DNA from: Flavobacterium sp. NG2
GTDB lineage: Bacteria; Bacteroidota; Bacteroidia; Flavobacteriales; Flavobacteriaceae
Direction: 5' to 3'
NCBI RefSeq assembly: GCF_034119845.1
Contig: NZ_CP139420.1
Location: forward strand, 474,001-538,000
Length of the DNA stretch: 64,000 nt
Part shown: in pieces, positions 1 through 64,000 of the stretch
How positions within the stretch are numbered: position 1 is the first letter of the stretch
How the letters are laid out: each line of letters begins with the position of its first letter
The notes under the pieces: model-generated
What the model was told of the DNA's origin: nothing
Database searches by the model: none
The model's input: the letters and a program-made list of their open reading frames with translations, nothing else
Program-made: the position numbers and the translations under genes

Positions 1-23
1 TTGAAATAGGTAAATAAATTTTC

Positions 24-71
24 GCCACGAATTCACGAATTAAGAAAATCAAAAATTCGTGAATTTGTGGC
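24..71. repeat. Palindromic intergenic repeat
   Basis: An inverted repeat with 18-base arms (24-41 and 54-71) differing at one base, built on GCCACGAATTCACGAATT, around a 12-base A-rich loop. Similar 'cacgaattcacgaatt' palindromes are common between flavobacterial genes. It could form a hairpin in RNA from either strand. No gene is seen at 1-88. Confidence 0.7.
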
Positions 72-157
72 TTTTTAAAAATTGGTAGGTGCGTCTTGAT
101 TGTTTCTATTTTTTTGACCCATATAATTCTCGTAATTTTGCAATCAAAATAAACACC

Positions 158-937
158 TTGGAAACAAAAACAATCCTTACCGACACTCATACGCATTTGT
201 ATTCAGAAGAATTCAATGAAGATCGAAACGAAATGATTCAAAGAGCTATTGACGCGGGAGTTTCTCGTTTTTTTATTCCTGCGATTGATGCTGCTTCTAC
301 TCCATCCATGTACGCTTTGGAAAAAGATTTCCCTGAGAATGTCTTTTTGATGATGGGCTTGCACCCCACTTATGTCAAAGACAATTATCAAGAAGAACTG
401 CAACATGTAAAAGAGGAATTAGCCAAAAGAAAATTCTACGCCATAGGCGAAATCGGGATTGATTTGTATTGGGACAAAACCCACTTAAAAGAGCAGCAAA
501 TCGCTTTTAGAACCCAAATTCAATGGGCAAAACAGTACAAATTACCAATTGTAATCCATTGCCGAGATTCTTTTGACGAAATTTTCGAAATTCTGGAAGA
601 AGAAAAATCGGATGATTTATTTGGGATTTTTCATTGTTTTACAGGAACCTACGAACAAGCCTTACAAGCCATATCCTATAATATGAAATTAGGCATTGGA
701 GGTGTTGTTACCTTTAAGAACGGAAAAATCGACCAGTTTTTACATCAAATCGATTTGCAACACATTGTCCTTGAGACAGATTCCCCATATTTGGCTCCCA
801 AGCCTTTTAGAGGCAAACGAAACGAAAGTAGCTATATCGTCAATGTAGCACAAAAATTAGCCGAAATATACGGTCTTACCTTTGAGGAAATTGCTCAAAA
901 AACAACCGAAAATTCTAAAGCTATTTTCGGTATTTAA
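158..937 (+). CDS. tatD: TatD family metal-dependent DNase/hydrolase
   Basis: A TatD-family hydrolase, a cytoplasmic metal-dependent nuclease with a TIM-barrel amidohydrolase fold. The metal-binding DTHTH motif lies at residues 9-13 of the protein begun here, followed by GEIGIDLYWD, a VIHCRD histidine, FHCFTG and ETDSPYLAP with the late metal aspartate, the usual order for the family. The start is uncertain. The frame is open back to a GTG at 89, but homologues usually begin just before the LTDTHTH motif, so the TTG at 158 fits best. A TAATTTTG at 133-140 matches the Bacteroidota -7 consensus TAnnTTTG and also argues against the upstream start. Length is normal (about 260 aa). It is a core gene outside the PUL island. 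Confidence 0.9.
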   Translation: METKTILTDTHTHLYSEEFNEDRNEMIQRAIDAGVSRFFIPAIDAASTPSMYALEKDFPENVFLMMGLHPTYVKDNYQEELQHVKEELAKRKFYAIGEIGIDLYWDKTHLKEQQIAFRTQIQWAKQYKLPIVIHCRDSFDEIFEILEEEKSDDLFGIFHCFTGTYEQALQAISYNMKLGIGGVVTFKNGKIDQFLHQIDLQHIVLETDSPYLAPKPFRGKRNESSYIVNVAQKLAEIYGLTFEEIAQKTTENSKAIFGI

Positions 938-1001
938 TTCGGATATTGCCTTAGTTTGACTTTTTTTTTGTTCTTTTGCTTTGGACTAAAACATAACTAT
1001 A

Positions 1002-2144
1002 ATGCAAAAATTTGATGCGATTCGGCCGTTTTACGACTCCGAGGTAAATGAAACACTCAAGAAATTAATTCATCACCCGATGATGAAATCATTAATGAAT
1101 TTTTCTTTTCCCGAAGTAGCTGATGAACTTTGGCAAGGGCAACTCTCAAAAACGCATTCTATTCGTGATTTTCAATGCAACTTTATATACCAATCGGTAC
1201 AAAAAGTATTAGAAAAAAGTTCTGATGGACTTTCGACTTCAGGTTTTGAAAAATTAGAAAAAGGAGAAGCTTATCTTTTTATTTCAAATCATAGAGATAT
1301 TTTATTAGATACCACCTTATTGAACGCTTCATTATTTGAACATGGATTAGTAATGACCGCTTCAGCCATTGGTGATAATTTGGTCAAAAAACCATTCTTA
1401 ATGGATCTAGCCAAATTGAATCGTAATTTCTTAGTTCAAAGAGGTTTGTCTCCTCGTGAAATGTTACAAAGCTCAAAAACGTTATCGGAATACATCGGTC
1501 ACCTGTTGACACATGAAAGTCGTTCGGTTTGGATTGCTCAACGTGAAGGAAGGACCAAAGACGGAAATGATGCCACAAACCCTGGAATTTTGAAAATGCT
1601 TGCTATGGGATCAGACGAAGAAAATTTGATGGACTATTTCAAGAAAATCAAAATCGTTCCTGTGTCTATTTCGTATGAATACGACCCAACTGATGCTTTG
1701 AAAATGCCCCAAATATTAGCAGAAGCTAATAATGAGGTGTATGTTAAGCAAGAGAATGAAGATTTTATGACTATTTTGAGTGGTGCGCTAGGGCCTAAGA
1801 AACACATCCATATCCATATTGGTGATGTGTTGAACGATGCCATTGATATTATCGCCGCTGAAAACGATAATGCCAACAAACAAATCCAAGCGATTGCTCA
1901 AGCGATTGATGATTCAATCTTGCCTAATTATAAATTATGGCCTACAAATTATATCGCTTACGATATCATCAACAACAGCAAGACTTTTGCAGAATATTAC
2001 ACCGAAGATCAAAAGAGTGTTTTTGAGCGCAGAATGGAAAAACGTATTGATGCTGCAAATCCTGTTGCTTTGCAAGGGTTTTTGAATATGTACGCAAACC
2101 CTGTTGTGAACAGTTTAAAGTATAACAATGCAGTCCAAAGCTAA
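1002..2144 (+). CDS. PlsC-like glycerolipid acyltransferase
   Basis: A 380-residue protein of the 1-acyl-glycerol-3-phosphate acyltransferase superfamily, expected to move an acyl group onto a lysophospholipid or similar acceptor at the inner membrane. The catalytic block reads SNHRDILLD with His about residue 97. This has one residue more between His and the last Asp than the classical H-x4-D motif, although Asp also follows two residues after His. A later WIAQREGRTKDG block corresponds to the glycerol-phosphate-binding EGTR-type motif. No strong membrane segment is obvious. Its 3' end overlaps the asparaginase gene by 17 bases, so the two are probably co-transcribed. The exact substrate cannot be read from sequence. 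Confidence 0.82.
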   Translation: MQKFDAIRPFYDSEVNETLKKLIHHPMMKSLMNFSFPEVADELWQGQLSKTHSIRDFQCNFIYQSVQKVLEKSSDGLSTSGFEKLEKGEAYLFISNHRDILLDTTLLNASLFEHGLVMTASAIGDNLVKKPFLMDLAKLNRNFLVQRGLSPREMLQSSKTLSEYIGHLLTHESRSVWIAQREGRTKDGNDATNPGILKMLAMGSDEENLMDYFKKIKIVPVSISYEYDPTDALKMPQILAEANNEVYVKQENEDFMTILSGALGPKKHIHIHIGDVLNDAIDIIAAENDNANKQIQAIAQAIDDSILPNYKLWPTNYIAYDIINNSKTFAEYYTEDQKSVFERRMEKRIDAANPVALQGFLNMYANPVVNSLKYNNAVQS

Positions 2145-3156
2145 AATACTTCTGATTTATACTGGTGGAACCATCGGTATGAGTAAAGACTTTAAAACAG
2201 GAGCTTTAAAAGCTTTTGATTTTAGCAAACTTTTAAAACATACGCCCGAGTTAAAACAATTGGACTGTGAGATAGCATCTATTTCATTTGAAAAACTGAT
2301 TGACTCCTCCAACATGAATCCAACTTTTTGGGCAAAAATAGCTTCGATTATCGAAGATAATTATGCTGCATTTGATGGATTCGTAGTACTTCACGGCTCC
2401 GATACGATGTCGTATACCGCATCGGCTTTGAGTTTTATGCTCGAAAATTTGGGCAAACCTGTAATCCTTACGGGTTCGCAACTGCCTATAGGGGATTTGC
2501 GAACGGATGCGAAGGAAAATCTAATTACCGCTATCCAAATCGCTTCCTTACGCGAAAACGGACAAGCGGTTATTCAAGAAGTGGGACTCTATTTTGAATA
2601 CAAACTATTCCGCGGCAACCGTACAACCAAAGTAAATGCCGAACATTTTAAGGCATTTAATTCGCCTAATTATCCTTGTTTAGCCGAATCTGGGGTGCAT
2701 TTAAAATGGAATTCTGATTTGTTTTTACCTAAATCATCTTCGTCTAACTTAAAAGTTGAGTATGTCTTGGATACCAATGTGGTCATAATAAAACTTTTTC
2801 CTGGTATTTGCGAAACGGTACTAACCGCCATATTGTCGATTCCAACATTAAAAGGAGTCATTTTAGAAACCTACGGCTCTGGAAATGCAACAACAGAAGA
2901 ATGGTTTTTGGATTTGATTGAAAAGGCCATTAATAAAGGATTATATATTATTAATGTCACCCAATGTTCTGGCGGTAGTGTTCATATGGGACAATACGAA
3001 ACCAGCACAGAACTAAAAAATCATGGTGTGATTTCTGGAAAAGACATCACCACCGAAGCTGCTATTACCAAACTAATGTATTTATTGGGTAAAAATACCG
3101 CCCCAAAGGATTTCAAAACCCTATTTGAAACTTCTTTACGCGGCGAAATGATTTAA
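2128..3156 (+). CDS. ansA: Type I (cytoplasmic) L-asparaginase
   Basis: An L-asparaginase that hydrolyses asparagine to aspartate and ammonia. The first catalytic motif YTGGTIGM is at residues 11-18 (nucleophile Thr12). The second reads LHGSDTM with Ser91-Asp92, where most family members have Thr-Asp, a conservative change. TDAKENL supplies the conserved lysine. The absence of a signal peptide and the 342-residue length match the type I cytoplasmic enzyme. The ATG lies inside the end of the preceding acyltransferase gene (17-base overlap), indicating translational coupling. It is the last core gene before tRNA-Ser. Confidence 0.93.
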   Translation: MQSKAKILLIYTGGTIGMSKDFKTGALKAFDFSKLLKHTPELKQLDCEIASISFEKLIDSSNMNPTFWAKIASIIEDNYAAFDGFVVLHGSDTMSYTASALSFMLENLGKPVILTGSQLPIGDLRTDAKENLITAIQIASLRENGQAVIQEVGLYFEYKLFRGNRTTKVNAEHFKAFNSPNYPCLAESGVHLKWNSDLFLPKSSSSNLKVEYVLDTNVVIIKLFPGICETVLTAILSIPTLKGVILETYGSGNATTEEWFLDLIEKAINKGLYIINVTQCSGGSVHMGQYETSTELKNHGVISGKDITTEAAITKLMYLLGKNTAPKDFKTLFETSLRGEMI

Positions 3157-3210
3157 TAGCGTTTTTACTTTTCTAACTCATTTTTTTTTGAGTTATTTGC
3201 AAACCAAAAT

Positions 3211-3297
3211 AGAGAGGTGTCTGAGTGGTTGAAAGAGCTAGCCTGGAAAGCTAGTATATGGGCAACTGTATCGAGGGTTCGAATCCCTTCCTCTCTG
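3211..3297 (+). tRNA. tRNA-Ser (GGA)
   Basis: An 87-nt class II tRNA. The acceptor stem AGAGAGG (3211-3217) pairs with CCTCTCT (3290-3296), with discriminator G at 3297. The anticodon stem CTAGC/GCTAG closes the loop CTGGAAA, giving anticodon GGA (serine, UCC/UCU codons). A long variable arm follows, then a T arm containing GGTTCGAATCC. No CCA is encoded. The gene is intact. Its last 18-19 bases recur at 54172-54189 and 57634-57652, which makes it the likely integration site of the downstream island. Confidence 0.97.
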
Positions 3298-3299
3298 CT
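3280..3299 (+). other. Putative attL core (tRNA-Ser 3' end)
   Basis: The T-arm/acceptor 3' segment of tRNA-Ser. Bases 3282-3299 are identical to 54172-54189 (18 bp), and bases 3280-3298 are identical to 57634-57652 (19 bp). Integrative elements commonly use tRNA 3' ends as att sites. Calling this attL is an inference, because no integrase is visible in the window. Confidence 0.6.
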
Positions 3300-3321
3300 G
3301 ATTTAAAATTCAAAAGGTATC

Positions 3322-3357
3322 AAAACCTCAAAAACGCTATTGTTTTCGAGGTTTTTT
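3322..3357 (+). terminator. Rho-independent terminator after tRNA-Ser
   Basis: The arms AAAACCTC and GAGGTTTT, extended by AAAACG/TGTTTTC, are followed by a T-run. The remainder of 3358-3752 shows no credible gene and holds the upstream region of the beta-helix gene. A related terminator follows the tRNA remnant at 54158-54189. Confidence 0.8.
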
Positions 3358-3648
3358 GTTTTTAGAACCTTTCAAAATATTCATACTTTATCATATTACA
3401 AGGTTCAAAATCGAGACCCAGAAAACAATATAAAAATAGGGTCTTGCCAGTTTAAAAAGGAACAGAAATCAATTGTTGTTTATTTGATGATTTTAAAACA
3501 GTTGTATTATGTGTTTGATATTGTTTGATTTAGGAGCATCGTCGATTTAGTGTGTAATTTTCATTTAAATGATTTTAAGATATTTTTATATCATAAAATT
3601 CCTTCGAATGGATTCTGTAATGACTATTACTATACCTATAACGAACAA

Positions 3649-3721
3649 TTATCAAACCTTAATCTTTGAATGATTGGTTAATTTTGGTTAGTTGTCTAAG
3701 AATGAGAATAAATTCTTTTAC
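3649..3721 (+). promoter_or_regulatory. Possible regulator box upstream of beta-helix gene
   Basis: TTATCAAACCTT at 3649-3660 is identical to the box before susC (15613-15624). The second box and the spacing seen at the other four sites are not clear here: the TTTAC element lies 68 bases downstream instead of 55-56. It is a weaker member of the proposed regulon. Confidence 0.35.
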
Positions 3722-3752
3722 AATCAAAAAAACTAACTAAAAACTAACCAAA

Positions 3753-5531
3753 ATGAATTTTAAAAAGAAATTATTAATCCTGTTGTTTGTTACGGCATTG
3801 ACGAATATGGGCGTTGCTCAAACGACCTATTATGTGAATCAGCAAACAGGGAGTAATACCAATAATGGGTTATCTACAGGCAATCCATTTAAAACAGTTG
3901 AAAAAGCCGTTACTGTTCTTAGTGCTGGAGATACTTTGCTTATAATGGGAGTTTATGCTAATGCAAGTTATAATCCTACCTACTCTTATTCAGGAAATAT
4001 CAATGATCCACAAATTTGGCATCAAGAAAACACCATTCGAATCAACAATTTAAACGGTACTGCGGGGAATTACATTACTATAAAACCTTATGATAGTAAT
4101 ACAGTACTGAAAGGAGATGGGGCTAATATTTTAAGGGTGACTAATTGCTCGTATTTAAAATTTGAAGGATTAGAAATCATGGGTGAGGTGGATCGTATTC
4201 CCTATAGTACTGCTCGAGCGTTGCAGTTTTTGTATCGCGAAGATCCTTCTACTAATACGCTTTATAGAGTGCCATTTGGTACAACTGATGCTGAGGTGGA
4301 ACAAAATTATTCCCAACCCGGAAGTCTTCCCGATATATCAAACATATCCGTTTCGCGTCCGTCTTATACGGATACCAGAGGTTTGTATATGAGTAGAGTT
4401 CATCATATTGATATTACTAATTTAAAGGTGCATCATACGCCTGGCAATGGTTTTAGGGTGGCTGATTGTGATTATATCAATATCATTGGCAACGAAGTGT
4501 ATGCCACTTCACGAAAATCATTTTCTGGAACCCATGGTATGGTGGTGACCAATGCCAATAGTAGTGTACAAGGTTTTTTGGATACCAATCCAGGATACAG
4601 AATAAACATTTTAAACAATAAAGTACATCATAACTACAATGAGATTTATTCATGGGCACCTGATAAAACATTGATTACACCAAAGATTGATGAAGGAAAA
4701 GGAATTTCGTTACAGCGTAATGATTTAGCTAATGGTTGGAATTATGGGCGTTTTCTAGTAGCTAATAATTTGGCTTATTGGAATGGCTATAGTGGAATTC
4801 ACAGCAATTCGGGTTTGCGAATGGATTTTATAAATAACACCTGTTATATGAATTCTTATACAAATTCGATAACAAATCTAGGAGGTGAGCAATCAGGAAA
4901 TAATATTGGAATGAGTACTTCTGGAAATAATAGTGATGATTTCAAATTTATAAACAATATTATTTTCATTGATAATGCTTGGGGCGGATTTCCTATTTCT
5001 ATCGCAGAAACAACGAATGTGGTTGTTTCTAATAATTTAGTGTTTGGGATAAATGGAAGTTTAAATCAAGACTCAGATGCGACTTCTATTCAAACCAATA
5101 TGTATTTTATTAACCCAAAGTTTGTCAATGCAGGAGATGAACTAGCGGTAAGCCATGATTTTGGATTACAGTCTTCATCAGAAGCTATTGGTAAGGCTAA
5201 TAAGGACATTGCACCCACTACTGATTATTTTGGAAAAACGAGAGATGGTCAACCTGATTTAGGAGCGATTGAATATTTTCCAAGTTTAGGTACAAATGAT
5301 AATGCTATATCAAAATTCAATGTTTACCCCAATCCTGTCAAAGATTATATTTATATGGATGGTATAGAAAACATCAATACTGTTGAGGTTTACAATATTG
5401 CGGGACAAAAATTACTTTCGAATAGGATTACTTCTGAAGATTCGAACTCTGGAATCAATCTTTCAAGTCTTAGTTCAGGGATTTATTTTTTAAAGGTTAA
5501 TTCAGATACATTTAAAATAGTAAAACAATAA
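3753..5531 (+). CDS. Secreted right-handed beta-helix protein with T9SS tail
   Basis: A 592-residue secreted protein. It has an N-terminal signal peptide (residues about 1-23, ending GVAQ), then a YYVNQQTGSNTNNGLS motif typical of the start of pectate-lyase-like/DUF1565 right-handed beta-helices. A series of helix rungs follows (for example VHHIDITNLKVHHTPGNGF and DYINIIGNEVYAT), and a type A T9SS sorting domain occupies about the last 75 residues (FNVYPNPVKDYIYM to IYFLKV). It probably acts outside the cell on the PUL substrate as a lyase, hydrolase or binding protein. Catalytic residues cannot be assigned with confidence. It is the first gene of the island, and a TTATCAAACCTT box lies about 100 bases upstream. 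Confidence 0.8.
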   Translation: MNFKKKLLILLFVTALTNMGVAQTTYYVNQQTGSNTNNGLSTGNPFKTVEKAVTVLSAGDTLLIMGVYANASYNPTYSYSGNINDPQIWHQENTIRINNLNGTAGNYITIKPYDSNTVLKGDGANILRVTNCSYLKFEGLEIMGEVDRIPYSTARALQFLYREDPSTNTLYRVPFGTTDAEVEQNYSQPGSLPDISNISVSRPSYTDTRGLYMSRVHHIDITNLKVHHTPGNGFRVADCDYINIIGNEVYATSRKSFSGTHGMVVTNANSSVQGFLDTNPGYRINILNNKVHHNYNEIYSWAPDKTLITPKIDEGKGISLQRNDLANGWNYGRFLVANNLAYWNGYSGIHSNSGLRMDFINNTCYMNSYTNSITNLGGEQSGNNIGMSTSGNNSDDFKFINNIIFIDNAWGGFPISIAETTNVVVSNNLVFGINGSLNQDSDATSIQTNMYFINPKFVNAGDELAVSHDFGLQSSSEAIGKANKDIAPTTDYFGKTRDGQPDLGAIEYFPSLGTNDNAISKFNVYPNPVKDYIYMDGIENINTVEVYNIAGQKLLSNRITSEDSNSGINLSSLSSGIYFLKVNSDTFKIVKQ

Positions 5532-5561
5532 TTGTTGCCAATAACCTTAAATTGTTAAGAC

Positions 5562-6569
5562 TTGAAAAATTCAGCTAAAACTCATTTTAATTGTAAATTA
5601 ATAGTGCTGGCTATACTGATGGTAAGTGCAAATGTTTGTTGTTCAAAAGCAAATAATTCTAAGATACATATCGATTTGAAAACATTAAAAACAGACAGCA
5701 TCTATACGATTAAGAATGATTTTATTTCTTTTAGTGTAAATTCTAAAGGAGCAGAAATGACCAGTTGTAAGACTGCTGATTTAGAATACGTATGGCAGGC
5801 AAATCCTGAGTTTTGGCCTAGACAATCACCTATTCTTTTTCCGATTGTAGGTAGATTAGTCGATCACGAATATGTCTATAAAGGAAAAACATATCCGATG
5901 ATGCAACATGGTTTTGCTAGAGATAATGAATTTAAACTAATCGAAAAAACAGCGAACAGCATTACTTTGGAACAAAGAGCTACTGCGGACTCCAAAAAAA
6001 TATTCCCTTTCGATTTTATTCTTCAAGTTAAATACAGTTTGTCTGGAAAAATAGTATCGACTACTTATACTGTAAAAAACCCTTCGGATACTGAGGAACT
6101 TTATTTTTCTATTGGAGCACATCCCGCTTTTAATTGCCCTTTTGAAAGAGATCAAAAAAGAGAAGAATATGAATTGGTTTTTGACAAACAAATAAAACCT
6201 GAGTACTATTCAAACGTAGATGGTTTATACGAAGGTGATTCCTTTTCGGTTTTTGATAAAAAAGGAATTATGCCCTTGCCTAAAACAATCTTTGATAGAG
6301 GCTCACTTACGTTCAATCCCAATCCGTTTTCAAAAGTAACTTTTGTACATAAACCTACGCAAAAAAAATACTTAAGTCTGACATTTAAGAATTTTCCATA
6401 TCTAGGGATTTGGTCTATAAATGATAGTTCTCCTTTTGTTTGTATTGAACCTTGGCATGGTATCGCCGACCTTAAAACGCACAATAAAGATTTTACACAA
6501 AAAAAAGGCATTGAAAAATTAGCACCTAATAAAAGCTTTAGTTGTTCTTTTTTAATTGAAGTTCTTTAA
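5562..6569 (+). CDS. Aldose 1-epimerase-like (mutarotase) lipoprotein
   Basis: A 335-residue aldose epimerase family protein, LacX-like, with a beta-sandwich fold that interconverts sugar anomers. Blocks such as QSPILFPIVGRL, MMQHGFARDNEF, SIGAHPAFNCPF and a late CIEPWHGIAD match the family, including the conserved histidines. An N-terminal hydrophobic segment ends in a Cys (ANVCCSK), suggesting a periplasmic lipoprotein, which is unusual because most LacX-like proteins are cytoplasmic. The start is TTG. A stop lies two codons upstream, and the first later ATG (5619) would remove most of the signal peptide. It follows the beta-helix gene by 30 bases. Confidence 0.78.
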   Translation: MKNSAKTHFNCKLIVLAILMVSANVCCSKANNSKIHIDLKTLKTDSIYTIKNDFISFSVNSKGAEMTSCKTADLEYVWQANPEFWPRQSPILFPIVGRLVDHEYVYKGKTYPMMQHGFARDNEFKLIEKTANSITLEQRATADSKKIFPFDFILQVKYSLSGKIVSTTYTVKNPSDTEELYFSIGAHPAFNCPFERDQKREEYELVFDKQIKPEYYSNVDGLYEGDSFSVFDKKGIMPLPKTIFDRGSLTFNPNPFSKVTFVHKPTQKKYLSLTFKNFPYLGIWSINDSSPFVCIEPWHGIADLKTHNKDFTQKKGIEKLAPNKSFSCSFLIEVL

Positions 6570-6611
6570 AATAAAAAAAACTAACCAAACCAATCTATAG
6601 TTTAAGAAAAC

Positions 6612-7664
6612 ATGATTAAATATTCAAAAAAATGGTCGCTACAAATCATCCTCCTAATGTTGATTTTCGTATTAGCTAGTAGTTGTTCTAGTAGTGGTGA
6701 TGATATCATAGAAACAACAACCACAGATGATTCTGAGCCAGTGGTTGATACGCCACCAAATAATGGTGACCCTGTGACAACTGATGAAATTGACACCAGT
6801 ACTTTTGCTAAAGTATATGTTCAAAGCGCTAAGAAAATCATCCCCAATTATTATTTAAAGAATTATCTAGATGCTAATTTTAGTAAGATGTATTATTTCA
6901 ACGAACTTTTTAATGCAGATTACGGAGGTAGTTATAGTGTAGAATACAAAGACCAAGGTGGTTCAGGAATGGATTCGTATCCTAGTATCACTATTGGTAG
7001 TGCAAAAGTAGGCGGTAGTTATATTGTTGCTGATAAAAATGTGGTAGGTATGCCTGTTAAGATTTCAGAAATAACCCCCAGTTTAAACTTTGAATTTAAA
7101 ACCAGTCAAGAAAACGCAATAGATAAAAATGATAAATGGATGGCTTCAATAAACTTTATTTTTGATAATTATGGAACGGAAACTACTGATGTAGCTGATG
7201 CCGATAGAGATTATGATTTAGTGGTAATGCATCAATATAAAAATTTTGATGATAGTTTAGACGACAATAAGTTAACCGCACAAACATCGGGTGCATATTG
7301 GTATTTTGCTAGAAATAGTGATGGAAGTTTGAAACCTTATAATTTAGTTATCGATGGTCTTACTTATAAGTATGCGGTGCGATATAAATTTTTTGCCAAT
7401 TCTGGGGACAAAAATGATAAGACACATGTAAAGTTTATTCCTTATGGAAATGTTTTACCGCCTATATTAAAAGTCAATGTCAAAGCAATTATTCAGGCGA
7501 CTAAGGATTATATTGATTATGCTAATATGAGTGATGATTTAAAAATTTTAGCCAAAAAGAATGTTGCTCTGTCCAATGCTTGGTTGAAGAGTATCAATGC
7601 TGGATACGAAGTATATACAGGAGAATCTCTTTTACGAATTGATAAATTTAAAATTAATCTATAA
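6612..7664 (+). CDS. Divergent GH12-like surface lipoprotein
   Basis: A 350-residue lipoprotein (lipobox ending ASSC, followed by SSSGDD, resembling the Bacteroidota surface-export signal) with an acidic linker. The body from about residue 95 resembles the GH12 beta-jellyroll: YPSITIG, MPVKISEI, a WMASINFIF strand, DYDLVV, and INAGYEVYTGESLL near the C terminus. The last corresponds to the GH12 acid/base block (Glu333). The usual nucleophile Glu of the E-x-M-I-W block appears to be Asp202. It is paralogous to the N-terminal domain of the protein at 36449-38458. Expected role: cutting or binding a beta-1,4-type glucan at the cell surface. GH12 membership is by motif only, and a binding-only role is possible. 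Confidence 0.65.
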   Translation: MIKYSKKWSLQIILLMLIFVLASSCSSSGDDIIETTTTDDSEPVVDTPPNNGDPVTTDEIDTSTFAKVYVQSAKKIIPNYYLKNYLDANFSKMYYFNELFNADYGGSYSVEYKDQGGSGMDSYPSITIGSAKVGGSYIVADKNVVGMPVKISEITPSLNFEFKTSQENAIDKNDKWMASINFIFDNYGTETTDVADADRDYDLVVMHQYKNFDDSLDDNKLTAQTSGAYWYFARNSDGSLKPYNLVIDGLTYKYAVRYKFFANSGDKNDKTHVKFIPYGNVLPPILKVNVKAIIQATKDYIDYANMSDDLKILAKKNVALSNAWLKSINAGYEVYTGESLLRIDKFKINL

Positions 7665-7707
7665 TTTGTTTTGAAATAGTATTAAACCTATTGTGTCTAA
7701 TGAATTT

Positions 7708-7848
7708 ACCAGATAGAAACATAGAATTTATAGTTTTTAAAAGAGTTTGATAGATATCTTTCTTTTCACACATTCAAGCTATTTGAAAAATAGTGGTATT
7801 TTCTATCCTTTCTTTAATTATATTTTTTATTTCTATGTTCTATGCGGT
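7708..7848. repeat. Intergenic element with inverted ends (copy 1)
   Basis: Begins ACCAGATAGAAACATAG and ends with the inverted TTCTATGTTCTATGCGGT, about 140 bp end to end. The same end sequences in the same orientation occur at 27894-28030 (copy 2), while the interiors differ. It resembles the 'accacatagaaacatag' intergenic repeats of flavobacteria. The stretch 7665-7960 holds no gene. Confidence 0.55.
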
Positions 7849-7900
7849 AAACAATTCCTTTTGGATTAGACCCAACGGGTTACTATTAAATAATTTAATT

Positions 7901-7934
7901 ATCCAAAAACAGGCTGTTATTCCTGTATTTGGAT
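7901..7934 (+). terminator. Hairpin/terminator before sulfatase gene
   Basis: ATCCAAA-ACAGG and CCTGT-TTGGAT form a stem around CTGTTAT, followed by GATTTTTT. It is a plausible rho-independent terminator for the upstream genes. It lies 27 bases before the next start codon, so leader attenuation is also possible. Confidence 0.55.
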
Positions 7935-7960
7935 GATTTTTTCAAATCTTTTTTCAAATT

Positions 7961-9622
7961 ATGTGCAAAATTATTTTCTTATTAGCCTTTGTATGTATTT
8001 CATGTAAATCCAAAGAAACGCCTACGACAAAAAAAACAACATCAATAAATTCCATAACTAACCAACGTCCCAATATTATTTTGATTATGGCTGATGATAT
8101 GGGGTTTTCAGATTTGGGTTGCTATGGAAGTGAGATACAAACACCTAATTTAGATGCCTTAGCAAATAATGGAATTCGATATACACAGTTTTACAACACC
8201 TCCAGATGTTGTCCTACTAGGACTTCATTATTAACGGGTTTGTATCCGCATCAAACCGGTTTAGGTTGGATGACCGTTGCTGATTTAGAAAGGCCAGGCT
8301 ATAGAGCCGAGATAAATACTAAGTGTGTTACAATTGGTGAAGTATTAAAAAAATCGGGCTATTCTACCTATATTTCTGGGAAATGGCATGTCAATAAAGA
8401 TGATGAATGCGAACAAGATAGCCCAAAACACAATTGGCCATTGCAAAGAGGTTTTGACCACTTTTTTGGAGTATTAAAAGGGCAATCCGATTATTTTAGT
8501 CCTGAAAACCTGTTCATGGATAATAAACAAATACAGTCCAAACAGCATTTTTATTTTACCGATGCTATAAATGATACTGCGACTAGCTTTATTGAGAATC
8601 ATCTAAAGACCAAAAAAAATCCGTTATTTCTATATGTCGCTCATGTGGCGCCTCATTGGCCATTGCATGCAAAACCTGAAGATATTAAAAAGTACCAAGG
8701 CTCTTATCTAAAAGGATGGGATGAATTACGCAAAGAGCGTTTCCACAAAATGCAGAAATTAGGAATTATTCCAGCTTCGGCTAAATTATCTGAAAAGGAT
8801 GCTGATATTCAAGATTGGGAATCACTTTCGGATGAAAAAAAAATAGAAATGGACAAACGAATGGCCATTTATGCAGCGCAAATAGACTGTATGGATCAGG
8901 GCATTGGAAGAATTATTCAAACCCTTAAAAAGAATAAGCAATTCGATAATACCATAATTCTATTTGTTTCAGACAATGGCGGCTGTTTGGAACCCATATC
9001 GAGGGGAAAAAGTAAAACAACAGTCGACTTAGGTACTAAAAAATCATTTGAAAGTTATGGAAAACCTTGGGCAAATACTAGTAATACTCCATTTAGAAAT
9101 TATAAAAAATGGCAACATGAAGGGGGAATTTCAACACCATTAATTGTGCATTGGCCTAAAGGAATCAAGTCAAAAGGAGTACTAAGAAGTCAAGTAGGAC
9201 ATGTCATAGACTTTATGCCTACGTTTCTGGAAGTGGCAAATGCAACCTACCCGAAAAAGTACAATGGTAACACAATTATCCCATTAGAAGGGAAAAGTTT
9301 AGTATCAAGCTTTAATAAAAACACAACTAATCAAAGAACCATTTACTTTGAGCATATTGGTAGTCAAGGTTTGCGTGATGGTGATTGGAAATTAGTATCT
9401 TTAGGAATCGAAACTTTTCCGTATCACAAAAAATGGGAACTGTATAATCTCAAAGATGACCGTTCTGAAATCAATGATTTGGCTTTAAAACATCCCACTA
9501 AAGTAAAAGAATTAGATGCAAAATGGAATGCTTGGGCAGAAAGAGCATATGTTTTGCCCTTAGACGGAAGATCTTGGAGCCAGAAAATAAAGAATCCACT
9601 AGGAGTGCAAACGGCTCCATAA
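7961..9622 (+). CDS. S1 family sulfatase (arylsulfatase A-like)
   Basis: A 553-residue sulfatase predicted to remove sulfate esters from sugar residues in the periplasm. The lipoprotein signal ends CISC. The metal-binding start reads IMADDMGFSDLGCYG. The formylglycine site is C-C-P-T-R with the modified Cys at residue 83, followed by TSLLTGLYPHQTG. SGKWHVN, VAPHWPLH and VSDNGG complete the active-site set. The motif set resembles SulfAtlas subfamily S1_4, assigned from memory of motifs and not from a search. It sits after a hairpin and 97 bases before a second sulfatase. Maturation needs a formylglycine-generating or anSME enzyme, which is not in this window. Confidence 0.9.
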   Translation: MCKIIFLLAFVCISCKSKETPTTKKTTSINSITNQRPNIILIMADDMGFSDLGCYGSEIQTPNLDALANNGIRYTQFYNTSRCCPTRTSLLTGLYPHQTGLGWMTVADLERPGYRAEINTKCVTIGEVLKKSGYSTYISGKWHVNKDDECEQDSPKHNWPLQRGFDHFFGVLKGQSDYFSPENLFMDNKQIQSKQHFYFTDAINDTATSFIENHLKTKKNPLFLYVAHVAPHWPLHAKPEDIKKYQGSYLKGWDELRKERFHKMQKLGIIPASAKLSEKDADIQDWESLSDEKKIEMDKRMAIYAAQIDCMDQGIGRIIQTLKKNKQFDNTIILFVSDNGGCLEPISRGKSKTTVDLGTKKSFESYGKPWANTSNTPFRNYKKWQHEGGISTPLIVHWPKGIKSKGVLRSQVGHVIDFMPTFLEVANATYPKKYNGNTIIPLEGKSLVSSFNKNTTNQRTIYFEHIGSQGLRDGDWKLVSLGIETFPYHKKWELYNLKDDRSEINDLALKHPTKVKELDAKWNAWAERAYVLPLDGRSWSQKIKNPLGVQTAP

Positions 9623-9719
9623 AAGTCTTTTAAAACAGGAATTACTTTTGCGAATATAGAAATTTTAATAAACCAAAAAAAAAATACAAAGTCTTAAAAA
9701 AAAAAAGAAAACTGAACTA

Positions 9720-11420
9720 ATGAAATACAATTTAACCCTCAGCATCTTATTCTCATTTGTTACTTTAAGTATGTGGCCACAAAAAACAACCAACAGCAAG
9801 CCAAATGTATTGATGATTTGCATTGATGACTTAAGAACAAATTTAGGGTGTTATGGAGACAAACAAGCCATAACGCCTAATATTGATGCTTTGTCCAAAC
9901 GCGGAGTTACTTTTTTGAATCATGAGGTTCAATTTGCCGTTTGTGGTCCATCAAGGTCTTGTTTGGCCACTAGTTTAATGCCTGAGGAAACGGGTGTTAT
10001 TGGTTTTAAACCCATACGAGCTAAACTAAAAGATGTGGTCTTTTTGCCTGAATATTTTAGAAACAATGGCTACACGACTGCTGCAGCAGGTAAAATTCAT
10101 GACCCTAGAACGGTAGGAAAAATAAACGAAAAAGGGGAGATTAAAGGGCGTGATGAAGATGAAGCTTCTTGGTCAATACCTTATATTTCACCTGTTGATA
10201 AAGTGGATGATCACGGATTGTCCATGAGTTTTGAAGATTTACCTGAGAAAGACTACATCGACGGTAATATCCGAAGTGAAGGAATTAAGTTGATGGAGCA
10301 ATTAGCGGCAAACAAAAAACCGTTCTTTTTGGCTATTGGGTTAAAAAAACCACACGAACCTTTTGTAGCACCAAAGAAATATTGGGACTTATATAATAAT
10401 ACCAAATTTGAACCAGCCAAAAACCAAAAAGCTCCTTTAGGAAGAGATGATTTAAAAACCTATACGATACAAGGTAAGGATATTAAAGACCATATCGATC
10501 CTGCAACAGGTTTAATAACTCTAGAGTATCAGGTAAAATTAAAACAAGGTTATTATGCAGCCACTTCTTTTGTTGATGCACAAGTAGGAATGATTTTAGA
10601 CAAAGTCAAAGAACTAAAATTGACTGATAATACTATTATCGTACTTTGGAGTGATCATGGTTTATTTTTGGGAGAACACGGTAGATGGAACAAACATTCT
10701 AATTTAGAAATTGCTTCATCATCCCCTTTGATTATTTACAATCCTGCAACTAAGAATGTAAGCGGAAAAACAACTGCACCAGTTTCAACCGTAGATTTAT
10801 ATCCTACTTTATGCGAATTAGCAGGTTTGAAAATTCCTGAGCAACCCTTAAATAATGATACAAATACAGGAAGACCTCTTAAGGGAAGAAGTATAGTGCC
10901 AATATTAAAAGATATTACAGCCAAAACTAAAATAGGCGCAATAACGGTGTACCAAGGACAAAGAGGAATGGGATATGGTTATAGATTACAAGACAAATAC
11001 CGTTATATTGAATGGGTGAAAAATGGTCAAGAAAATTTCTATGAATTATATGATTATGAAGTAGATCCTAACGAAACGGTAAATTTAGCCGCAATTGAAA
11101 GAGATAAGTACGAACCATTATTGCATAAATTTTCAAGAAACATCAGAAACTTAGGAGAGGCAGCTGGTTGTTTGGCTTTGTTAAAAACAAAACCTTTTGA
11201 GATGTCTGAAAAAAATAAAGACAAAATCTTAATTCGTGATGCTGATGCTGACGGAATTCCTGATGAGGTTGAAGGAGCGATTGATACTGATGGTGATGGA
11301 ATCATGAATTATCTCGATTTAGACTCTGATAATGACGGGGTTTTAGACAAAGAAGAAGGTTTGGGAGACAGAGACCAGGATGGGGTTTTAAATTATGTAG
11401 ATGCAAATGATAAAAAGTAA
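9720..11420 (+). CDS. Iduronate-2-sulfatase-like sulfatase with TSP3-like calcium-binding tail
   Basis: A 566-residue secreted S1 sulfatase. It has a signal peptide, the metal motif [13 protein letters not shown], and CGPSR with the formylglycine Cys at residue 75. GKIH replaces the GKWH of other subfamilies, and [17 protein letters not shown] and [19 protein letters not shown] follow, the pattern of iduronate-2-sulfatase/S1_7-like enzymes. About the last 60 residues are a run of Asp-rich repeats ([29 protein letters not shown]) that look like thrombospondin type 3 calcium-binding repeats, unusual for a sulfatase. It lies directly upstream of the sensor-regulator gene. A similar sulfatase core occurs at 24553 and 40394. 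Confidence 0.9.
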
Positions 11421-11620
11421 AATGCTAATATTATTTGGCTTTTTATCATTTTTATAACATTATACAGTTTAAATTGCTAAATTTATACTCTATTGTTAAT
11501 AAAAAATTAATACGATAACTTTTATATGATAACTCGAAAGGGGCAAATTTTGATTTATCAATTAGAAATGTTTCAATGAAATTAGTTATCAGCAGATCCC
11601 CAAATCATACTAATAACATT

Positions 11621-14600
11621 ATGTTGAATATTAAATATCATATTTTATCAATTCTTAGTTTTGTCTTTTGTCAATTTTTGTTTGCGCAAAGCAATATAGA
11701 ATTTCAGCAATTAATAGGCGAAAATATTCCTATCCAAAGTATCACTTACGCAGTCAAGCAGGACAAAAATGGAAATCTTTGGATTGCCTCTGAGGAAGGG
11801 GTGTTGAAAAACAATTCTAGATTCTACAAAACGTATAATAATTACGACGGACTTCCTGAAAAACTAAACAATCGTATCACTCAATTATTTATTGACTCGA
11901 AACAACAAATTTGGATTGGTCTGGAAAATGACGTTTGCAAGTATGATAAAGATTTGGATGTTTTTAAAATTGTAAAATCAAATTCTAAAACGAATCCCTC
12001 CTCAGTCAAATGCATCACCGAAGATAATGAAGGAATAATTTGGATTGGAGCAGTAAACGGACTTTGGAAATACAATGCCAAAGCAGATACAATAGAATTA
12101 GTTGTTAAAATGTCGAACATCGATGCGTTGTACAGCTACAAGGAAAAACTCATTTTTGGCACTAGTGAAGGTTTGTTTTCGTACCTCCCTCATAAAAAAC
12201 AATTGCAAAAAATAGCACTTAATTCCTTGCCTAGCAATATCACTACTATCGCTTTTATTAATAATTCATTTGTAATTGGTACAAAAACAGGAAAAATTTT
12301 CAAAGGGAATCTTAGTTTGAATCAATTCCAATTAATTAATTTCAAAACAAATAATAACGGTCCCATAAAAGATATTCTTAAAACTTCCGCGCATACAATT
12401 TACATTGCGACGGATGGCGATGGATTGTACAAAGTAGATGACTCATTTAAAATAATCAGTCATTATAGAGAAGATGTTAATAATGAAAATTCCTTAGCAA
12501 GCAATGGGATTTATGACATTGAGTTAGGTAAAGAAAATATTTTGTGGATAGCTACTTACGGTGGTGGTATCAACTATATGGATTCTAATAAATTGCCTTT
12601 TCAAAAAATCCAACATCGAATTAATTCTAGCAACAGTATTGTTTCTAATTTTACAAGATCCATTTCCAAAGACCAAAATGGAAATCTATGGTTTGGAACA
12701 ACTAAGGGGATTAGCATTCTGAACAAGAAAAACAATAGTTGGCAACATTTGAATAATTTATCCCATAAAATTGAAGGGACTCAAGATGTTGTTCTTGCCT
12801 TTCAAGCTGATGGTGAATTTATGTGGGTTGGAACCTATAATAGTGGTTTGTTCAAAATAAATATCAATAGCTTAAAAGTGGAACACTATGACAAAGTTCA
12901 TACGAGAGTTTATACCATTTTTAAAGACTCAAAAGGGAATATTTGGGTAGGTGGAATTGATGGAAATGTAACGGCAATTAGTCCTCAAAATCAAATAAGC
13001 TCATACCCAATTCAAACTGTTAGGTCGATTATTGAAACCCGTGATGGTCATATTTTAGCAGCTGGTAAAAACGGAATTTACACCATTAATCCTTCAACCA
13101 AAGAGGTTAAGCTAATTGACCCGTTAAAGCCTAACAAAGAGATTTTAGCTTATTCGACAATTAATTCGGTTTATGAAACTAAGGACGAGAGGTTAGTAAT
13201 AGCAAGTAACGGTGATGGATTGGTTTTTTATAATCCTAAAAACAAGCAAATAAAAAAATTAACCATTGCCTCTGGAATGCCTTCGGATATTGTTCAAGGG
13301 ATTATTCCTGTCAATGATGCTAATTTTTGGGTGAGTACGACCAAAGGTCTAGCGCATATTTTGACAACTCCAAAGGACACCATCATTAATATTTTTGATA
13401 AAAAAGATGGATTGTCAAGCACGGAATATAATTATGGAAGTTATAAAAAAATCAGTGATAGTGTATTTGCATTTGGTGGAGTTGACGGGGTTACCTTGTT
13501 TAATCCGAATGCGATAAAAACTCAAAATTACAAGCCTAAGGTTGAATTTGAGCTATTTAAACTTTCGAATAAAGTCATCAATCCAGGGGACAAACCATTA
13601 TTGAAACACATCAATGAGACAAAATCGATTACTTTAAAGCACAATGAAAACTCCATTGAAATACGATTTACTGGAATTTCACATAGCTCCGCTTCAAAGG
13701 TTAAATATTCCTGGAAATTAGAAGGTTTTGACAAAGAATGGTCAACACCTAATTTACAAACCATAGCGACTTATACTAATTTAAGTCCGGGTCAATATAC
13801 TTTTAGAGTCAAAGCGTATAACAAATATTCCATTCCCGGAGAAGAGCGTGTGTTAAGTATTGAAATTCTTTCTCCTTGGTGGGCCACTAGCCTTGCTTAT
13901 GTATTTTATTTCTTTTTATTAATAGGGATTATTATTGCGATTATTCATTTTACCAGTGTCATCATTAAAAACAAAAATGCTGATGAACAAATTGATTTCT
14001 TCAATAATATTACCCACGAAATCAAAACACCATTAACCATCTTGATTGCATCATTGGATAATGTGACCGAAGGAAATGATTCTGGCGAGGAGTCTAAAAA
14101 AAGAATCAAAACCACAGTAAAAAGAATCAATTCCCTTTTTGAACAAATGCTTAATTTTCAAAAAGTAACTTCAACGGATAATCTAGCACTAGATGTTTCT
14201 AAAATAGAGGTCGAAAGACATATTCTTAAGAGGGTTAATAATTTTGCACCATTAACCGAAGAAAAAAACATTGAAATTATTGTAAACAATCAATGGGGTG
14301 ATTTACCGTATTATTTTGACAAAGATATTTTTGATAAAATTCTTTTAAACTTAATTTCAAATGCCATAAAGTACTCTCTTAAAGGTGGAAAGATTGTCAT
14401 CAATATTAAACAATCAGAAAGCAAAGAATTAAAAATCGAAATTTCAGATGATGGGATTGGGATTCCAAACGACCAGCAAAAATTCATTCTGAAACGCTAT
14501 TATAGAGCTCGAAATGTAGTCAATAGCCAAAGCCCTGGAACAGGTTTAGGATTGATGATGACTAAAAAATTATTAGAAAAAACAGGAGGCTCCATTAGTT

Positions 14601-15505
14601 TTGTTAGCGAAGAAAACAAAGGAACTACTTTTAGTGTCTTGCTGAAAAACCAAGAGCAAGAATACAATAAGAAAATGTCTTCTCTCCAAAACACACTCAA
14701 CATTGATGTGGTCAACGAGCAATTAGAAATTGATGAGTTTAGTGATAGTAAAATCCTAATTGTCGAAGACAACGACGAACTAAGAACGGTACTTGTAAAT
14801 ACTTTAGGCGTTTATTTTCAGATTTATGAGGCCCAAAACGGAAAAGAAGGATTAGAAAAAGCCTCGCAAATTTTCCCTGATTTGATTCTAACAGACCTTA
14901 TTATGCCTGAAATGGATGGTATGCAAATGGCACGTGAATTAAAAGACGATATCAATCTCAATCACATTCCAGTGATTATGCTTACTGTGTTGCAAAATTC
15001 AGAACAAAAACTAGAAAGTATTGAGACTGGAATTTCAGAATATATTGAAAAACCTATTGATACACAGTTTTTATTGGCTAAGATGATTAATATTTTAAAA
15101 TGGCAAAAAAAATTGAGAGATAAATACATACACGACACTGAAACAGATACTGCTTCTTTGTTTAGAAATAAAAATGATCAAGAGTTTTTAAAAAGCTTAG
15201 AAGAAAAAGTGCTAGAGAATATCGAAAACGAATTGTTTTCTGTTCATGATTTGTCAGGAAGTTTCAGCATGAGTAGAACTTCACTTTATATGAAACTTAA
15301 AAATTTAGTGGATTTGTCTCCACAAGATTTTATTATTCACACCAAGTTAAAATATGCCAAGAAACTCCTTATCGAAGGGGAACTTAGCATCAAAGAAGTA
15401 GCCTATCGTTCGGGATTTTCTAATCCAAAATACTTTAGTACCTCTTTCAAAAAATTCTACGACACCACCCCAAGCGCTTTTCTAGACAGCTTGAAGAAAG
15501 AATAA
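11621..15505 (+). CDS. Hybrid two-component system sensor/regulator (HTCS)
   Basis: The one-protein sensor and transcription activator expected to control this PUL. With the start at 11621 it has 1294 residues and a clean signal peptide (MLNIKYHILSIL to LFAQ). An ATG at 11576 would add 15 unlikely residues before the signal. In order: two sets of Reg_prop beta-propeller repeats (GNLWIAS, QIWIG, IIWIGAVNG, NLWFGTTKG), a Y_Y_Y domain before the membrane segment (about 752-778), a histidine kinase with phospho-His about 799 (THEIKTPL), and an ATPase domain (NLISNAIKYS, DDGIGIP, GTGLGL). A receiver domain follows with phospho-Asp about 1092 (LTDLIMPEMDG), then a C-terminal AraC-type HTH (about 1200-1294). 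It probably binds the two-box sites noted before susC and other genes. Confidence 0.95.
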   Translation: MLNIKYHILSILSFVFCQFLFAQSNIEFQQLIGENIPIQSITYAVKQDKNGNLWIASEEGVLKNNSRFYKTYNNYDGLPEKLNNRITQLFIDSKQQIWIGLENDVCKYDKDLDVFKIVKSNSKTNPSSVKCITEDNEGIIWIGAVNGLWKYNAKADTIELVVKMSNIDALYSYKEKLIFGTSEGLFSYLPHKKQLQKIALNSLPSNITTIAFINNSFVIGTKTGKIFKGNLSLNQFQLINFKTNNNGPIKDILKTSAHTIYIATDGDGLYKVDDSFKIISHYREDVNNENSLASNGIYDIELGKENILWIATYGGGINYMDSNKLPFQKIQHRINSSNSIVSNFTRSISKDQNGNLWFGTTKGISILNKKNNSWQHLNNLSHKIEGTQDVVLAFQADGEFMWVGTYNSGLFKININSLKVEHYDKVHTRVYTIFKDSKGNIWVGGIDGNVTAISPQNQISSYPIQTVRSIIETRDGHILAAGKNGIYTINPSTKEVKLIDPLKPNKEILAYSTINSVYETKDERLVIASNGDGLVFYNPKNKQIKKLTIASGMPSDIVQGIIPVNDANFWVSTTKGLAHILTTPKDTIINIFDKKDGLSSTEYNYGSYKKISDSVFAFGGVDGVTLFNPNAIKTQNYKPKVEFELFKLSNKVINPGDKPLLKHINETKSITLKHNENSIEIRFTGISHSSASKVKYSWKLEGFDKEWSTPNLQTIATYTNLSPGQYTFRVKAYNKYSIPGEERVLSIEILSPWWATSLAYVFYFFLLIGIIIAIIHFTSVIIKNKNADEQIDFFNNITHEIKTPLTILIASLDNVTEGNDSGEESKKRIKTTVKRINSLFEQMLNFQKVTSTDNLALDVSKIEVERHILKRVNNFAPLTEEKNIEIIVNNQWGDLPYYFDKDIFDKILLNLISNAIKYSLKGGKIVINIKQSESKELKIEISDDGIGIPNDQQKFILKRYYRARNVVNSQSPGTGLGLMMTKKLLEKTGGSISFVSEENKGTTFSVLLKNQEQEYNKKMSSLQNTLNIDVVNEQLEIDEFSDSKILIVEDNDELRTVLVNTLGVYFQIYEAQNGKEGLEKASQIFPDLILTDLIMPEMDGMQMARELKDDINLNHIPVIMLTVLQNSEQKLESIETGISEYIEKPIDTQFLLAKMINILKWQKKLRDKYIHDTETDTASLFRNKNDQEFLKSLEEKVLENIENELFSVHDLSGSFSMSRTSLYMKLKNLVDLSPQDFIIHTKLKYAKKLLIEGELSIKEVAYRSGFSNPKYFSTSFKKFYDTTPSAFLDSLKKE

Positions 15506-15612
15506 CCGTTTTTCAAGCCATCCTATTGTAATTACTTCATTTAGAACAGCAAAAATTTAATTTCGTTCATTTAATTACTGGTTTTTTTGTGAAATATCAT
15601 AGGGTTTGACGA

Positions 15613-15672
15613 TTATCAAACCTTTTATGATGTTTTTTGCAACCCCTGAGCGAGAGCAAATAACGAATTTAG
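15613..15672 (+). promoter_or_regulatory. Putative HTCS operator/promoter of susC
   Basis: Box 1 TTATCAAACCTT (15613-15624), then 14 bases, then box 2 GCAACCCC (15639-15646), then a TTTAG (-7-like) element at 15668, 55 bases from the start of box 1. The same order and spacing (55-56) recur before 36449, 38725 and 51047. Two C-rich half sites about 22-26 bases apart would suit an AraC-type dimer. This is a visual match, not a computed one. Confidence 0.55.
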
Positions 15673-15695
15673 CATAAACTTAATTAACACCAATT

Positions 15696-18600
15696 ATGAA
15701 CCAAACCAAATTACTGCTAATTTTATTTCTGTTGCCAACTTTAATGTTCGCACAAAAAACATTAAGAGGTACCGTTTTGGATGAGAACAAAATGCCTCTT
15801 CCAGGTGCTACAATTTTATTGAAAGGTACTACAAAAGGTACTACAACTAATCTTGATGGTGTTTTTTCCATCTCGATAGATAAAACACCATCTACAATTT
15901 CCATCAGTTATATAGGTTATAATACTAAAGAAATAAATGTATATAATCAAACTGAAATTCAAGTTGAATTAAAAGAAAGTAAAAACCAATTAGACGAAAT
16001 TGTTGTCATTGGTTATGGCTCTGTAAAAAAAGGAGATTTAACAGGCGCTGTTACTACAGTTAAAACTACAGATGATATTTCTCAAAATTCAAAGAGTATT
16101 GAGGACATTATTAAAGGTAGAGCTGCTGGGGTACAAGTTACAGCTAATGGCTCAGAACCAGGAGCACCTAATTCTATCAAAATTAGAGGGGTGAGTAGTT
16201 TAACAGGAAACTCTGAACCTTTGTATGTTATTGATGGAATTATTGTTAGTTCAGCTACTGAAGATACAGGAAATCCTTTAACTGGTTTTACATCTCCACA
16301 GGGAGGAGGAATTCCGGGAGTAAATCCAGCCGATATTGAAAGTGTAGAAATATTAAAAGATGCATCGGCAACGGCTATTTATGGTTCTAGGGCTGCAAAT
16401 GGTGTGGTTATCGTAACGACTAAAAAAGGTAAAAAAGGAAATGCTAAATTCAATTTCACTACCTCTTTAGGAATAGGGAATGTGGTACGCAACATTGAAG
16501 TTTTGAATACGAGAGATTATGCGGATTATCAAAACAATATGAAATTGGCTTTAGGTCAAGCAAAACCTTACGATATTATTGATGGTAAAGTGTATAACGC
16601 TGGAACAACTGAATTAATTAACGGTGTAAACTGGGCAGATGATACTTATAGAACATCGATTGTGAAGAAAAACAGATTATCGGCATCTGGGGGTGGTGAT
16701 AAAGGAAATTACTACATCTCTGGAGGATTTACATCTAATCAAGGAACTTTCCCGAATGCCTTAGCTAAAGCCACAGATTTTAACTTAAACCTAAATCAAG
16801 ATTTATCAGATAGGTTAAAATTAGGCGCGAAATTCTCGGCTAATTATACGCAATTAAACTCATCTAAAGGAGCTGATGAAAATGGTTCTACAAATAGTAG
16901 TATGGTACGCCAAGTATTACAGGCGGCACCTATTTTAAATCTAGCAGACAATAATCAAAACCAAGGCGATGTGAGTGACTTCCTTGATGGACCTCGTGCC
17001 TGGACAGCTGATTATGATGATAATGCAAAAGACATTCGAATATTAGGAGCCTTAACATTAGATTATAAAATATCAAAAGCGTTTAGTTATAGATTGCGTT
17101 TTGGTAGTGATTACAGATCTAAAGACAGAAGCTTTTGGTATGGAACCGCTTTGTTAAAAGGACGAAATGCAAATGGTTTAGCAGGTGTTTCTACGTTGGA
17201 TCGTTTTAGATATAATGTAGATAATACCTTGATGTACAAAAAGAATTTTAATAAGAATAATAAAATTGATGCTACCGCTGGATTTATCATTGATAAAACG
17301 AGTGTAAGAACCACACAATATTCAGGGTCAAATTTTGCTGACAAATCACTAAGAGCTGATGGTATTTCATTTGCAGGAATTAATACGCCTCTTATTGTTG
17401 ACAGTGAGTTCCCAAATTTAGCTTCCTTTATTGGACGTTTGAATTACACACTTTATAACAAATATTTATTTACTGGAACATTCAGAGCGGATGGTAGTAC
17501 AAAATTTGCTGAAGGTCAAAAATGGGGCTATTTCCCAGCTGTTTCCTTTGCTTGGAAAGTAAGTGAGGAATCTTTCTTAAAAGGAAATGAAACGCTTTCT
17601 AACTTAAAAGTTCGTTTAGGATACGGACAGGTAGGAAATCAAAACATCAATTCGTACAGGACGTTAAGCCTTTTGTCAAGACCTAATTCAGCACTAGCTG
17701 ATGCTAATGGGGGAAATTTAGTGGCTGTTGTACCGCCTAATTTAAGCAACACTGCACTGCAATGGGAAACAGCCATACAATACAATGCGGGAATTGATTT
17801 TGGTTTTTTCAAGGATCGTTTAACAGGAACTTTTGATGCTTACTACAAAACAAGTGCTGATCTTTTATTGAATGCAGATATTCCAGATTCATCAGGATTT
17901 GACCTTTTAACTACTAATAAGGGAAATATTGATAATAGAGGGGTGGAACTTTCTTTGAATGCAGATATTATTAAAAACAAAAACTTTAATTGGTCTGTTT
18001 TTGGAAATATTTCAGTGAATAGAAACAAAATTGGAACCTTAGGAACACTTCCAGCTGAATTTGGAAACTTAGGAAGAGTTGTTGCTTTTACAGGAGCGCA
18101 AATCTCTGGAGGGACTTACTTCAAGCAGCCTGCTAATATTTTCATCGAAGGCGAACAAGTAGGTTTGTTCTACGGATACCAAACCCAAGGGATTATTAGA
18201 ACAAATGAGCAATTAACCGCTACACCTTCAGGAAATCCATTGCAATACGGAGGTAGAGCTTTAAGAGTAGGAGATGTTTATTTTGTGGATCAAAATGGTG
18301 ATGGAAATATTGATGATAAGGATAAAACTATTATTGGAAATCCTAATCCTGAATTTACTTATGGTTTTGGTACTTCATTTGAATACAAGAATTTTTCAAT
18401 CAGTGCGATGTTTAATGGGGTTTATGGAAACCAAATTGCAAATGGAAATATCCTAGAATTAGGGTATGCTAATAACTCGACAAATAATGTGCTTGTTACT
18501 GCTTATAAAGATGCTTTTAATCCAGTAACCAATCCAAATGGTGCTTACCCTAATGTTGGTGTAGGCGGTTACGGAAACTACAATTATACAACTGATTTTA

Positions 18601-18860
18601 ATGACCGCCAAGTGGAGGACGGAAGCTTCTTAAGATTGAGTTATGTTACCTTAGGATATAATGTGCCTGTAAAAGATTTTGGGTTTATTGATAGTTTAAA
18701 ACTAACTTTTTCAGGACAAAATTTATGGTTGCTAACGAAATATTCTGGATTTGATCCAGAGGTAAATAGTTTTTCTTTTGACCCTACGAGGACTGGTATT
18801 GATTGGGGTTCTTTCCCAAATCAAAGAACATTCACTTTTGGTTTAAATGTAACTTTCTAA
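15696..18860 (+). CDS. susC: SusC-like TonB-dependent glycan importer
   Basis: A 1054-residue outer-membrane beta-barrel that imports oligosaccharides using TonB energy. After the signal peptide (ends MFAQ) comes a carboxypeptidase-regulatory-like domain (LRGTVLDENKMPLPGATILL), then the DEIVVIGYGSVKKGDLTGAV segment that opens the plug of SusC-type proteins. The plug follows (IRGVSSLTGNSEPLYVIDG, ILKDASATAIYGSRAANGVV), then the barrel, ending in an aromatic-terminated strand (FTFGLNVTF). It is followed 12 bases later by susD and is preceded by the clearest copy of the proposed regulator site. It is the only SusC in the window, so all import for this PUL probably runs through it. Confidence 0.96.
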   Translation: MNQTKLLLILFLLPTLMFAQKTLRGTVLDENKMPLPGATILLKGTTKGTTTNLDGVFSISIDKTPSTISISYIGYNTKEINVYNQTEIQVELKESKNQLDEIVVIGYGSVKKGDLTGAVTTVKTTDDISQNSKSIEDIIKGRAAGVQVTANGSEPGAPNSIKIRGVSSLTGNSEPLYVIDGIIVSSATEDTGNPLTGFTSPQGGGIPGVNPADIESVEILKDASATAIYGSRAANGVVIVTTKKGKKGNAKFNFTTSLGIGNVVRNIEVLNTRDYADYQNNMKLALGQAKPYDIIDGKVYNAGTTELINGVNWADDTYRTSIVKKNRLSASGGGDKGNYYISGGFTSNQGTFPNALAKATDFNLNLNQDLSDRLKLGAKFSANYTQLNSSKGADENGSTNSSMVRQVLQAAPILNLADNNQNQGDVSDFLDGPRAWTADYDDNAKDIRILGALTLDYKISKAFSYRLRFGSDYRSKDRSFWYGTALLKGRNANGLAGVSTLDRFRYNVDNTLMYKKNFNKNNKIDATAGFIIDKTSVRTTQYSGSNFADKSLRADGISFAGINTPLIVDSEFPNLASFIGRLNYTLYNKYLFTGTFRADGSTKFAEGQKWGYFPAVSFAWKVSEESFLKGNETLSNLKVRLGYGQVGNQNINSYRTLSLLSRPNSALADANGGNLVAVVPPNLSNTALQWETAIQYNAGIDFGFFKDRLTGTFDAYYKTSADLLLNADIPDSSGFDLLTTNKGNIDNRGVELSLNADIIKNKNFNWSVFGNISVNRNKIGTLGTLPAEFGNLGRVVAFTGAQISGGTYFKQPANIFIEGEQVGLFYGYQTQGIIRTNEQLTATPSGNPLQYGGRALRVGDVYFVDQNGDGNIDDKDKTIIGNPNPEFTYGFGTSFEYKNFSISAMFNGVYGNQIANGNILELGYANNSTNNVLVTAYKDAFNPVTNPNGAYPNVGVGGYGNYNYTTDFNDRQVEDGSFLRLSYVTLGYNVPVKDFGFIDSLKLTFSGQNLWLLTKYSGFDPEVNSFSFDPTRTGIDWGSFPNQRTFTFGLNVTF

Positions 18861-18872
18861 AAAACTCACACA

Positions 18873-20546
18873 ATGAAAAATACAAATAAAATTATAAAAT
18901 TAGTAGCCTTGTTCATTATAACACTACCCTTCAGTAGTTGTAATGATCTACTAACAGACACTCCAGAAAATCAATATTCTGAAGAGCAAGTGTTCTCAAC
19001 AGCTGAAGGAACTGAAACTGCGGTAAACGGAATGTATTATCAATTGCAAGGATACGACTATTATGGGGGGAGATTACGTTTGCTATTATGGCCTCATTCT
19101 GGAAAATACTTTTCAAAACAAGGCGCAAATTCTGATGCGAATCAATTAAATGTGACCAATAACAATCTTAATCTAGGTACTTTGTGGTTAGGGATGTACC
19201 AAACAATCAATCAAACTAATATTGTGATAGCGAATGTTGAAGGTAGCGGATTATCAAATGAAGCAACAAGTTTGGGACAGGCTTATTTTTTAAGAGCAGT
19301 CGTTTATTTTGATTTGGTTCGAATGTTTGAAGAAGCACCTATAAAATTAGTGCCTTCTACAAAAGACAATATTCATGTTGCTAAAAGTTCAAAAGAAGAA
19401 TTATACAATCAAGTAATTAGTGACTTGAAAAAAGCAGCTAACTTATTACCTGACAGAGGTCAATACATTGGAGGCCGACCATTGAAATATGCCGCTAATG
19501 CATATTTGGCAAAGGTATATGTTACGTTGGCTGGTGAAAATAGCGCTACGATTAAAGTAGCCAATTTTAATCCAGTTACTGAAGCCGAAATCACAGCGGC
19601 TACAATCACTAACTTTTGGGAAGAAGCAAAAACCGAATTGGATTTTGTAATCAACAATGGAGGTTATACACTGGCAACAACTTATGCTGATTTGTTTAAA
19701 GAAGGAGCAAGAAACAGCTCAGAATCTATCTTTGAATTGCAATACGGACATACAGGAGCAGAAAGAACTAATGATATTGTGAGAGATATTGTGCTTAGCG
19801 ATCATGCGAGTGTTCCTAAAGGAATTACAACTTTTGGACGTATTCTTCCTAACAAAGAAATGTTTAGTGACCATATCATCCAATATTCAGGAAAGGTGTA
19901 TGCACCCGCTGTATTTATTCCATCAGGAAATAATGCTGCTTTGATTAACTTAGACAATGCTGTTGCTGACCCAAGAATTAATGCTACTTATGTGTATAAT
20001 TCTTATGTTAAAACATCTGACGGTTCAACGCAAAATCTTTTTCCACGTCAAAAATCAGGAAATTTCTCTTATCCAGCTATAAATAAATATGGTGATTTGA
20101 CTTATGATGGAACTACCACTTTTAGAAACTTAATTTTACTTCGTTATGCTGATGTGTTGTTACTAAGAGCTGAGGTTGAAAATGAGTTGACAGGACCAAC
20201 TGCTGCTTATACTTATGTAAATAGAGTTTTATTAAGAGCAAGAACCACCACTTCAGGGGTTAAAGTGCAACCTGCTGATTGGACTTCAGTAAGTGTTCCC
20301 ACGAAAGAAGCATTCCGTGAGAGAATCATGAAAGAGCGTGAATATGAATTGAATGGGGAAGGACATGAATGGTTTGATATGAGAAGACGAGGTTTAGGTC
20401 GTTTTCAAGAACAAATCACGCACCATAATAATGCAACAGTGTTTTTTGGAAGTACTACTGATTTAATATTTACGAATGTTGAAACGCAATTGAAAATTCC
20501 AATTCCATTGACAGAGATATCTACCAATAATTTGATAAACGATTAA
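18873..20546 (+). CDS. susD: SusD-like glycan-binding lipoprotein
   Basis: A 557-residue surface lipoprotein that forms the lid on the SusC barrel and captures glycans. The lipobox ends FSSC, followed by the typical NDLLTDTPENQYSEEQVFST start. GQAYFLRAVVYFDLVRMF and LLRYADVLLLRAEVENEL belong to the TPR-like helices of the RagB/SusD fold, and ERIMKEREYELNGEGHEWFDMRR is split over the last helices. Length is normal. It follows susC by 12 bases and precedes the GH3 gene by 14, so it is in one operon with them. Confidence 0.95.
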   Translation: MKNTNKIIKLVALFIITLPFSSCNDLLTDTPENQYSEEQVFSTAEGTETAVNGMYYQLQGYDYYGGRLRLLLWPHSGKYFSKQGANSDANQLNVTNNNLNLGTLWLGMYQTINQTNIVIANVEGSGLSNEATSLGQAYFLRAVVYFDLVRMFEEAPIKLVPSTKDNIHVAKSSKEELYNQVISDLKKAANLLPDRGQYIGGRPLKYAANAYLAKVYVTLAGENSATIKVANFNPVTEAEITAATITNFWEEAKTELDFVINNGGYTLATTYADLFKEGARNSSESIFELQYGHTGAERTNDIVRDIVLSDHASVPKGITTFGRILPNKEMFSDHIIQYSGKVYAPAVFIPSGNNAALINLDNAVADPRINATYVYNSYVKTSDGSTQNLFPRQKSGNFSYPAINKYGDLTYDGTTTFRNLILLRYADVLLLRAEVENELTGPTAAYTYVNRVLLRARTTTSGVKVQPADWTSVSVPTKEAFRERIMKEREYELNGEGHEWFDMRRRGLGRFQEQITHHNNATVFFGSTTDLIFTNVETQLKIPIPLTEISTNNLIND

Positions 20547-20560
20547 ATAAAAATCTTTTT

Positions 20561-22933
20561 ATGAATACTAATAGAAATTTAGGCTTGAAACTAGCCTTGC
20601 CAGTACTCCTATGCTCATTTTTTTCCTTCACGAAAATAAATTCGGATGCTGTAAAACCTCCTTATTTGAATGCAAAGCTTCCTGTTGAAGAAAGAATAAA
20701 TGACTTGATGAGCCGAATGACATTGGAACAAAAAGTCTATCAGATGTGTCAGTATGTAGGGTTAGAGCACATGAAACATGCTGAGTCTGAACTTTCTCCA
20801 GAGGAATTAGAGAAAAATGATGCTTTGGGTTTTTATCCAGGATTAAGAACCAAGGATATTGCGCGTTTGACAACTGAAGGGAAAATAGGTTCGTTTTTGC
20901 ACGTAGTCACTCCTGAGGAAGCTAATGAATTGCAAAAATTAGCCCAACAAGCACCATTGAAAATTCCATTGTTAATAGGAATTGACGCCATTCATGGTAA
21001 TGGATTAGTGAGCGGTTCTACGATTTATCCTTCGCCTATTTCACAAGCGGCCACATTTGATGATGCTTTGGTAAAAGAAGGAAGTAAACAAACGGCTTTA
21101 GAGATGAGAGCTAATGGAATGCATTGGTCATTTACGCCTAATATTGATGTGTTACGTGACCCAAGATGGGGACGTACGGGTGAAACCTATGGTGAGGATC
21201 CTTACTTAGTGGGGAACATGGGAGTGGCTACTATTACAGGATTACAATCTGATGATTTTACAGGGAAAAACAGCGTTGTTGCTTGTGCTAAACACCTTAT
21301 TGCAGGAAGTTCTTCCATCAACGGATTAAACGCTTCGCCTACTGATGTGTCTAAAAGAACCATCTATGAGATTTTCTTACCGCCTTACAGAAGAGCGGTA
21401 AAAGAAGCTAATATTTTTTCAATCATGGCAGCACACAATGAAGTAGCAGGAGTACCAGGACACATGGACAAGTCTATGATGACTGATTTAATGCGTAATC
21501 GCTGGAATTTCAAAGGATTTTATGTGAGTGATTGGAATGACATATCGCGTATTGCCATTTGGCATCATGTGGCGAAAGATTTCAAAGAAGCGGTACAGTT
21601 TTCAGTAAATGCAGGAATGGATATGAATATGCACGGACCTCTATTTGATAAATATGTAATCGAATTGGTTCAAGAAGGTAAAATTGATATTTCAAGAGTA
21701 GATTTTGCTTGTAGAAAAATTTTGGAAGCTAAATTCAAATTGGGATTATTTGAAAATCCTTATGTAGATGTTAAAAAAGCAAAAACGGTAAACTTTGCTC
21801 AATCTCACCAAAATAACGCGTTAGAGCAAGCAAGAAAAGGAATTGTTTTGCAAACGAATCCAAAGAACATTTTGCCACTGGCTAATGGTAACGGAAAAAC
21901 TATTTTCATCACAGGACCTAATGCTGATAATCAAACAACCTTAGGAGACTGGGTTTCTCCACAACCAGAGGAGAATGTGATTACCATGCTGGAAGGAATT
22001 ACTAAAATAGGTACTGAAAATGGCTATAAAGTAAATTATTATGATTCAGGTGACCGTTCAAAAGAAATTACAGATGAGAAAATAAATATCGCTGCATCAA
22101 AAGCTGCAACGGCAGATATGACTATCTTAGTATTAGGGGAAAATTCTTTCCGTCACGATTGGAGCCGCAAAACAACGGGGGAAAATATTGACCGTGCGAC
22201 TTTAAAATTATCAGGAAACCAAATGAAATTGGCCAACAAAATTTTAGATTTAGGGAAACCAGTAATTGTAGTGTATGTAAGCGGAAGCCCAATTGCAGAA
22301 CCAGAATTAGAACAACGTGCTGCGGCAGTTTTAAACACATGGGAAACAGGTGCATTTGCAGGTCAAGCAACTGCTGAAATCTTGTTTGGAAAATTAAACC
22401 CAAGTGGGAAATTACCATTAACCATTCCACGCAGTGTAGGACAATTGCAAATGGTTTACAATTACAAACCAACTTCGTATATTCACAAATACAATTCAGA
22501 GCCAAAAGTGCCTTTACACCCTTTTGGATACGGATTAAGTTATACGACTTTTAGTTTTTCGGAGCCTAAATTGTCTAAAAAAGAATTTTCAGGAAAAGAG
22601 GATAAAATAACGGTTTCAGTTGAGGTTAAAAATACTGGAGATAGAGACGGTGAAGAAGTGGTTCAATTATACATCAGAGACGATGTAAGTTCGTTCACTA
22701 GACCTGTCAAAGAATTAAAAGGATACAAAAGAGTGGCGCTTAAAGCAGGAGAATCCAAAACAGTTAGCTTAGAGATTACTGCTGAAAGTTTAGCGATGTA
22801 TGATGTGGACTATAATTTTGTTGTTGAAGAAGGAACCTTTACAATCATGACTGGAAATTCATCTGAAGATAAGAAATTGAAGAAAACTTCAATCAATGTA
22901 GGTAATAAAATAGTATTAGAAAAAAGCAATTAA
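20561..22933 (+). CDS. GH3 beta-glucosidase/beta-xylosidase
   Basis: A 790-residue GH3 exo-glycosidase, a retaining enzyme releasing single beta-linked sugars from non-reducing ends, probably in the periplasm. Features are an N-terminal signal-like segment, RDPRWGRTGETYGEDPYL, KHLIAG, and the nucleophile motif YVSDW with Asp324. A second alpha/beta domain contains GPNADNQTTLGDW, and a C-terminal fibronectin III-like domain contains VQLYIRDD and TRPVKELKGYKRV. Glucose versus xylose specificity cannot be read from sequence. It lies in the susCD operon with one base between it and the following sulfatase. Confidence 0.93.
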   Translation: MNTNRNLGLKLALPVLLCSFFSFTKINSDAVKPPYLNAKLPVEERINDLMSRMTLEQKVYQMCQYVGLEHMKHAESELSPEELEKNDALGFYPGLRTKDIARLTTEGKIGSFLHVVTPEEANELQKLAQQAPLKIPLLIGIDAIHGNGLVSGSTIYPSPISQAATFDDALVKEGSKQTALEMRANGMHWSFTPNIDVLRDPRWGRTGETYGEDPYLVGNMGVATITGLQSDDFTGKNSVVACAKHLIAGSSSINGLNASPTDVSKRTIYEIFLPPYRRAVKEANIFSIMAAHNEVAGVPGHMDKSMMTDLMRNRWNFKGFYVSDWNDISRIAIWHHVAKDFKEAVQFSVNAGMDMNMHGPLFDKYVIELVQEGKIDISRVDFACRKILEAKFKLGLFENPYVDVKKAKTVNFAQSHQNNALEQARKGIVLQTNPKNILPLANGNGKTIFITGPNADNQTTLGDWVSPQPEENVITMLEGITKIGTENGYKVNYYDSGDRSKEITDEKINIAASKAATADMTILVLGENSFRHDWSRKTTGENIDRATLKLSGNQMKLANKILDLGKPVIVVYVSGSPIAEPELEQRAAAVLNTWETGAFAGQATAEILFGKLNPSGKLPLTIPRSVGQLQMVYNYKPTSYIHKYNSEPKVPLHPFGYGLSYTTFSFSEPKLSKKEFSGKEDKITVSVEVKNTGDRDGEEVVQLYIRDDVSSFTRPVKELKGYKRVALKAGESKTVSLEITAESLAMYDVDYNFVVEEGTFTIMTGNSSEDKKLKKTSINVGNKIVLEKSN

Positions 22934-22934
22934 G

Positions 22935-24551
22935 ATGTTAAGAAAAGCAACCATAGCATTCGCATGTACACTAATGTTGGTGTCTTGTAAAACAAAAGTA
23001 ATCAGTCAAAACACAGCACAAAAGCCTAATATAATTTATATTATGGCCGATGATTTGACCATTCAAGCCATTAGCGCTTATGGTGGAATTTATAAAGATA
23101 TTGCACCTACCCCTAATATTGATAGATTAGCCAATGAAGGAATGCGTTTTGAAGATGTATTGTGTACCAATGCCATTTGTGGTCCTAGTAGAGCTGCAAT
23201 CTTGACAGGGAAATACAGCAACCAAAATGGCTATTACAAAAACGAATACGGCGGACAGTTCAACGCTGAACAATGGACGTTTCCTCAAGAATTTAAAAAC
23301 AACAACTATCAAACAAGTTTGTTTGGTAAATGGCATTTAGGGACAAATCCAGTAGGTTTTGACGTGTTCAAGTTTCATTCCTCAGCAGGACAACAAGGTC
23401 ATTATTGGGATCCTGTTTACAATGAAAATGGGGTTGATGTGAAAGAAAAGGGATATGCTACAAACATTACAACAGGATTTGCTTTAGACTGGCTTTCTAA
23501 AGAACGCGATAAAACAAAACCGTTTTTGATGCTTTTGCAATACAAAGCCCCACACAGACCATGGGAGCCGGATACCAAATATGAAAAACTTTGGGATGAT
23601 ATCGAAATGCCTTATCCAGCCACTTTTAATGATGACTACAAAGGACGTGAAAAAACCGCTGGTGATACTGAAATGACATTGGAACATTTGTCAAGAAGAG
23701 ATATGAAACTGGTTGCTCCTGCTGAGTTGAAAGGGAAAGATAAGTTAGCTTGGGAATTTTATGGTGCTAAAAATGACGAAATTGTACAGCCAGAAGGAAT
23801 GACTAAAGAAGAAGGTCGTAAATGGAGATACCAAATTTACATCAAAGATTATTTAGCCTGTGTAAAATCGGTCGATGATAACATTGGAAAAGTATTAAAA
23901 TACCTAGATGATAATAATTTGACTGAAAATACCATGGTTGTTTTGACATCTGATCAAGGTTTCTATCTGGGAGATCACGGATTTTTTGACAAACGTTTTA
24001 TCTATGAAGAGTCATTGAGAATGCCTTTCTTAGTGCGTTACCCAAAATTGATTAAACCAGGTTCAGTAAATACAGATATCATTTCAAATGTGGATTTTGC
24101 GCCTACTTTCTTAGATGTAGCAGGGGTTAAAACCAAAGAAAAAGTACAAGGAAAAAGTTTTAAGAAAATTCTAGAAGGAAACACACCAAAAAGCTGGGAT
24201 CAAGCGATGTATTATCACTATTATGAATTCCCATTTTGGCACCATGTACAACCTCATTACGGTATTCGTACACAAAAATTTACATTGGCTCATTTTTATT
24301 ATTCAATGGATGTTTGGGAATTATATGATTTAGAAAAAGACCCACAGCAAATGAATAATGTGATAAACAATCCAGCTTACAAAAAAGATATTGTTCAGTT
24401 AAAAGCGAAACTCAAAGAGTTGATGCTAAAGAATGGCGATTATAAAACCATTGCTCAGTTCAAAGAAATCACAGATAAAGATTTCGGCACAATCATTGAA
24501 AGACATGGAGATGATGAAGATGTTAATTCGATAATAAACAGAAAAAAATAA
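22935..24551 (+). CDS. S1 sulfatase (N-acetylglucosamine-6-sulfatase-like)
   Basis: A 538-residue lipoprotein sulfatase (lipobox ending LVSC). It has the metal motif MADDLTIQAISAYG, formylglycine Cys82 in CGPSR, then AAILTGKYSNQNG, GKWHLG, KAPHRPWEPD and TSDQGFYLGDHGFFDKR. The QGFYLGDHG and DKR pattern resembles subfamily S1_11, whose known members include 6-O-sulfatases on hexosamines. The sugar targeted here is unknown. The ATG begins one base after the GH3 stop codon and the gene ends one base before the next sulfatase, so it is tightly co-transcribed. Confidence 0.9.
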   Translation: MLRKATIAFACTLMLVSCKTKVISQNTAQKPNIIYIMADDLTIQAISAYGGIYKDIAPTPNIDRLANEGMRFEDVLCTNAICGPSRAAILTGKYSNQNGYYKNEYGGQFNAEQWTFPQEFKNNNYQTSLFGKWHLGTNPVGFDVFKFHSSAGQQGHYWDPVYNENGVDVKEKGYATNITTGFALDWLSKERDKTKPFLMLLQYKAPHRPWEPDTKYEKLWDDIEMPYPATFNDDYKGREKTAGDTEMTLEHLSRRDMKLVAPAELKGKDKLAWEFYGAKNDEIVQPEGMTKEEGRKWRYQIYIKDYLACVKSVDDNIGKVLKYLDDNNLTENTMVVLTSDQGFYLGDHGFFDKRFIYEESLRMPFLVRYPKLIKPGSVNTDIISNVDFAPTFLDVAGVKTKEKVQGKSFKKILEGNTPKSWDQAMYYHYYEFPFWHHVQPHYGIRTQKFTLAHFYYSMDVWELYDLEKDPQQMNNVINNPAYKKDIVQLKAKLKELMLKNGDYKTIAQFKEITDKDFGTIIERHGDDEDVNSIINRKK

Positions 24552-24552
24552 A

Positions 24553-26274
24553 ATGAAAAAATCAGCCACCCTTTTACTGCTATTGTGCTTAGGTTTTCAA
24601 TTAAGCCAAGCTCAACAATCCAATAAAAAGAATATATTATTCATAGCAGTTGATGATTTAAAACCACTTTTAAATGCGTATGGCCAATCACAAATGATTA
24701 CTCCTAATTTTGACCGATTAGCGAAGAGTGGTGTGATATTTCAAAATGCCGAGGTTCAACAAGCCGTTTGTGGGCCATCAAGAGCAAGTGTGATGACTGG
24801 AACTTACCCTGATCGTACTAAAGTTTGGGATTTACATACTGATTTTAGAGAAGCAGCACCTGAGTTAATTTCGATGCCTGAGTATTTGATTACACAGGGA
24901 TATGAAACGACAGCCATTGGTAAAATATACCATAAAGGTTCTACGGCTGAAGGTCATGATGGAAAAAGTTGGAGCATTCCACACATTCAACCTGAAAACT
25001 TTGATCCTAAATATGGAGAACCTGCTTTTGGTTACTACCAAAGTCAGCAGACCAAAGATGAAATGGTGAAGTTGATGAAAGAGGCTGAGGAAAAAGGAAT
25101 GAAAAAATCTATGGCACAAAGAAATTACGCCTTCAAAAGATTAAAACCAAGTACAGAATCAGCTGATGTGTCTGACGAAGCTTACCAAGATGGTATTTAT
25201 ACTCAGGAAGCACTTAAGAAATTAAAAATGCTTGCCAAAGGAAACAAACCTTTCTTTTTAGGTCTTGGATTTCAAAAACCACATTTACCTTTTGTAGCTC
25301 CAAAGAAATATTGGGATTTATACAAAAGAGCCGATATTAAATTAGCACCTAATCAAGATTTAATTGATGGTACTCCTGCTTATGCTTACCATTCTTTTGG
25401 TGAACTTAGAGCTTTTTCTGATATTGATGATAATTTGAATGTTGGAAAAAGAGTGCCTGAGGACAAACAAAGAGAATTGATTCACGGGTATATGGCTTGT
25501 GTGTCTTATGTAGATGCTCAATTAGGGAAAGTGCTGGATGAATTAGACCGACTTAAACTAACAGATAATACGGTAATCGTATTATGGGGAGATCATGGTT
25601 ACCATTTAGGAGACCATACGCTTTGGAACAAACATTCTAACTTTGAACAAGCGACTAGAATTCCATTTATCTTTTCTGGACCAGGTGTTGCCAAAAATGT
25701 AAAAGTGAATACTCCAGTTGAATTAGTCGATGTTTTTCCGACACTTTTTGATTTAGTAAATGTGAAACCGTCAGCTCAGGCAGATGGAAAATCATTAGTA
25801 ACATTGTTAGATACTAATCCTAAAAATGATATTAATCCTGTAATTGCGTTGAGCCAGTACCCACGTCAAAAAGATAAAATGGGGTATTCCGTAAGAACCG
25901 AAAGATACCGTTATACGGAATGGCACGGAAACGGTTACAATACTGAAAAACCGTATGACGTTTCAAATATTGTTGGGGTAGAATTGTATGATTTTGTTTC
26001 TGATCCATTGGAGGCTAAAAATCATGCAAAAGAAAAGAGTTATGCAGCTATAGCTAAGGAATTGCAAGAGCGTTTAAAAAATAAATTAAACGAAATCAAT
26101 AAAAGAAATATTTATAAAGCACACCCATCTACCTACAAAGGTGGAGAAGAAGGCGGCGGAGAAGGCAAGCCTAAAGGAGACAACGCGAAAGCTGGAAATG
26201 CTAAAAAAGGAATGGGAAATAAAAACCAATCAGGAGCAGGACCTAATTTTACTAAAAAAGACTTTGAAGACTAG
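24553..26274 (+). CDS. S1_7-like sulfatase with Gly/Lys-rich tail
   Basis: A 573-residue secreted sulfatase. Signal peptide ends QLSQAQ, metal motif VDDLKPLLNAYG, formylglycine Cys73 in [29 protein letters not shown], and WGDHGYHLGDHTLWNKHSN: the iduronate-2-sulfatase-like pattern also seen at 9720 and 40394. About the last 40 residues form a low-complexity tail rich in Gly, Lys and Glu (KGGEEGGGEGKPKGDNAKAG) that follows the normal end of the fold. Its role is unknown. It might keep the protein at the surface or bind polyanionic glycan. The gene starts one base after the preceding stop. Confidence 0.9.
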   Translation: MKKSATLLLLLCLGFQLSQAQQSNKKNILFIAVDDLKPLLNAYGQSQMITPNFDRLAKSGVIFQNAEVQQAVCGPSRASVMTGTYPDRTKVWDLHTDFREAAPELISMPEYLITQGYETTAIGKIYHKGSTAEGHDGKSWSIPHIQPENFDPKYGEPAFGYYQSQQTKDEMVKLMKEAEEKGMKKSMAQRNYAFKRLKPSTESADVSDEAYQDGIYTQEALKKLKMLAKGNKPFFLGLGFQKPHLPFVAPKKYWDLYKRADIKLAPNQDLIDGTPAYAYHSFGELRAFSDIDDNLNVGKRVPEDKQRELIHGYMACVSYVDAQLGKVLDELDRLKLTDNTVIVLWGDHGYHLGDHTLWNKHSNFEQATRIPFIFSGPGVAKNVKVNTPVELVDVFPTLFDLVNVKPSAQADGKSLVTLLDTNPKNDINPVIALSQYPRQKDKMGYSVRTERYRYTEWHGNGYNTEKPYDVSNIVGVELYDFVSDPLEAKNHAKEKSYAAIAKELQERLKNKLNEINKRNIYKAHPSTYKGGEEGGGEGKPKGDNAKAGNAKKGMGNKNQSGAGPNFTKKDFED

Positions 26275-26344
26275 TTAGTTGTTTGGGGGAAGGAATCTTA
26301 ATCTTTTGATATTGTTTCTTCCCTTTTATTAAAAAAATGGTATT

Positions 26345-27850
26345 ATGAAAAATATTTTTAAAATAGTAGGAATTGTTTGTTGTGCCTTATTGGTTACAAC
26401 AAAAATAGAAGCTCAAAAAAAACCAAACATTCTATTTATTCTGGTAGATGATTTTGGGTATCACGACATCAGCAGCAACGGTTCTAAGATTTACCAAACA
26501 CCCAATATGGATGCCCTTGCGAAAACTTCAGTTAGTTTTGAAAACGGCTATTGTAGTTACCCTCGTTGTGTGCCTTCTCGCTATGCATTGATGACAGGAA
26601 CTTATCCTGTGAATGAAGACCACGGGGATTTGAGTAAATTAAATCCAGAACAAAACTTCATCAAAACTTTCAAATCAAATGGGTACAGTTCCTTTTTTGT
26701 TGGAAAATGGCATTTAGGTTCTGATGGAAGTAGCCCTGTAGGAATAGGATATGACCAATCATTTGCTGCTGGTGATGCAGGTGCAACTGACCAACAATTT
26801 TATCCTTTTAATACCAAACGAGTAGCAGGAGCAAAAGGTGAAAAAGCACCTATTGAAGATGTTGAGAAATTTGCAAAAGAAGGAGATTATTTATCTGATG
26901 TATTGACAAAAAGAACCATTGCTTATATCAAAGAAAGTAAAAAAGACAAACCCTTTCTGGGTGTTTTAGCATTCTATGCTGTGCATACGCCAATTGAAGC
27001 GAAAAAAGAAGATGAAGCTCGAAATCAAAAAGAAATCAATGCTTTTGATTTTGGTTCAACTCCTGAATATGTAAAAGAAGGACATGCCGAAACTAAAATG
27101 CGTCAAGATAATGCTAAGTATGCTGGTATGGTTGAAAATGTAGATGAAAATGTGGGTAAATTGATTAAAGCGTTAAAAGATCAAGGACTTTATGATAATA
27201 CCATCATTGTTTTGACTTCTGATCATGGTGGACTTTCAACTAGAGGAGGTAAGAGAGAAGTGGCTACCACTAATTTCCCTTTAAGAGCAGGGAAAGGTTG
27301 GTTGTATGAAGGTGGACTTCGCGTTCCATTGATGGTTCATGTACCTAATACAAAACCTTTTGTTGATAAAGAGTCAATTGTTTTAGGAATGGATATTTTT
27401 CCAACTTTGACGGATTTAGCATTAAACAAAGAAATCTCTGGAATTGACGGAAAGAGCTTTAAAAACATCATTACAAAGAAAGAAAACTGGAACGATAGAG
27501 TTGTTTATTGGAATTCATACAAAGCGAGACCTACTCAAACAGGTGACGACAAAACATCAGCTGTGCGTAAAGGTGAATATAAATTGTTAGAATTTGTTGA
27601 ATCAGGTAAGATTGAATTGTACAATATCAAAAAAGATAGTGGTGAACAACATGATTTAGCAGCGACCATGCCAGAAAAAAAAGCAGAATTATTAGCACTT
27701 CTGACAAAATGGAAAAAAGACTATCAAATTAAAATGAAAGCAAACCACAAATCAGGTGGCGAGAATATTTCTCCTAAAAAAGAGGCTGAAATGGAAGCTA
27801 AAAAAGAAGCCAAAAGAGCGGAACGTAAAGCAGCTAAAAAGCAAGAATAA
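26345..27850 (+). CDS. S1 sulfatase (S1_16-like) with charged tail
   Basis: A 501-residue secreted sulfatase. Signal peptide ends KIEAQ, metal motif VDDFGYHDISSNGSKIYQTPN, formylglycine Cys75 in YPRCVPSRYALMTG, GKWHLG, AVHTPIEA, SDHGGLSTRGGKRE. It is closely similar to the sulfatase at 31177, so the pair probably arose by duplication, and both resemble subfamily S1_16. The C terminus ends in a Lys/Glu/Ala-rich helix-forming stretch (KKEAEMEAKKEAKRAERKAA) absent from the sister protein. It is probably the last gene of the susCD operon, ending before the intergenic repeat. Confidence 0.9.
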   Translation: MKNIFKIVGIVCCALLVTTKIEAQKKPNILFILVDDFGYHDISSNGSKIYQTPNMDALAKTSVSFENGYCSYPRCVPSRYALMTGTYPVNEDHGDLSKLNPEQNFIKTFKSNGYSSFFVGKWHLGSDGSSPVGIGYDQSFAAGDAGATDQQFYPFNTKRVAGAKGEKAPIEDVEKFAKEGDYLSDVLTKRTIAYIKESKKDKPFLGVLAFYAVHTPIEAKKEDEARNQKEINAFDFGSTPEYVKEGHAETKMRQDNAKYAGMVENVDENVGKLIKALKDQGLYDNTIIVLTSDHGGLSTRGGKREVATTNFPLRAGKGWLYEGGLRVPLMVHVPNTKPFVDKESIVLGMDIFPTLTDLALNKEISGIDGKSFKNIITKKENWNDRVVYWNSYKARPTQTGDDKTSAVRKGEYKLLEFVESGKIELYNIKKDSGEQHDLAATMPEKKAELLALLTKWKKDYQIKMKANHKSGGENISPKKEAEMEAKKEAKRAERKAAKKQE

Positions 27851-27893
27851 TTCAAAATCAAACTTTTGAATTTATTTCAAAAAGCATTTTTTA

Positions 27894-28030
27894 ACCACAT
27901 AGAGTCATAGGGAAAAATCTATTAAAGAATAAATAGAATAAAATATTGTTTTTTTCGTAGCAATTTATGGGAAAACTAAAACCGTTACAACTCTTTTTAA
28001 ATACCGTAAAAATCTATGTTTCTATGTGGT
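27894..28030. repeat. Intergenic element with inverted ends (copy 2)
   Basis: Starts ACCACATAGAGTCATAGG and ends with the inverted CTATGTTTCTATGTGGT, about 137 bp. It matches the ends of the element at 7708-7848. Its right end contains the likely start codon of the GH10 gene (28016), so the repeat supplies that gene's first codons. Confidence 0.55.
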
Positions 28031-29155
28031 AAAAATCTAATTCGCACAGCGTGTAATTTTCTTATTGTTTGTTCGTTTTTTTTGTTTTCATGTAGTACTA
28101 AGCAACGAGTAGTAAACGAGAAATCCCTCAAGGCAGATAAGAATCAAAAATTCGCAATTGAACCTAATAATTTACTGATTGGAGCGACTCTAAATTATGA
28201 TGAATTGCGTACTCAAAAAGAAGTGGTTTATTTAAAAAAATTTAAATATCTCACTCCTGCAAACGCAGCTAAACAATCTAGAGTTCATCCACAACCCGAT
28301 GTTTGGAATTGGAAACAAATTGATGAGTTTATACAATTTGCGAATAAAAATAAACTAGTAGTGAGACTTCATGGCCCCATAAGTCCACAAGCGTCAAAAT
28401 GGGCTAAAGAGGATCATCGTACCCCAAAAGAATTAGAAACAAATTTAACTGAATTTGCCACCGCTTTTGCTTTGCATTTTAATAACGAACCAGTTGTAAA
28501 ATGGATGGACGTGGTCAATGAAACTATTCTGGCAGATGGCAGTTGGTTTGGACCTAAAAAAGGAACAGACCAATGGGAAAATCCTTGGTTAAAAATGGGA
28601 TTGGATGAAAATGGATTTCCGTTGTATATTATTAAAGCCTTTGAAATCGCTACCAAGAATGCTACTAACATCCAATTAGTATACAACCAGAAGGTGGGTA
28701 TGGAAGATAAAATGTGGGATAAAGTCAAAGAAACCATTTTGTATATCCGTTCCAAAGGTTTTCGTGTGGATGGTATCGGTTGGCAAGCTCATTTGTTATT
28801 GGGAGCCAAACGAGAAGATTTTGTTGATAATACCGAGGCTACGATGCAAAAACTAGCCAATCTTATTGATTGGGCACATCAAAATAAATTGGCTTTTCAT
28901 GTAACCGAATTAGATTATTTGGTCAAACACAAAAAGAATGTGGAATCTGAACGCCAAGTTCAAAAAAGGGTGTACCAACAACTAGTAGATGTATTAGTCG
29001 CAAAAAGTAAAAACGGGCAAGTAACACTCAATCTTTGGGATGTTGGGGAACGTTATAAAAAAAATACTGGTTATTTTCAATCTATTTATGATGCAAAAAT
29101 GAATCCAACACCTGCTTATCAGGTGATTAATAAAGTTAATAAAAATAAGCTATAA
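28016..29155 (+). CDS. GH10 glycosidase lipoprotein (endo-xylanase family)
   Basis: A 379-residue GH10 enzyme, a retaining TIM-barrel glycosidase family whose known members mostly cut beta-1,4-xylan. The lipobox ends LFSC. Acid/base Glu169 lies in MDVVNETI and nucleophile Glu298 in FHVTELD, with QAHLLLG and LNLWDVGERY as typical flanking motifs. There is no extra binding domain. The first codons fall inside a flanking intergenic repeat, so the start is less certain, although no other Met precedes the signal segment. With the GH10 at 32609 it suggests a xylan-like backbone, but GH10 members in sulfatase-rich PULs may have other specificities. Confidence 0.88.
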   Translation: MFLCGKNLIRTACNFLIVCSFFLFSCSTKQRVVNEKSLKADKNQKFAIEPNNLLIGATLNYDELRTQKEVVYLKKFKYLTPANAAKQSRVHPQPDVWNWKQIDEFIQFANKNKLVVRLHGPISPQASKWAKEDHRTPKELETNLTEFATAFALHFNNEPVVKWMDVVNETILADGSWFGPKKGTDQWENPWLKMGLDENGFPLYIIKAFEIATKNATNIQLVYNQKVGMEDKMWDKVKETILYIRSKGFRVDGIGWQAHLLLGAKREDFVDNTEATMQKLANLIDWAHQNKLAFHVTELDYLVKHKKNVESERQVQKRVYQQLVDVLVAKSKNGQVTLNLWDVGERYKKNTGYFQSIYDAKMNPTPAYQVINKVNKNKL

Positions 29156-29321
29156 TTTACTAGAAAATTACACTAAATTTTTCTCCCAATATGATTTCTT
29201 GGATTTGATTAGGAAACAATATTAAACTCAAGACATAAAATACAACAGAATTGTTTTTGTAAAGCTTGCAAAAACAGCTACAAACTAATACTATAACAAA
29301 CTATTTCTTTAACCAAAAACT

Positions 29322-31130
29322 ATGTACACCATAAATAAAATTACATTCACATTAATCACAGCACTATTATTTTGTACAAACAATATTAATAGTCAAAAAT
29401 TGACGACTCTAAATACCACTGTAAAAGATAAAACCAATTTAGATATTGGATTTAACCGTAGATCAGATAACGGAACTTGGTGGACGGACAATTCATTCAA
29501 AAATTTAGTTGCTGAGATGAATCCAGATGTAGTACGTTATCCGGGAGGTACTCAAGCCAATTACTGGGATTGGAGAACGGGAAAATTTATTCCAAATGCG
29601 GGTAAAAACGGGACAAATAACGAAGTGCTAAAAATCCCGGGATTTGTAAGCGTACTTCCTGCGAGAACCAAAATTGTATATGTAGTCAATATGGCAAGGC
29701 CTACTCCTGCAAGTGGAGTAGATGTAAATGCTACCGAAGCAACACTTAAAAGTACAGCGACACTAAACTTAAAAATAAATGATATGCTTGCCGCTATAGC
29801 TGAATTTGTAGCGCAAGGAAAAGAGCCTTATGCAGTGGAACTTGGAAATGAGTTTTATTTTGGAAATGAGGAATCGGGTATTTTTGAAATTGTTGAAAGC
29901 AATGGCTTTTATTATGGCGGATGGAATGCTGCAACAAATCAACCTTATCAAGCTAATTCTAAAAAAGACGCCACAGTATTCACGGCAAAATTCTATGTAG
30001 AGCAATGTAATAGCGTAGTTGCTGCCATAAAAGCACAATACCCAAACATCAAATTTGCTATATGTACAACTAAATTAGAATCAAATGCACAAACAAGAGA
30101 AGTTTGGAACAATACTGTATTTGATGAGTTGAACAAACCAAATTATGCTTCATTAAAAAGTAATATTTATGCCGTTACCCAACACCATTATTTAAACACT
30201 AATTATGGAGTTCAAACTGTAATATCAGACAATCCATCAGCTGAAGTTGCCATTGCTGAAGGCATACAATATCCAATAGACAAACTACCAGATTATAATT
30301 TAGTACCTAACAATTATAAAATATGGTATACCGAATATGGTGAAGTAAAAGAAATAGCAGATGAGACATGGGCGTCAGCGGTTAGATACGCTGCATTAGT
30401 ACATAGTTTTATGAATAGTGGCGACAAGGTAGGACAATTAGATTATCATTATATTTCTGATAAAAATGTTGTCAAAGTACTTTCTCCAATGAAATTAGCT
30501 CCTGTTGGAATTGCAGCAAAATTAGTAGCAAAAGCTTCTGCTGATATGACTGTATTTCAAGAAATAAATTTTGAAAATAACACTCTTACTTCGGGTTCTG
30601 TAAAATCATTATATGGTTTTAAGTTCAAGAGTAATACAAAAGAAGCCCTTCTAATCATCAATACAAGTGATTCTAATTTTGAGACCGTTAAGATTGATAA
30701 TTTATTTACTTATGCTGGTCAGCCTACAATAACGGAATACTATTCTACTGCACCTGCTGTTTCTGGTGTTTACGAGGGGGATTCTAGTAATAACATTGCT
30801 ACCATCATTGGAAGTGTAACTGGAGGAATTGTGAATATAAAAAAGTTTTCAATATCAGTTATTGAGGCTGCCAATACGACACTTGGAGTTGATAATCATT
30901 CCATAAACAATTCGGCTGTTTATCCTAATCCTGTTACGGATTTCCTTAAAATTCAAAGTGAAGACACGATAGAATCTGTCTCTATTTGGAATATTGGAGG
31001 AATACTTGTTTATAACAATGACACATTCACAGGAGATGGCATCAATCTAAGCTCATTGCTTCCAGGAGTGTATTTAGTTAAAATTAAAACCAATAAAAGG
31101 ACAGAAATTAAAAAAATAGTTAAGTTTTAA
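29322..31130 (+). CDS. Clan GH-A glycosidase, unassigned family, with T9SS tail
   Basis: A 602-residue secreted enzyme with a TIM-barrel GH-A layout reminiscent of GH39/GH51/GH79. VVRYPGGTQANYWDWRTG lies near the first barrel strands, VELGNEFYF carries the probable acid/base Glu177, and WYTEYGE the probable nucleophile Glu338. A beta-sandwich follows the barrel. A type A T9SS sorting domain takes the last 75 or so residues (VYPNPVTDFLKIQ, SSLLPGVYLVKI). The barrel is paralogous to the lipoprotein at 38725-40302. The family could not be fixed by motif alone. An endo-acting glycosidase on the PUL polymer at or outside the cell surface is the likely role. Confidence 0.75.
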   Translation: MYTINKITFTLITALLFCTNNINSQKLTTLNTTVKDKTNLDIGFNRRSDNGTWWTDNSFKNLVAEMNPDVVRYPGGTQANYWDWRTGKFIPNAGKNGTNNEVLKIPGFVSVLPARTKIVYVVNMARPTPASGVDVNATEATLKSTATLNLKINDMLAAIAEFVAQGKEPYAVELGNEFYFGNEESGIFEIVESNGFYYGGWNAATNQPYQANSKKDATVFTAKFYVEQCNSVVAAIKAQYPNIKFAICTTKLESNAQTREVWNNTVFDELNKPNYASLKSNIYAVTQHHYLNTNYGVQTVISDNPSAEVAIAEGIQYPIDKLPDYNLVPNNYKIWYTEYGEVKEIADETWASAVRYAALVHSFMNSGDKVGQLDYHYISDKNVVKVLSPMKLAPVGIAAKLVAKASADMTVFQEINFENNTLTSGSVKSLYGFKFKSNTKEALLIINTSDSNFETVKIDNLFTYAGQPTITEYYSTAPAVSGVYEGDSSNNIATIIGSVTGGIVNIKKFSISVIEAANTTLGVDNHSINNSAVYPNPVTDFLKIQSEDTIESVSIWNIGGILVYNNDTFTGDGINLSSLLPGVYLVKIKTNKRTEIKKIVKF

Positions 31131-31176
31131 AATTACAATCTAGATTTAAAAAAAACAATACCTTAATTTTATAAAT

Positions 31177-32601
31177 ATGAACTTTCCAAAAGTGTATCTA
31201 TTTGGGATTTTTGTAGTACTTACAGTGAATTGTAAATCAAAATCACGTGTTTTTTCTGAAAGTATTCCAAAAAAACAACCAAACATTCTTATTATCCATG
31301 TTGATGATCTAGGGTATCATGATTTAAGTGTCAATGGTTCTAAAATTTATCAAACGCCAAATATTGACCAATTAGCAAAGGAATCCGTTCAGTTTCAAAA
31401 TGCGTATGCTAATTATCCTCGTTGTGTGCCTTCGCGTTATGCGATGCTTACAGGAGGATATCCAATACAAAATGGAGAAGTTCCAGATGATGGTTTCGAA
31501 ATGAACAATGTTCCAGACAGCAAAAACTTAATCAAAGCGATTAAGGAAACAGGTTATCAAACGGCTTATTTTGGCAAATGGCATTTGGGCGAAGGCGATA
31601 GTAGTCCTAAGACTTTTGGGTTTGAAACTACCGTGGCAGCAGGACTAGCAGGTTCTCCGATTAGTTATATTTATCCGTTTAACCAACCTAAAAAAGGAAA
31701 AGGAACTTCTGAAAAAGACCCTATTAAAGATTTAGACGAAATCAGTAAAAAAGGCGATTATTTAACCGATGTGCTAACTGAGCAAGTGGTTCAGTACATT
31801 CAAAAGAGAGATAAAAACAAACCTTTTATGGCGATGCTGGCTTTTTATGCAGTTCACCAACCATTAGAAGCTAAAGAAGAAGATGTAAAACGCAATCAAC
31901 AGGAAATAGACGCCTTTGATTACGGAAACCAACCCGAATTTATCAATGAAGGAACAGGCCGAACTAAAATGCGTCAAAACCATGCTACTTATGCTGCTAT
32001 GGTCGAAAATATGGATGAGAATGTGGGTAAACTTCTTCAATTGCTAAAAACATTGAACATTGATGACAATACGATGGTTATTCTGTCATCAGATCATGGA
32101 GGTTTATCTAATGACGGGACTAACAAACGTGATTTGGCTACTTCTAATTATCCGTTGCGTGCGGGAAAAGGATGGTTGTACGAAGGAGGAATTAAAGTAC
32201 CTTTAATGGTGAAATGGAAAAATCATTTTGAACCCAGAGAAGATAAAAATTCCTTAATCATGCTGATGGATGTATTTCCAACCTTACTCGATTTGACGGC
32301 TCATAAAAAATTAGATACTGACGGAATTAGTTTTTTACCTATATTAACTAAAAAAGAACAGGTAAAAGAACGAACTGTTTTCTGGCATTCTTCAAAGGCA
32401 AGACCGACACAAACAGGAGACACAAAATCATCGGCTATTCGCGTAGGCGATTACAAATTGATTAATTGGTACGAAACTGGGAAAACAGAATTGTATAATA
32501 TTGTTCAAGACCCATCGGAAAGCAATAATATTGCCCAAAAACAACCCGAAACAACCCAACAGCTTTTGCAAAAACTAAACTATTGGAAATCTAAATTTTA
32601 A
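31177..32601 (+). CDS. S1 sulfatase (S1_16-like)
   Basis: A 474-residue lipoprotein sulfatase (lipobox ending VNCK). Metal motif VDDLGYHDLSVNGSKIYQTPN, formylglycine Cys83 in YPRCVPSRYAMLTG, GKWHLGEGDSSP, AVHQPLEAKEED, SDHGGLSNDGTNKRDLA. It is a close paralogue of the sulfatase at 26345 but without the charged C-terminal tail and with a lipid anchor instead of a cleaved signal. Its stop is seven bases before the next gene, so it is in an operon with GH10 and the following sulfatase. Confidence 0.9.
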   Translation: MNFPKVYLFGIFVVLTVNCKSKSRVFSESIPKKQPNILIIHVDDLGYHDLSVNGSKIYQTPNIDQLAKESVQFQNAYANYPRCVPSRYAMLTGGYPIQNGEVPDDGFEMNNVPDSKNLIKAIKETGYQTAYFGKWHLGEGDSSPKTFGFETTVAAGLAGSPISYIYPFNQPKKGKGTSEKDPIKDLDEISKKGDYLTDVLTEQVVQYIQKRDKNKPFMAMLAFYAVHQPLEAKEEDVKRNQQEIDAFDYGNQPEFINEGTGRTKMRQNHATYAAMVENMDENVGKLLQLLKTLNIDDNTMVILSSDHGGLSNDGTNKRDLATSNYPLRAGKGWLYEGGIKVPLMVKWKNHFEPREDKNSLIMLMDVFPTLLDLTAHKKLDTDGISFLPILTKKEQVKERTVFWHSSKARPTQTGDTKSSAIRVGDYKLINWYETGKTELYNIVQDPSESNNIAQKQPETTQQLLQKLNYWKSKF

Positions 32602-32608
32602 TAAATTA

Positions 32609-34372
32609 ATGAGAATGAAATCAAGTTTTTTACATACAATCCTTTTCCTGTGTTCGGCTTTTGTACTTAACGCCCAAGAGATTCCCGCTGGTGGTGATGG
32701 TTTAGTAGATAGTACTAAATTAAAATATTCGAAACTAACCAAGGAAGAAGGAATGGTCGAAGTGGTTAGCGAAAATAATTCGACAACATTGATTGCAACA
32801 ACGATAAAACAACCTCAGTTTATTTATAATTTAGGGGTAAGAATTCCATTGATTTCCAAAAATATCACTCCCGAACAACCGATGTTATTGTCCTTTCAAG
32901 CCAGAACATTAGAATCGAGTTTAGAAACGGCTGAGGCTAAAATTTCGTGGATTTACAAACAGTCAGAGTCTTCAGACCCTAAAGATGTAATTCAAAGAAC
33001 GGTGAGTTTGTCACAAAAATGGCAAACCTATTATTTGCCCTTTAAAGCTTTAAAAACGAGTAATGGCAATGATGTGCTTTCGATGTTGTTTGGTTTTACT
33101 CCTCAAAAATTTGAAATTAAAGACATTCAGTTACAGTTGTATCCAAAGAATTTTGATTTTGAAAAATTGCCAAAAACAAAAATTACCTATGCCGGTATGG
33201 AAGCTAATGCGCCTTGGCGAGTTGAAGCTGAAAAAAGAATTGAAGCGCATCGCAAAGGGAATTTTGAAATAGCATTTTCGGTGAAAGGCAAGAAAGTTCA
33301 AAACACCAATGTTCATCTCAATTTACAAAAACACGCTTTTTCTTTTGGAGCAGCCATCAATGCCGAGGATATTGTTAAAGACGTCAGACATTTTGATGCC
33401 GTACAAAAAATGTTTACTGCCATTGTTTTTGAAAATGATTTAAAAATGAAAAAATGGACTTTGGTTAAGAAAAGACCCATAATAGTTGAAGCCATCGACA
33501 AATTAAATGAAAGCAATATCAAGGTCAAAGGTCATGCGCTGGTTTGGCCAAGTTTTAGATATATGAGTGAAAATATTCGGGCAAACAAAGACAATCCTGA
33601 AAAGGTGAAAGAACTTGTTTTTAGTCATATCAAAAGTATTACGGAAGCGACCAAAGGCAAAATTTCGCATTGGGATGTGTTGAACGAAGTTTATACGAAC
33701 AAGGAGTTGCAAAATATTTTTGGAGGGTCGGAGGATATTTTATTTGAAGCCTTTCAAAAACTAAAAGAATACGACCACAAAGCGGAACGTTTTATTAATG
33801 AATACGGCATCATCAGCGGTGGTGGGATTAATAAAACTAAACAAGATTGGTACTACAATTTTGTAAAAACGATTGATGCTAAAACAGGAGGGCTACTAGA
33901 TGGTGTGGGTATGCAAAGTCATATTGGGAGCGATTTGACTCCGCCTGAAAAAGTGATAGAAATCTTGAATCGTTTTTCGGATTTGCGTAAAAAAATCAGT
34001 ATTTCAGAATTTACGTTGGACATCTTAGATGATGATATCAAAGCACAATATACCAATGATTATATGACGGCGGCTTTCAGTCAACCTTCGGTGAGTGAGT
34101 TTTTGTTTTGGGGATATTATGAACCATCAAATCCGAAAGCGGGCTTGCTTGACGAAAATTTTCAACTGACTAAAATGGGTAAGGCCTATTCGAATCTTGT
34201 ACATAATAAATGGCAAACGAATATTTCCAAAAACACGGATGCAAACGGTAAAATCTCGGACAGAGGTTTTTATGGAACCTATCAATATGATTTTACTTTG
34301 GATGGAAAATTCTACAAAGGCAGTTTTGAAGTCAAGCCAGAATCTAAAAATCAAATCAAAATAGCTTTATAA
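32609..34372 (+). CDS. GH10 glycosidase with N-terminal beta-sandwich domain
   Basis: A 587-residue secreted GH10-type enzyme. Signal peptide ends VLNAQE. Residues about 25-190 look like a carbohydrate-binding beta-sandwich (DSTKLKYSKLT, QKWQTYYLPFKALK). The catalytic barrel has HWDVLNEVYT with acid/base Glu360, GVGMQSHIG, and ISISEFTLD with nucleophile Glu467. A short beta-rich tail follows (GFYGTYQYDFTLDGKFYKG). The layout, binding domain before the barrel with a GHALVWPSF motif, is common in Bacteroidota xylanases. A second ATG two codons in (32615) is an equally good start. Its stop overlaps the next start as TAATG. Confidence 0.86.
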   Translation: MRMKSSFLHTILFLCSAFVLNAQEIPAGGDGLVDSTKLKYSKLTKEEGMVEVVSENNSTTLIATTIKQPQFIYNLGVRIPLISKNITPEQPMLLSFQARTLESSLETAEAKISWIYKQSESSDPKDVIQRTVSLSQKWQTYYLPFKALKTSNGNDVLSMLFGFTPQKFEIKDIQLQLYPKNFDFEKLPKTKITYAGMEANAPWRVEAEKRIEAHRKGNFEIAFSVKGKKVQNTNVHLNLQKHAFSFGAAINAEDIVKDVRHFDAVQKMFTAIVFENDLKMKKWTLVKKRPIIVEAIDKLNESNIKVKGHALVWPSFRYMSENIRANKDNPEKVKELVFSHIKSITEATKGKISHWDVLNEVYTNKELQNIFGGSEDILFEAFQKLKEYDHKAERFINEYGIISGGGINKTKQDWYYNFVKTIDAKTGGLLDGVGMQSHIGSDLTPPEKVIEILNRFSDLRKKISISEFTLDILDDDIKAQYTNDYMTAAFSQPSVSEFLFWGYYEPSNPKAGLLDENFQLTKMGKAYSNLVHNKWQTNISKNTDANGKISDRGFYGTYQYDFTLDGKFYKGSFEVKPESKNQIKIAL

Positions 34373-36042
34373 TGAAAATTAAATTAGCGGTACTCACCTT
34401 TTTATGCTGTTTTATACTAAATGCACAAACTACAAAACAGCCTAATATTCTTTGGATTGTTTGCGAAGATATAAGCCCGACACTTTCGATGTATGGAGAC
34501 CACAATGCTAAAACGCCAAACCTTGATAAATTAGCACAAAAAAGTATTGTTTATACCAATGCTTTTGCCACAACAGGAGTTTGTGCGCCAAGTCGTTCGG
34601 CGATTATTACAGGCATGCTGCCTTCTTCGATTGGGACGATGCATATGCGGACTGCAAAGGATGTAATGTCATGGGGAAAACGTAGTTATAAAGAAGTTGC
34701 AACTAGAGGTGAAGAAAATCCAGAACCAGTATTAGACTTAAAAGGAAATACTATTAGAGAATATTCAGCTGTAGTTCCTGATGGTATAAAATGTTTTACG
34801 GAATATTTAAGAGCCAGTGGCTATTATTGTACCAATAATCAAAAAACGGATTATCAATTTGCTGCACCTATCTCGGCTTGGGACGAAAATGATCCCAAAG
34901 CACATTGGAGAAATCGACCAGAAGGAAAGCCTTTTTTTTCGGTATTTAATTTAGGGGATACGCATGAAAGCCGAATTTGGTTAAACAAAGATTTGCCATT
35001 AACAGTTGATCCTACAAAAGTGTTTTTACCACCTTATTTTCCAGACAATGCTGTCGTTCGTAATGATGTAGCCCGTCATTATAGCAATATCGAGATTATG
35101 GATAAAAATGCAGGAATCATTATCGACCAATTAATCAAAGATGGTTTGTATGATGATACGATTATCTTTTTCTACAGTGATCACGGCGGCCCTTTGCCAC
35201 GTCAAAAAAGAGAGATTTATGAATCAGGTTTAAAAGCACCTTTGTTTATAAAACTTCCTAATAGTCAGACCTTTTCTAAAAATGACCGATTAATTTCATT
35301 TACGGATTTAGGACCAACAGTATTGAGTTTGGCCAATGTAAAACCGCCAAAGGGAATCGAAGGAAGACCATTTTTAGGAAAGTACGAATGTAAATCAAGA
35401 GAGTTTGTTTTCGGGACTTCGGATCGTTTTGATGAGTTTAGTGATAGAATTCGTTCTGTACGTACAGAAAAGTATTTGTATATCAAAAACTATCATCCTG
35501 AACTTCCTAAATACAAAGATGTTGGTTATAGAAAAAGTATGCCTATGATGATGAATATGTTGACATTAAAAGAGGCGAATCAATTAGACCAATATCAATT
35601 GTCTTGGTTTCAATCCAAAGTAACCGAAGAATTGTATGATATCATCAACGATCCCTACAGCATGACCAACCTAGCTGAAAATCCAGCCTACCAAAAGGTT
35701 TTAAACCAATTGCGTAAACAAGAGATTAAGAAATTTGAAAAAGACTATGATTTTGGTTCACTTCCTGAAGCGGATATGATTGCTAAAATGTGGCCTAACA
35801 ACACTCAACCTATAACAGCAAAGCCAAGTTATAGTATTAAAAACGGAGTATTAACCGCTTCATGCGCTACCAAAAGCGCTTCGATTTCGTATAAAATGTC
35901 AAAATCTAAAGATGAGAAATTTGATGTCAGTAGCAAATGGACTTTATACACTCAACCCATTCCAATCCCAAAAGGACACTATGTTTATATTATTGCCAAT
36001 AGAATTGGTTTTCAAGACAGTGCTATTGTGATGGCAAAATAA
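34372..36042 (+). CDS. S1 sulfatase (heparan N-sulfatase-like, S1_8-like)
   Basis: A 556-residue secreted sulfatase. Signal peptide ends LNAQ, then CEDISPTLSMYGDHNAKTPN, formylglycine Cys71 in GVCAPSRSAIITG, SSIGTMHMRT, GDTHESRIW, and FYSDHGGPLPRQKRE. These match the sulfamidase-like subfamily S1_8, which includes enzymes reported in ulvan and other algal polysaccharide systems. A C-terminal extension of about 60 residues (TAKPSYSIKNGVLTASC) looks like a chitobiase/CBM-like beta domain. Translation is coupled to the GH10 gene by TAATG. A strong terminator follows at 36066, ending this operon. Confidence 0.88.
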   Translation: MKIKLAVLTFLCCFILNAQTTKQPNILWIVCEDISPTLSMYGDHNAKTPNLDKLAQKSIVYTNAFATTGVCAPSRSAIITGMLPSSIGTMHMRTAKDVMSWGKRSYKEVATRGEENPEPVLDLKGNTIREYSAVVPDGIKCFTEYLRASGYYCTNNQKTDYQFAAPISAWDENDPKAHWRNRPEGKPFFSVFNLGDTHESRIWLNKDLPLTVDPTKVFLPPYFPDNAVVRNDVARHYSNIEIMDKNAGIIIDQLIKDGLYDDTIIFFYSDHGGPLPRQKREIYESGLKAPLFIKLPNSQTFSKNDRLISFTDLGPTVLSLANVKPPKGIEGRPFLGKYECKSREFVFGTSDRFDEFSDRIRSVRTEKYLYIKNYHPELPKYKDVGYRKSMPMMMNMLTLKEANQLDQYQLSWFQSKVTEELYDIINDPYSMTNLAENPAYQKVLNQLRKQEIKKFEKDYDFGSLPEADMIAKMWPNNTQPITAKPSYSIKNGVLTASCATKSASISYKMSKSKDEKFDVSSKWTLYTQPIPIPKGHYVYIIANRIGFQDSAIVMAK

Positions 36043-36065
36043 GGTTTGTAATTATTAAGTTTAAG

Positions 36066-36098
36066 AAAGCTTCGATTTAGAAATCGGAGCTTTTTTTT
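36066..36098 (+). terminator. Rho-independent terminator
   Basis: AAGCTTCGATTT pairs with AAATCGGAGCTT around AG (one G-T pair) and is followed by eight T. It ends the GH10-sulfatase operon. Confidence 0.9.
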
Positions 36099-36164
36099 AA
36101 AATATACATTAGAATTTTATTGATTTTTTTGTCATGCAGATGGTATGTTTTAAAATAAGAAAAA

Positions 36165-36202
36165 AATCTGTGTAAATCCGTTTCATCTGTGTTATCTGTG
36201 TT
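36165..36202. repeat. Degenerate 'atctgtgt' intergenic repeat
   Basis: AATCTGTGTAAATCCG followed by TTTCATCTGTGTTATCTGTG, an internally repetitive ATCTGTGT element. It resembles a dispersed intergenic sequence frequent in Bacteroidota genomes. The rest of 36099-36258 shows nothing else. Confidence 0.45.
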
Positions 36203-36258
36203 TCAATGCGTAATCTGGATTTTTTCCTTCCCAATTTCTAATTCTCTTTAGAAAATTC

Positions 36259-36448
36259 AAACGATGTAGGTAATTAACGAAATCGTTATATTAATATCGG
36301 GTGAAATCTCTATAAAACTCTTACGGCATTGATTATGAATTAGGTTTTTGATGATTTACAAACCATTTCTGTCTATTTTTTGACCCTTTTTCTGGGAGTT
36401 AAGTACTTAATTTACAATACTATTAACCAACCAAAAACCAAATTATTT
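36259..36448 (+). repeat. Duplicated promoter block, copy 1
   Basis: About 190 bp directly upstream of the GH12-like gene. It is nearly colinear with 38538-38724 upstream of the GH-A lipoprotein gene, at roughly 80% identity by eye. Shared landmarks are AAACGATGTA at the start, GTTATATTAATAT, TTTTGATGATTTACAAACCA, GACCCTTTTT and ACTATTAACCAA before the start codon. Confidence 0.8.
36355..36415 (+). promoter_or_regulatory. Putative HTCS operator/promoter
   Basis: Box 1 TTTACAAACCAT (36355-36366), 15 bases, box 2 GACCC (36382-36386), and a TAATTTAC -7-like element whose TTTAC starts 56 bases from box 1. The ATG of the GH12-like gene follows 33 bases later. Confidence 0.5.
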
Positions 36449-38458
36449 ATGAAAAAAATTACCATTTTCATTTTCGCATTGTTGTTGTCGTTTCATTATT
36501 TTTATGCACAAACGACCACTGTTACAAAACAAAACACATTAATTAAATCCAATCACAATTTTGGGCTCACTAATCCTGTTTACAACCAGAACTCCCCTAT
36601 GACTTATGATCCATCACAAGTAAGTAGTAAAGGAGCTGCGTTTAGTATTAATTATACGAATCAAGGAGGCACCAGTTTTGACGGTTATCCAAGTGGTACA
36701 ATAGGAGGTTATAAAGCTGGTGGCACTTACTCTCCTGGTAACGTTAATACTTGCGGTATGCCTGTCCAAATTCAAGATTTAACAGACAACCTCAGAATTA
36801 ATTGGAAAACATCTCAAGCAAATGCCAATGATTCTGACGATAAATGGTGGGCAACCATTAACGTAATTTTTGATAGCGGAACCTCAACATCTGAGCCAGA
36901 TCCAGATGCACGAGATTATGATTTAGTCATCCAAAACGTAAGTTATATGCAAGATGATCTTACTGATTTTATAAATCCTGGAGGTAGGTATTGGTATTTT
37001 GCTAGAGAAGGCACACCGGATCCAGTAACAGGAATTAAGCCTATAAAACCTTTTACTCTTTACATTAATGGTGTTGCTTATAGTTGGGCAGTACGTTACA
37101 AATTTTTTGACTATCCTGCAGGACATCCTGAGGTAGATAAAAACGATAAAGTACATATCAAATTTATTCCAATTGACAATAGTGCACCTATTCCATATTT
37201 AGATCATTCTTTAAAACAATTTATCGATTGTACTAAAAATTACATTGCCTATGTGCAGTTAAATCCTGCAGAATTGACTTTAGCAAACCAAAAAGTAGGT
37301 GAAAGTACCTTATGGATAAAATCAATTTCAGCAGGTTATGAAATATATGAAGGAGCCTCAACACTTAATAATGATTATTTTTATACGACGATCGACAATA
37401 CTGCTCCAAATGCTTTAACAAACTTAACTGGAATCAAGCAATCAGGAACTGCAGTATTAAATTGGGATGCATCAACAGATACTGCTTTTGACACTTATTC
37501 AATTTATCGATCAGATAATGGTGGAGCTTATAACTTAATAGCATCGGATATAAGAATAAATAACTATACTGATAACACCGTTACAACGCTATCTTATAAT
37601 TACTATATAACAGCAAAGGATCGTTCATTCAACGAGTCTAACGCATCTAACATAGTAAATTTAGATTTCACACCATTAACGACTACTTTAACAGCAATTG
37701 ATGATGCATACGTAAGAAATGGTACTTATAGCGATATCAACTATGGCACTACACAAAATATACAAGTAAGAGAAACTACTTCAAATAGTAATACCAGAAA
37801 TAGTTATTTAAAATTTAATCTAACAGGAATTAGCAATATCATTTCTGCAAAACTTATTGTTACTAATACAGGTACTAATGGTGATGTTAATGTAAGTGAA
37901 GTATCAAACGATAATTGGTCTGAAAACACAATTACCTGGAATACCAAACCAAACATAAACAGTACGTTAGGTTCTTATTCATTTAACAATTCTGGAAATT
38001 TTGATTTAGATGTTACTAATTACATCATAAATGAGCTACAAGGAGATAAAACAGCTAGTTTTGCTCTAACGGGTTCTACCACTAATTATATGCAAATATC
38101 AAGTAAAGAAGGAGCTGTAGCGCCTCAATTAGTAATACTCTATAAAAATGATGGTAGTACAGCTAAACAAACAATTGTCAGCAAGCAACTAATTAATAAT
38201 GAGAATGAATCTTTTAGCACCGAAAGTGATATTGTTCTATACCCAAATCCCACAGAAAGAACTTTAAATCTTCAAATAAATAATCCGGACACTAACAACG
38301 GAAAAATTGAAGTTTATGATAGCCTAGGAAGATTAACTCAAAAAAGTGCTATCACTAGTTCCCAAATGAGTTTTGATTTGAATGGAACACCCGGTATTTA
38401 TATTTTAAAAATAGAAAACAACGAATCTGTTATTACAAAAAGAGTAATTAAGCAATAA
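36449..38458 (+). CDS. GH12-like enzyme with FN3, DNRLRE/CBM96-like and T9SS domains
   Basis: A 669-residue secreted modular protein. The frame is open further upstream, but only the ATG at 36449 gives a signal peptide (MKKITIFIFALLLSF to FYAQ) and leaves the operator region non-coding. Residues about 45-305 are a GH12-like jellyroll paralogous to the lipoprotein at 6612 (FDGYPSGTIGGYKAG, GMPVQIQDL, DYDLVI, ISAGYEIYEG). Asp158 stands where GH12 has its Glu nucleophile, and Glu298 is the likely acid/base. A fibronectin III domain follows (about 320-405), then a DNRLRE/CBM96-like beta-sandwich (about 410-570: AYVRNGTYSDINYG, SYLKFNLTGI) and a T9SS sorting domain (about 600-669). It probably binds and cuts the polymer outside the cell. 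Confidence 0.72.
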   Translation: MKKITIFIFALLLSFHYFYAQTTTVTKQNTLIKSNHNFGLTNPVYNQNSPMTYDPSQVSSKGAAFSINYTNQGGTSFDGYPSGTIGGYKAGGTYSPGNVNTCGMPVQIQDLTDNLRINWKTSQANANDSDDKWWATINVIFDSGTSTSEPDPDARDYDLVIQNVSYMQDDLTDFINPGGRYWYFAREGTPDPVTGIKPIKPFTLYINGVAYSWAVRYKFFDYPAGHPEVDKNDKVHIKFIPIDNSAPIPYLDHSLKQFIDCTKNYIAYVQLNPAELTLANQKVGESTLWIKSISAGYEIYEGASTLNNDYFYTTIDNTAPNALTNLTGIKQSGTAVLNWDASTDTAFDTYSIYRSDNGGAYNLIASDIRINNYTDNTVTTLSYNYYITAKDRSFNESNASNIVNLDFTPLTTTLTAIDDAYVRNGTYSDINYGTTQNIQVRETTSNSNTRNSYLKFNLTGISNIISAKLIVTNTGTNGDVNVSEVSNDNWSENTITWNTKPNINSTLGSYSFNNSGNFDLDVTNYIINELQGDKTASFALTGSTTNYMQISSKEGAVAPQLVILYKNDGSTAKQTIVSKQLINNENESFSTESDIVLYPNPTERTLNLQINNPDTNNGKIEVYDSLGRLTQKSAITSSQMSFDLNGTPGIYILKIENNESVITKRVIKQ

Positions 38459-38487
38459 AGCTTTGTAAAGTAAGCAGTAACTAGAAT

Positions 38488-38526
38488 AGGTAGGTGTCTT
38501 TTTATTAAAGATGCCTACCTTTTTTT
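38488..38526 (+). terminator. Rho-independent terminator
   Basis: AGGTAGGTGTCTTT pairs with AAAGATGCCTACCT, followed by a T-run. A sister hairpin with nearly the same arms follows the next gene at 40320, so the promoter-gene-terminator unit appears duplicated. Confidence 0.9.
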
Positions 38527-38537
38527 AAAAAAACTAA

Positions 38538-38724
38538 AACGATGTATAGAATCACCGAAAACGTTATATTAATATGGGATGCAATCTCTGTAAAAGTCTT
38601 ACGGAATTAATTCTGTATTAAGCTTTTGATGATTTACAAACCATTTCCGTCTATTTTTCGACCCTTTTTTTGGAGGTTAAATAGTTAATTTACAAGACTA
38701 TTAACCAAACCAAAAAACCAAATT
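38538..38724 (+). repeat. Duplicated promoter block, copy 2
   Basis: The second copy of the block at 36259-36448, lying directly upstream of the GH-A lipoprotein gene. The two downstream genes are unrelated, so the control region was copied or retained independently of the coding sequence. Confidence 0.8.
38633..38693 (+). promoter_or_regulatory. Putative HTCS operator/promoter
   Basis: Box 1 TTTACAAACCAT (38633-38644), then box 2 CGACCC (38659-38664), then TTTAC at 38689, 56 bases from box 1 as in the 36355 copy. Confidence 0.5.
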
Positions 38725-40302
38725 ATGAAGAAATTATTTTTACCGTTAATGATGGCGTGTGCCTTTTTTCAAAGTTGTAGTACTAATGAAATTGATAATG
38801 CTGTTGATTCAGAATCAGCAGTTGATCACAACCTTACTGCAAAAATTTCAGATTTTAAAGGAACGACTTCTACCGTCTTAACGGGTTACAACTTACGTTG
38901 GTTAGATACTCCTGACTTTAGCACCAGTAATATCGTGCCATTAATTGAGAGTTTGAAACCAAAAATCTTTAGGTATCCAGGGGGTACAGTAGCCCATAAA
39001 TGGAATTGGAGAACTGGAAGGACTTCTGATGGCGGAAGCGCTTCGAATGTTACCCACCTCATTGGCGATGTAAAAACTCTAGCGGATGCTACTGGTGCTA
39101 AGGTAACTTTTGTATTGGATGTTGTTCATAGTTCTGTTGAAGACCAAATCGAGATGATGCAAGCGGCTAATGTTCCTGTTGAATACATCGAATTAGGAAA
39201 TGAATTGTATGCCACAGAATATGAAGTTGAATTCCCAACAGGAAAAGAATATGCAGATACAATTAATAGTTGGGTGCCAAAATTAAGAACTGAATTTCCA
39301 AACGCAAAGATTGGAGCAGTGATGATAGGTCGTTTAGGAGGGCCAAACAATACAAGGGCCAATGAATGGAATACGAAAGTGCATCAAAATATCACCCAAT
39401 CAGTAGATGCTTATATCTATCATGTGTACATGAATAATAGTGAAGGTACGACAGCACGTTTACAGCGTTTAGATGATGTTTTTATTTTGAATAGCAACAA
39501 GGAAACTTGGGTAACTGAGTACGGAGATAAAAATCAAGATTATAACGAAGCTATTAAATTAGCTGATTTGCTTACAGGCGCTCCTTACAATACCAAATTA
39601 TTACTGAATCATTGTGTATATGCTAAGAGTGGTGATTTTACAAAATTTGTTGATACCGGGAATGGAACGACCTTTACATATACTCCTGAAGGATACGCTT
39701 TCTTGACGACATTCAATCCCAATTTTGCAAAACTAGGACATGTGGAAACATTTGAAGATCATACTACTGATGTGAGTCCATTGGCAAGTGCTGGGATGAA
39801 ATCGTTTGCGTTAAGCGGACAAACAATTGCTAGCAATCAAGTTTTATCTTTCCAAAACAAAGCGGGATTTTTTGCTGATGAAAATAATGTAAGTGCTAGC
39901 TCTGACAATGGGGTGAATGTATATTATGTAGCTACTGGAACTCAACAAATGGATAATGTACTGATATCTCCAAAATATTTACACGATGGAACAGGAACGG
40001 TAACCATGAAAATTGATGCTTCGTATGCGCAACGTGCTCAAAATAATGCAATAGTTACGTTTTATTATTCAACAACTCATGACGGTTCAGCGACTTTTAA
40101 TCCGAGTCAATGGACGGTAATTGGTACAGAAACGGCCGCCAATATGTACGCACAAGGATTGAATAATAATATGTACAAGCGTGAAAGTTTCAACATAAAT
40201 CCATCAGCCAATTTTCATGTAGCGGTTAGGATACAACAAACTTTTGATGCCACTTATACAAAGACACAATGGAGGTTTGATAACCTAAACGTGTTCAAAT
40301 AA
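38725..40302 (+). CDS. Clan GH-A glycosidase lipoprotein with C-terminal beta-sandwich
   Basis: A 525-residue lipoprotein (lipobox ending QSCS, then an acidic stretch suggesting surface exposure). The barrel is paralogous to the enzyme at 29322: FRYPGGTVAHKWNWRTG, IELGNELYA with probable acid/base Glu160, and WVTEYGDK with probable nucleophile Glu265. Residues about 350-525 form a beta-sandwich resembling choice-of-anchor or DUF5017-type binding domains (VLISPKYLHDGTGTVTMKID). It has its own promoter block and terminator. The family is not determinable by motif. It is likely an endo-glycosidase held on the outer surface. Confidence 0.75.
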   Translation: MKKLFLPLMMACAFFQSCSTNEIDNAVDSESAVDHNLTAKISDFKGTTSTVLTGYNLRWLDTPDFSTSNIVPLIESLKPKIFRYPGGTVAHKWNWRTGRTSDGGSASNVTHLIGDVKTLADATGAKVTFVLDVVHSSVEDQIEMMQAANVPVEYIELGNELYATEYEVEFPTGKEYADTINSWVPKLRTEFPNAKIGAVMIGRLGGPNNTRANEWNTKVHQNITQSVDAYIYHVYMNNSEGTTARLQRLDDVFILNSNKETWVTEYGDKNQDYNEAIKLADLLTGAPYNTKLLLNHCVYAKSGDFTKFVDTGNGTTFTYTPEGYAFLTTFNPNFAKLGHVETFEDHTTDVSPLASAGMKSFALSGQTIASNQVLSFQNKAGFFADENNVSASSDNGVNVYYVATGTQQMDNVLISPKYLHDGTGTVTMKIDASYAQRAQNNAIVTFYYSTTHDGSATFNPSQWTVIGTETAANMYAQGLNNNMYKRESFNINPSANFHVAVRIQQTFDATYTKTQWRFDNLNVFK

Positions 40303-40319
40303 TAAATACCCAATAGAAT

Positions 40320-40360
40320 AAGTAGGTGTCTTTAATTTAAAGATTCCTACTTGTTTTTTT
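40320..40360 (+). terminator. Rho-independent terminator
   Basis: AAGTAGGTGTCTTT pairs with AAAGATTCCTACTT around AATTT and is followed by GTTTTTTT. It is close in sequence to the terminator at 38488. Confidence 0.9.
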
Positions 40361-40393
40361 ATAAATGATTAAAATTTTAAAAGTCAATCATAA

Positions 40394-41869
40394 ATGAATT
40401 CATTTGCTCGCATCACTATTTTACTGTTTTTTACAACCATTCTAGTTGTAGGATGTAAATCAAAAATTCCTGATATAAATACAAAACCCAATGTTTTATT
40501 ATTGTATATGGATGATTTGCGACCTGAATTAGGTTGTTATGGAAAAAACCAAATCCATTCTCCAAATATTGATGCCTTAGCGGCCAAAGGAATTCAATTT
40601 AACAATGCCTATTGTAATGTACCTGTTTGCGGCGCTTCACGTGCCAGTATGCTTACCAGTATGTTGCCCACAAAAGAACGGTTTTTAGATTTTGACAGCT
40701 TTGTGCAAAAAGAAACGCCAAATGCGGTTAGCCTGCCAATGCTTTTCAAGAATAATGGCTATACAACAGTGTCAGACGGGAAAGTATATCACCATCTGGA
40801 TGACCGTATGGGAGATTGGGACATTTTATGGAGACCCTATGCTTTTGATAAAAATGATACAGGATTAGCACCTACAGATTATTGGCAATCGTTATGGAAA
40901 GATTATCAAGTTCCTAAAAACAGAGTAGAATATAAAAGTACAAATACAGGTCCTGCCTATGAAAATGCGAATGTAAATGACTCTGTTTATATTGATGGTT
41001 TGACAACTAATAAAGTCATTCGGGATCTTAAAAAACTTAAAAAATCGGGTAAGCCCTTCTTTTTAGCGGCTGGATTTATCAGTCCTCATTTGCCTTTTAA
41101 TTCGCCTCAAAAGTATAGTGTTTTATACGATAGAGCAACAATTAAACAACCCTATAATAATTACATTCCTAAAAACGCTCCTAAAATTTCAATCAGCAAT
41201 TGGCCAGAGATGCGTGCATATTCCAATATTCCAAAACAAGGACAAGTAAGTGACGCCACTGCGATTGATTTGATTCACGGCTATTATGCCACCGTGAGTT
41301 ATGTTGATGCATTAATTGGGTCTATCATGAAAACCGTTGAGGAACTTAATTTAGATAAAAATACAATTGTCGTGTTGGTTTCAGATCATGGTTACAATTT
41401 GCAGGAACACACCCAATGGGCAAAGTTCACGAACTACAACACCTCTACTCAAGTGCCACTTATCATTTACAATCCTAAAGCAACTCATAATGGTACAAAA
41501 ACAAATGCATTGACTGAGCTAGTAGATATCTATCCAACATTAGCAGAACTTTGTGGCTTAAAACTACCCGAAAACCAAATTGAAGGAAAAAGTTTGGTTC
41601 CCATTCTGAAGAATCCTTCGCTAAAAGGGAAAGACCATATTTTGATAAAAAAAGGAAATGGGTTTACGATAAAAACAGCTGATTATAGTTATACCGAATT
41701 TATAAATGCGGAGGATAATGGTTTTATTGCTAATATGTTGTATGATCACCAAATAGATAAAGACGAAAACAACAATGTTGTCAATGATTCCAAATATAGA
41801 GAAGCTGTTATTCAATTAAAAAAAATATTGTACACAGAATATAAAATTAATGTTGAAGGCTCTAAATAA
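40394..41869 (+). CDS. S1_7-like sulfatase with C-G-A-S-R active site
   Basis: A 491-residue lipoprotein sulfatase (lipobox ending VVGC). Metal motif MDDLRPELGCYGKNQIHSPN. The formylglycine site reads VCGASR, with Cys79 and Ala in place of the usual Pro, a variant allowed by the broad C/S-x-P/A-x-R rule. DGKVYHH, ISPHLPFNSPQKY and VSDHGYNLQEHTQWAKF follow, an iduronate-2-sulfatase-like pattern but diverged from the 9720 and 24553 proteins. It starts a run of four closely spaced genes (fucosidase and two more sulfatases follow). Confidence 0.88.
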   Translation: MNSFARITILLFFTTILVVGCKSKIPDINTKPNVLLLYMDDLRPELGCYGKNQIHSPNIDALAAKGIQFNNAYCNVPVCGASRASMLTSMLPTKERFLDFDSFVQKETPNAVSLPMLFKNNGYTTVSDGKVYHHLDDRMGDWDILWRPYAFDKNDTGLAPTDYWQSLWKDYQVPKNRVEYKSTNTGPAYENANVNDSVYIDGLTTNKVIRDLKKLKKSGKPFFLAAGFISPHLPFNSPQKYSVLYDRATIKQPYNNYIPKNAPKISISNWPEMRAYSNIPKQGQVSDATAIDLIHGYYATVSYVDALIGSIMKTVEELNLDKNTIVVLVSDHGYNLQEHTQWAKFTNYNTSTQVPLIIYNPKATHNGTKTNALTELVDIYPTLAELCGLKLPENQIEGKSLVPILKNPSLKGKDHILIKKGNGFTIKTADYSYTEFINAEDNGFIANMLYDHQIDKDENNNVVNDSKYREAVIQLKKILYTEYKINVEGSK

Positions 41870-41942
41870 GTATAATTATTTTATGGAGTTTTTTAATGAT
41901 TAACTCGGACTATGCCTTTTTATCTAACAATTAAATATAAAA

Positions 41943-43739
41943 ATGAAAAACTTTATTACCATTATTAGCGCTGTTTTTTTTCTAAGTCTAGGATATGCCC
42001 AAAACAAAACCAAAAACTATAAGGCACAGTGGGATTTTCCTGCACAGGATTCTGCGATGTATGTAACTGCAGATCAACAAAAAGAATTGTATGCAACTGA
42101 AGCAGAAATGAAATGGTTCAAAGATGCTAAATTAGGGATATTTGTACATTGGGGACCAGCTCTTTTTGAAACCGATGCTTTAAGTTGGGGAAGAGACGGA
42201 GAGCGTCCAGGAGCTGGAAAGCCAGCAAATGGAGGTGTTCCTGCTGAAATATACGACACTCTATATAAAAAATTTAATCCTGTAAATTTTGATGCTGATA
42301 AATGGATGCAACAAGTAAAAGATTGGGGAGCTGAATACATCGTTTTTACTGCTAAGCATCATGATGGATTTGCATTTTTTGATGCTAAAAATTCGGATTA
42401 TACGATTATGAATACGCCTTTTGGTCGTGACATTTGTAAAGAATTAGCAGATGCAGCGCATAAAGCTGGTGTTAAGATTTTTTGGTATTATTCGCAACCC
42501 GATTGGACACACCCCGATTGTTTGCGCGAAAAACACTACGAAAATTATCTTCCTTATATGAAGCAACATGTTAAACAATTATTTACAGAATATGGTAAAA
42601 TTGATGGGGTGTTTTGGGATAATTTAGGTACTAAGTATTGGCAATGGGATAGTTACCATTTACTGAAAGACATGAAAAAATGGCAACCTGGAATCGTAAG
42701 CAATGCTAGAACTGGTTTTGCTTGGCCTTTAGAGGATAGAGGGGATTATGATACACCAGAGCAAAGTTTAGGACCAGTAAATCATCACAGATACTGGGAA
42801 GCTTGTTTAACCATGACTGATAAATGGTTGTATAGTCCAAAAGGACCAATAAAACCGTATGAAACGGTATTGAGTATGTTGATTCAAGTGGCAGGAAATG
42901 GCGGGAATTTATTATTGGATTTAGGTCCAAATGAAAAAGGGGAATTTGTAGCAAAAGAAGCCGAAGAAGCGAAAAAAGTAGGACATTGGATAAAAACCTA
43001 TGGGCATACGATTAAAAACACAAGACGCGGTATTTATATTGCTGGCGATTTTGGAGCATCAACCCAAATAGGAAACAAACTATATATCCATGTTTTAGAA
43101 AAGATAGCTAACAATGTAAAAGCTGAAATCGTATTGCCAAATTTACCCATTAAAATTTTAACCTCTGAGGGAATAACAAACGGATTCAAATCGCACGAAA
43201 TAAAAAATGGAAAGTTAGTATTACATTTCGATAAAACGGAATTTGATAAAAATATTGATAATATCGTTGCGCTGACTTTGGCTGAAAATCCATCCAATTT
43301 TGAACGTATAGAAACATGGGAAGCGAATCCAATTGCAAATACGGATTTTGTGGTTTCAGAGTCCTCGTTTTTTAGTCCGAATAAAAAAGGGGATGCAATT
43401 TACAATAACGTTGGTAATGTGTTTAGCGAAGGAATTCATTTAAAATCGTGGTGGGAACCTACTAAAAATGATAAAGAGCCAATCTTAACAGTAGATTTCA
43501 AATCACCTAAAGCTATAAAAACTGTTTTGTTGAGCGAAAATATGCGAGCGCATTGTATTCGTGAGTTCTACATTGAGACAAAAGACAAAAGTGGTAATTG
43601 GAACACTAGCTATAAAGGTAAAACCATTGGAGAAGGTCTTCGAATTAAACTGAACGGGAATTCCATTTATGGAATTCGATTAAAACCTACAAAGAAAACA
43701 AAATCTATTCAAATTACAGCATTTAATACTTATGAATAA
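41943..43739 (+). CDS. GH29 alpha-L-fucosidase
   Basis: A 598-residue secreted GH29 enzyme, a retaining exo-glycosidase releasing terminal alpha-L-fucose. Signal peptide ends LGYAQ. The barrel shows WFKDAKLGIFVHWGP, EYIVFTAKHHDGFAFF, and DGVFWDNLG with nucleophile Asp226, then GNGGNLLLDLGPNEKG. A C-terminal galactose-binding-like beta-sandwich (about 450-598) follows: PILTVDFKSPKAIKTVLLSE. The acid/base residue varies in GH29 and is not assigned. It is the best evidence for fucose in the substrate. Its stop overlaps the next start by eight bases. Confidence 0.92.
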   Translation: MKNFITIISAVFFLSLGYAQNKTKNYKAQWDFPAQDSAMYVTADQQKELYATEAEMKWFKDAKLGIFVHWGPALFETDALSWGRDGERPGAGKPANGGVPAEIYDTLYKKFNPVNFDADKWMQQVKDWGAEYIVFTAKHHDGFAFFDAKNSDYTIMNTPFGRDICKELADAAHKAGVKIFWYYSQPDWTHPDCLREKHYENYLPYMKQHVKQLFTEYGKIDGVFWDNLGTKYWQWDSYHLLKDMKKWQPGIVSNARTGFAWPLEDRGDYDTPEQSLGPVNHHRYWEACLTMTDKWLYSPKGPIKPYETVLSMLIQVAGNGGNLLLDLGPNEKGEFVAKEAEEAKKVGHWIKTYGHTIKNTRRGIYIAGDFGASTQIGNKLYIHVLEKIANNVKAEIVLPNLPIKILTSEGITNGFKSHEIKNGKLVLHFDKTEFDKNIDNIVALTLAENPSNFERIETWEANPIANTDFVVSESSFFSPNKKGDAIYNNVGNVFSEGIHLKSWWEPTKNDKEPILTVDFKSPKAIKTVLLSENMRAHCIREFYIETKDKSGNWNTSYKGKTIGEGLRIKLNGNSIYGIRLKPTKKTKSIQITAFNTYE

Positions 43740-45294
43740 AATACTTTTAATTACAGCCATAGCTCTTCTTTGCACTTTTGTTAAAGCACAAAAACGGGCT
43801 AACAAGCCAAACATCGTTTATATTTTAGCAGATGATATGGGAATTGGTGATGTATCAGGATTAAATCCCGACTCCAAAATTAAAACACCAAACATTGATA
43901 AGCTGATCAAAAACGGGATGACCTTTACAGATGCGCATACTACATCTTCTGTATGTACACCTTCTCGTTACAGTATTATGACTGGCGAATACTCTTGGAG
44001 AACTAAATTAAAAGCGAGGGTTTTAGATGGTTATTCTAAAGCAATTATTGATAAAAATAAAGATACCGCTCCAAAATTACTGCAAAGAAATGGCTACGAA
44101 ACAGCTATAATTGGTAAATGGCATTTGGGCTGGAACTGGGAAATTGAAGGCAAAGATAATTTAGAAATGGATCCTGAAAACCCATATCAATTTAAAGAAG
44201 ATATTAGTAAAAAAGTTGATTATAACAAGCCCTTTGCTGGTGGACCAATAGATTGTGGTTTCGATTATTTCTTTGGATTAAATGCATCGTTAGATTTTCC
44301 TCCCTATGTTTTTTCCAAAAATAATAAACTCATTACAATACCTAATGCAACATTGCCATCACAAGGCAAAAGAACAGATTTTCCAGATGGTAAAAAAAAT
44401 GATTTGGAAGGCGGGCAACTTATGATGCGAAAAGGCGTGAAAGCTAAAGATTTTGAGGCTAAGAATGTGATGTTGGCGTTAACCAAACGTTCTGTAAATT
44501 ACATAGAAGACTATAGTTCAAACAAACCTTTCTTTTTATACATTTCTTTAACGGCACCGCATACACCAGTTTTACCAAGAGACGAATTCTTAGGTAAAAG
44601 TAAAGCTGGTATTTATGGAGATTTTATACAGGAACTAGATTGGACAGTTGGACAAATTGTTTCTGCCATAAAAGAGAAAGGAGTTGAAGGTAATACTATC
44701 ATTATTTTTACAGCAGATAATGGATCTTCTAAATCTTCTTTCCCAGAAGAATTTGAGGAAGTTTTTGGTCATAAACCAAGTCGAGAATTGCGAGGACGAA
44801 AGTCATCGCTATTTCAAGGAGGACATACAGTGCCTTTTATTGTGCAATGGAAAAAAGAAATTAAAGCCAATACAAAAAACAGCACTACAATTTCGTTAGG
44901 TGATTTGTATGCCACCTGTGCTGATTTAGTAAATACTAAAACCGACTCCAATCAAGGTGTCGATAGCTATAGTATTTTGCCGTTATTAAAAGGTAAAAGA
45001 GATTATAAACGAGAAGCATCAGTTTACACTAATTTTGCAGGTCAATTTTCAATTAGAAAAGACGATTGGAAGTTGGATTTAAGCCCTAAAAAAGAGAACA
45101 ACTATTTGTTTAATCTAGCTATAGATCCTTCAGAAAAAAACAACCTTTATTTTGATAATGCTTACGCAGAAAAAAGAAAAGAACTGACTGCCACATTAAA
45201 TAAAATTGTTTTAAATGGAAGAAGTACTAACGGCGAGACATTAAAAAACGAAGGTCCTGAAATTTGGAATGAATTATTTTGGTTAAAAAGATAA
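43732..45294 (+). CDS. S1 sulfatase (S1_15-like)
   Basis: A 520-residue secreted sulfatase. Signal peptide ends FVKAQ, metal motif ADDMGIGDVSGLNPDSKIKTPN, formylglycine Cys75 in SVCTPSRYSIMTGEY, then SWRTKL, GKWHLGWNW, TAPHTPVLP, and FTADNGSSKSS. The pattern resembles subfamily S1_15, which includes reported 6-O-galactose-type sulfatases. The sugar acted on here is unknown. The start ATG lies within the end of the fucosidase gene, implying translational coupling of desulfation with defucosylation. Confidence 0.9.
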   Translation: MNKILLITAIALLCTFVKAQKRANKPNIVYILADDMGIGDVSGLNPDSKIKTPNIDKLIKNGMTFTDAHTTSSVCTPSRYSIMTGEYSWRTKLKARVLDGYSKAIIDKNKDTAPKLLQRNGYETAIIGKWHLGWNWEIEGKDNLEMDPENPYQFKEDISKKVDYNKPFAGGPIDCGFDYFFGLNASLDFPPYVFSKNNKLITIPNATLPSQGKRTDFPDGKKNDLEGGQLMMRKGVKAKDFEAKNVMLALTKRSVNYIEDYSSNKPFFLYISLTAPHTPVLPRDEFLGKSKAGIYGDFIQELDWTVGQIVSAIKEKGVEGNTIIIFTADNGSSKSSFPEEFEEVFGHKPSRELRGRKSSLFQGGHTVPFIVQWKKEIKANTKNSTTISLGDLYATCADLVNTKTDSNQGVDSYSILPLLKGKRDYKREASVYTNFAGQFSIRKDDWKLDLSPKKENNYLFNLAIDPSEKNNLYFDNAYAEKRKELTATLNKIVLNGRSTNGETLKNEGPEIWNELFWLKR

Positions 45295-45305
45295 AAACAA
45301 TTAAA

Positions 45306-46736
45306 ATGAAAAAAATATTTTTAATATTGCTTTTAGCTATGGTTTTCCATAATTGCAAGGCGCAAAATAAATCAATAATAAAAGTACAAAGCCCACCCAA
45401 TGTAGTTTTTATTTTGGCAGATGATTTGGGGATTAATGCTTTAAACTGCTATGGAAATAAATTAGTAGAGTCGCCAAACATAGATAAACTCTTTTCGGAA
45501 AGCATGCACTTTACCAATGGGTATTCTAACGATCCTACTTGTGCACCTTCAAGAGCTTCCATTATGTCTGGGCAATATGTGCCTAGGCATAAAATTTACA
45601 GAGTTGCTGATCGATATAAAACGGATAAGAAGACATTACAAGTCATGCCTATTTTACCTCCTGAAAACAATAGAGTAAAAGGAAAAGTAGGTTTGTCTTT
45701 GGAGAAAATTACCATTGCAGAAGCTTTAAAAGATAATAACTATGCGACTTCCGCTTATGGAAAATGGCATTTGGGCAAAAATGATTTAGGAATTGCGCAT
45801 CAAGGGTTTGATGAAGGGTATGAAATTACGGGGCATTATAATTTTGAGACTTCTCCACATCAAGACAATGTAGATAATAAGGAATATTCTGCTGATTTTA
45901 TTACCAAAAAAACAATTGATTTTATTAGCCAAAAATCTAGAGAAGGAATACCATTTTTTACTTATGTTCCTTATTATTTAGTCCATAAGCCGCTAGAACC
46001 AAAACCAGAATATTTGGAACATTTTAAACAAAAGTTAAGGAATAATCCTGATGTTGGAAGTGATGAAATTCAGGTATTGGCAATGATTAAAAGTTTAGAT
46101 GATAGCGTTGGACAATTAATGAAAGCCCTAAACGATTTAGGTTTAGAAGATGATACCATTATTGTTTTTACTAGTGATAATGGACATTATAAAACCGAAA
46201 GTGATATTTTTAACCAACCCTATCGTGGAGTAAAAGGCGAAACACTTGAAGGAGGTATTCGTGTTCCATACATGTTTAAATGGAAAAATAAAATCACTTC
46301 AAATTCTGTTTCAACGGAACCCATTATTCATGTGGATATATATCCAACATTATTAGGATTGACTAAAACAAAAGCACCTGATAATTATATCCTAGATGGG
46401 GAAGATTTAACTCCAATTCTTTTAGGGAAAACTAAAAAAACAAAACGAGATGCTTTGATCTGGGAATATACCAATTATGCTAATTACAATGTTAAGTCTG
46501 GAAAATTTGCTTCAAAATGGGTAAATGTTATTCAAGTGGAGGGCTACAAACTCACAGAAGATGTAGATACCAATACATTCATCCTTTATAATTTAAATAC
46601 AGATCCCTATGAAACTAAAGAAATCTCAGGGAAAAATCCAGAAATAGTAGCTAAATTAAAAAGTAGATTGGAAAAATGGAAAAAAGAAACTGGCTATGAA
46701 GTCCCTAAAGTCAATTCAGATTACAAAAAAAAATAA
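45306..46736 (+). CDS. S1 sulfatase, arylsulfatase-like
   Basis: A 476-residue lipoprotein sulfatase. The ATG at 45306 gives a normal lipoprotein signal (MKKIFLILLLAMVFHNC). The frame runs back to an ATG at 45279 inside the previous gene, which would add nine unlikely residues. Metal motif ADDLGINALNCYGNKLVESPN, formylglycine Cys79 in PTCAPSRASIMSGQY, GKWHLGKND, LVHKPLEPKPEY, TSDNGHYKTESD, RGVKGETLEGGIRVPY. The subfamily is not assigned. It is followed two bases later by the isomerase-like gene. Confidence 0.9.
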   Translation: MKKIFLILLLAMVFHNCKAQNKSIIKVQSPPNVVFILADDLGINALNCYGNKLVESPNIDKLFSESMHFTNGYSNDPTCAPSRASIMSGQYVPRHKIYRVADRYKTDKKTLQVMPILPPENNRVKGKVGLSLEKITIAEALKDNNYATSAYGKWHLGKNDLGIAHQGFDEGYEITGHYNFETSPHQDNVDNKEYSADFITKKTIDFISQKSREGIPFFTYVPYYLVHKPLEPKPEYLEHFKQKLRNNPDVGSDEIQVLAMIKSLDDSVGQLMKALNDLGLEDDTIIVFTSDNGHYKTESDIFNQPYRGVKGETLEGGIRVPYMFKWKNKITSNSVSTEPIIHVDIYPTLLGLTKTKAPDNYILDGEDLTPILLGKTKKTKRDALIWEYTNYANYNVKSGKFASKWVNVIQVEGYKLTEDVDTNTFILYNLNTDPYETKEISGKNPEIVAKLKSRLEKWKKETGYEVPKVNSDYKKK

Positions 46737-46738
46737 AC

Positions 46739-47617
46739 ATGAAACAAATAGTTGTTTTTTTACTCATTTGTGTTGTATTCAGTGCGTGTAAAGTGGTTGA
46801 TAATAAAAAGCATGATAATAATAATCCTTTTAGAAAAGCAAATATAATTCCTTGGTCGATTGTAGGTTTTGATGTCAAAGAGCGTAATCCTGAAGAGCGT
46901 ATTGAAATGATTCAAAAGTTAGGATACAAACAGTATGCCTATGGTTATAGACCACAGCATATTCCCAGCATGAAACACGAATGGGAATTAGCCAAAGAAA
47001 AAAGGATTTCTATTCAAGCAGTTTGGCTGTATATCAATTTATACAAAGAAAAAGTTGGTGCATTAAAGCCAGACAGTGAAATTGTTTTTGAGAATTTGAA
47101 AGCAACAGGTGTACAAACTCAAATCTGGGTTGGTTTTGAACCCACTTATTTTGACCACTTATCAGAAGGCGAATCTTTACAACAAGCAACGGAAATGATT
47201 GCGTATTTGTCTCAAAGAGCCAAATCTGTAAATTGTAAAATAGCTTTATATAATCATGGTGGCTGGTTTGGCAAACCCGAAAATCAGATCAAAATCATCA
47301 AAGCATTGCCGAAAAACGAGCTTGGAATTATTTTTAATTTCCATCATGCTCATGATGATTTAGAAAATTACAGCAAAAACATAACGGAACTGTTTCCTTA
47401 TTTGTGGTGCGTAAACCTAAACGGAATGAGAAAAGAAGGGCCTAAAATCATCACGATTGGTCAAGGAAATCTCGAAAAAATAATGATCGAAAAATTATTT
47501 AAAATGGGTTACAAAGGTCCTTTTGGAATACTAGGACATGTTAAAGGAGGCGATCCAGAAGTGATTCTTCAGGAAAATTATACGGGATTACAAACACTTT
47601 TCCCTAAAGTCAATTAA
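46739..47617 (+). CDS. Xylose-isomerase-like TIM barrel lipoprotein
   Basis: A 292-residue protein of the sugar phosphate isomerase/epimerase (AP endonuclease 2) superfamily, here with a lipoprotein signal (VFSAC), so it acts outside the cytoplasm. Conserved blocks are IQKLGYKQYAYG, YNHGGWFG, IIFNFHHAHDD (probable metal ligands), WCVNLNGM and GPFGILGHVKGGDP. Exported members of this superfamily have been linked to keto-sugar chemistry, including 3-keto-glycoside cleavage. Whether this one does that is only a possibility. The remnant of a second copy lies at 50520-50734. The gene ends the sulfatase operon, and an IS element inserted 65 bases downstream. Confidence 0.75.
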   Translation: MKQIVVFLLICVVFSACKVVDNKKHDNNNPFRKANIIPWSIVGFDVKERNPEERIEMIQKLGYKQYAYGYRPQHIPSMKHEWELAKEKRISIQAVWLYINLYKEKVGALKPDSEIVFENLKATGVQTQIWVGFEPTYFDHLSEGESLQQATEMIAYLSQRAKSVNCKIALYNHGGWFGKPENQIKIIKALPKNELGIIFNFHHAHDDLENYSKNITELFPYLWCVNLNGMRKEGPKIITIGQGNLEKIMIEKLFKMGYKGPFGILGHVKGGDPEVILQENYTGLQTLFPKVN

Positions 47618-47681
47618 ATGTCATAATGTTAATTTATTAAAAATGAAAGTAATTGGAAATTGATATTATTAGTTTCTTTAT

Positions 47682-48981
47682 CACTAGTGTCCACTTAAAA
47701 TAAGCTGAAAACCAGCTGGTTAATATTTTGTTCATTGACATTATTGTAATCTGATTTCATAAGTAATTCATTTATAGATGTTTTATCGAGTAATGATGCA
47801 GATAAAATTTGTAGAATTTCGTAAGTAGAACGATTGATTTTTAAATCTTTCGAGATTATAGAAACTAAACAGTAAGTTATAATTGCTACATTAATTTGGA
47901 TCCGAACAGCATTTTCTGTTGTTCCCCAAAAGGTCTTAACTTTTAGGTGTTGTTTTATCCATTTAAAGAACAATTCAACTTGCCATCTTTGTTTGTAAAG
48001 TAATGCGATATCTTCAGCGGATAGTTCAAAATTATTTGTCAAAAAGATCAACGTCTTTTTATTTTCACAATCGAAAAATTTAATTTTTCGTATCTTTTCT
48101 GGGTAATCTTTCGAAGTATAAAAACCTTCTATTTTTCCAATTTGGTCATATTTAATTCCTGTTGTTTTGTCAACTTTTTGAGAATACATTCTTTTGAATT
48201 TTACATTAGATTTTGCTCTAACTACAAAGTAAGCATTAGCTTTTGTAATGCGAAAAAGTCGTTCATAATCAACATACGCTCGGTCAAAAATGTAATAAGC
48301 AAATGGCTCATAATCTATAACATCCATTGCGTTAACATCGTGCACATTTGCCTCTGTAATATGAATAAATACAGGTATCTGTGTGCTAACATCAAAAAGA
48401 GTGTGCAACTTTATTCCAGCTTTGGTTTTTCGGAAATGAGCCCAACAAAACACGCTCAAACATAGATCTATTGTTGAAGAGTCAAAGGCATAAATATTAC
48501 CTTTAATTTCAAAAGTATCATTGCTGTTTTTATCTTGAGCAATTAATATTAAATGATTAGCAAACTCCTCAAATATTTTAAAATTGCGATTTTCATTAGC
48601 CTTGGATAAATTGCTACGAGTCACGTTTTTGCCAAATCCTAAATGATATGATTTTGATTGATGTGCTTCTATAACAATTATCAAATCTCTTAAACTTTCT
48701 CTAGCTGAAAGTTGACCAAAAATCATACATAATAATTGATTCCAACAAGTAAAATGTTTGACCGATTTATTGCCTAAATATTTAGCAGCTAACCTATCAA
48801 AAACACGCTGTGGTAGAAATTCAACCAATTGAGAGAAAACATATTTACCCTGATTCATATTCGTAATGTTGAATTACGAACATAATAATCATTTCAAATC
48901 GTCACGCTCAAATATGACTCTTAAAATACAGATTTACAATAATTTCAAAGAACTTATTTTATTTTTTAGTGGACACTAGTG
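47682..48981. mobile_element. IS4-family insertion sequence (1300 bp)
   Basis: Terminal inverted repeats CACTAGTGTCCACT at 47682 and, inverted, ending at 48981. Both ends are flanked by the same nine bases TTTCTTTAT (47673-47681 and 48982-48990), a 9-bp target duplication within the IS4-family range. One transposase gene on the minus strand fills it. The perfect ends and duplication indicate a recent insertion. It lies between genes and breaks none that can be recognised. Confidence 0.93.
47695..48858 (-). CDS. IS4-family transposase
   Basis: A 387-residue DDE transposase, apparently intact. An N-terminal DUF4372-like domain (SQLVEFLPQRVFDRLAAKY) precedes the catalytic core: first Asp in AFDSSTIDL, second in IFDRAYVDYERLF, and the Glu block YKQRWQVELFFKWIKQHLK, which fits the IS4 signature Y-x2-R-x3-E-x6-K exactly. 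An eight-base hairpin (TTCGTAAT/ATTACGAA) lies just upstream of the start at 48861-48881. It probably moves the element by cut and paste. Confidence 0.93.
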   Translation of the reverse strand: MNQGKYVFSQLVEFLPQRVFDRLAAKYLGNKSVKHFTCWNQLLCMIFGQLSARESLRDLIIVIEAHQSKSYHLGFGKNVTRSNLSKANENRNFKIFEEFANHLILIAQDKNSNDTFEIKGNIYAFDSSTIDLCLSVFCWAHFRKTKAGIKLHTLFDVSTQIPVFIHITEANVHDVNAMDVIDYEPFAYYIFDRAYVDYERLFRITKANAYFVVRAKSNVKFKRMYSQKVDKTTGIKYDQIGKIEGFYTSKDYPEKIRKIKFFDCENKKTLIFLTNNFELSAEDIALLYKQRWQVELFFKWIKQHLKVKTFWGTTENAVRIQINVAIITYCLVSIISKDLKINRSTYEILQILSASLLDKTSINELLMKSDYNNVNEQNINQLVFSLF

Positions 48982-49051
48982 TTTCTTTATGGTAAAATAA
49001 AATGTTAAAAACGATCAATTATTAAAGCATTCCCATATTTAAAAAAGTATT

Positions 49052-50314
49052 ATGAATAGAAAAGTTGTGTTAATTATTACATTTTTATTAATAATAGTAG
49101 CGTGTAAGCCTACTATTGATAATTCTTCAACTACAGTTAAAATTATACCTTTTGGAGAAAAACCAGGTTTATTACGTCAGCCTTATTTGCAAATGGCAAG
49201 CCCCACAGGAATTACAATTACTTGGAAAACGACAGCAATTACAAAAAATTGTTATGTAGAATTTCAAGAGAAAAATCAATTCGCAAAAACAGTTGTAAAA
49301 GGCAATATAGTTAATCATGAAGGCAACATACTCAATGAGGTTGCACTTATTAACTTAAAACCGTCAACAACTTATTATTATAACATATACTCAAATGGTC
49401 ATTTGCTAGCAAGTGGTTTGGAGTATTATTTTACTAGTGCACCTAATAATAATAAAACTGCATTTAGTTTTTATGCTTTAGGAGATATTGGTGCAGAAGA
49501 AAAATCAAGTTTTGCAAGCGAACCTGCTTCTCGAATAAAAGAATTAGAAAAAAAACCAGATTTTGGACTTGGATTAGGAGATATTGTATATCCTAAAGGT
49601 GAAAGTAAAAATTATGACAATCATTTATTTAAGCCCTTTCAGGAAGTTTTTAAAAATACTCCTTTTTATCCAGTTACAGGAAATCACGATTGGTTATCAG
49701 ACCCAGAAAAGAATTTTGAAAAGGAATGGCATTTGCCAGGAAATGAGCATTATTACAGTTATACTTATTCTAATACTTTATTTATTGGATTAGACTCTAG
49801 TAATGGTAATTTTTATAAAGTTGAGGAACAAATATCTTGGTTAAAAAACACTTTAGAAGTAAATAAAAACAAGTATGATTGGATTATCGTATACTTGCAT
49901 CACAATGGAAAAAGCTGCACATATAAAGAAGATTATGAACACGTAAAAGCATTGTACAAAATCTTTGCAAATAATGGTGTCGATTTAGTTTTAAATGGTC
50001 ATGCACATACCTACGAGCGTTTAAAACCTTTTGATTTCGAAGGAAATGTCGATGCTTCTATTAAAAATCAAAACCAATACACAAATTTAAAAAACAGATT
50101 CATTTCTATAACTATTGGTGCTGGTGGAAAAATAGAAAAGAAATGGAAAGTAAACATTAATGACCCTAAAAATTGTCCAGATGGAACAATAGTTGCGCAT
50201 TCTGAGCATGTTCCAAGTTTTGGATTGATTTCAATAAATGGGAGAAAACTTAATTTTGAAGGAATCAATTCTCTTACAGGAAAGAAGTTTGATGATTTTT
50301 CTATAACTAAATAG
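49052..50314 (+). CDS. Purple acid phosphatase-like metallophosphoesterase lipoprotein
   Basis: A 420-residue lipoprotein (lipobox ending IVAC) with an N-terminal fibronectin-like domain of purple acid phosphatases (LRQPYLQMASPTGITITWKT) and a calcineurin-like catalytic domain. Metal-ligand motifs in order are ALGDIG, GLGDIVYP, GNHDW, YLHHNG and NGHAHTYER. It should hydrolyse phosphate esters outside the cytoplasm. Its place between the IS element and the GH5 gene, on the PUL strand, suggests that the target glycan or its oligosaccharides carry phosphate, or simply that the gene scavenges phosphate. It follows the IS by 70 bases. Confidence 0.87.
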   Translation: MNRKVVLIITFLLIIVACKPTIDNSSTTVKIIPFGEKPGLLRQPYLQMASPTGITITWKTTAITKNCYVEFQEKNQFAKTVVKGNIVNHEGNILNEVALINLKPSTTYYYNIYSNGHLLASGLEYYFTSAPNNNKTAFSFYALGDIGAEEKSSFASEPASRIKELEKKPDFGLGLGDIVYPKGESKNYDNHLFKPFQEVFKNTPFYPVTGNHDWLSDPEKNFEKEWHLPGNEHYYSYTYSNTLFIGLDSSNGNFYKVEEQISWLKNTLEVNKNKYDWIIVYLHHNGKSCTYKEDYEHVKALYKIFANNGVDLVLNGHAHTYERLKPFDFEGNVDASIKNQNQYTNLKNRFISITIGAGGKIEKKWKVNINDPKNCPDGTIVAHSEHVPSFGLISINGRKLNFEGINSLTGKKFDDFSITK

Positions 50315-50519
50315 TTATTAATACTCTTTTTAGATTACTAATATCCAATGCTTTACTGAATATGCATTGGGTATGCTGTTTCAAATAATTGGTTTATCCA
50401 TTAAATTAATTATATAAACTTCTTTTGCTCAAGGCATTGCTTCATTGAAATGCTTAAAATAAATTAAACGAGTTTTTGGAATTGATAGTCCGTCTAAAAT
50501 AATTGTCTTTTACTTTAAG

Positions 50520-50734
50520 TATTTCTACCTCTTATTCTTTGTAAACCTTAACGAAATAAAAAAAAGTGGCCTAAAATCATCACTATTAGTCAACGAAATT
50601 TCGAAAAGCAGATGATTGAAAAAATATTAAAAATGGGTTATAGTGGTACTTTTGGAATACTGGGTCATATAAAAGGAGATGATCCAGAAATTATTCTTCA
50701 GGAAAATTATATGGGATTACAAGATCTTTTTTAG
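50520..50734 (+). pseudogene. 3' remnant of a second isomerase-like lipoprotein gene
   Basis: In frame from 50520 the sequence reads FYLLFFVNLNEIKKSG, then shifts frame at about 50570 and continues PKIITISQRNFEKQMIEKIL, then KMGYSGTFGILGHIKGDDPE, to a stop at 50732-50734. This matches the last 70 or so residues of the protein at 46739-47617 (VNLNGMRKEGPK, KMGYKGPFGILGHVKGGDPE), with the final four residues missing. The rest of the gene is lost or unrecognisable, although similarity may extend back to about 50430. It shows that the paralogue was present and decayed. The rest of 50315-51046 holds a 7-base-stem hairpin (50345-50370) and the GH5 promoter region. Confidence 0.85.
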
Positions 50735-50882
50735 TGCCAAAAAAGCAATAACAAAGTACTTGTCATCTCATCTTTTTTAAGACTTCAACTATTTTAATCT
50801 TCTAGCAATAACTTTTTATAAAAAAGTTGAAAAACCAACCTAAAACACTGTATTTCTAACTATATCAAGCTATTGATTACAA

Positions 50883-50942
50883 TAATCAAACGTTATCGGA
50901 CAATAATTGAACCCCCTTTTTGAGTAATCGGTCTAATTTTAC
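50883..50942 (+). promoter_or_regulatory. Putative HTCS operator/promoter upstream of GH5
   Basis: Box 1 TAATCAAACGTT (50883-50894), 14 bases, box 2 GAACCCC (50909-50915), and TTTAC at 50938, 55 bases from box 1. The start codon is 105 bases further on, a longer leader than at the other sites. Confidence 0.5.
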
Positions 50943-51046
50943 ACCAAGTTAGTTTCAAGAAAATCACAGGAGTTATAAAATTAGCACTTTGTGTTTTTTG
51001 AAAAAAGAGACTAACTAAAAACTAAACCGATTAACCAAAAAACCAA

Positions 51047-52462
51047 ATGATTAAAAACTACTCTACATACAGTTTGTCGGTATTTCTATTTATAAGTACG
51101 TTACAAATATTTGCACAAGCTGCAACGCCCCAACAAATGGTAGCAAGAATGGGGCGCGGAATTAACTTAGGAAATACTTTAAGTGCTCCTTTTGAGGGAA
51201 ATTGGGCACCAGCTGTACAAGAATCCTATTTTGATGATGTAGCAGCAGCAGGTTTTAAAACCGTTAGAATTCCAATACGCTTTGATGAACATACAACTAA
51301 GCTGGAAGATGTTGTCTATAAAGATGGAAGCGGAAATTATATAGGTTCGATGAGTCAATATACAGTTGAGGCTTCTTATTTGAATAGAATCGAACAAGTG
51401 ACTGATTGGGCTTTGTCAAAAGGATTAGTAGCCATCATTGATGTACATGGCGATCATTGGTTTTGGGAAAGTTATAGAGAGAAAAAGGGAGGCGTTGCCA
51501 ATCCTGATTATAAAACAGGAGCAGATAGAGCAGCTGCCGAAGATCGTTTTAGAGCGATTTGGACAGCCATTTCAACTCGTTTTCAAAATAAATCCGAGAA
51601 TTTGTTATTTGAAATCATGAATGAGGCTTATTTCTCGATGAATGCCGCTCAAGTGGATGCTACCAATACTTATATTCTGAATATTATTAGAGCAACTAAT
51701 CCTACTCGCAATGTTATTGTGAATGGAGGAGGGAAAAACTCTTATGAGGCACCACTACAGTTAGGAGTGTCTGGAAATAATAGCTATTTGTCAGATTCCT
51801 ATATAATCGCCACTTTTCATTATTATTGGCCAAGAGCCTTTACGGCTTCGGCAAGTCAAAATGAAAATGATTATGACTGGGGAACTGCAGCGGATAAGGC
51901 TGAAATTGATCAAGATTTTGGGTACGTTAAAACATGGTCTGATACTAAAGGTATTCCTATATACCTAGGAGAATTTGGAGCAGATAACGAGAGAGGAATT
52001 AATTACAGCACAGGTGCTATAGGTTTATACGGTGGTCCTGAAAATGCCTCGCGAGTTGAGTTTCATAGATACCTAGCTCAAAAAGCAATTGATTTAGGGT
52101 TTTGCTTTACCGTTTGGTGTGCTGGTGATAAAGCTGGCAAAACCATTTATAAGGTAACCGATAGAACTTGGGTAGAAGATGTAAAAAATGTGGTATTAGG
52201 AATCACATTAGGTACTGAAGATTTCAATCCAGCGAATGATTTTGCAATTTACCCCAATCCAGTCACTGATTATTTAAACATAACCACCACTCAAAACATC
52301 CAAAAAATGGAGTTGTACAATTTAAACGGACAGCTTTATACACTAGAACACAGGAATCAAGAGGTAAGGTTACCTTCTTTAAGCAACGGCTTGTACTTAC
52401 TTAAAACCACTTTCTCAGATAACACTACAAGTCACAACAAATTAATAATACATAAACAATAA
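51047..52462 (+). CDS. GH5 endo-glycanase with T9SS tail
   Basis: A 471-residue secreted GH5 enzyme, a retaining TIM-barrel family that includes endo-beta-1,4-glucanases, mannanases and xyloglucanases. Signal peptide ends IFAQ. Conserved blocks are MGRGINLGNTLSAPFEG, TVRIPIRFDEH, VIIDVHGDHWF-like first His block, LFEIMNEAY with acid/base Glu193, FHYYWPRAF, and YLGEFGAD with nucleophile Glu309. A T9SS sorting domain occupies about residues 395-471 (IYPNPVTDYLNITT). It probably makes initial cuts in the polymer outside the cell. Preceded by a proposed regulator site and an ACCAAA-rich leader, it is followed 31 bases later by the binding protein. Confidence 0.92.
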   Translation: MIKNYSTYSLSVFLFISTLQIFAQAATPQQMVARMGRGINLGNTLSAPFEGNWAPAVQESYFDDVAAAGFKTVRIPIRFDEHTTKLEDVVYKDGSGNYIGSMSQYTVEASYLNRIEQVTDWALSKGLVAIIDVHGDHWFWESYREKKGGVANPDYKTGADRAAAEDRFRAIWTAISTRFQNKSENLLFEIMNEAYFSMNAAQVDATNTYILNIIRATNPTRNVIVNGGGKNSYEAPLQLGVSGNNSYLSDSYIIATFHYYWPRAFTASASQNENDYDWGTAADKAEIDQDFGYVKTWSDTKGIPIYLGEFGADNERGINYSTGAIGLYGGPENASRVEFHRYLAQKAIDLGFCFTVWCAGDKAGKTIYKVTDRTWVEDVKNVVLGITLGTEDFNPANDFAIYPNPVTDYLNITTTQNIQKMELYNLNGQLYTLEHRNQEVRLPSLSNGLYLLKTTFSDNTTSHNKLIIHKQ

Positions 52463-52493
52463 ATACTAATTAATTAATTTAAAAACAGAAATC

Positions 52494-53906
52494 ATGAAAA
52501 AAAATTACATTTTATTATTATTGGCTTTGATGCCATATTTGGGGTTTTCTCAATTAGTAACAAACAATACTTTTGATGCCAATATTAATGGCTGGACAGC
52601 AAATGGCTCAGGAACTACTGTTACACATACTACTGCTGCTGGAGAGTTTAATAATGGTCCTGGAGCAATGAAACTTATTGCAGGTGCTGCTGCTGGAAGA
52701 GCACAATCTTCACCAAATACAGTTCCATCGACAGCAGGAGATTATTTGGTAACTTCTAAAGTTAAAGGTACTGCAGGGACAACTATTCAAATAATTGTTT
52801 TTCAAACTGGAAATACTAAAACTGGTACTGCTCAAACATTAACTGGAGGATGGGACACAGTGAGCTTCCTTGCCACTGGTTTAGATGCTACGAATACTGC
52901 AAATGTGAGATTTGTTGCCGGTTCAGCTAGTACATATTTTATTGATGATGTTTACTTTACGTATCAAATTCCACCTGGTTCACAATTAACTACTGCTGTT
53001 ACAGGTGCTGGAACCGTAGCCAAAAGTCCTGATCAAATATCCTATCCATCGCCTACTAATGTTACAGTGACTGCTACACCAGCAACACACTGGGTATTCA
53101 ATAACTGGTCAGGTGATCTTACTGGATCAACAAATCCTGATGTGGTTGCTTTAGATGGTACAAACAACAAATCCGTTACAGCTAATTTTGGAATTGATCC
53201 AGCATTTAATTATGCATTTCTCTTTAATACTGATGGGAATGCTGAAGGTTGGTCAACTGATCCTCAATTAACTGCTACTGTTACAGGAGGTATCGCTACA
53301 TTGACACCAACAGCAAATCAATTTGCAAGATTTAGTTTAACAGGTTTTCCAATCAATCCAGCGACTTATAACAAGGTAACTATTAAACTAAAAAATAATT
53401 CAGCAACATCGGATCAATTGGGGATTATTGTAACTAATAATTCAGCTGTTACTAATACAACTACTTATGCTATGTCAGTTAGCGATGCAGGGTATCAAAC
53501 CTATGCTATACCATTGAATACAATTGCTGCATGGACAGGAAGTATAGTCGATTTTAGAATTAGAATTGCAGATGAGGACAATCCAACTTCAGGAAGACCT
53601 TCAGATGCAGGTACTATTTTAATTGATGAAATTGTTTTTAGTTATGATTCTACTCTATCAACTTCTTCATTTGAGTCAGATAGTAATGCCGTTTCAGTTT
53701 ATCCAAACCCAGTACAAAACACATTGAATGTTGCTTCAGGTCAAAATGTATCTTCAGTAGCGATCTACAATATGTTAGGTCAAAATGTAGCTTCCCAAGC
53801 TGGTGGAAACGAAGTAAATGTAAGTGTTTTGAAATCAGGTATCTATGTAGCTAAAGTAACTTTAGAAAACGGTGCTGTTGTAAATGAGCGTTTTATAAAA
53901 GAATAA
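52494..53906 (+). CDS. Multi-domain glycan-binding T9SS protein, no catalytic domain seen
   Basis: A 470-residue secreted protein. After the signal peptide (ends LGFSQ) comes a CBM4/9- or galactose-binding-like sandwich (about 20-155: NNTFDANINGWTANGSG, YFIDDVYFTY). A divergent InlB-type repeat follows (about 163-240: VTVTATPATHWVFNNWSGD), then a second sandwich (about 240-390: NTDGNAEGWSTDPQLTATV, LIDEIVFSYD) and a T9SS sorting domain (about 395-470). No catalytic motif is recognised, so a surface glycan-binding or adhesion role in partnership with the GH5 is the best guess. It is the last gene of the PUL and ends before a terminator and the tRNA remnant. Confidence 0.75.
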   Translation: MKKNYILLLLALMPYLGFSQLVTNNTFDANINGWTANGSGTTVTHTTAAGEFNNGPGAMKLIAGAAAGRAQSSPNTVPSTAGDYLVTSKVKGTAGTTIQIIVFQTGNTKTGTAQTLTGGWDTVSFLATGLDATNTANVRFVAGSASTYFIDDVYFTYQIPPGSQLTTAVTGAGTVAKSPDQISYPSPTNVTVTATPATHWVFNNWSGDLTGSTNPDVVALDGTNNKSVTANFGIDPAFNYAFLFNTDGNAEGWSTDPQLTATVTGGIATLTPTANQFARFSLTGFPINPATYNKVTIKLKNNSATSDQLGIIVTNNSAVTNTTTYAMSVSDAGYQTYAIPLNTIAAWTGSIVDFRIRIADEDNPTSGRPSDAGTILIDEIVFSYDSTLSTSSFESDSNAVSVYPNPVQNTLNVASGQNVSSVAIYNMLGQNVASQAGGNEVNVSVLKSGIYVAKVTLENGAVVNERFIKE

Positions 53907-53968
53907 TTTGAACGATTGCCCTAAATACCCCGATTTAGTTTGAAACTAAATCAAGAACTAAAAACGAC

Positions 53969-54003
53969 TAAATCGGGACCGATAAAATTCTGTCCCGATT
54001 TTA
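53969..54003 (+). terminator. Rho-independent terminator at end of PUL
   Basis: TAAATCGGGAC pairs with GTCCCGATTTTA and is followed by TTTTAT. An alternative upstream hairpin CCCGATTTAGT/ACTAAATCGGG (53932-53977) shares one arm, so two mutually exclusive folds are possible. Confidence 0.75.
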
Positions 54004-54157
54004 TTTTATAATTAACAACAGCTCATAACTAAAATCTATCTTATCTTTTTGTAATTTTGTTATATCAAAATGGTATAAAACTAACTAAATTGATAGGGGT
54101 ACAATTCGGAGTACTTTCATTAAATACACTTAGTAAAGTCAATAATAACGCTACATG

Positions 54158-54189
54158 AGAGAGGTTATACAAATCCCTTCCTCTCTGCT
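54158..54189 (+). other. tRNA-Ser remnant / putative att site 2
   Basis: AGAGAGG (54158-54164), matching the tRNA-Ser 5' acceptor strand, lies seven bases before an 18-base exact copy of the tRNA 3' end (54172-54189). The body of the tRNA is missing. A terminator follows, as after the real tRNA. This fits an island boundary 51 kb from the intact gene. A degenerate 21-base repeat (54095-54115 and 54289-54310) brackets it. No gene is seen at 53907-54347. Confidence 0.65.
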
Positions 54190-54210
54190 AAAGTGAATTT
54201 AAAGCAAGAT

Positions 54211-54245
54211 AAAACCCCTAAAAACGTATGTTTTTAGGGGTTTTT
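54211..54245 (+). terminator. Strong terminator hairpin after tRNA remnant
   Basis: AAAACCCCTAAAAAC and GTTTTTAGGGGTTTT form a perfect 15-base stem around GTAT, then TCG. It is analogous in place to the tRNA-Ser terminator at 3322-3357. Confidence 0.85.
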
Positions 54246-54347
54246 CGTTTCGTAATCCTTCCATTCAATTCATTTAGCACTAATACCTAGGGATACAAAT
54301 CGGACTACCTATTTTATGAAATAAATTGTGCTCCTATTTTTTTTATA

Positions 54348-55993
54348 GGCACATTCAGAAGTAAGCCTACTTTTTTGCAAGAAATAAAAAAATGACCAAA
54401 TTTTAGAGTTTCAAAATTGGTCATTTTTATTTTTCACGGACTCTGATGTATCAAAAAAGTCTTTTTTAGGTATTGACTAGACGCACGTTCTCCACGGAGG
54501 TGTTTTTTGTTTTTTTAGGCTGCTAAAATTTGTTGCTGCTTGAGAATTCTTCTTCCTATTTCCAGGGCATTTCCTGTATGTATTCCGAAGAAGATCCAAA
54601 GCATTTCACTTTTTTGGGTTTTGGCTTTTATCTTTTTTAGATTGTAATGTTCTTTCTCTTTTCCAAAACTTCCTTCTAATCGAGTGGAGCGTTCTTTTTT
54701 GATTTCTTTAGCTAAGATTTTACGCTGTTCTTCATTTTTGCCAGCTTTTCCTTTTCGCACAAAATCGGTTTGGATGTTGTTTGAAGTGGTGAATGTTCGA
54801 TTTTTATTGGTGGCATAAATTGCATCAGCACCAAGCATTTTTACTTTAGTTTTGGTTAAGTTTTGAGCGCAAAAAACCGTGCTTTGAAGACGTGTACCTT
54901 CATTGAAAGCTCTGTACTGAATATGTTCTATAAAATTAATTCCATCAATTTGGATTTTGTTGACTTTGGCTCCAAATTCAACTTGTTTTACTTCCTTACC
55001 TCTTACAATAGGTCTAATATAGCTTTTACTAATACTTATTATTCTATCTGGAACACTTTTGCCTGTTTTAAAAATTTGAGACTGTTGTTGATACACCTTA
55101 GCGATTAGAGAACGTTGGTTTTTGTATTTTTTAGTAGCTTCAAAAGAATTTTGATTCTCAATTTTATTGAGTTCAGCGTTAAGTTTGTACAATAATTTCA
55201 ACAGTCCTCTGGTTACTTTTGTACGGTGTTTTGATTGCTTTTTTCTTTTTTTAGAATATTCATTATAGCGTCTACACCAATCCAAATACTTGGTTCTTGG
55301 TAACTTGATTTTTAACATACCACATAAGGCTTCCATTTGTTTGTAATTCCATTGTACGCATTCCCATAGTAGTTTTTGATTAGTTGGAAAGCGTACCTCG
55401 CTTTCGTAACAAGTGGCATCGGTAAAAATTTTATCCAAATCACTCATAAATGGAATCCAGTTTTTAGCTAATATTTCTTGACTCTTTCGAATATTTAAAC
55501 CTTTGGAGAGTTCCATTCTGATTTGGCTCACGATTTTAAAATTAGTCAGGGGCTTGTCTATAGGAATTAGAATGTCGCAAAAAAACTGCATGAAAATATT
55601 ACCGTTCAAAAGCTCAATAAGTTTTTTATCCGAGCAACCGTAGTAATTTTTTAACATCATCAGGGCAATCTTACCCTTGGGACTAAAATAACAATGAGTC
55701 CCTTTGTTAGAATCTTTCAATTTGAAGGCTTGACTAAGCTCAGAAAAAGGCATTGAAAGGTATATTTTACCCAAATCCGTTTTTAAAAATTGGGCGTAAA
55801 AACTATCAAAATTTTCATTGATAGTAAAAATTGAAAATTTGTATTGAAATTCGCTTAAACGTACTATTTTTGCCATCACACTTTAAAAGAAAACCCCGTT
55901 TTTGACTCGTTTTGAGCAATTTCGGGGTTTGTTTCTTCTAAAATAATACCTATTTTGCTGAAAAACAACTTTTTGTGTTATTATGAATGTGCC
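54348..55993. mobile_element. Insertion sequence, IS5/IS1182-like (about 1646 bp)
   Basis: GGCACATTCA at 54348-54357 is inverted at 55984-55993 (TGAATGTGCC). Both ends are flanked by TTTATA (54342-54347 and 55994-55999), a possible 6-bp target duplication, although the AT-rich hexamer is weak evidence. A transposase gene on the minus strand fills most of it. Hairpins lie near both ends: TGACCAAATTTT/CAAAATTGGTCA (54386-54428, transposase terminator) and AAACCCCG/CGGGGTTT (55891-55930). Family assignment is tentative. Confidence 0.8.
54515..55879 (-). CDS. DDE transposase (IS5/IS1182-like)
   Basis: A 454-residue transposase, apparently full length. The N-terminal half resembles the DUF772-type transposase domain (FKLKDSNKGTHCYFSPKG, LMMLKNYYGCSDKKLIELL). 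Probable catalytic acids are Asp in DKIFTDATCYESEVRFPT, Asp in GADAIYATNKNR, and Glu in RSTRLEGSFGKEKEHYN. A basic central linker (KYLDWCRRYNEYSKKRKKQS) separates the first two. It is bounded by the element's inverted repeats. Confidence 0.88.
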   Translation of the reverse strand: MMAKIVRLSEFQYKFSIFTINENFDSFYAQFLKTDLGKIYLSMPFSELSQAFKLKDSNKGTHCYFSPKGKIALMMLKNYYGCSDKKLIELLNGNIFMQFFCDILIPIDKPLTNFKIVSQIRMELSKGLNIRKSQEILAKNWIPFMSDLDKIFTDATCYESEVRFPTNQKLLWECVQWNYKQMEALCGMLKIKLPRTKYLDWCRRYNEYSKKRKKQSKHRTKVTRGLLKLLYKLNAELNKIENQNSFEATKKYKNQRSLIAKVYQQQSQIFKTGKSVPDRIISISKSYIRPIVRGKEVKQVEFGAKVNKIQIDGINFIEHIQYRAFNEGTRLQSTVFCAQNLTKTKVKMLGADAIYATNKNRTFTTSNNIQTDFVRKGKAGKNEEQRKILAKEIKKERSTRLEGSFGKEKEHYNLKKIKAKTQKSEMLWIFFGIHTGNALEIGRRILKQQQILAA

Positions 55994-56032
55994 TTTATAA
56001 ACCCAAGTAAAAATAAGGTGTTCAGGCGTGTG

Positions 56033-56082
56033 ATTATACTGGTTTGATATACGAACATGTAGAGCCTTATATTGTAAGTTAG
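56033..56082. repeat. Degenerate direct repeat left of fic
   Basis: ATTATACTGGTTTGATATAC at 56033, continuing GAACATGT and CCTTATA, is repeated with few changes at 57415-57462. Both can be read as YTGLIYEHV followed by KPY or EPY near a stop codon, so they may be the decayed 3' end of a coding sequence. Confidence 0.6.
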
Positions 56083-56152
56083 AAGTACTTTCTATAGGGT
56101 AAAACTAGTTCATTATTTGTGAAGTTTATTATCTTTAAAATTATAGTTTATA

Positions 56153-56210
56153 CGGTGAATAATCACTCTAATCACCGTAATATTGCGGTGATTAGAGTGA
56201 TTATTCACCG
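56153..56210. promoter_or_regulatory. Perfect 25-bp inverted repeat upstream of fic
   Basis: Left arm 56153-56177 (CGGTGAATAATCACTCTAATCACCG) is written here only by its ends: it begins CGGTGAATAATC and ends CTAATCACCG. The right arm 56186-56210 is its exact reverse complement, with an 8-base loop. A further copy of GCGGTGATTA lies at 56259-56268, next to the start codon, as part of ACCGC-AAATAA-GCGGT. Probably a binding site for autoregulation of fic, or a DNA/RNA hairpin. Confidence 0.75.
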
Positions 56211-56267
56211 CAAGAAGTTGGAGTTGTAATGATTATGTCTTATATTTACCGCAAATAAGCGGTGATT

Positions 56268-57350
56268 ATGTACATACACGAACAGAAAAACTGGCCTACT
56301 TTTACTTGGGATGCTGATGCAATCAGTGCAATACTTGGAGCTGTTCGTCATCGTCAAGGACGAGTTTTAGGTCAAATGCAAACACTTGGATTTCAAATAC
56401 AGGAAGAAACGATGCTTAAGGCATTGACTATGGATGTGACTAAATCAAGTGAGATAGAAGGGGAACTCTTAAATCCAGAACAAGTACGTTCTTCAATCGC
56501 AAGACGTTTAGGTATCGAAATTGCTGGAGCAATAACAGCCGATCGGGATGTAGAAGGAGTCGTAGAAATGATGCTTGACGCAACACAACGTTTTGATGTT
56601 CCCTTGACTGCCGATAGATTGTTTGACTGGCATGCTGCCTTATTTCCTACAGGACGAAGCGGTATGTATAAGATAAAAACCGCCACTTGGCGTGATGATG
56701 TTATGCAGGTAACTTCTGGGCCTATAGGCAAAGAAACAATACATTTTGAAGCACCCATTGCCTCAAAAGTACCAGGAGAAATGGCTGAGTTCTTAGAATG
56801 GATAGAGCAGCAACAAGATCTAGATCTAGTACTCAAAGCGGGAATTGCTCATTTGTGGTTTGTTACCATACACCCTTTTGATGACGGTAATGGTCGAATA
56901 GCACGTGCTATTACTGATATGTTGCTAGCTCGAGCTGATAAAAGCTCGCAACGATTTTATTCTATGTCGGCACAGATACAAGCCGAACGCAATAAGTATT
57001 ATGATATATTGGAAAGTACTCAAAAAGGCAAGCTTGATATTACTTCATGGCTCGTATGGTTTTTAGATTGCCTGATGCGTGCTATGGATCAAACGGATGA
57101 AACTATTGCAAAAACGATTGCTCGATCTCAATTTTGGAAAAATCAGAAGGAAACAGAGTTTAATTTGCGACAACGAAAAATACTGGAAATGCTATTAGAT
57201 GATTTCTTCGGAAACTTAAATGTTTCCAAATATGCAAAAATAACCAAAACATCAACTGATACAGCACTGCGTGATTTGCAAAACCTTGTCCAAAAAAATG
57301 TTTTGGAACAAGTAGGCAGTGGTAGAAGTACTGCGTATAGGCTAAAATAA
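56268..57350 (+). CDS. fic: Fic family protein (AMPylase) with self-inhibitory motif
   Basis: A 360-residue Fic protein, predicted to transfer AMP or a similar nucleotide group to a target protein. It has an N-terminal DUF4172-type domain (MYIHEQKNWPTFTWD). The inhibitory helix motif (S/T)xxxE(G/N) is Ser60 to Gly65 (SSEIEG) placed before the Fic core, as in class II Fic proteins. The Fic motif HPFDDGNGR is at residues 202-210. A C-terminal winged helix (about 300-360: NVSKYAKITKTSTDTALRDL) may bind DNA. The ATG at 56268 is preferred because homologues start MYIHE. A GTG two codons upstream (56262) is in frame. The perfect palindrome upstream suggests autoregulation. Confidence 0.93.
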   Translation: MYIHEQKNWPTFTWDADAISAILGAVRHRQGRVLGQMQTLGFQIQEETMLKALTMDVTKSSEIEGELLNPEQVRSSIARRLGIEIAGAITADRDVEGVVEMMLDATQRFDVPLTADRLFDWHAALFPTGRSGMYKIKTATWRDDVMQVTSGPIGKETIHFEAPIASKVPGEMAEFLEWIEQQQDLDLVLKAGIAHLWFVTIHPFDDGNGRIARAITDMLLARADKSSQRFYSMSAQIQAERNKYYDILESTQKGKLDITSWLVWFLDCLMRAMDQTDETIAKTIARSQFWKNQKETEFNLRQRKILEMLLDDFFGNLNVSKYAKITKTSTDTALRDLQNLVQKNVLEQVGSGRSTAYRLK

Positions 57351-57414
57351 ATATTCACAATTATTACTAGGAATCTTTATCGAAATTCAGCTGATGGTAT
57401 TGAAGAATTCCTTA

Positions 57415-57462
57415 ATTATACTGGTTTGATATATGAACATGTTAAACCTTATACTAGTTAAG
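57415..57462. repeat. Degenerate direct repeat right of fic
   Basis: The second copy of the element at 56033-56082. It lies in an open stretch that continues in frame after the fic stop codon to a stop at 57459-57461 (RNSADGIEEFLNYTGLIYEH). Confidence 0.6.
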
Positions 57463-57624
57463 AAAATTATAGTAACCTAGTTGAAATTTGAATAAGTATT
57501 ATTAGGGACTATTGCTAAAAAATCGTATTTAAGTAGTATTCAATTGCAACTTGCAAATTGAACCAAAATTAATAGTGCACTTTGATTGAAGAATCTGTAA
57601 AGCATTGTAAATACAGGATTATAC

Positions 57625-57652
57625 AGAGAGACACGAATCCCTTCCTCTCTGC
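57625..57652 (+). other. tRNA-Ser remnant / putative att site 3
   Basis: CGAATCCCTTCCTCTCTGC (57634-57652) is identical over 19 bases to the tRNA-Ser 3' end, preceded by AGAGAGA (57625-57631), one base off the 5' acceptor strand. Probably the outer boundary of a tandem island. The rest of 57463-57750 shows no gene. Confidence 0.6.
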
Positions 57653-57750
57653 AATCCAAGCGGGAATTTCTGTAACAACAGAGGTTCTCGTATACTTTTT
57701 AAAAGTAGAGAGAGATACAGCTTGTATAATACGTATTAAATGCAAACAAA

Positions 57751-57785
57751 AAGTGCCCATTGCTACATCCAAGCAATGGGCACTT
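57751..57785. terminator. Bidirectional terminator hairpin
   Basis: AAGTGCCCATTGC pairs perfectly with GCAATGGGCACTT around TACATCCAA, with A- and T-rich flanks on either side. It ends the minus-strand T9SS gene and would stop transcripts from the fic side as well. Confidence 0.88.
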
Positions 57786-57808
57786 TATTCTAATCAGTTA
57801 GTAATGGA

Positions 57809-59521
57809 TTATTTCTTTACAATTTTTGAAGTAGAAACTCCTTTTTCAGATGTCAAACGCAACATGTAGATTCCTTTTTTCAAAGAAGATACGTTAATTG
57901 ATTCTGATGGTTTGTTTTGAGTCAAAACCACTTTACCAGAAGCATCAATAACTTGAGCCGATTTCAAGACCTCTTGTGTTTGAATATATAATACTTCACT
58001 TACTGGATTTGGATACACAGAAAATTCAAAAGCATTTTGTTTCTTAACTGACAAAGTTGGATTATTATACGTCAACACCACTTTACTCCCTGGATAAGAA
58101 GCAGTCCAATATAACGGTAATGCAGGACTGAATGTTGGTGTTCCTGTTATTGTACCTGCATTTGTTGTAATAATATCGACTGTTGTATTTGCGTTTGATG
58201 AAATTCCTGTAAGGTCTATTACAGTCCCAGTTAAATTAATTGAAGCCGCCGCTACTGTAGCATTTATTTGATCAAAATCAGTTCCTGCTACACCACTAGC
58301 TGTCGCCGCAACGTTCATTCTTAAAGTTGTAGTACCAAAAGCTACTGAAGAACCAGCAATATTCATAACTCCTTTTGCAACATCTCCTCCAGGTGACAAT
58401 TTACCTGATGTAAAAGTATTTGTTACCGACTTTATATCCGTATTATAAGTAGTTCCCGCATTTGTATTTATCGTTCCTGTATTTACCAAAGTCGACACAT
58501 TGTTATTAATTGCATTTACCGTTCCTAAAGTAGTATTAAAAGTAATTGTACCGCTATTCAATAAGTTAGAAGTTACCGTAGTATTACCTATAATTCCAGC
58601 AGAATATCCCCCTTCCATTATAATCGTCCCTTTATTATCTAAATTAGCAGTAGTACCCGTAGCACCAGCAAAAGTAATAGCAGTAGTATTCGTATCAGTA
58701 GTACAAAATCCTTTGATAGTAGTACCTGTAGCCACCTCAATATTTGTAAAGTCAGTCGAAGCCGAAGTAGAACCTCCTGTTATATTAAATAATCGATGCT
58801 TAGTTGGTGAAAGAGAAGTCCCCATAATAATACCAGTACCTGCAATTTTACCTCTACCCCCTGCCAATGCTAAAAACACTCCTGCAGCACTGGTAAAACT
58901 TTGATCTAAATTTATTGTTGTAGTAGCTGCATTCAATTCCAAAACAGGTACAGAAGCTGTTCCAAAATTATTAAAATTAACAAATCCTCCAGAAGTAGAA
59001 GTAGTAGCTACCAAAATCCCAGCCCCAGCATAACCTGTATCTAATAAAGGATTTGTATTTGTAGGTTTTTGACAAAGAATAGTGACGTTTGCAGCTCCTG
59101 AATTTAAATTCAAAGTCCCCAAATTATTCAATTTACCACCCTTAATAGTCAAAGCTGCTCCAGTATGAGTTACAGTCAATACATTTCCAACTGCAATATT
59201 TAAGACACCTTGAGAAGTAAGCGCACTACTCCCAGTAACAGTACTTCCTAATGTCAATTGTTTAATTGTTGTGCTAGCTACATCGTAATTACACACCCCT
59301 TCATTAATATTAACTATATCCCCAAGATTATTACCCGGAACAGTACCAGGAGTATCTGGAGCCGAAGTCCAATTTGCAGGGTCAGACCAGTTTCCTGTAG
59401 TACCTCCTACCCATGTATAAGTAGCTTGTGCCCATACATTATTTGCGAACATCCCGCAAACCAAAACCATAAAAACAGCCATTACCGTTTTCTTTTTTCC
59501 AAAAATGTAATTTTTTTTCAT
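57809..59521 (-). CDS. T9SS-sorted surface protein, autotransporter/beta-helix-like
   Basis: A 570-residue secreted protein. The N-terminal signal peptide (MVLVCGMFANNVWAQ) is followed by YTWVGGTTGNWSDPANW, a motif seen at the start of many flavobacterial surface proteins. The body is a long Gly/Thr/Asn-rich stretch of beta-strand repeats with autotransporter-like patterns (GGKLNNLGTLNLNSGAANV, LNSGTITFNTTLGTVNAINN). The T9SS sorting domain covers about the last 75 residues (FSVYPNPVSEVLYIQTQEVL). The function is unknown. Adhesion or a cell-surface role is plausible. It lies outside the PUL, convergent with fic. Confidence 0.78.
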   Translation of the reverse strand: MKKNYIFGKKKTVMAVFMVLVCGMFANNVWAQATYTWVGGTTGNWSDPANWTSAPDTPGTVPGNNLGDIVNINEGVCNYDVASTTIKQLTLGSTVTGSSALTSQGVLNIAVGNVLTVTHTGAALTIKGGKLNNLGTLNLNSGAANVTILCQKPTNTNPLLDTGYAGAGILVATTSTSGGFVNFNNFGTASVPVLELNAATTTINLDQSFTSAAGVFLALAGGRGKIAGTGIIMGTSLSPTKHRLFNITGGSTSASTDFTNIEVATGTTIKGFCTTDTNTTAITFAGATGTTANLDNKGTIIMEGGYSAGIIGNTTVTSNLLNSGTITFNTTLGTVNAINNNVSTLVNTGTINTNAGTTYNTDIKSVTNTFTSGKLSPGGDVAKGVMNIAGSSVAFGTTTLRMNVAATASGVAGTDFDQINATVAAASINLTGTVIDLTGISSNANTTVDIITTNAGTITGTPTFSPALPLYWTASYPGSKVVLTYNNPTLSVKKQNAFEFSVYPNPVSEVLYIQTQEVLKSAQVIDASGKVVLTQNKPSESINVSSLKKGIYMLRLTSEKGVSTSKIVKK

Positions 59522-59770
59522 AATTAATTATTTAAATTATTAGTTGATAAAAAACAGTCTCCTACTAACCAACTGTAAGCCTCTATTTTTCAAAAGAAAA
59601 AGCGAAACTCATTCCCCAGTTAACCAAACGATACCATTCCTTTTACTCCCTACAAAATTGATTAATTAATCATAATTAAAAATCTACATATGGTTTTTAA
59701 AACAGAATAAATGGTCTTTTTACAGCCTCAAAACTGAAATCAGCCTGAACAAAATGACCATATAAAAAAT

Positions 59771-59792
59771 CCCCTTCGCTCACACGAAAGGG
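59771..59792 (-). terminator. Terminator of rluB
   Basis: Read on the minus strand, CCCTTTCG pairs with CGAAGGGG (one mismatch) around TGTGAG and is followed by ATTTTTTA. The remaining intergenic stretch 59522-59823 shows AT-rich sequence and no gene. Confidence 0.7.
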
Positions 59793-59823
59793 ACTGTCCT
59801 ATAAATAAGTTTTTTAAAACTAA

Positions 59824-60759
59824 TTACGAATTCTTCAAATTGATGATTTCTTGTTCTGTTAGCAATCTCCAGTTACCTCTTGGCAAGTTTTTCTTAGTCA
59901 AACCTGCAAAAGCAACACGGTCAATACGCAACACATCATAATTAAAATGCTCGAAGATGGAACGAACCACTTTCACGTTAGATGAACGCAATTTCAATCC
60001 TATTTCGCTTTTCGCCTCTCCTTCAATATAACTTACTTCTTCTACAAAAACGCGGTGACCATCAAGAACCAAACCTTTCGAGATTTTTTCCAAATCTTCA
60101 AACTTCAAGTTTTTATCTAGCGATACTTGGTAAATTTTAGATGATTTATTCGTTGGCAAACTAAACTTCCGAATCATGTCCGTATCGTTTGTAAACAACA
60201 ATAAACCAGTAGTGTTCTTATCCATACGCCCCACGGCACCAATTTTTGCTGTAGTCGAACCTTTTACCAACTCCAATACATTACGGAATTCCTGACCTTC
60301 ATCAAAAGCCGTTGTAAAGTTCTTAGGCTTGTTCAATAAGATATATACTTTTTTCTCAGGAGTCAATTTCACTCCGTCAAAATTCACTTCATCCGTTGGT
60401 TTCACTAAATACCCCATTTCGGTTACAGGAATACCATTTACTTTTACATTTCCAGACTGAATGTAAATATCCGCATCACGACGCGAACACACCCCTGAGT
60501 TGGCAATGTATTTATTTAAACGAATTTCGTCTTTTTCTTTTTGTCTCTTTGGAGCCTGATTTGGTTTCTTTGCCTTAGCAGCTTCCTCTTCAACAACTTT
60601 GGTGTTTACTTTAGCTTTTTTAGGTCCTTGCGCCCTTTTTTGCATAGCGGGTTTAGCTGCGCTCCGTTCGGCTCCGCCTCGGGTTGGCTTATTCGAATTC
60701 GTTCTTGAACCTCCTGGTCTAGAACTTCCTCCTCTATTACTGCCTTGCTTGTTATTCAT
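59824..60759 (-). CDS. rluB: 23S rRNA pseudouridine synthase (RluB/RsuA family)
   Basis: A 311-residue pseudouridine synthase acting on large-subunit rRNA during ribosome assembly. Residues about 1-75 are a basic low-complexity extension (Gly/Ser/Arg/Lys-rich) of a kind common in Bacteroidota versions. The S4 RNA-binding domain follows (RLNKYIANSGVCSRRDAD). The catalytic block GAVGRMDKNTTGLLLFTND carries Asp180, and a C-terminal VKVVRSIFEHFNYDVLRIDR block is typical of the RsuA/RluB group. It is a core gene marking the return to chromosomal backbone. Confidence 0.93.
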   Translation of the reverse strand: MNNKQGSNRGGSSRPGGSRTNSNKPTRGGAERSAAKPAMQKRAQGPKKAKVNTKVVEEEAAKAKKPNQAPKRQKEKDEIRLNKYIANSGVCSRRDADIYIQSGNVKVNGIPVTEMGYLVKPTDEVNFDGVKLTPEKKVYILLNKPKNFTTAFDEGQEFRNVLELVKGSTTAKIGAVGRMDKNTTGLLLFTNDTDMIRKFSLPTNKSSKIYQVSLDKNLKFEDLEKISKGLVLDGHRVFVEEVSYIEGEAKSEIGLKLRSSNVKVVRSIFEHFNYDVLRIDRVAFAGLTKKNLPRGNWRLLTEQEIINLKNS

Positions 60760-60919
60760 AATATTCTGTAATTTACTTCGTCAGTTCGGCCTTAGGGCCT
60801 CGTGTTTGCAAAGATAGTATTTATATTTTTGCAAATAGCTACTTCCAAGTCATTAAGTCACAACTACTAAAGATTAATAATGAAGGAGTTACCTAATAAT
60901 TCTTACCAAAATCATTTTT

Positions 60920-61070
60920 AAGGAGCTATTCCTGCCTTCCATTTCAAGCTTTTAGCACAAAAAGCTTTTTTTCTAGGTCATAAAAGGAGCTTCCTCTGGT
61001 CGCTCTTTTATGCCCAGAAAAAAATAGCTTTTGTTGCTGCAAGGCTTTCCATTTCAGTCAGGGCTAGGAA
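60920..61070. repeat. Structured intergenic element with long hairpin
   Basis: AAGGAGCTATTCCTGCCTTC opens the element and TTTCAGTCAGGGCTAGGAA closes it. GCYTTCCATTTCA occurs near both ends (about 60934 and 61043). Between them lies a long imperfect hairpin (60953-60990 with 61002-61038, about 37 bases per arm, loop TTCCTCTGGTC). From memory, similar 'aggagctattcc ... tttccatttcagtcagggct' elements recur in Flavobacterium genomes. It fills most of the 419-base gap before mod. Confidence 0.6.
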
Positions 61071-61178
61071 TTCATTCTACCAAACAATTTATCTATTTTC
61101 AACGTAGCCTTTTGCTATTTTTATAGGATAAAATCGATACATTTGTGATTATAGACAAAAAACAAAGCAGCACACAAT

Positions 61179-63125
61179 ATGGACGGAAAAAGCCTAACGC
61201 CCGAGCAAGAAAAACTACAAGCCTTACAGCAAATCCTACCCGAAGCCTTTACCGAAGGCAAGATTGACTGGGAAAAACTAAAAGCAACCCTGGGCGAAAA
61301 CATCAACTTTGCACACGAACGCTATGTGCTTAATTGGGCGGGTAAGAGCGAAGCCTTCAAAGTGTTGCAAACGCCCACTACCAAAACTCTTATACCTGCC
61401 AAAGACGAAAGTATTGACTTTGACACCACCCAAAATATTTTTATCGAAGGCGAAAACCTTGAAGTCCTCAAAGTATTGCAAAAAAGCTATTTTGGCAAAG
61501 TCAAAATGATATACATTGACCCGCCCTACAATACAGGAAATGACTCCTTTATTTATCCCGACAAATTCTCAGAAACCAAAGCGGAATACGAAAAACGTGT
61601 AGGCGACAAAGACGAAGACGGTTATATGACCAAGGACGGCATGTTCAAGAAAAACAGCAAAGAAAACGGACAATACCACTCCAACTGGCTCAATATGATG
61701 ATGCCACGCCTCTACCTCGCCAAAAACCTGCTTAAACAAGACGGTGTTATTTTTGTTTCTATCGATGATAATGAAGTACACAACCTGCGTTTATTGATGA
61801 ATGAGATTTTTGGGGAGGAGAATTTTGTGGCAAGTATAGTTTGGGAAAAAAGATATGGCAGAAGTAATGACGCTAAATTAATGTCAACAGTTACTGAACA
61901 TTTATTGTTGTTTCGAAAAAACGAATATCTTAACGTTTTAAGAGAACCAAGAAGTGAAAAAACAAATGAAGATTACTCTAATCCTGACAATGACCCAAGA
62001 GGAAAATGGACGAGTGTTTCATTTGTAAGTCAAAGAACTAGAGACGAAAGGCAAAACTTAGGTTACGAAATTACCAATCCATATACTGGTAAAGTTTATA
62101 GCCATCCAACAAATTCATGGAAATATAATGAACAAAAATTCCTTGAAATGGTTGCAGATAATAGATTTTATTGGGGAAAAAAGAACGATCAAGATTTTCC
62201 TCGAATAAAAAGGTTCCTGGCTGAATTACCCGAAGGAATGGTCCCAATAAATCTGTGGAAACATAGTGAAACAGGAACAACAGATGAAGGAACTAAAGAA
62301 GTGCTTGAATTAATTGGTAAAAATATTTTTACATTTCCAAAACCTAAAAGACTCATTCAAAGAATGGTTCAAATGGCAACCGCAGAAGATGATATAATTC
62401 TTGATTTCTTTTCTGGTTCAGGTACAACAGGTCATGCAATTATGGATTTAAACAGAGAAACTTTAGGAAACAGAAAGTTTATTTGCGTTCAATTACCAGA
62501 ATTGTGTGAAGAAAAGGGAGAGGCATATAAAGCTGGCTATAAAACAATTGCAGATGTTTCTAAATACCGTATTCGTAAAGCTAGTTTAAAATTACAAGAA
62601 GAAATTAAATTAGAAATAAAGAAAACGGAAGGAAAAATACAAAAACTGCAAGGCGAGTTACCCACAGAGGAAACCAAAACCGAAATAGAAACTCTAAAAA
62701 CCAAAATCGAGCAATTAAAAAATCAAGATTTAGGATTCAAGGTTTTAAAGCTAGACGAAAGCAACTTCAAACAATGGCAACAACTAGAAGGCAAAGATGC
62801 ACAAGCCCTCGAAGACCAAATGAAATTGTTCATCGACCCAGTGGCTGCTCACGCCACCACCGAGAATATGGCCTATGAGTTGTTGCTCAAAAGCGGCAAA
62901 GACCTCAATAGCACGCTCATAAAACAAGAAGGCTATTACACCGTCAATGATAAGGAACTGGTGTTACTATTAGAAAACGCAACCCAAGAAATCATTGATG
63001 CAGTAATCACTATAAAACCAAAAAAAGTAATTGCCCTAGACAAATTGTTCAAAGGCAACGACCAACTCAAGACCAATACCGTCTTGCAAATGCGTGATGC
63101 AGGTATCGAGTTTAAAACGATATAA
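61179..63125 (+). CDS. mod: Type III-like DNA adenine methyltransferase (Mod)
   Basis: A 648-residue beta-class N6-adenine methyltransferase of the type III restriction-modification Mod family. The catalytic motif DPPYNTG lies at residues 114-120 and the AdoMet motif LDFFSGSGTT about 407-416, in the beta-class order. Between them (about 205-390) lies the presumed target-recognition region. A coiled-coil stretch (about 470-520: KKTEGKIQKLQGELPTEETK) precedes the C-terminal domain. The ends of the gene use more C-ending codons than the central region, which is much more AT-rich, suggesting an exchanged recognition domain. The res gene is not in the window. The next gene starts two bases after the stop, so an operon is likely. 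Confidence 0.9.
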   Translation: MDGKSLTPEQEKLQALQQILPEAFTEGKIDWEKLKATLGENINFAHERYVLNWAGKSEAFKVLQTPTTKTLIPAKDESIDFDTTQNIFIEGENLEVLKVLQKSYFGKVKMIYIDPPYNTGNDSFIYPDKFSETKAEYEKRVGDKDEDGYMTKDGMFKKNSKENGQYHSNWLNMMMPRLYLAKNLLKQDGVIFVSIDDNEVHNLRLLMNEIFGEENFVASIVWEKRYGRSNDAKLMSTVTEHLLLFRKNEYLNVLREPRSEKTNEDYSNPDNDPRGKWTSVSFVSQRTRDERQNLGYEITNPYTGKVYSHPTNSWKYNEQKFLEMVADNRFYWGKKNDQDFPRIKRFLAELPEGMVPINLWKHSETGTTDEGTKEVLELIGKNIFTFPKPKRLIQRMVQMATAEDDIILDFFSGSGTTGHAIMDLNRETLGNRKFICVQLPELCEEKGEAYKAGYKTIADVSKYRIRKASLKLQEEIKLEIKKTEGKIQKLQGELPTEETKTEIETLKTKIEQLKNQDLGFKVLKLDESNFKQWQQLEGKDAQALEDQMKLFIDPVAAHATTENMAYELLLKSGKDLNSTLIKQEGYYTVNDKELVLLLENATQEIIDAVITIKPKKVIALDKLFKGNDQLKTNTVLQMRDAGIEFKTI

Positions 63126-63126
63126 T

Positions 63127-64000
63127 ATGAAAATGCAAAAGCAAGAGTATAGTAACTGGATAGTGGAGCTAAAATCGAAAGTTAGAAGCTCGCAAATAAA
63201 AGCAGCTCTAGCAGTAAACAGTGCATTAATCCATTTTTATTGGGAACTAGGCAATATGATAGCCGAAAAAGAAAATGTATGGGGAAGTAAACTGATAGAG
63301 CAGGTAGCCAAAGACTTGAAAGATGAGTTTCCTGAAATCAAAGGCTTGTCTCGAACCAATATTTTCAATTGCAAACAATTTTATAACTTTTATTATTTGC
63401 AAATAGTCCAACAAGCTGTTGGACTATTAAAAAACGAGACTGAAAAGACTCCAGTGGAATTAGTCCAACAAGCTGTCGAACAAATTCAAAATAAAGAAAA
63501 CGAACAACTTACATTTGTGCAACAGCTTGTTGGACAAATACCGTGGGGACATAATATTTTTATATTTACCAAATCCAAAAATATAAACGAAGCCTTGTTT
63601 TATATCCAAAAAACGATTGAAAATAATTGGAGCAGAAACGTTTTAGACCTTCAAATAAAATCTGACTTATATAACAGACAAGGCAAATCTATTAATAACT
63701 TTAAAAACACCTTACCAGAACCCTTTTCTGATTTAGCAAATCAAACATTGAAAGACCCTTATATATTTGATTTTTTAACATTGAGCGAAGGTTTTAAAGA
63801 AAAAGATATTGAAAAACAATTGGTAACACATATATCAAAATTCTTGTTGGAGTTAGGCAAAGGTTTTGCGTTTATAGGACAACAATATCATTTAGAAATA
63901 GCTCAAAATGATTATTATATCGATTTGCTTTTTTACCATACCAAACTAAAATGTTATGTGGTTATAGAACTTAAAAACACCAAGTTTATGCCCGAGTATG
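63127..64000 (+). CDS. DUF1016/YhcG-type PD-(D/E)XK nuclease family protein, partial
   Basis: The reading frame opens with ATG two bases after mod and runs off the window end (about 291 residues visible). The N-terminal YhcG-type domain reads ALAVNSALIHFYWELGNMIA and LKDEFPEIKGLSRTNIFN. The C-terminal nuclease-like domain includes DPYIFDFLTLSEGFKEKDIE, then DYYIDLLFYHTKLKCYVVIE followed by LK, with the D...ExK acids of a PD-(D/E)XK fold. A spacer between the domains contains three near-copies of V-Q-Q-x-V encoded by repeated hairpin-forming DNA. Such genes often sit between mod/hsdM and restriction genes. The role is unproven, and it may contribute to defence. Confidence 0.85.
   Translation, partial: MKMQKQEYSNWIVELKSKVRSSQIKAALAVNSALIHFYWELGNMIAEKENVWGSKLIEQVAKDLKDEFPEIKGLSRTNIFNCKQFYNFYYLQIVQQAVGLLKNETEKTPVELVQQAVEQIQNKENEQLTFVQQLVGQIPWGHNIFIFTKSKNINEALFYIQKTIENNWSRNVLDLQIKSDLYNRQGKSINNFKNTLPEPFSDLANQTLKDPYIFDFLTLSEGFKEKDIEKQLVTHISKFLLELGKGFAFIGQQYHLEIAQNDYYIDLLFYHTKLKCYVVIELKNTKFMPEY

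Follow-up and report, generated by a model that had tools for sequence, protein, structure and literature searches.

The window analysed here is a 64,000-nucleotide stretch of DNA (positions 474001-538000) from the single-contig 4,154,274-bp (4.15-Mb) genome of Flavobacterium sp. NG2, and contains an intact tRNA-Ser(GGA) gene, two further copies of its 3' end and, between the copies, a PUL and a short segment bearing an insertion sequence (IS) and a fic gene (Table 1). Pfam assignments agree with the original prediction in placing asparaginase to the left of the region and RluB to its right; the trio encoding TatD DNase, acyltransferase and asparaginase precedes the tRNA in all seven genomes compared. 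A Flavo-1 RNA is also present (60924-61069, minus strand). GC content is uniform, showing no anomaly, and composition therefore gives no sign of foreign origin.

Table 1. Predicted features of the window (window coordinates).
Feature	Position	Strand	Basis
Conserved left flank: TatD DNase, acyltransferase, asparaginase	89-3156	+	Pfam
tRNA-Ser(GGA), intact, with putative attachment site copy 1	3211-3298; core 3282-3298	+	ARAGORN, Rfam
Putative attL P' arm of copy 1	3299-3450	+	attL profile, 53.0 bits
PUL cargo	3753-53906	+	Pfam
Hybrid two-component regulator	11576-15505		Pfam
SusC	15696-18860		Pfam
SusD	18873-20546		Pfam
DDE transposase inside PUL (DDE_Tnp_1 with DUF4372)	47695-48858	-	Pfam PF01609, PF14294
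Putative P arm of attR upstream of copy 2	54047-54171	+	Alignment to G010 attR; P-arm profile
Putative attachment core copy 2, P-core-P' junction joining two tandem units	54172-54189	+	Profiles, arm matches
Unit 2, reduced to IS and fic gene	54172-57652		Pfam
Putative P' arm of unit 2	54190-54338	+	attL profile, 46.9 bits
Insertion sequence	54348-55993; transposase 54515-55879	-	DDE transposase match below curated cut-off
Fic-domain protein (DUF4172 and Fic)	56262-57350	+	Pfam
Attachment core copy 3, probable attR of unit 2	57634-57652	+	19-base exact match
RluB, right flank	59824-60759	-	Pfam

The repeated sequence, AATCCCTTCCTCTCTGC, comprises the last 17 bases of tRNA-Ser(GGA) and occurs on the plus strand at 3282-3298, 54172-54188 and 57636-57652 (copies 1, 2 and 3). 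A search of the whole genome allowing up to two mismatches returned these three copies only, all within the window, against 8.8e-5 copies expected from the window's dinucleotide composition; a chance origin is thereby ruled out, as is the widespread genomic occurrence that would have spoken against an island. At copy 3 the exact match extends to 19 bases (3280-3298 on the tRNA side), as first described. The recurrence at 54172-54189 is equally real, but its 18 exactly matching bases are the last 17 of the tRNA and one downstream T, rather than the 18 tRNA bases and two downstream bases originally proposed, and there is one mismatch over 20 bases. What had been taken as one PUL island framed by repeats retains its att boundaries but resolves into two tandem units, a 50.9-kb PUL unit and a 3.5-kb IS/Fic unit.

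Pfam assignments in the PUL unit identify a hybrid two-component regulator, SusC, SusD, ten sulfatases, two GH10 proteins, GH3, GH5, GH29 and CBM96, along with an aldose epimerase, T9SS-tailed proteins and one transposase. With its SusC/SusD pair, carbohydrate-active enzymes and regulator, the segment between copies 1 and 2 is predicted to be a complete PUL for the digestion of sulfated polysaccharide. Its first gene starts 455 bp past the tRNA and it ends 266 bp before copy 2, in keeping with the original estimates of about 450 and 270 bases. The reported lack of an integrase also holds: none of the genome's seven PF00589 matches falls in the window, and tblastn with eight integrases detected no remnant there (no match at E<=1), so that the window has no integrase of its own such as would define an autonomous ICE, IME or prophage. 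Nor did Pfam detect a relaxase or conjugation domain among the 30 main ORFs (non-overlapping, at least 100 aa) between copies 1 and 3. In the second unit the fic gene is the sole non-IS gene found by Pfam. The IS, whose ends GGCACATTC and GAATGTGCC are each flanked by TTTATA (identified by eye), encodes a transposase identical to a protein encoded at 1177311-1178675 of the same genome. A near-perfect 58-bp palindrome (56153-56210) lies upstream of the fic gene.

The exact core is present in 138 of 299 Flavobacterium genomes, and at least nine carry same-strand copies on one contig, 3-73 kb apart, the window's genome being included in both counts. We read the DNA following tRNA-Ser(GGA) in 83 genomes, including the window's, the lengths ranging between 186 bp and 75 kb; the set leaves out two more stretches, which stopped short of the tRNA. 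At 12 of the 83 sites an integrase match (one of them a partial gene) starts within 300 bp past the tRNA on the same strand, integrase genes at occupied sites beginning about 120-290 bp past it. The clearest case, in genome G266, consists of the tRNA, an integrase at 137-1291, the repeat at 8069 and a conserved block of genes at 8306. At 23 of the 83 sites no island intervenes and the first gene of this conserved block starts about 1 kb or less from the tRNA; one of these sites (G036) has a second, one-mismatch core 156 bp past the tRNA. Elsewhere, seven copies of a tRNA-Ser 3' end recur at 66-bp spacing in genome G001 (contig C2, 76506-76918), and locus L172, at the end of contig C34 of genome G025 and about 44.5 kb from tRNA-Ser(GGA), combines an attR-like P arm, a core of the tRNA-Ser(TGA) type and a P' hairpin.

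Elements in genomes G010, G186, G030, G234, G017, G285 and G272 share with the window both the target tRNA-Ser(GGA) and the form of attL, and the attR of the G010 element matches copy 2; unlike the window, all seven keep an integrase beside the tRNA. Among these elements SusC/SusD genes were found only in G030, within the DNA read (3.7 kb in G285, 19.7 kb in G017). The G030 element, 72.6 kb long, bears its integrase at the same tRNA and is followed by a second integrase; its cargo includes lanthipeptide and SIR2/STALD genes, its SusC/SusD genes lie beside a peptidase gene, and no GH was found among 17 of its proteins scanned. Nowhere in the DNA read did one element combine an integrase with a glycoside-hydrolase PUL.

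To compare element ends we constructed an attL profile from the opening 150 bp of attLs that adjoin an integrase (seven attLs in six genomes, all other than the window's) and applied it to 77 sites besides these, three additional stretches and 300 shuffled sequences. The highest scores were those of G282 (62.7 bits), copy 1 (53.0), G273 (48.1), G181 (47.7), copy 2 (46.9), G292 (40.7) and G025 (33.1), followed by 21.0 bits after the second core of G010, 19.2 in G204 and 16.3 in G235 and G275; the best of the 300 shuffles reached 1.0 bits, and among sites with the conserved block close behind the tRNA the maximum was 13.9. When 20 further sites were scored, G272 alone exceeded 30 bits (79.8), with an integrase at 288-1478, the other 19 scoring at most 14.9 and having no adjacent integrase. 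The P' arm of copy 1 contains a terminator-like hairpin (about 3323-3355) and the motif AAAATCGAGACCC at 3407-3419 with an inverted partner near 3438-3446, and the attL is identical to that of G025 at 72 of 73 bp, the last 9 tRNA bases counted in. The P' arm of unit 2 similarly has a hairpin (about 54211-54245) and a candidate arm site, TAGGGATACAAATCGGACTAC, at about 54288-54308.

On its upstream side, copy 2 is preceded by a candidate P arm with an arm site, TAGGGGTACAATTCGGAGTAC, at about 54094-54114. Over 216 bp around copy 2, core and downstream DNA counted in, the sequence can be aligned at 71% (E 2e-24) with the attR of the G010 element, which is 46.8 kb long and carries an integrase. 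A P-arm profile based on four attRs, with the core excluded, scored this arm at 23.6 bits (E 2.7e-5), higher than any of 13,695 background tiles apart from the four that span the training arms; the profile is narrow, since it found none of ten other attR stretches, that of G273 among them. Taken together, the fit of the DNA downstream of copies 1 and 2 to the attL profile and the alignment of copy 2 to the G010 attR lead us to infer that the repeats are attachment-site remnants of site-specific elements. A retained attL (53.0 bits at copy 1) and attR (the P arm and core of copy 2, homologous to the G010 attR) are the ends expected of a CIME. The island originally predicted at the tRNA 3' end is thus upheld by integrase-bearing elements at the same site elsewhere, whose attL and attR match copies 1 and 2. 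Copy 3 is probably the attR of unit 2, on the strength of its core; beyond the core the case is thinner, a 13-bp match of its P arm to that of G010 being equalled by 5 of 300 shuffles, the arm escaping the P-arm profile, and the DNA downstream not being among the 45 best matches to the attL profile.

The arms carry a further signal. In six of nine elements having both ends, the best match of the P' arm among eleven P arms was the element's own; the exceptions were G184 and G121, whose arms matched best to G266 (of the same arm type), and G289, whose own arm ranked fourth. By the same comparison, the P' and P arms at copy 2 are each other's best match (18 of 21 bases; 14.4, against 13.6 for the next), and the copy 1 arm matches G234 best (13 of 13 bases; 13.0, the next 11.4), scoring at background level (8.6) against the P arm of copy 2; these margins are small. 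The outer arms of the PUL unit, of GAGACCC type on the left and GGAGTAC type on the right, look non-cognate, and because they appear to differ in type the unit is probably composite, a fusion of two elements that once lay in tandem. It may not excise as one: the mismatch argues against easy excision in cis, and the circle originally proposed to join 54189 to 3299 would not be expected to form easily.

In three other genomes a PUL lies within an attL end of similar form, and the DNA read there yielded no integrase. The island of G273 spans 16.1 kb and ends at a core with one mismatch; it encodes a regulator, SusC/D, two GH43 and an epimerase, and its contig is free of PF00589 matches. The GH32 PUL of G292 terminates on the right in 12 bp from the end of that genome's own tRNA, beyond which comes a terminator almost identical to the one at the empty G139 site. 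The island of G025 bears defence genes and sulfatase and SusC/D genes (10 proteins scanned). A fourth genome, G181, probably also has a PUL at the tRNA-Ser(GGA) site. This metagenome bin is the nearest relative with respect to the PUL, and in it the last part of the tRNA contig and the first part of the PUL contig overlap over 96 bp with 91 matches; its PUL would then adjoin the same tRNA, rather than lie elsewhere without the repeats, the case that the original prediction had named as contrary evidence. The SusC of this PUL was retrieved at E<=1e-280 from only three of 298 other genomes (G181, 92%; G074, 83%; G044, 49%), and also occurs in the marine Flavobacteriaceae Yeosuana (68%) and Aestuariivivens (67%); in G074 the contig with asparaginase yielded no tRNA-Ser.

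PULs were present at four of five integrase-less attLs of this type (type A) and at two of 71 other sites, with the window included and G181 (196 bp) left out; omitting the window gives 3/4 vs 2/71 (Fisher p 6e-4), and restriction to 20 kb gives 2/4 vs 2/71 (p 0.013), counts in which some sites had been chosen for their att motif and the lengths read are unequal. The fifth type-A end, in G282, had no integrase in 18.7 kb and no SusC/D, and SusC/D genes lie at the site without type-A ends in G051 and G154. The 20 further sites included no type-A site lacking an integrase, and one of them (G058) had SusC and SusD without a type-A end. A general PUL hotspot at tRNA-Ser(GGA) is unsupported, SusD within 20 kb of the tRNA being at genome background (four observed, 5.8 expected over 82 sites from the density in 40 genomes).

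The right flank has a separate history. The original prediction looked for strains in which asparaginase and tRNA-Ser run directly into the rluB side; no such arrangement was found among the sites read, the 23 block-adjacent sites having the other conserved block instead. Of 25 other genomes for which both genes were listed on a shared contig, 17 have rluB 74-164 kb downstream of asparaginase, and in the remaining eight it is 83 kb away on the other side or 0.5-0.9 Mb distant. With this separation in relatives, and a different block at empty sites, rluB is ruled out as the ancestral right neighbour. In the NG2 genome the conserved block of empty sites is found inverted at 1.154-1.159 Mb, and the genes preceding rluB in G025 are found, also inverted, at 1.211-1.220 Mb, displacements which indicate that the island ends at or near a rearrangement breakpoint. 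Genes located between tRNA-Ser and rluB in relatives occupy 1.14-1.22 Mb of this genome, with the two ends of the displaced segment in permuted order, facing one another across about 50 kb.

We consider it likely that the region consists of remnants of site-specific integrative elements, arrayed in tandem at the 3' end of tRNA-Ser(GGA), and that the PUL lies in a CIME-like island. Elements with a tyrosine integrase of the G010/G186 family would have delivered DNA to this tRNA and integrated next to each other at its end, their integrase genes being lost subsequently by internal deletion. The simplest history would be that elements integrated repeatedly and a later deletion then joined one element's left end to another's right end, leaving unit 1 (3282-54189) with the sulfatase-rich PUL and unit 2 reduced to an IS and fic. 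The present state would be that of stranded mobile DNA, a CIME-like island having att ends without a recombinase.

Less probably, the attachment scars are real but the PUL entered an already decayed array, by homologous recombination between flanks or through IS activity. The non-cognate appearance of the PUL unit's ends would be compatible with such an entry, as would the transposases in both units and the lack of integrase or transfer domains among the ORFs scanned, and recombination of PULs between core genes without mobile genes has been argued for gut Bacteroides in the available text of PMC8845570. Set against it, four genomes (the window's, G273, G292 and G025) carry a PUL within attL ends of one type where no integrase was detected, and this PUL fits its ends closely, at most 455 bp separating it from the tRNA and 266 bp from copy 2. 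We regard as similarly doubtful a broader proposal, that Flavobacterium PULs circulate as integrase-free cassettes docking at tRNA-Ser by means of other elements' integrases, with the arms serving as a compatibility code; if true, the tRNA-Ser attachment site would be a modular docking port for glycan-diet genes.

The notion that the island is still mobile, its units being excised in trans or cis by integrases resident at tRNA-Ser(TGA) or by a newcomer element, seems improbable. In the NG2 genome the two closest relatives of the G010 integrase (62% and 56% identity) directly follow tRNA-Ser(TGA) genes and have the same attL form (94.3 and 36.3 bits), which ties this integrase family to tRNA-Ser genes and favours the reading as an array of remnants. 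The 56% relative has two in-frame stops; the other, a type-A integrase without internal stops, speaks for continued mobility, as does copy 2, which presents a P-core-P' junction with matching arms. A third relative (38%) follows tRNA-Asn, without the attL form. Yet the left arm motif AAAATCGAGACCC has no second occurrence anywhere in the genome, stretches of 4.2 kb surrounding each of the related resident integrases (three in all) gave no arm match above background, and the PUL unit has unlike outer arms. Under the reading of the region as an array of remnants, the island is probably unable to move except through the action of integrases of matching arm type. A second tRNA-integrated element is present in this genome at about 1160543-1168850, where at least 31 bp of the 3' end of tRNA-Leu(TAG) are repeated at a distance of about 8.2 kb, next to a tyrosine integrase.

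Strings resembling the tRNA 5' strand do precede copy 2 (GAGAGAGG, 54157-54164) and copy 3 (AGAGAGAC, 57625-57632), as originally noted, but their reading as leftovers of tandem tRNA-Ser genes with deleted middles is hardly credible: the DNA upstream of copy 2 aligns to the G010 P arm, where the corresponding string differs (AAGAGGGTGCGG), and the attL-type arm downstream would not follow a tRNA remnant, which rules out a collapsed tRNA gene at copy 2 and, by analogy with copy 2 alone, at copy 3.

The same tRNA-Ser site thus hosts integrase-bearing elements in some species and PULs without detected integrase in others, within related attL ends; the readable scars offer a concrete, checkable route for PUL gain, and the short attL profile can be used to look for more such islands. 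Structures of this kind are already known (CIME-like), and the combination with a PUL at a Flavobacterium tRNA-Ser is new; the titles and abstract openings listed in searches of open-licence literature showed no report of this site or of such a PUL island in Flavobacterium. The available text of PMC8845570 describes many PULs of gut Bacteroides that vary between strains yet adjoin core genes without mobile genes, leaves their route of movement open and names decayed elements at tRNAs as one possibility. PULs of gut Bacteroidetes carried on integrative conjugative elements or other MGEs (PMC8845570 and PMC6907783, in the text available) resemble ours in being on integrated mobile DNA, but sit on identified mobile elements, whereas the window has att scars alone. 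The tandem islands at ssrA in Dehalococcoides, as described in the accessible part of PMC3146451, likewise have short direct repeats of an RNA gene end and metabolic cargo, and some, like the units here, are without integration genes; they differ in phylum, in target gene and in their reductive dehalogenase cargo. The closest likeness is to CIMEs and tandem ICE/IME accretion as portrayed in the available text of a review (PMC5704250), in which att sites at a fixed target gene and tandem arrangement recur as here, and CIMEs have no recombinase or transfer genes. The window presents att ends, no integrase or recombinase detected (IS transposases being present) and no transfer genes detected, a likeness of structure as read from sequence; related integrase-bearing elements, possibly conjugative, lie at the same tRNA in other genomes. 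It departs from the CIMEs of that text in its target, a tRNA-Ser in Flavobacterium, in its cargo of a whole PUL, and in outer arms that look non-cognate.
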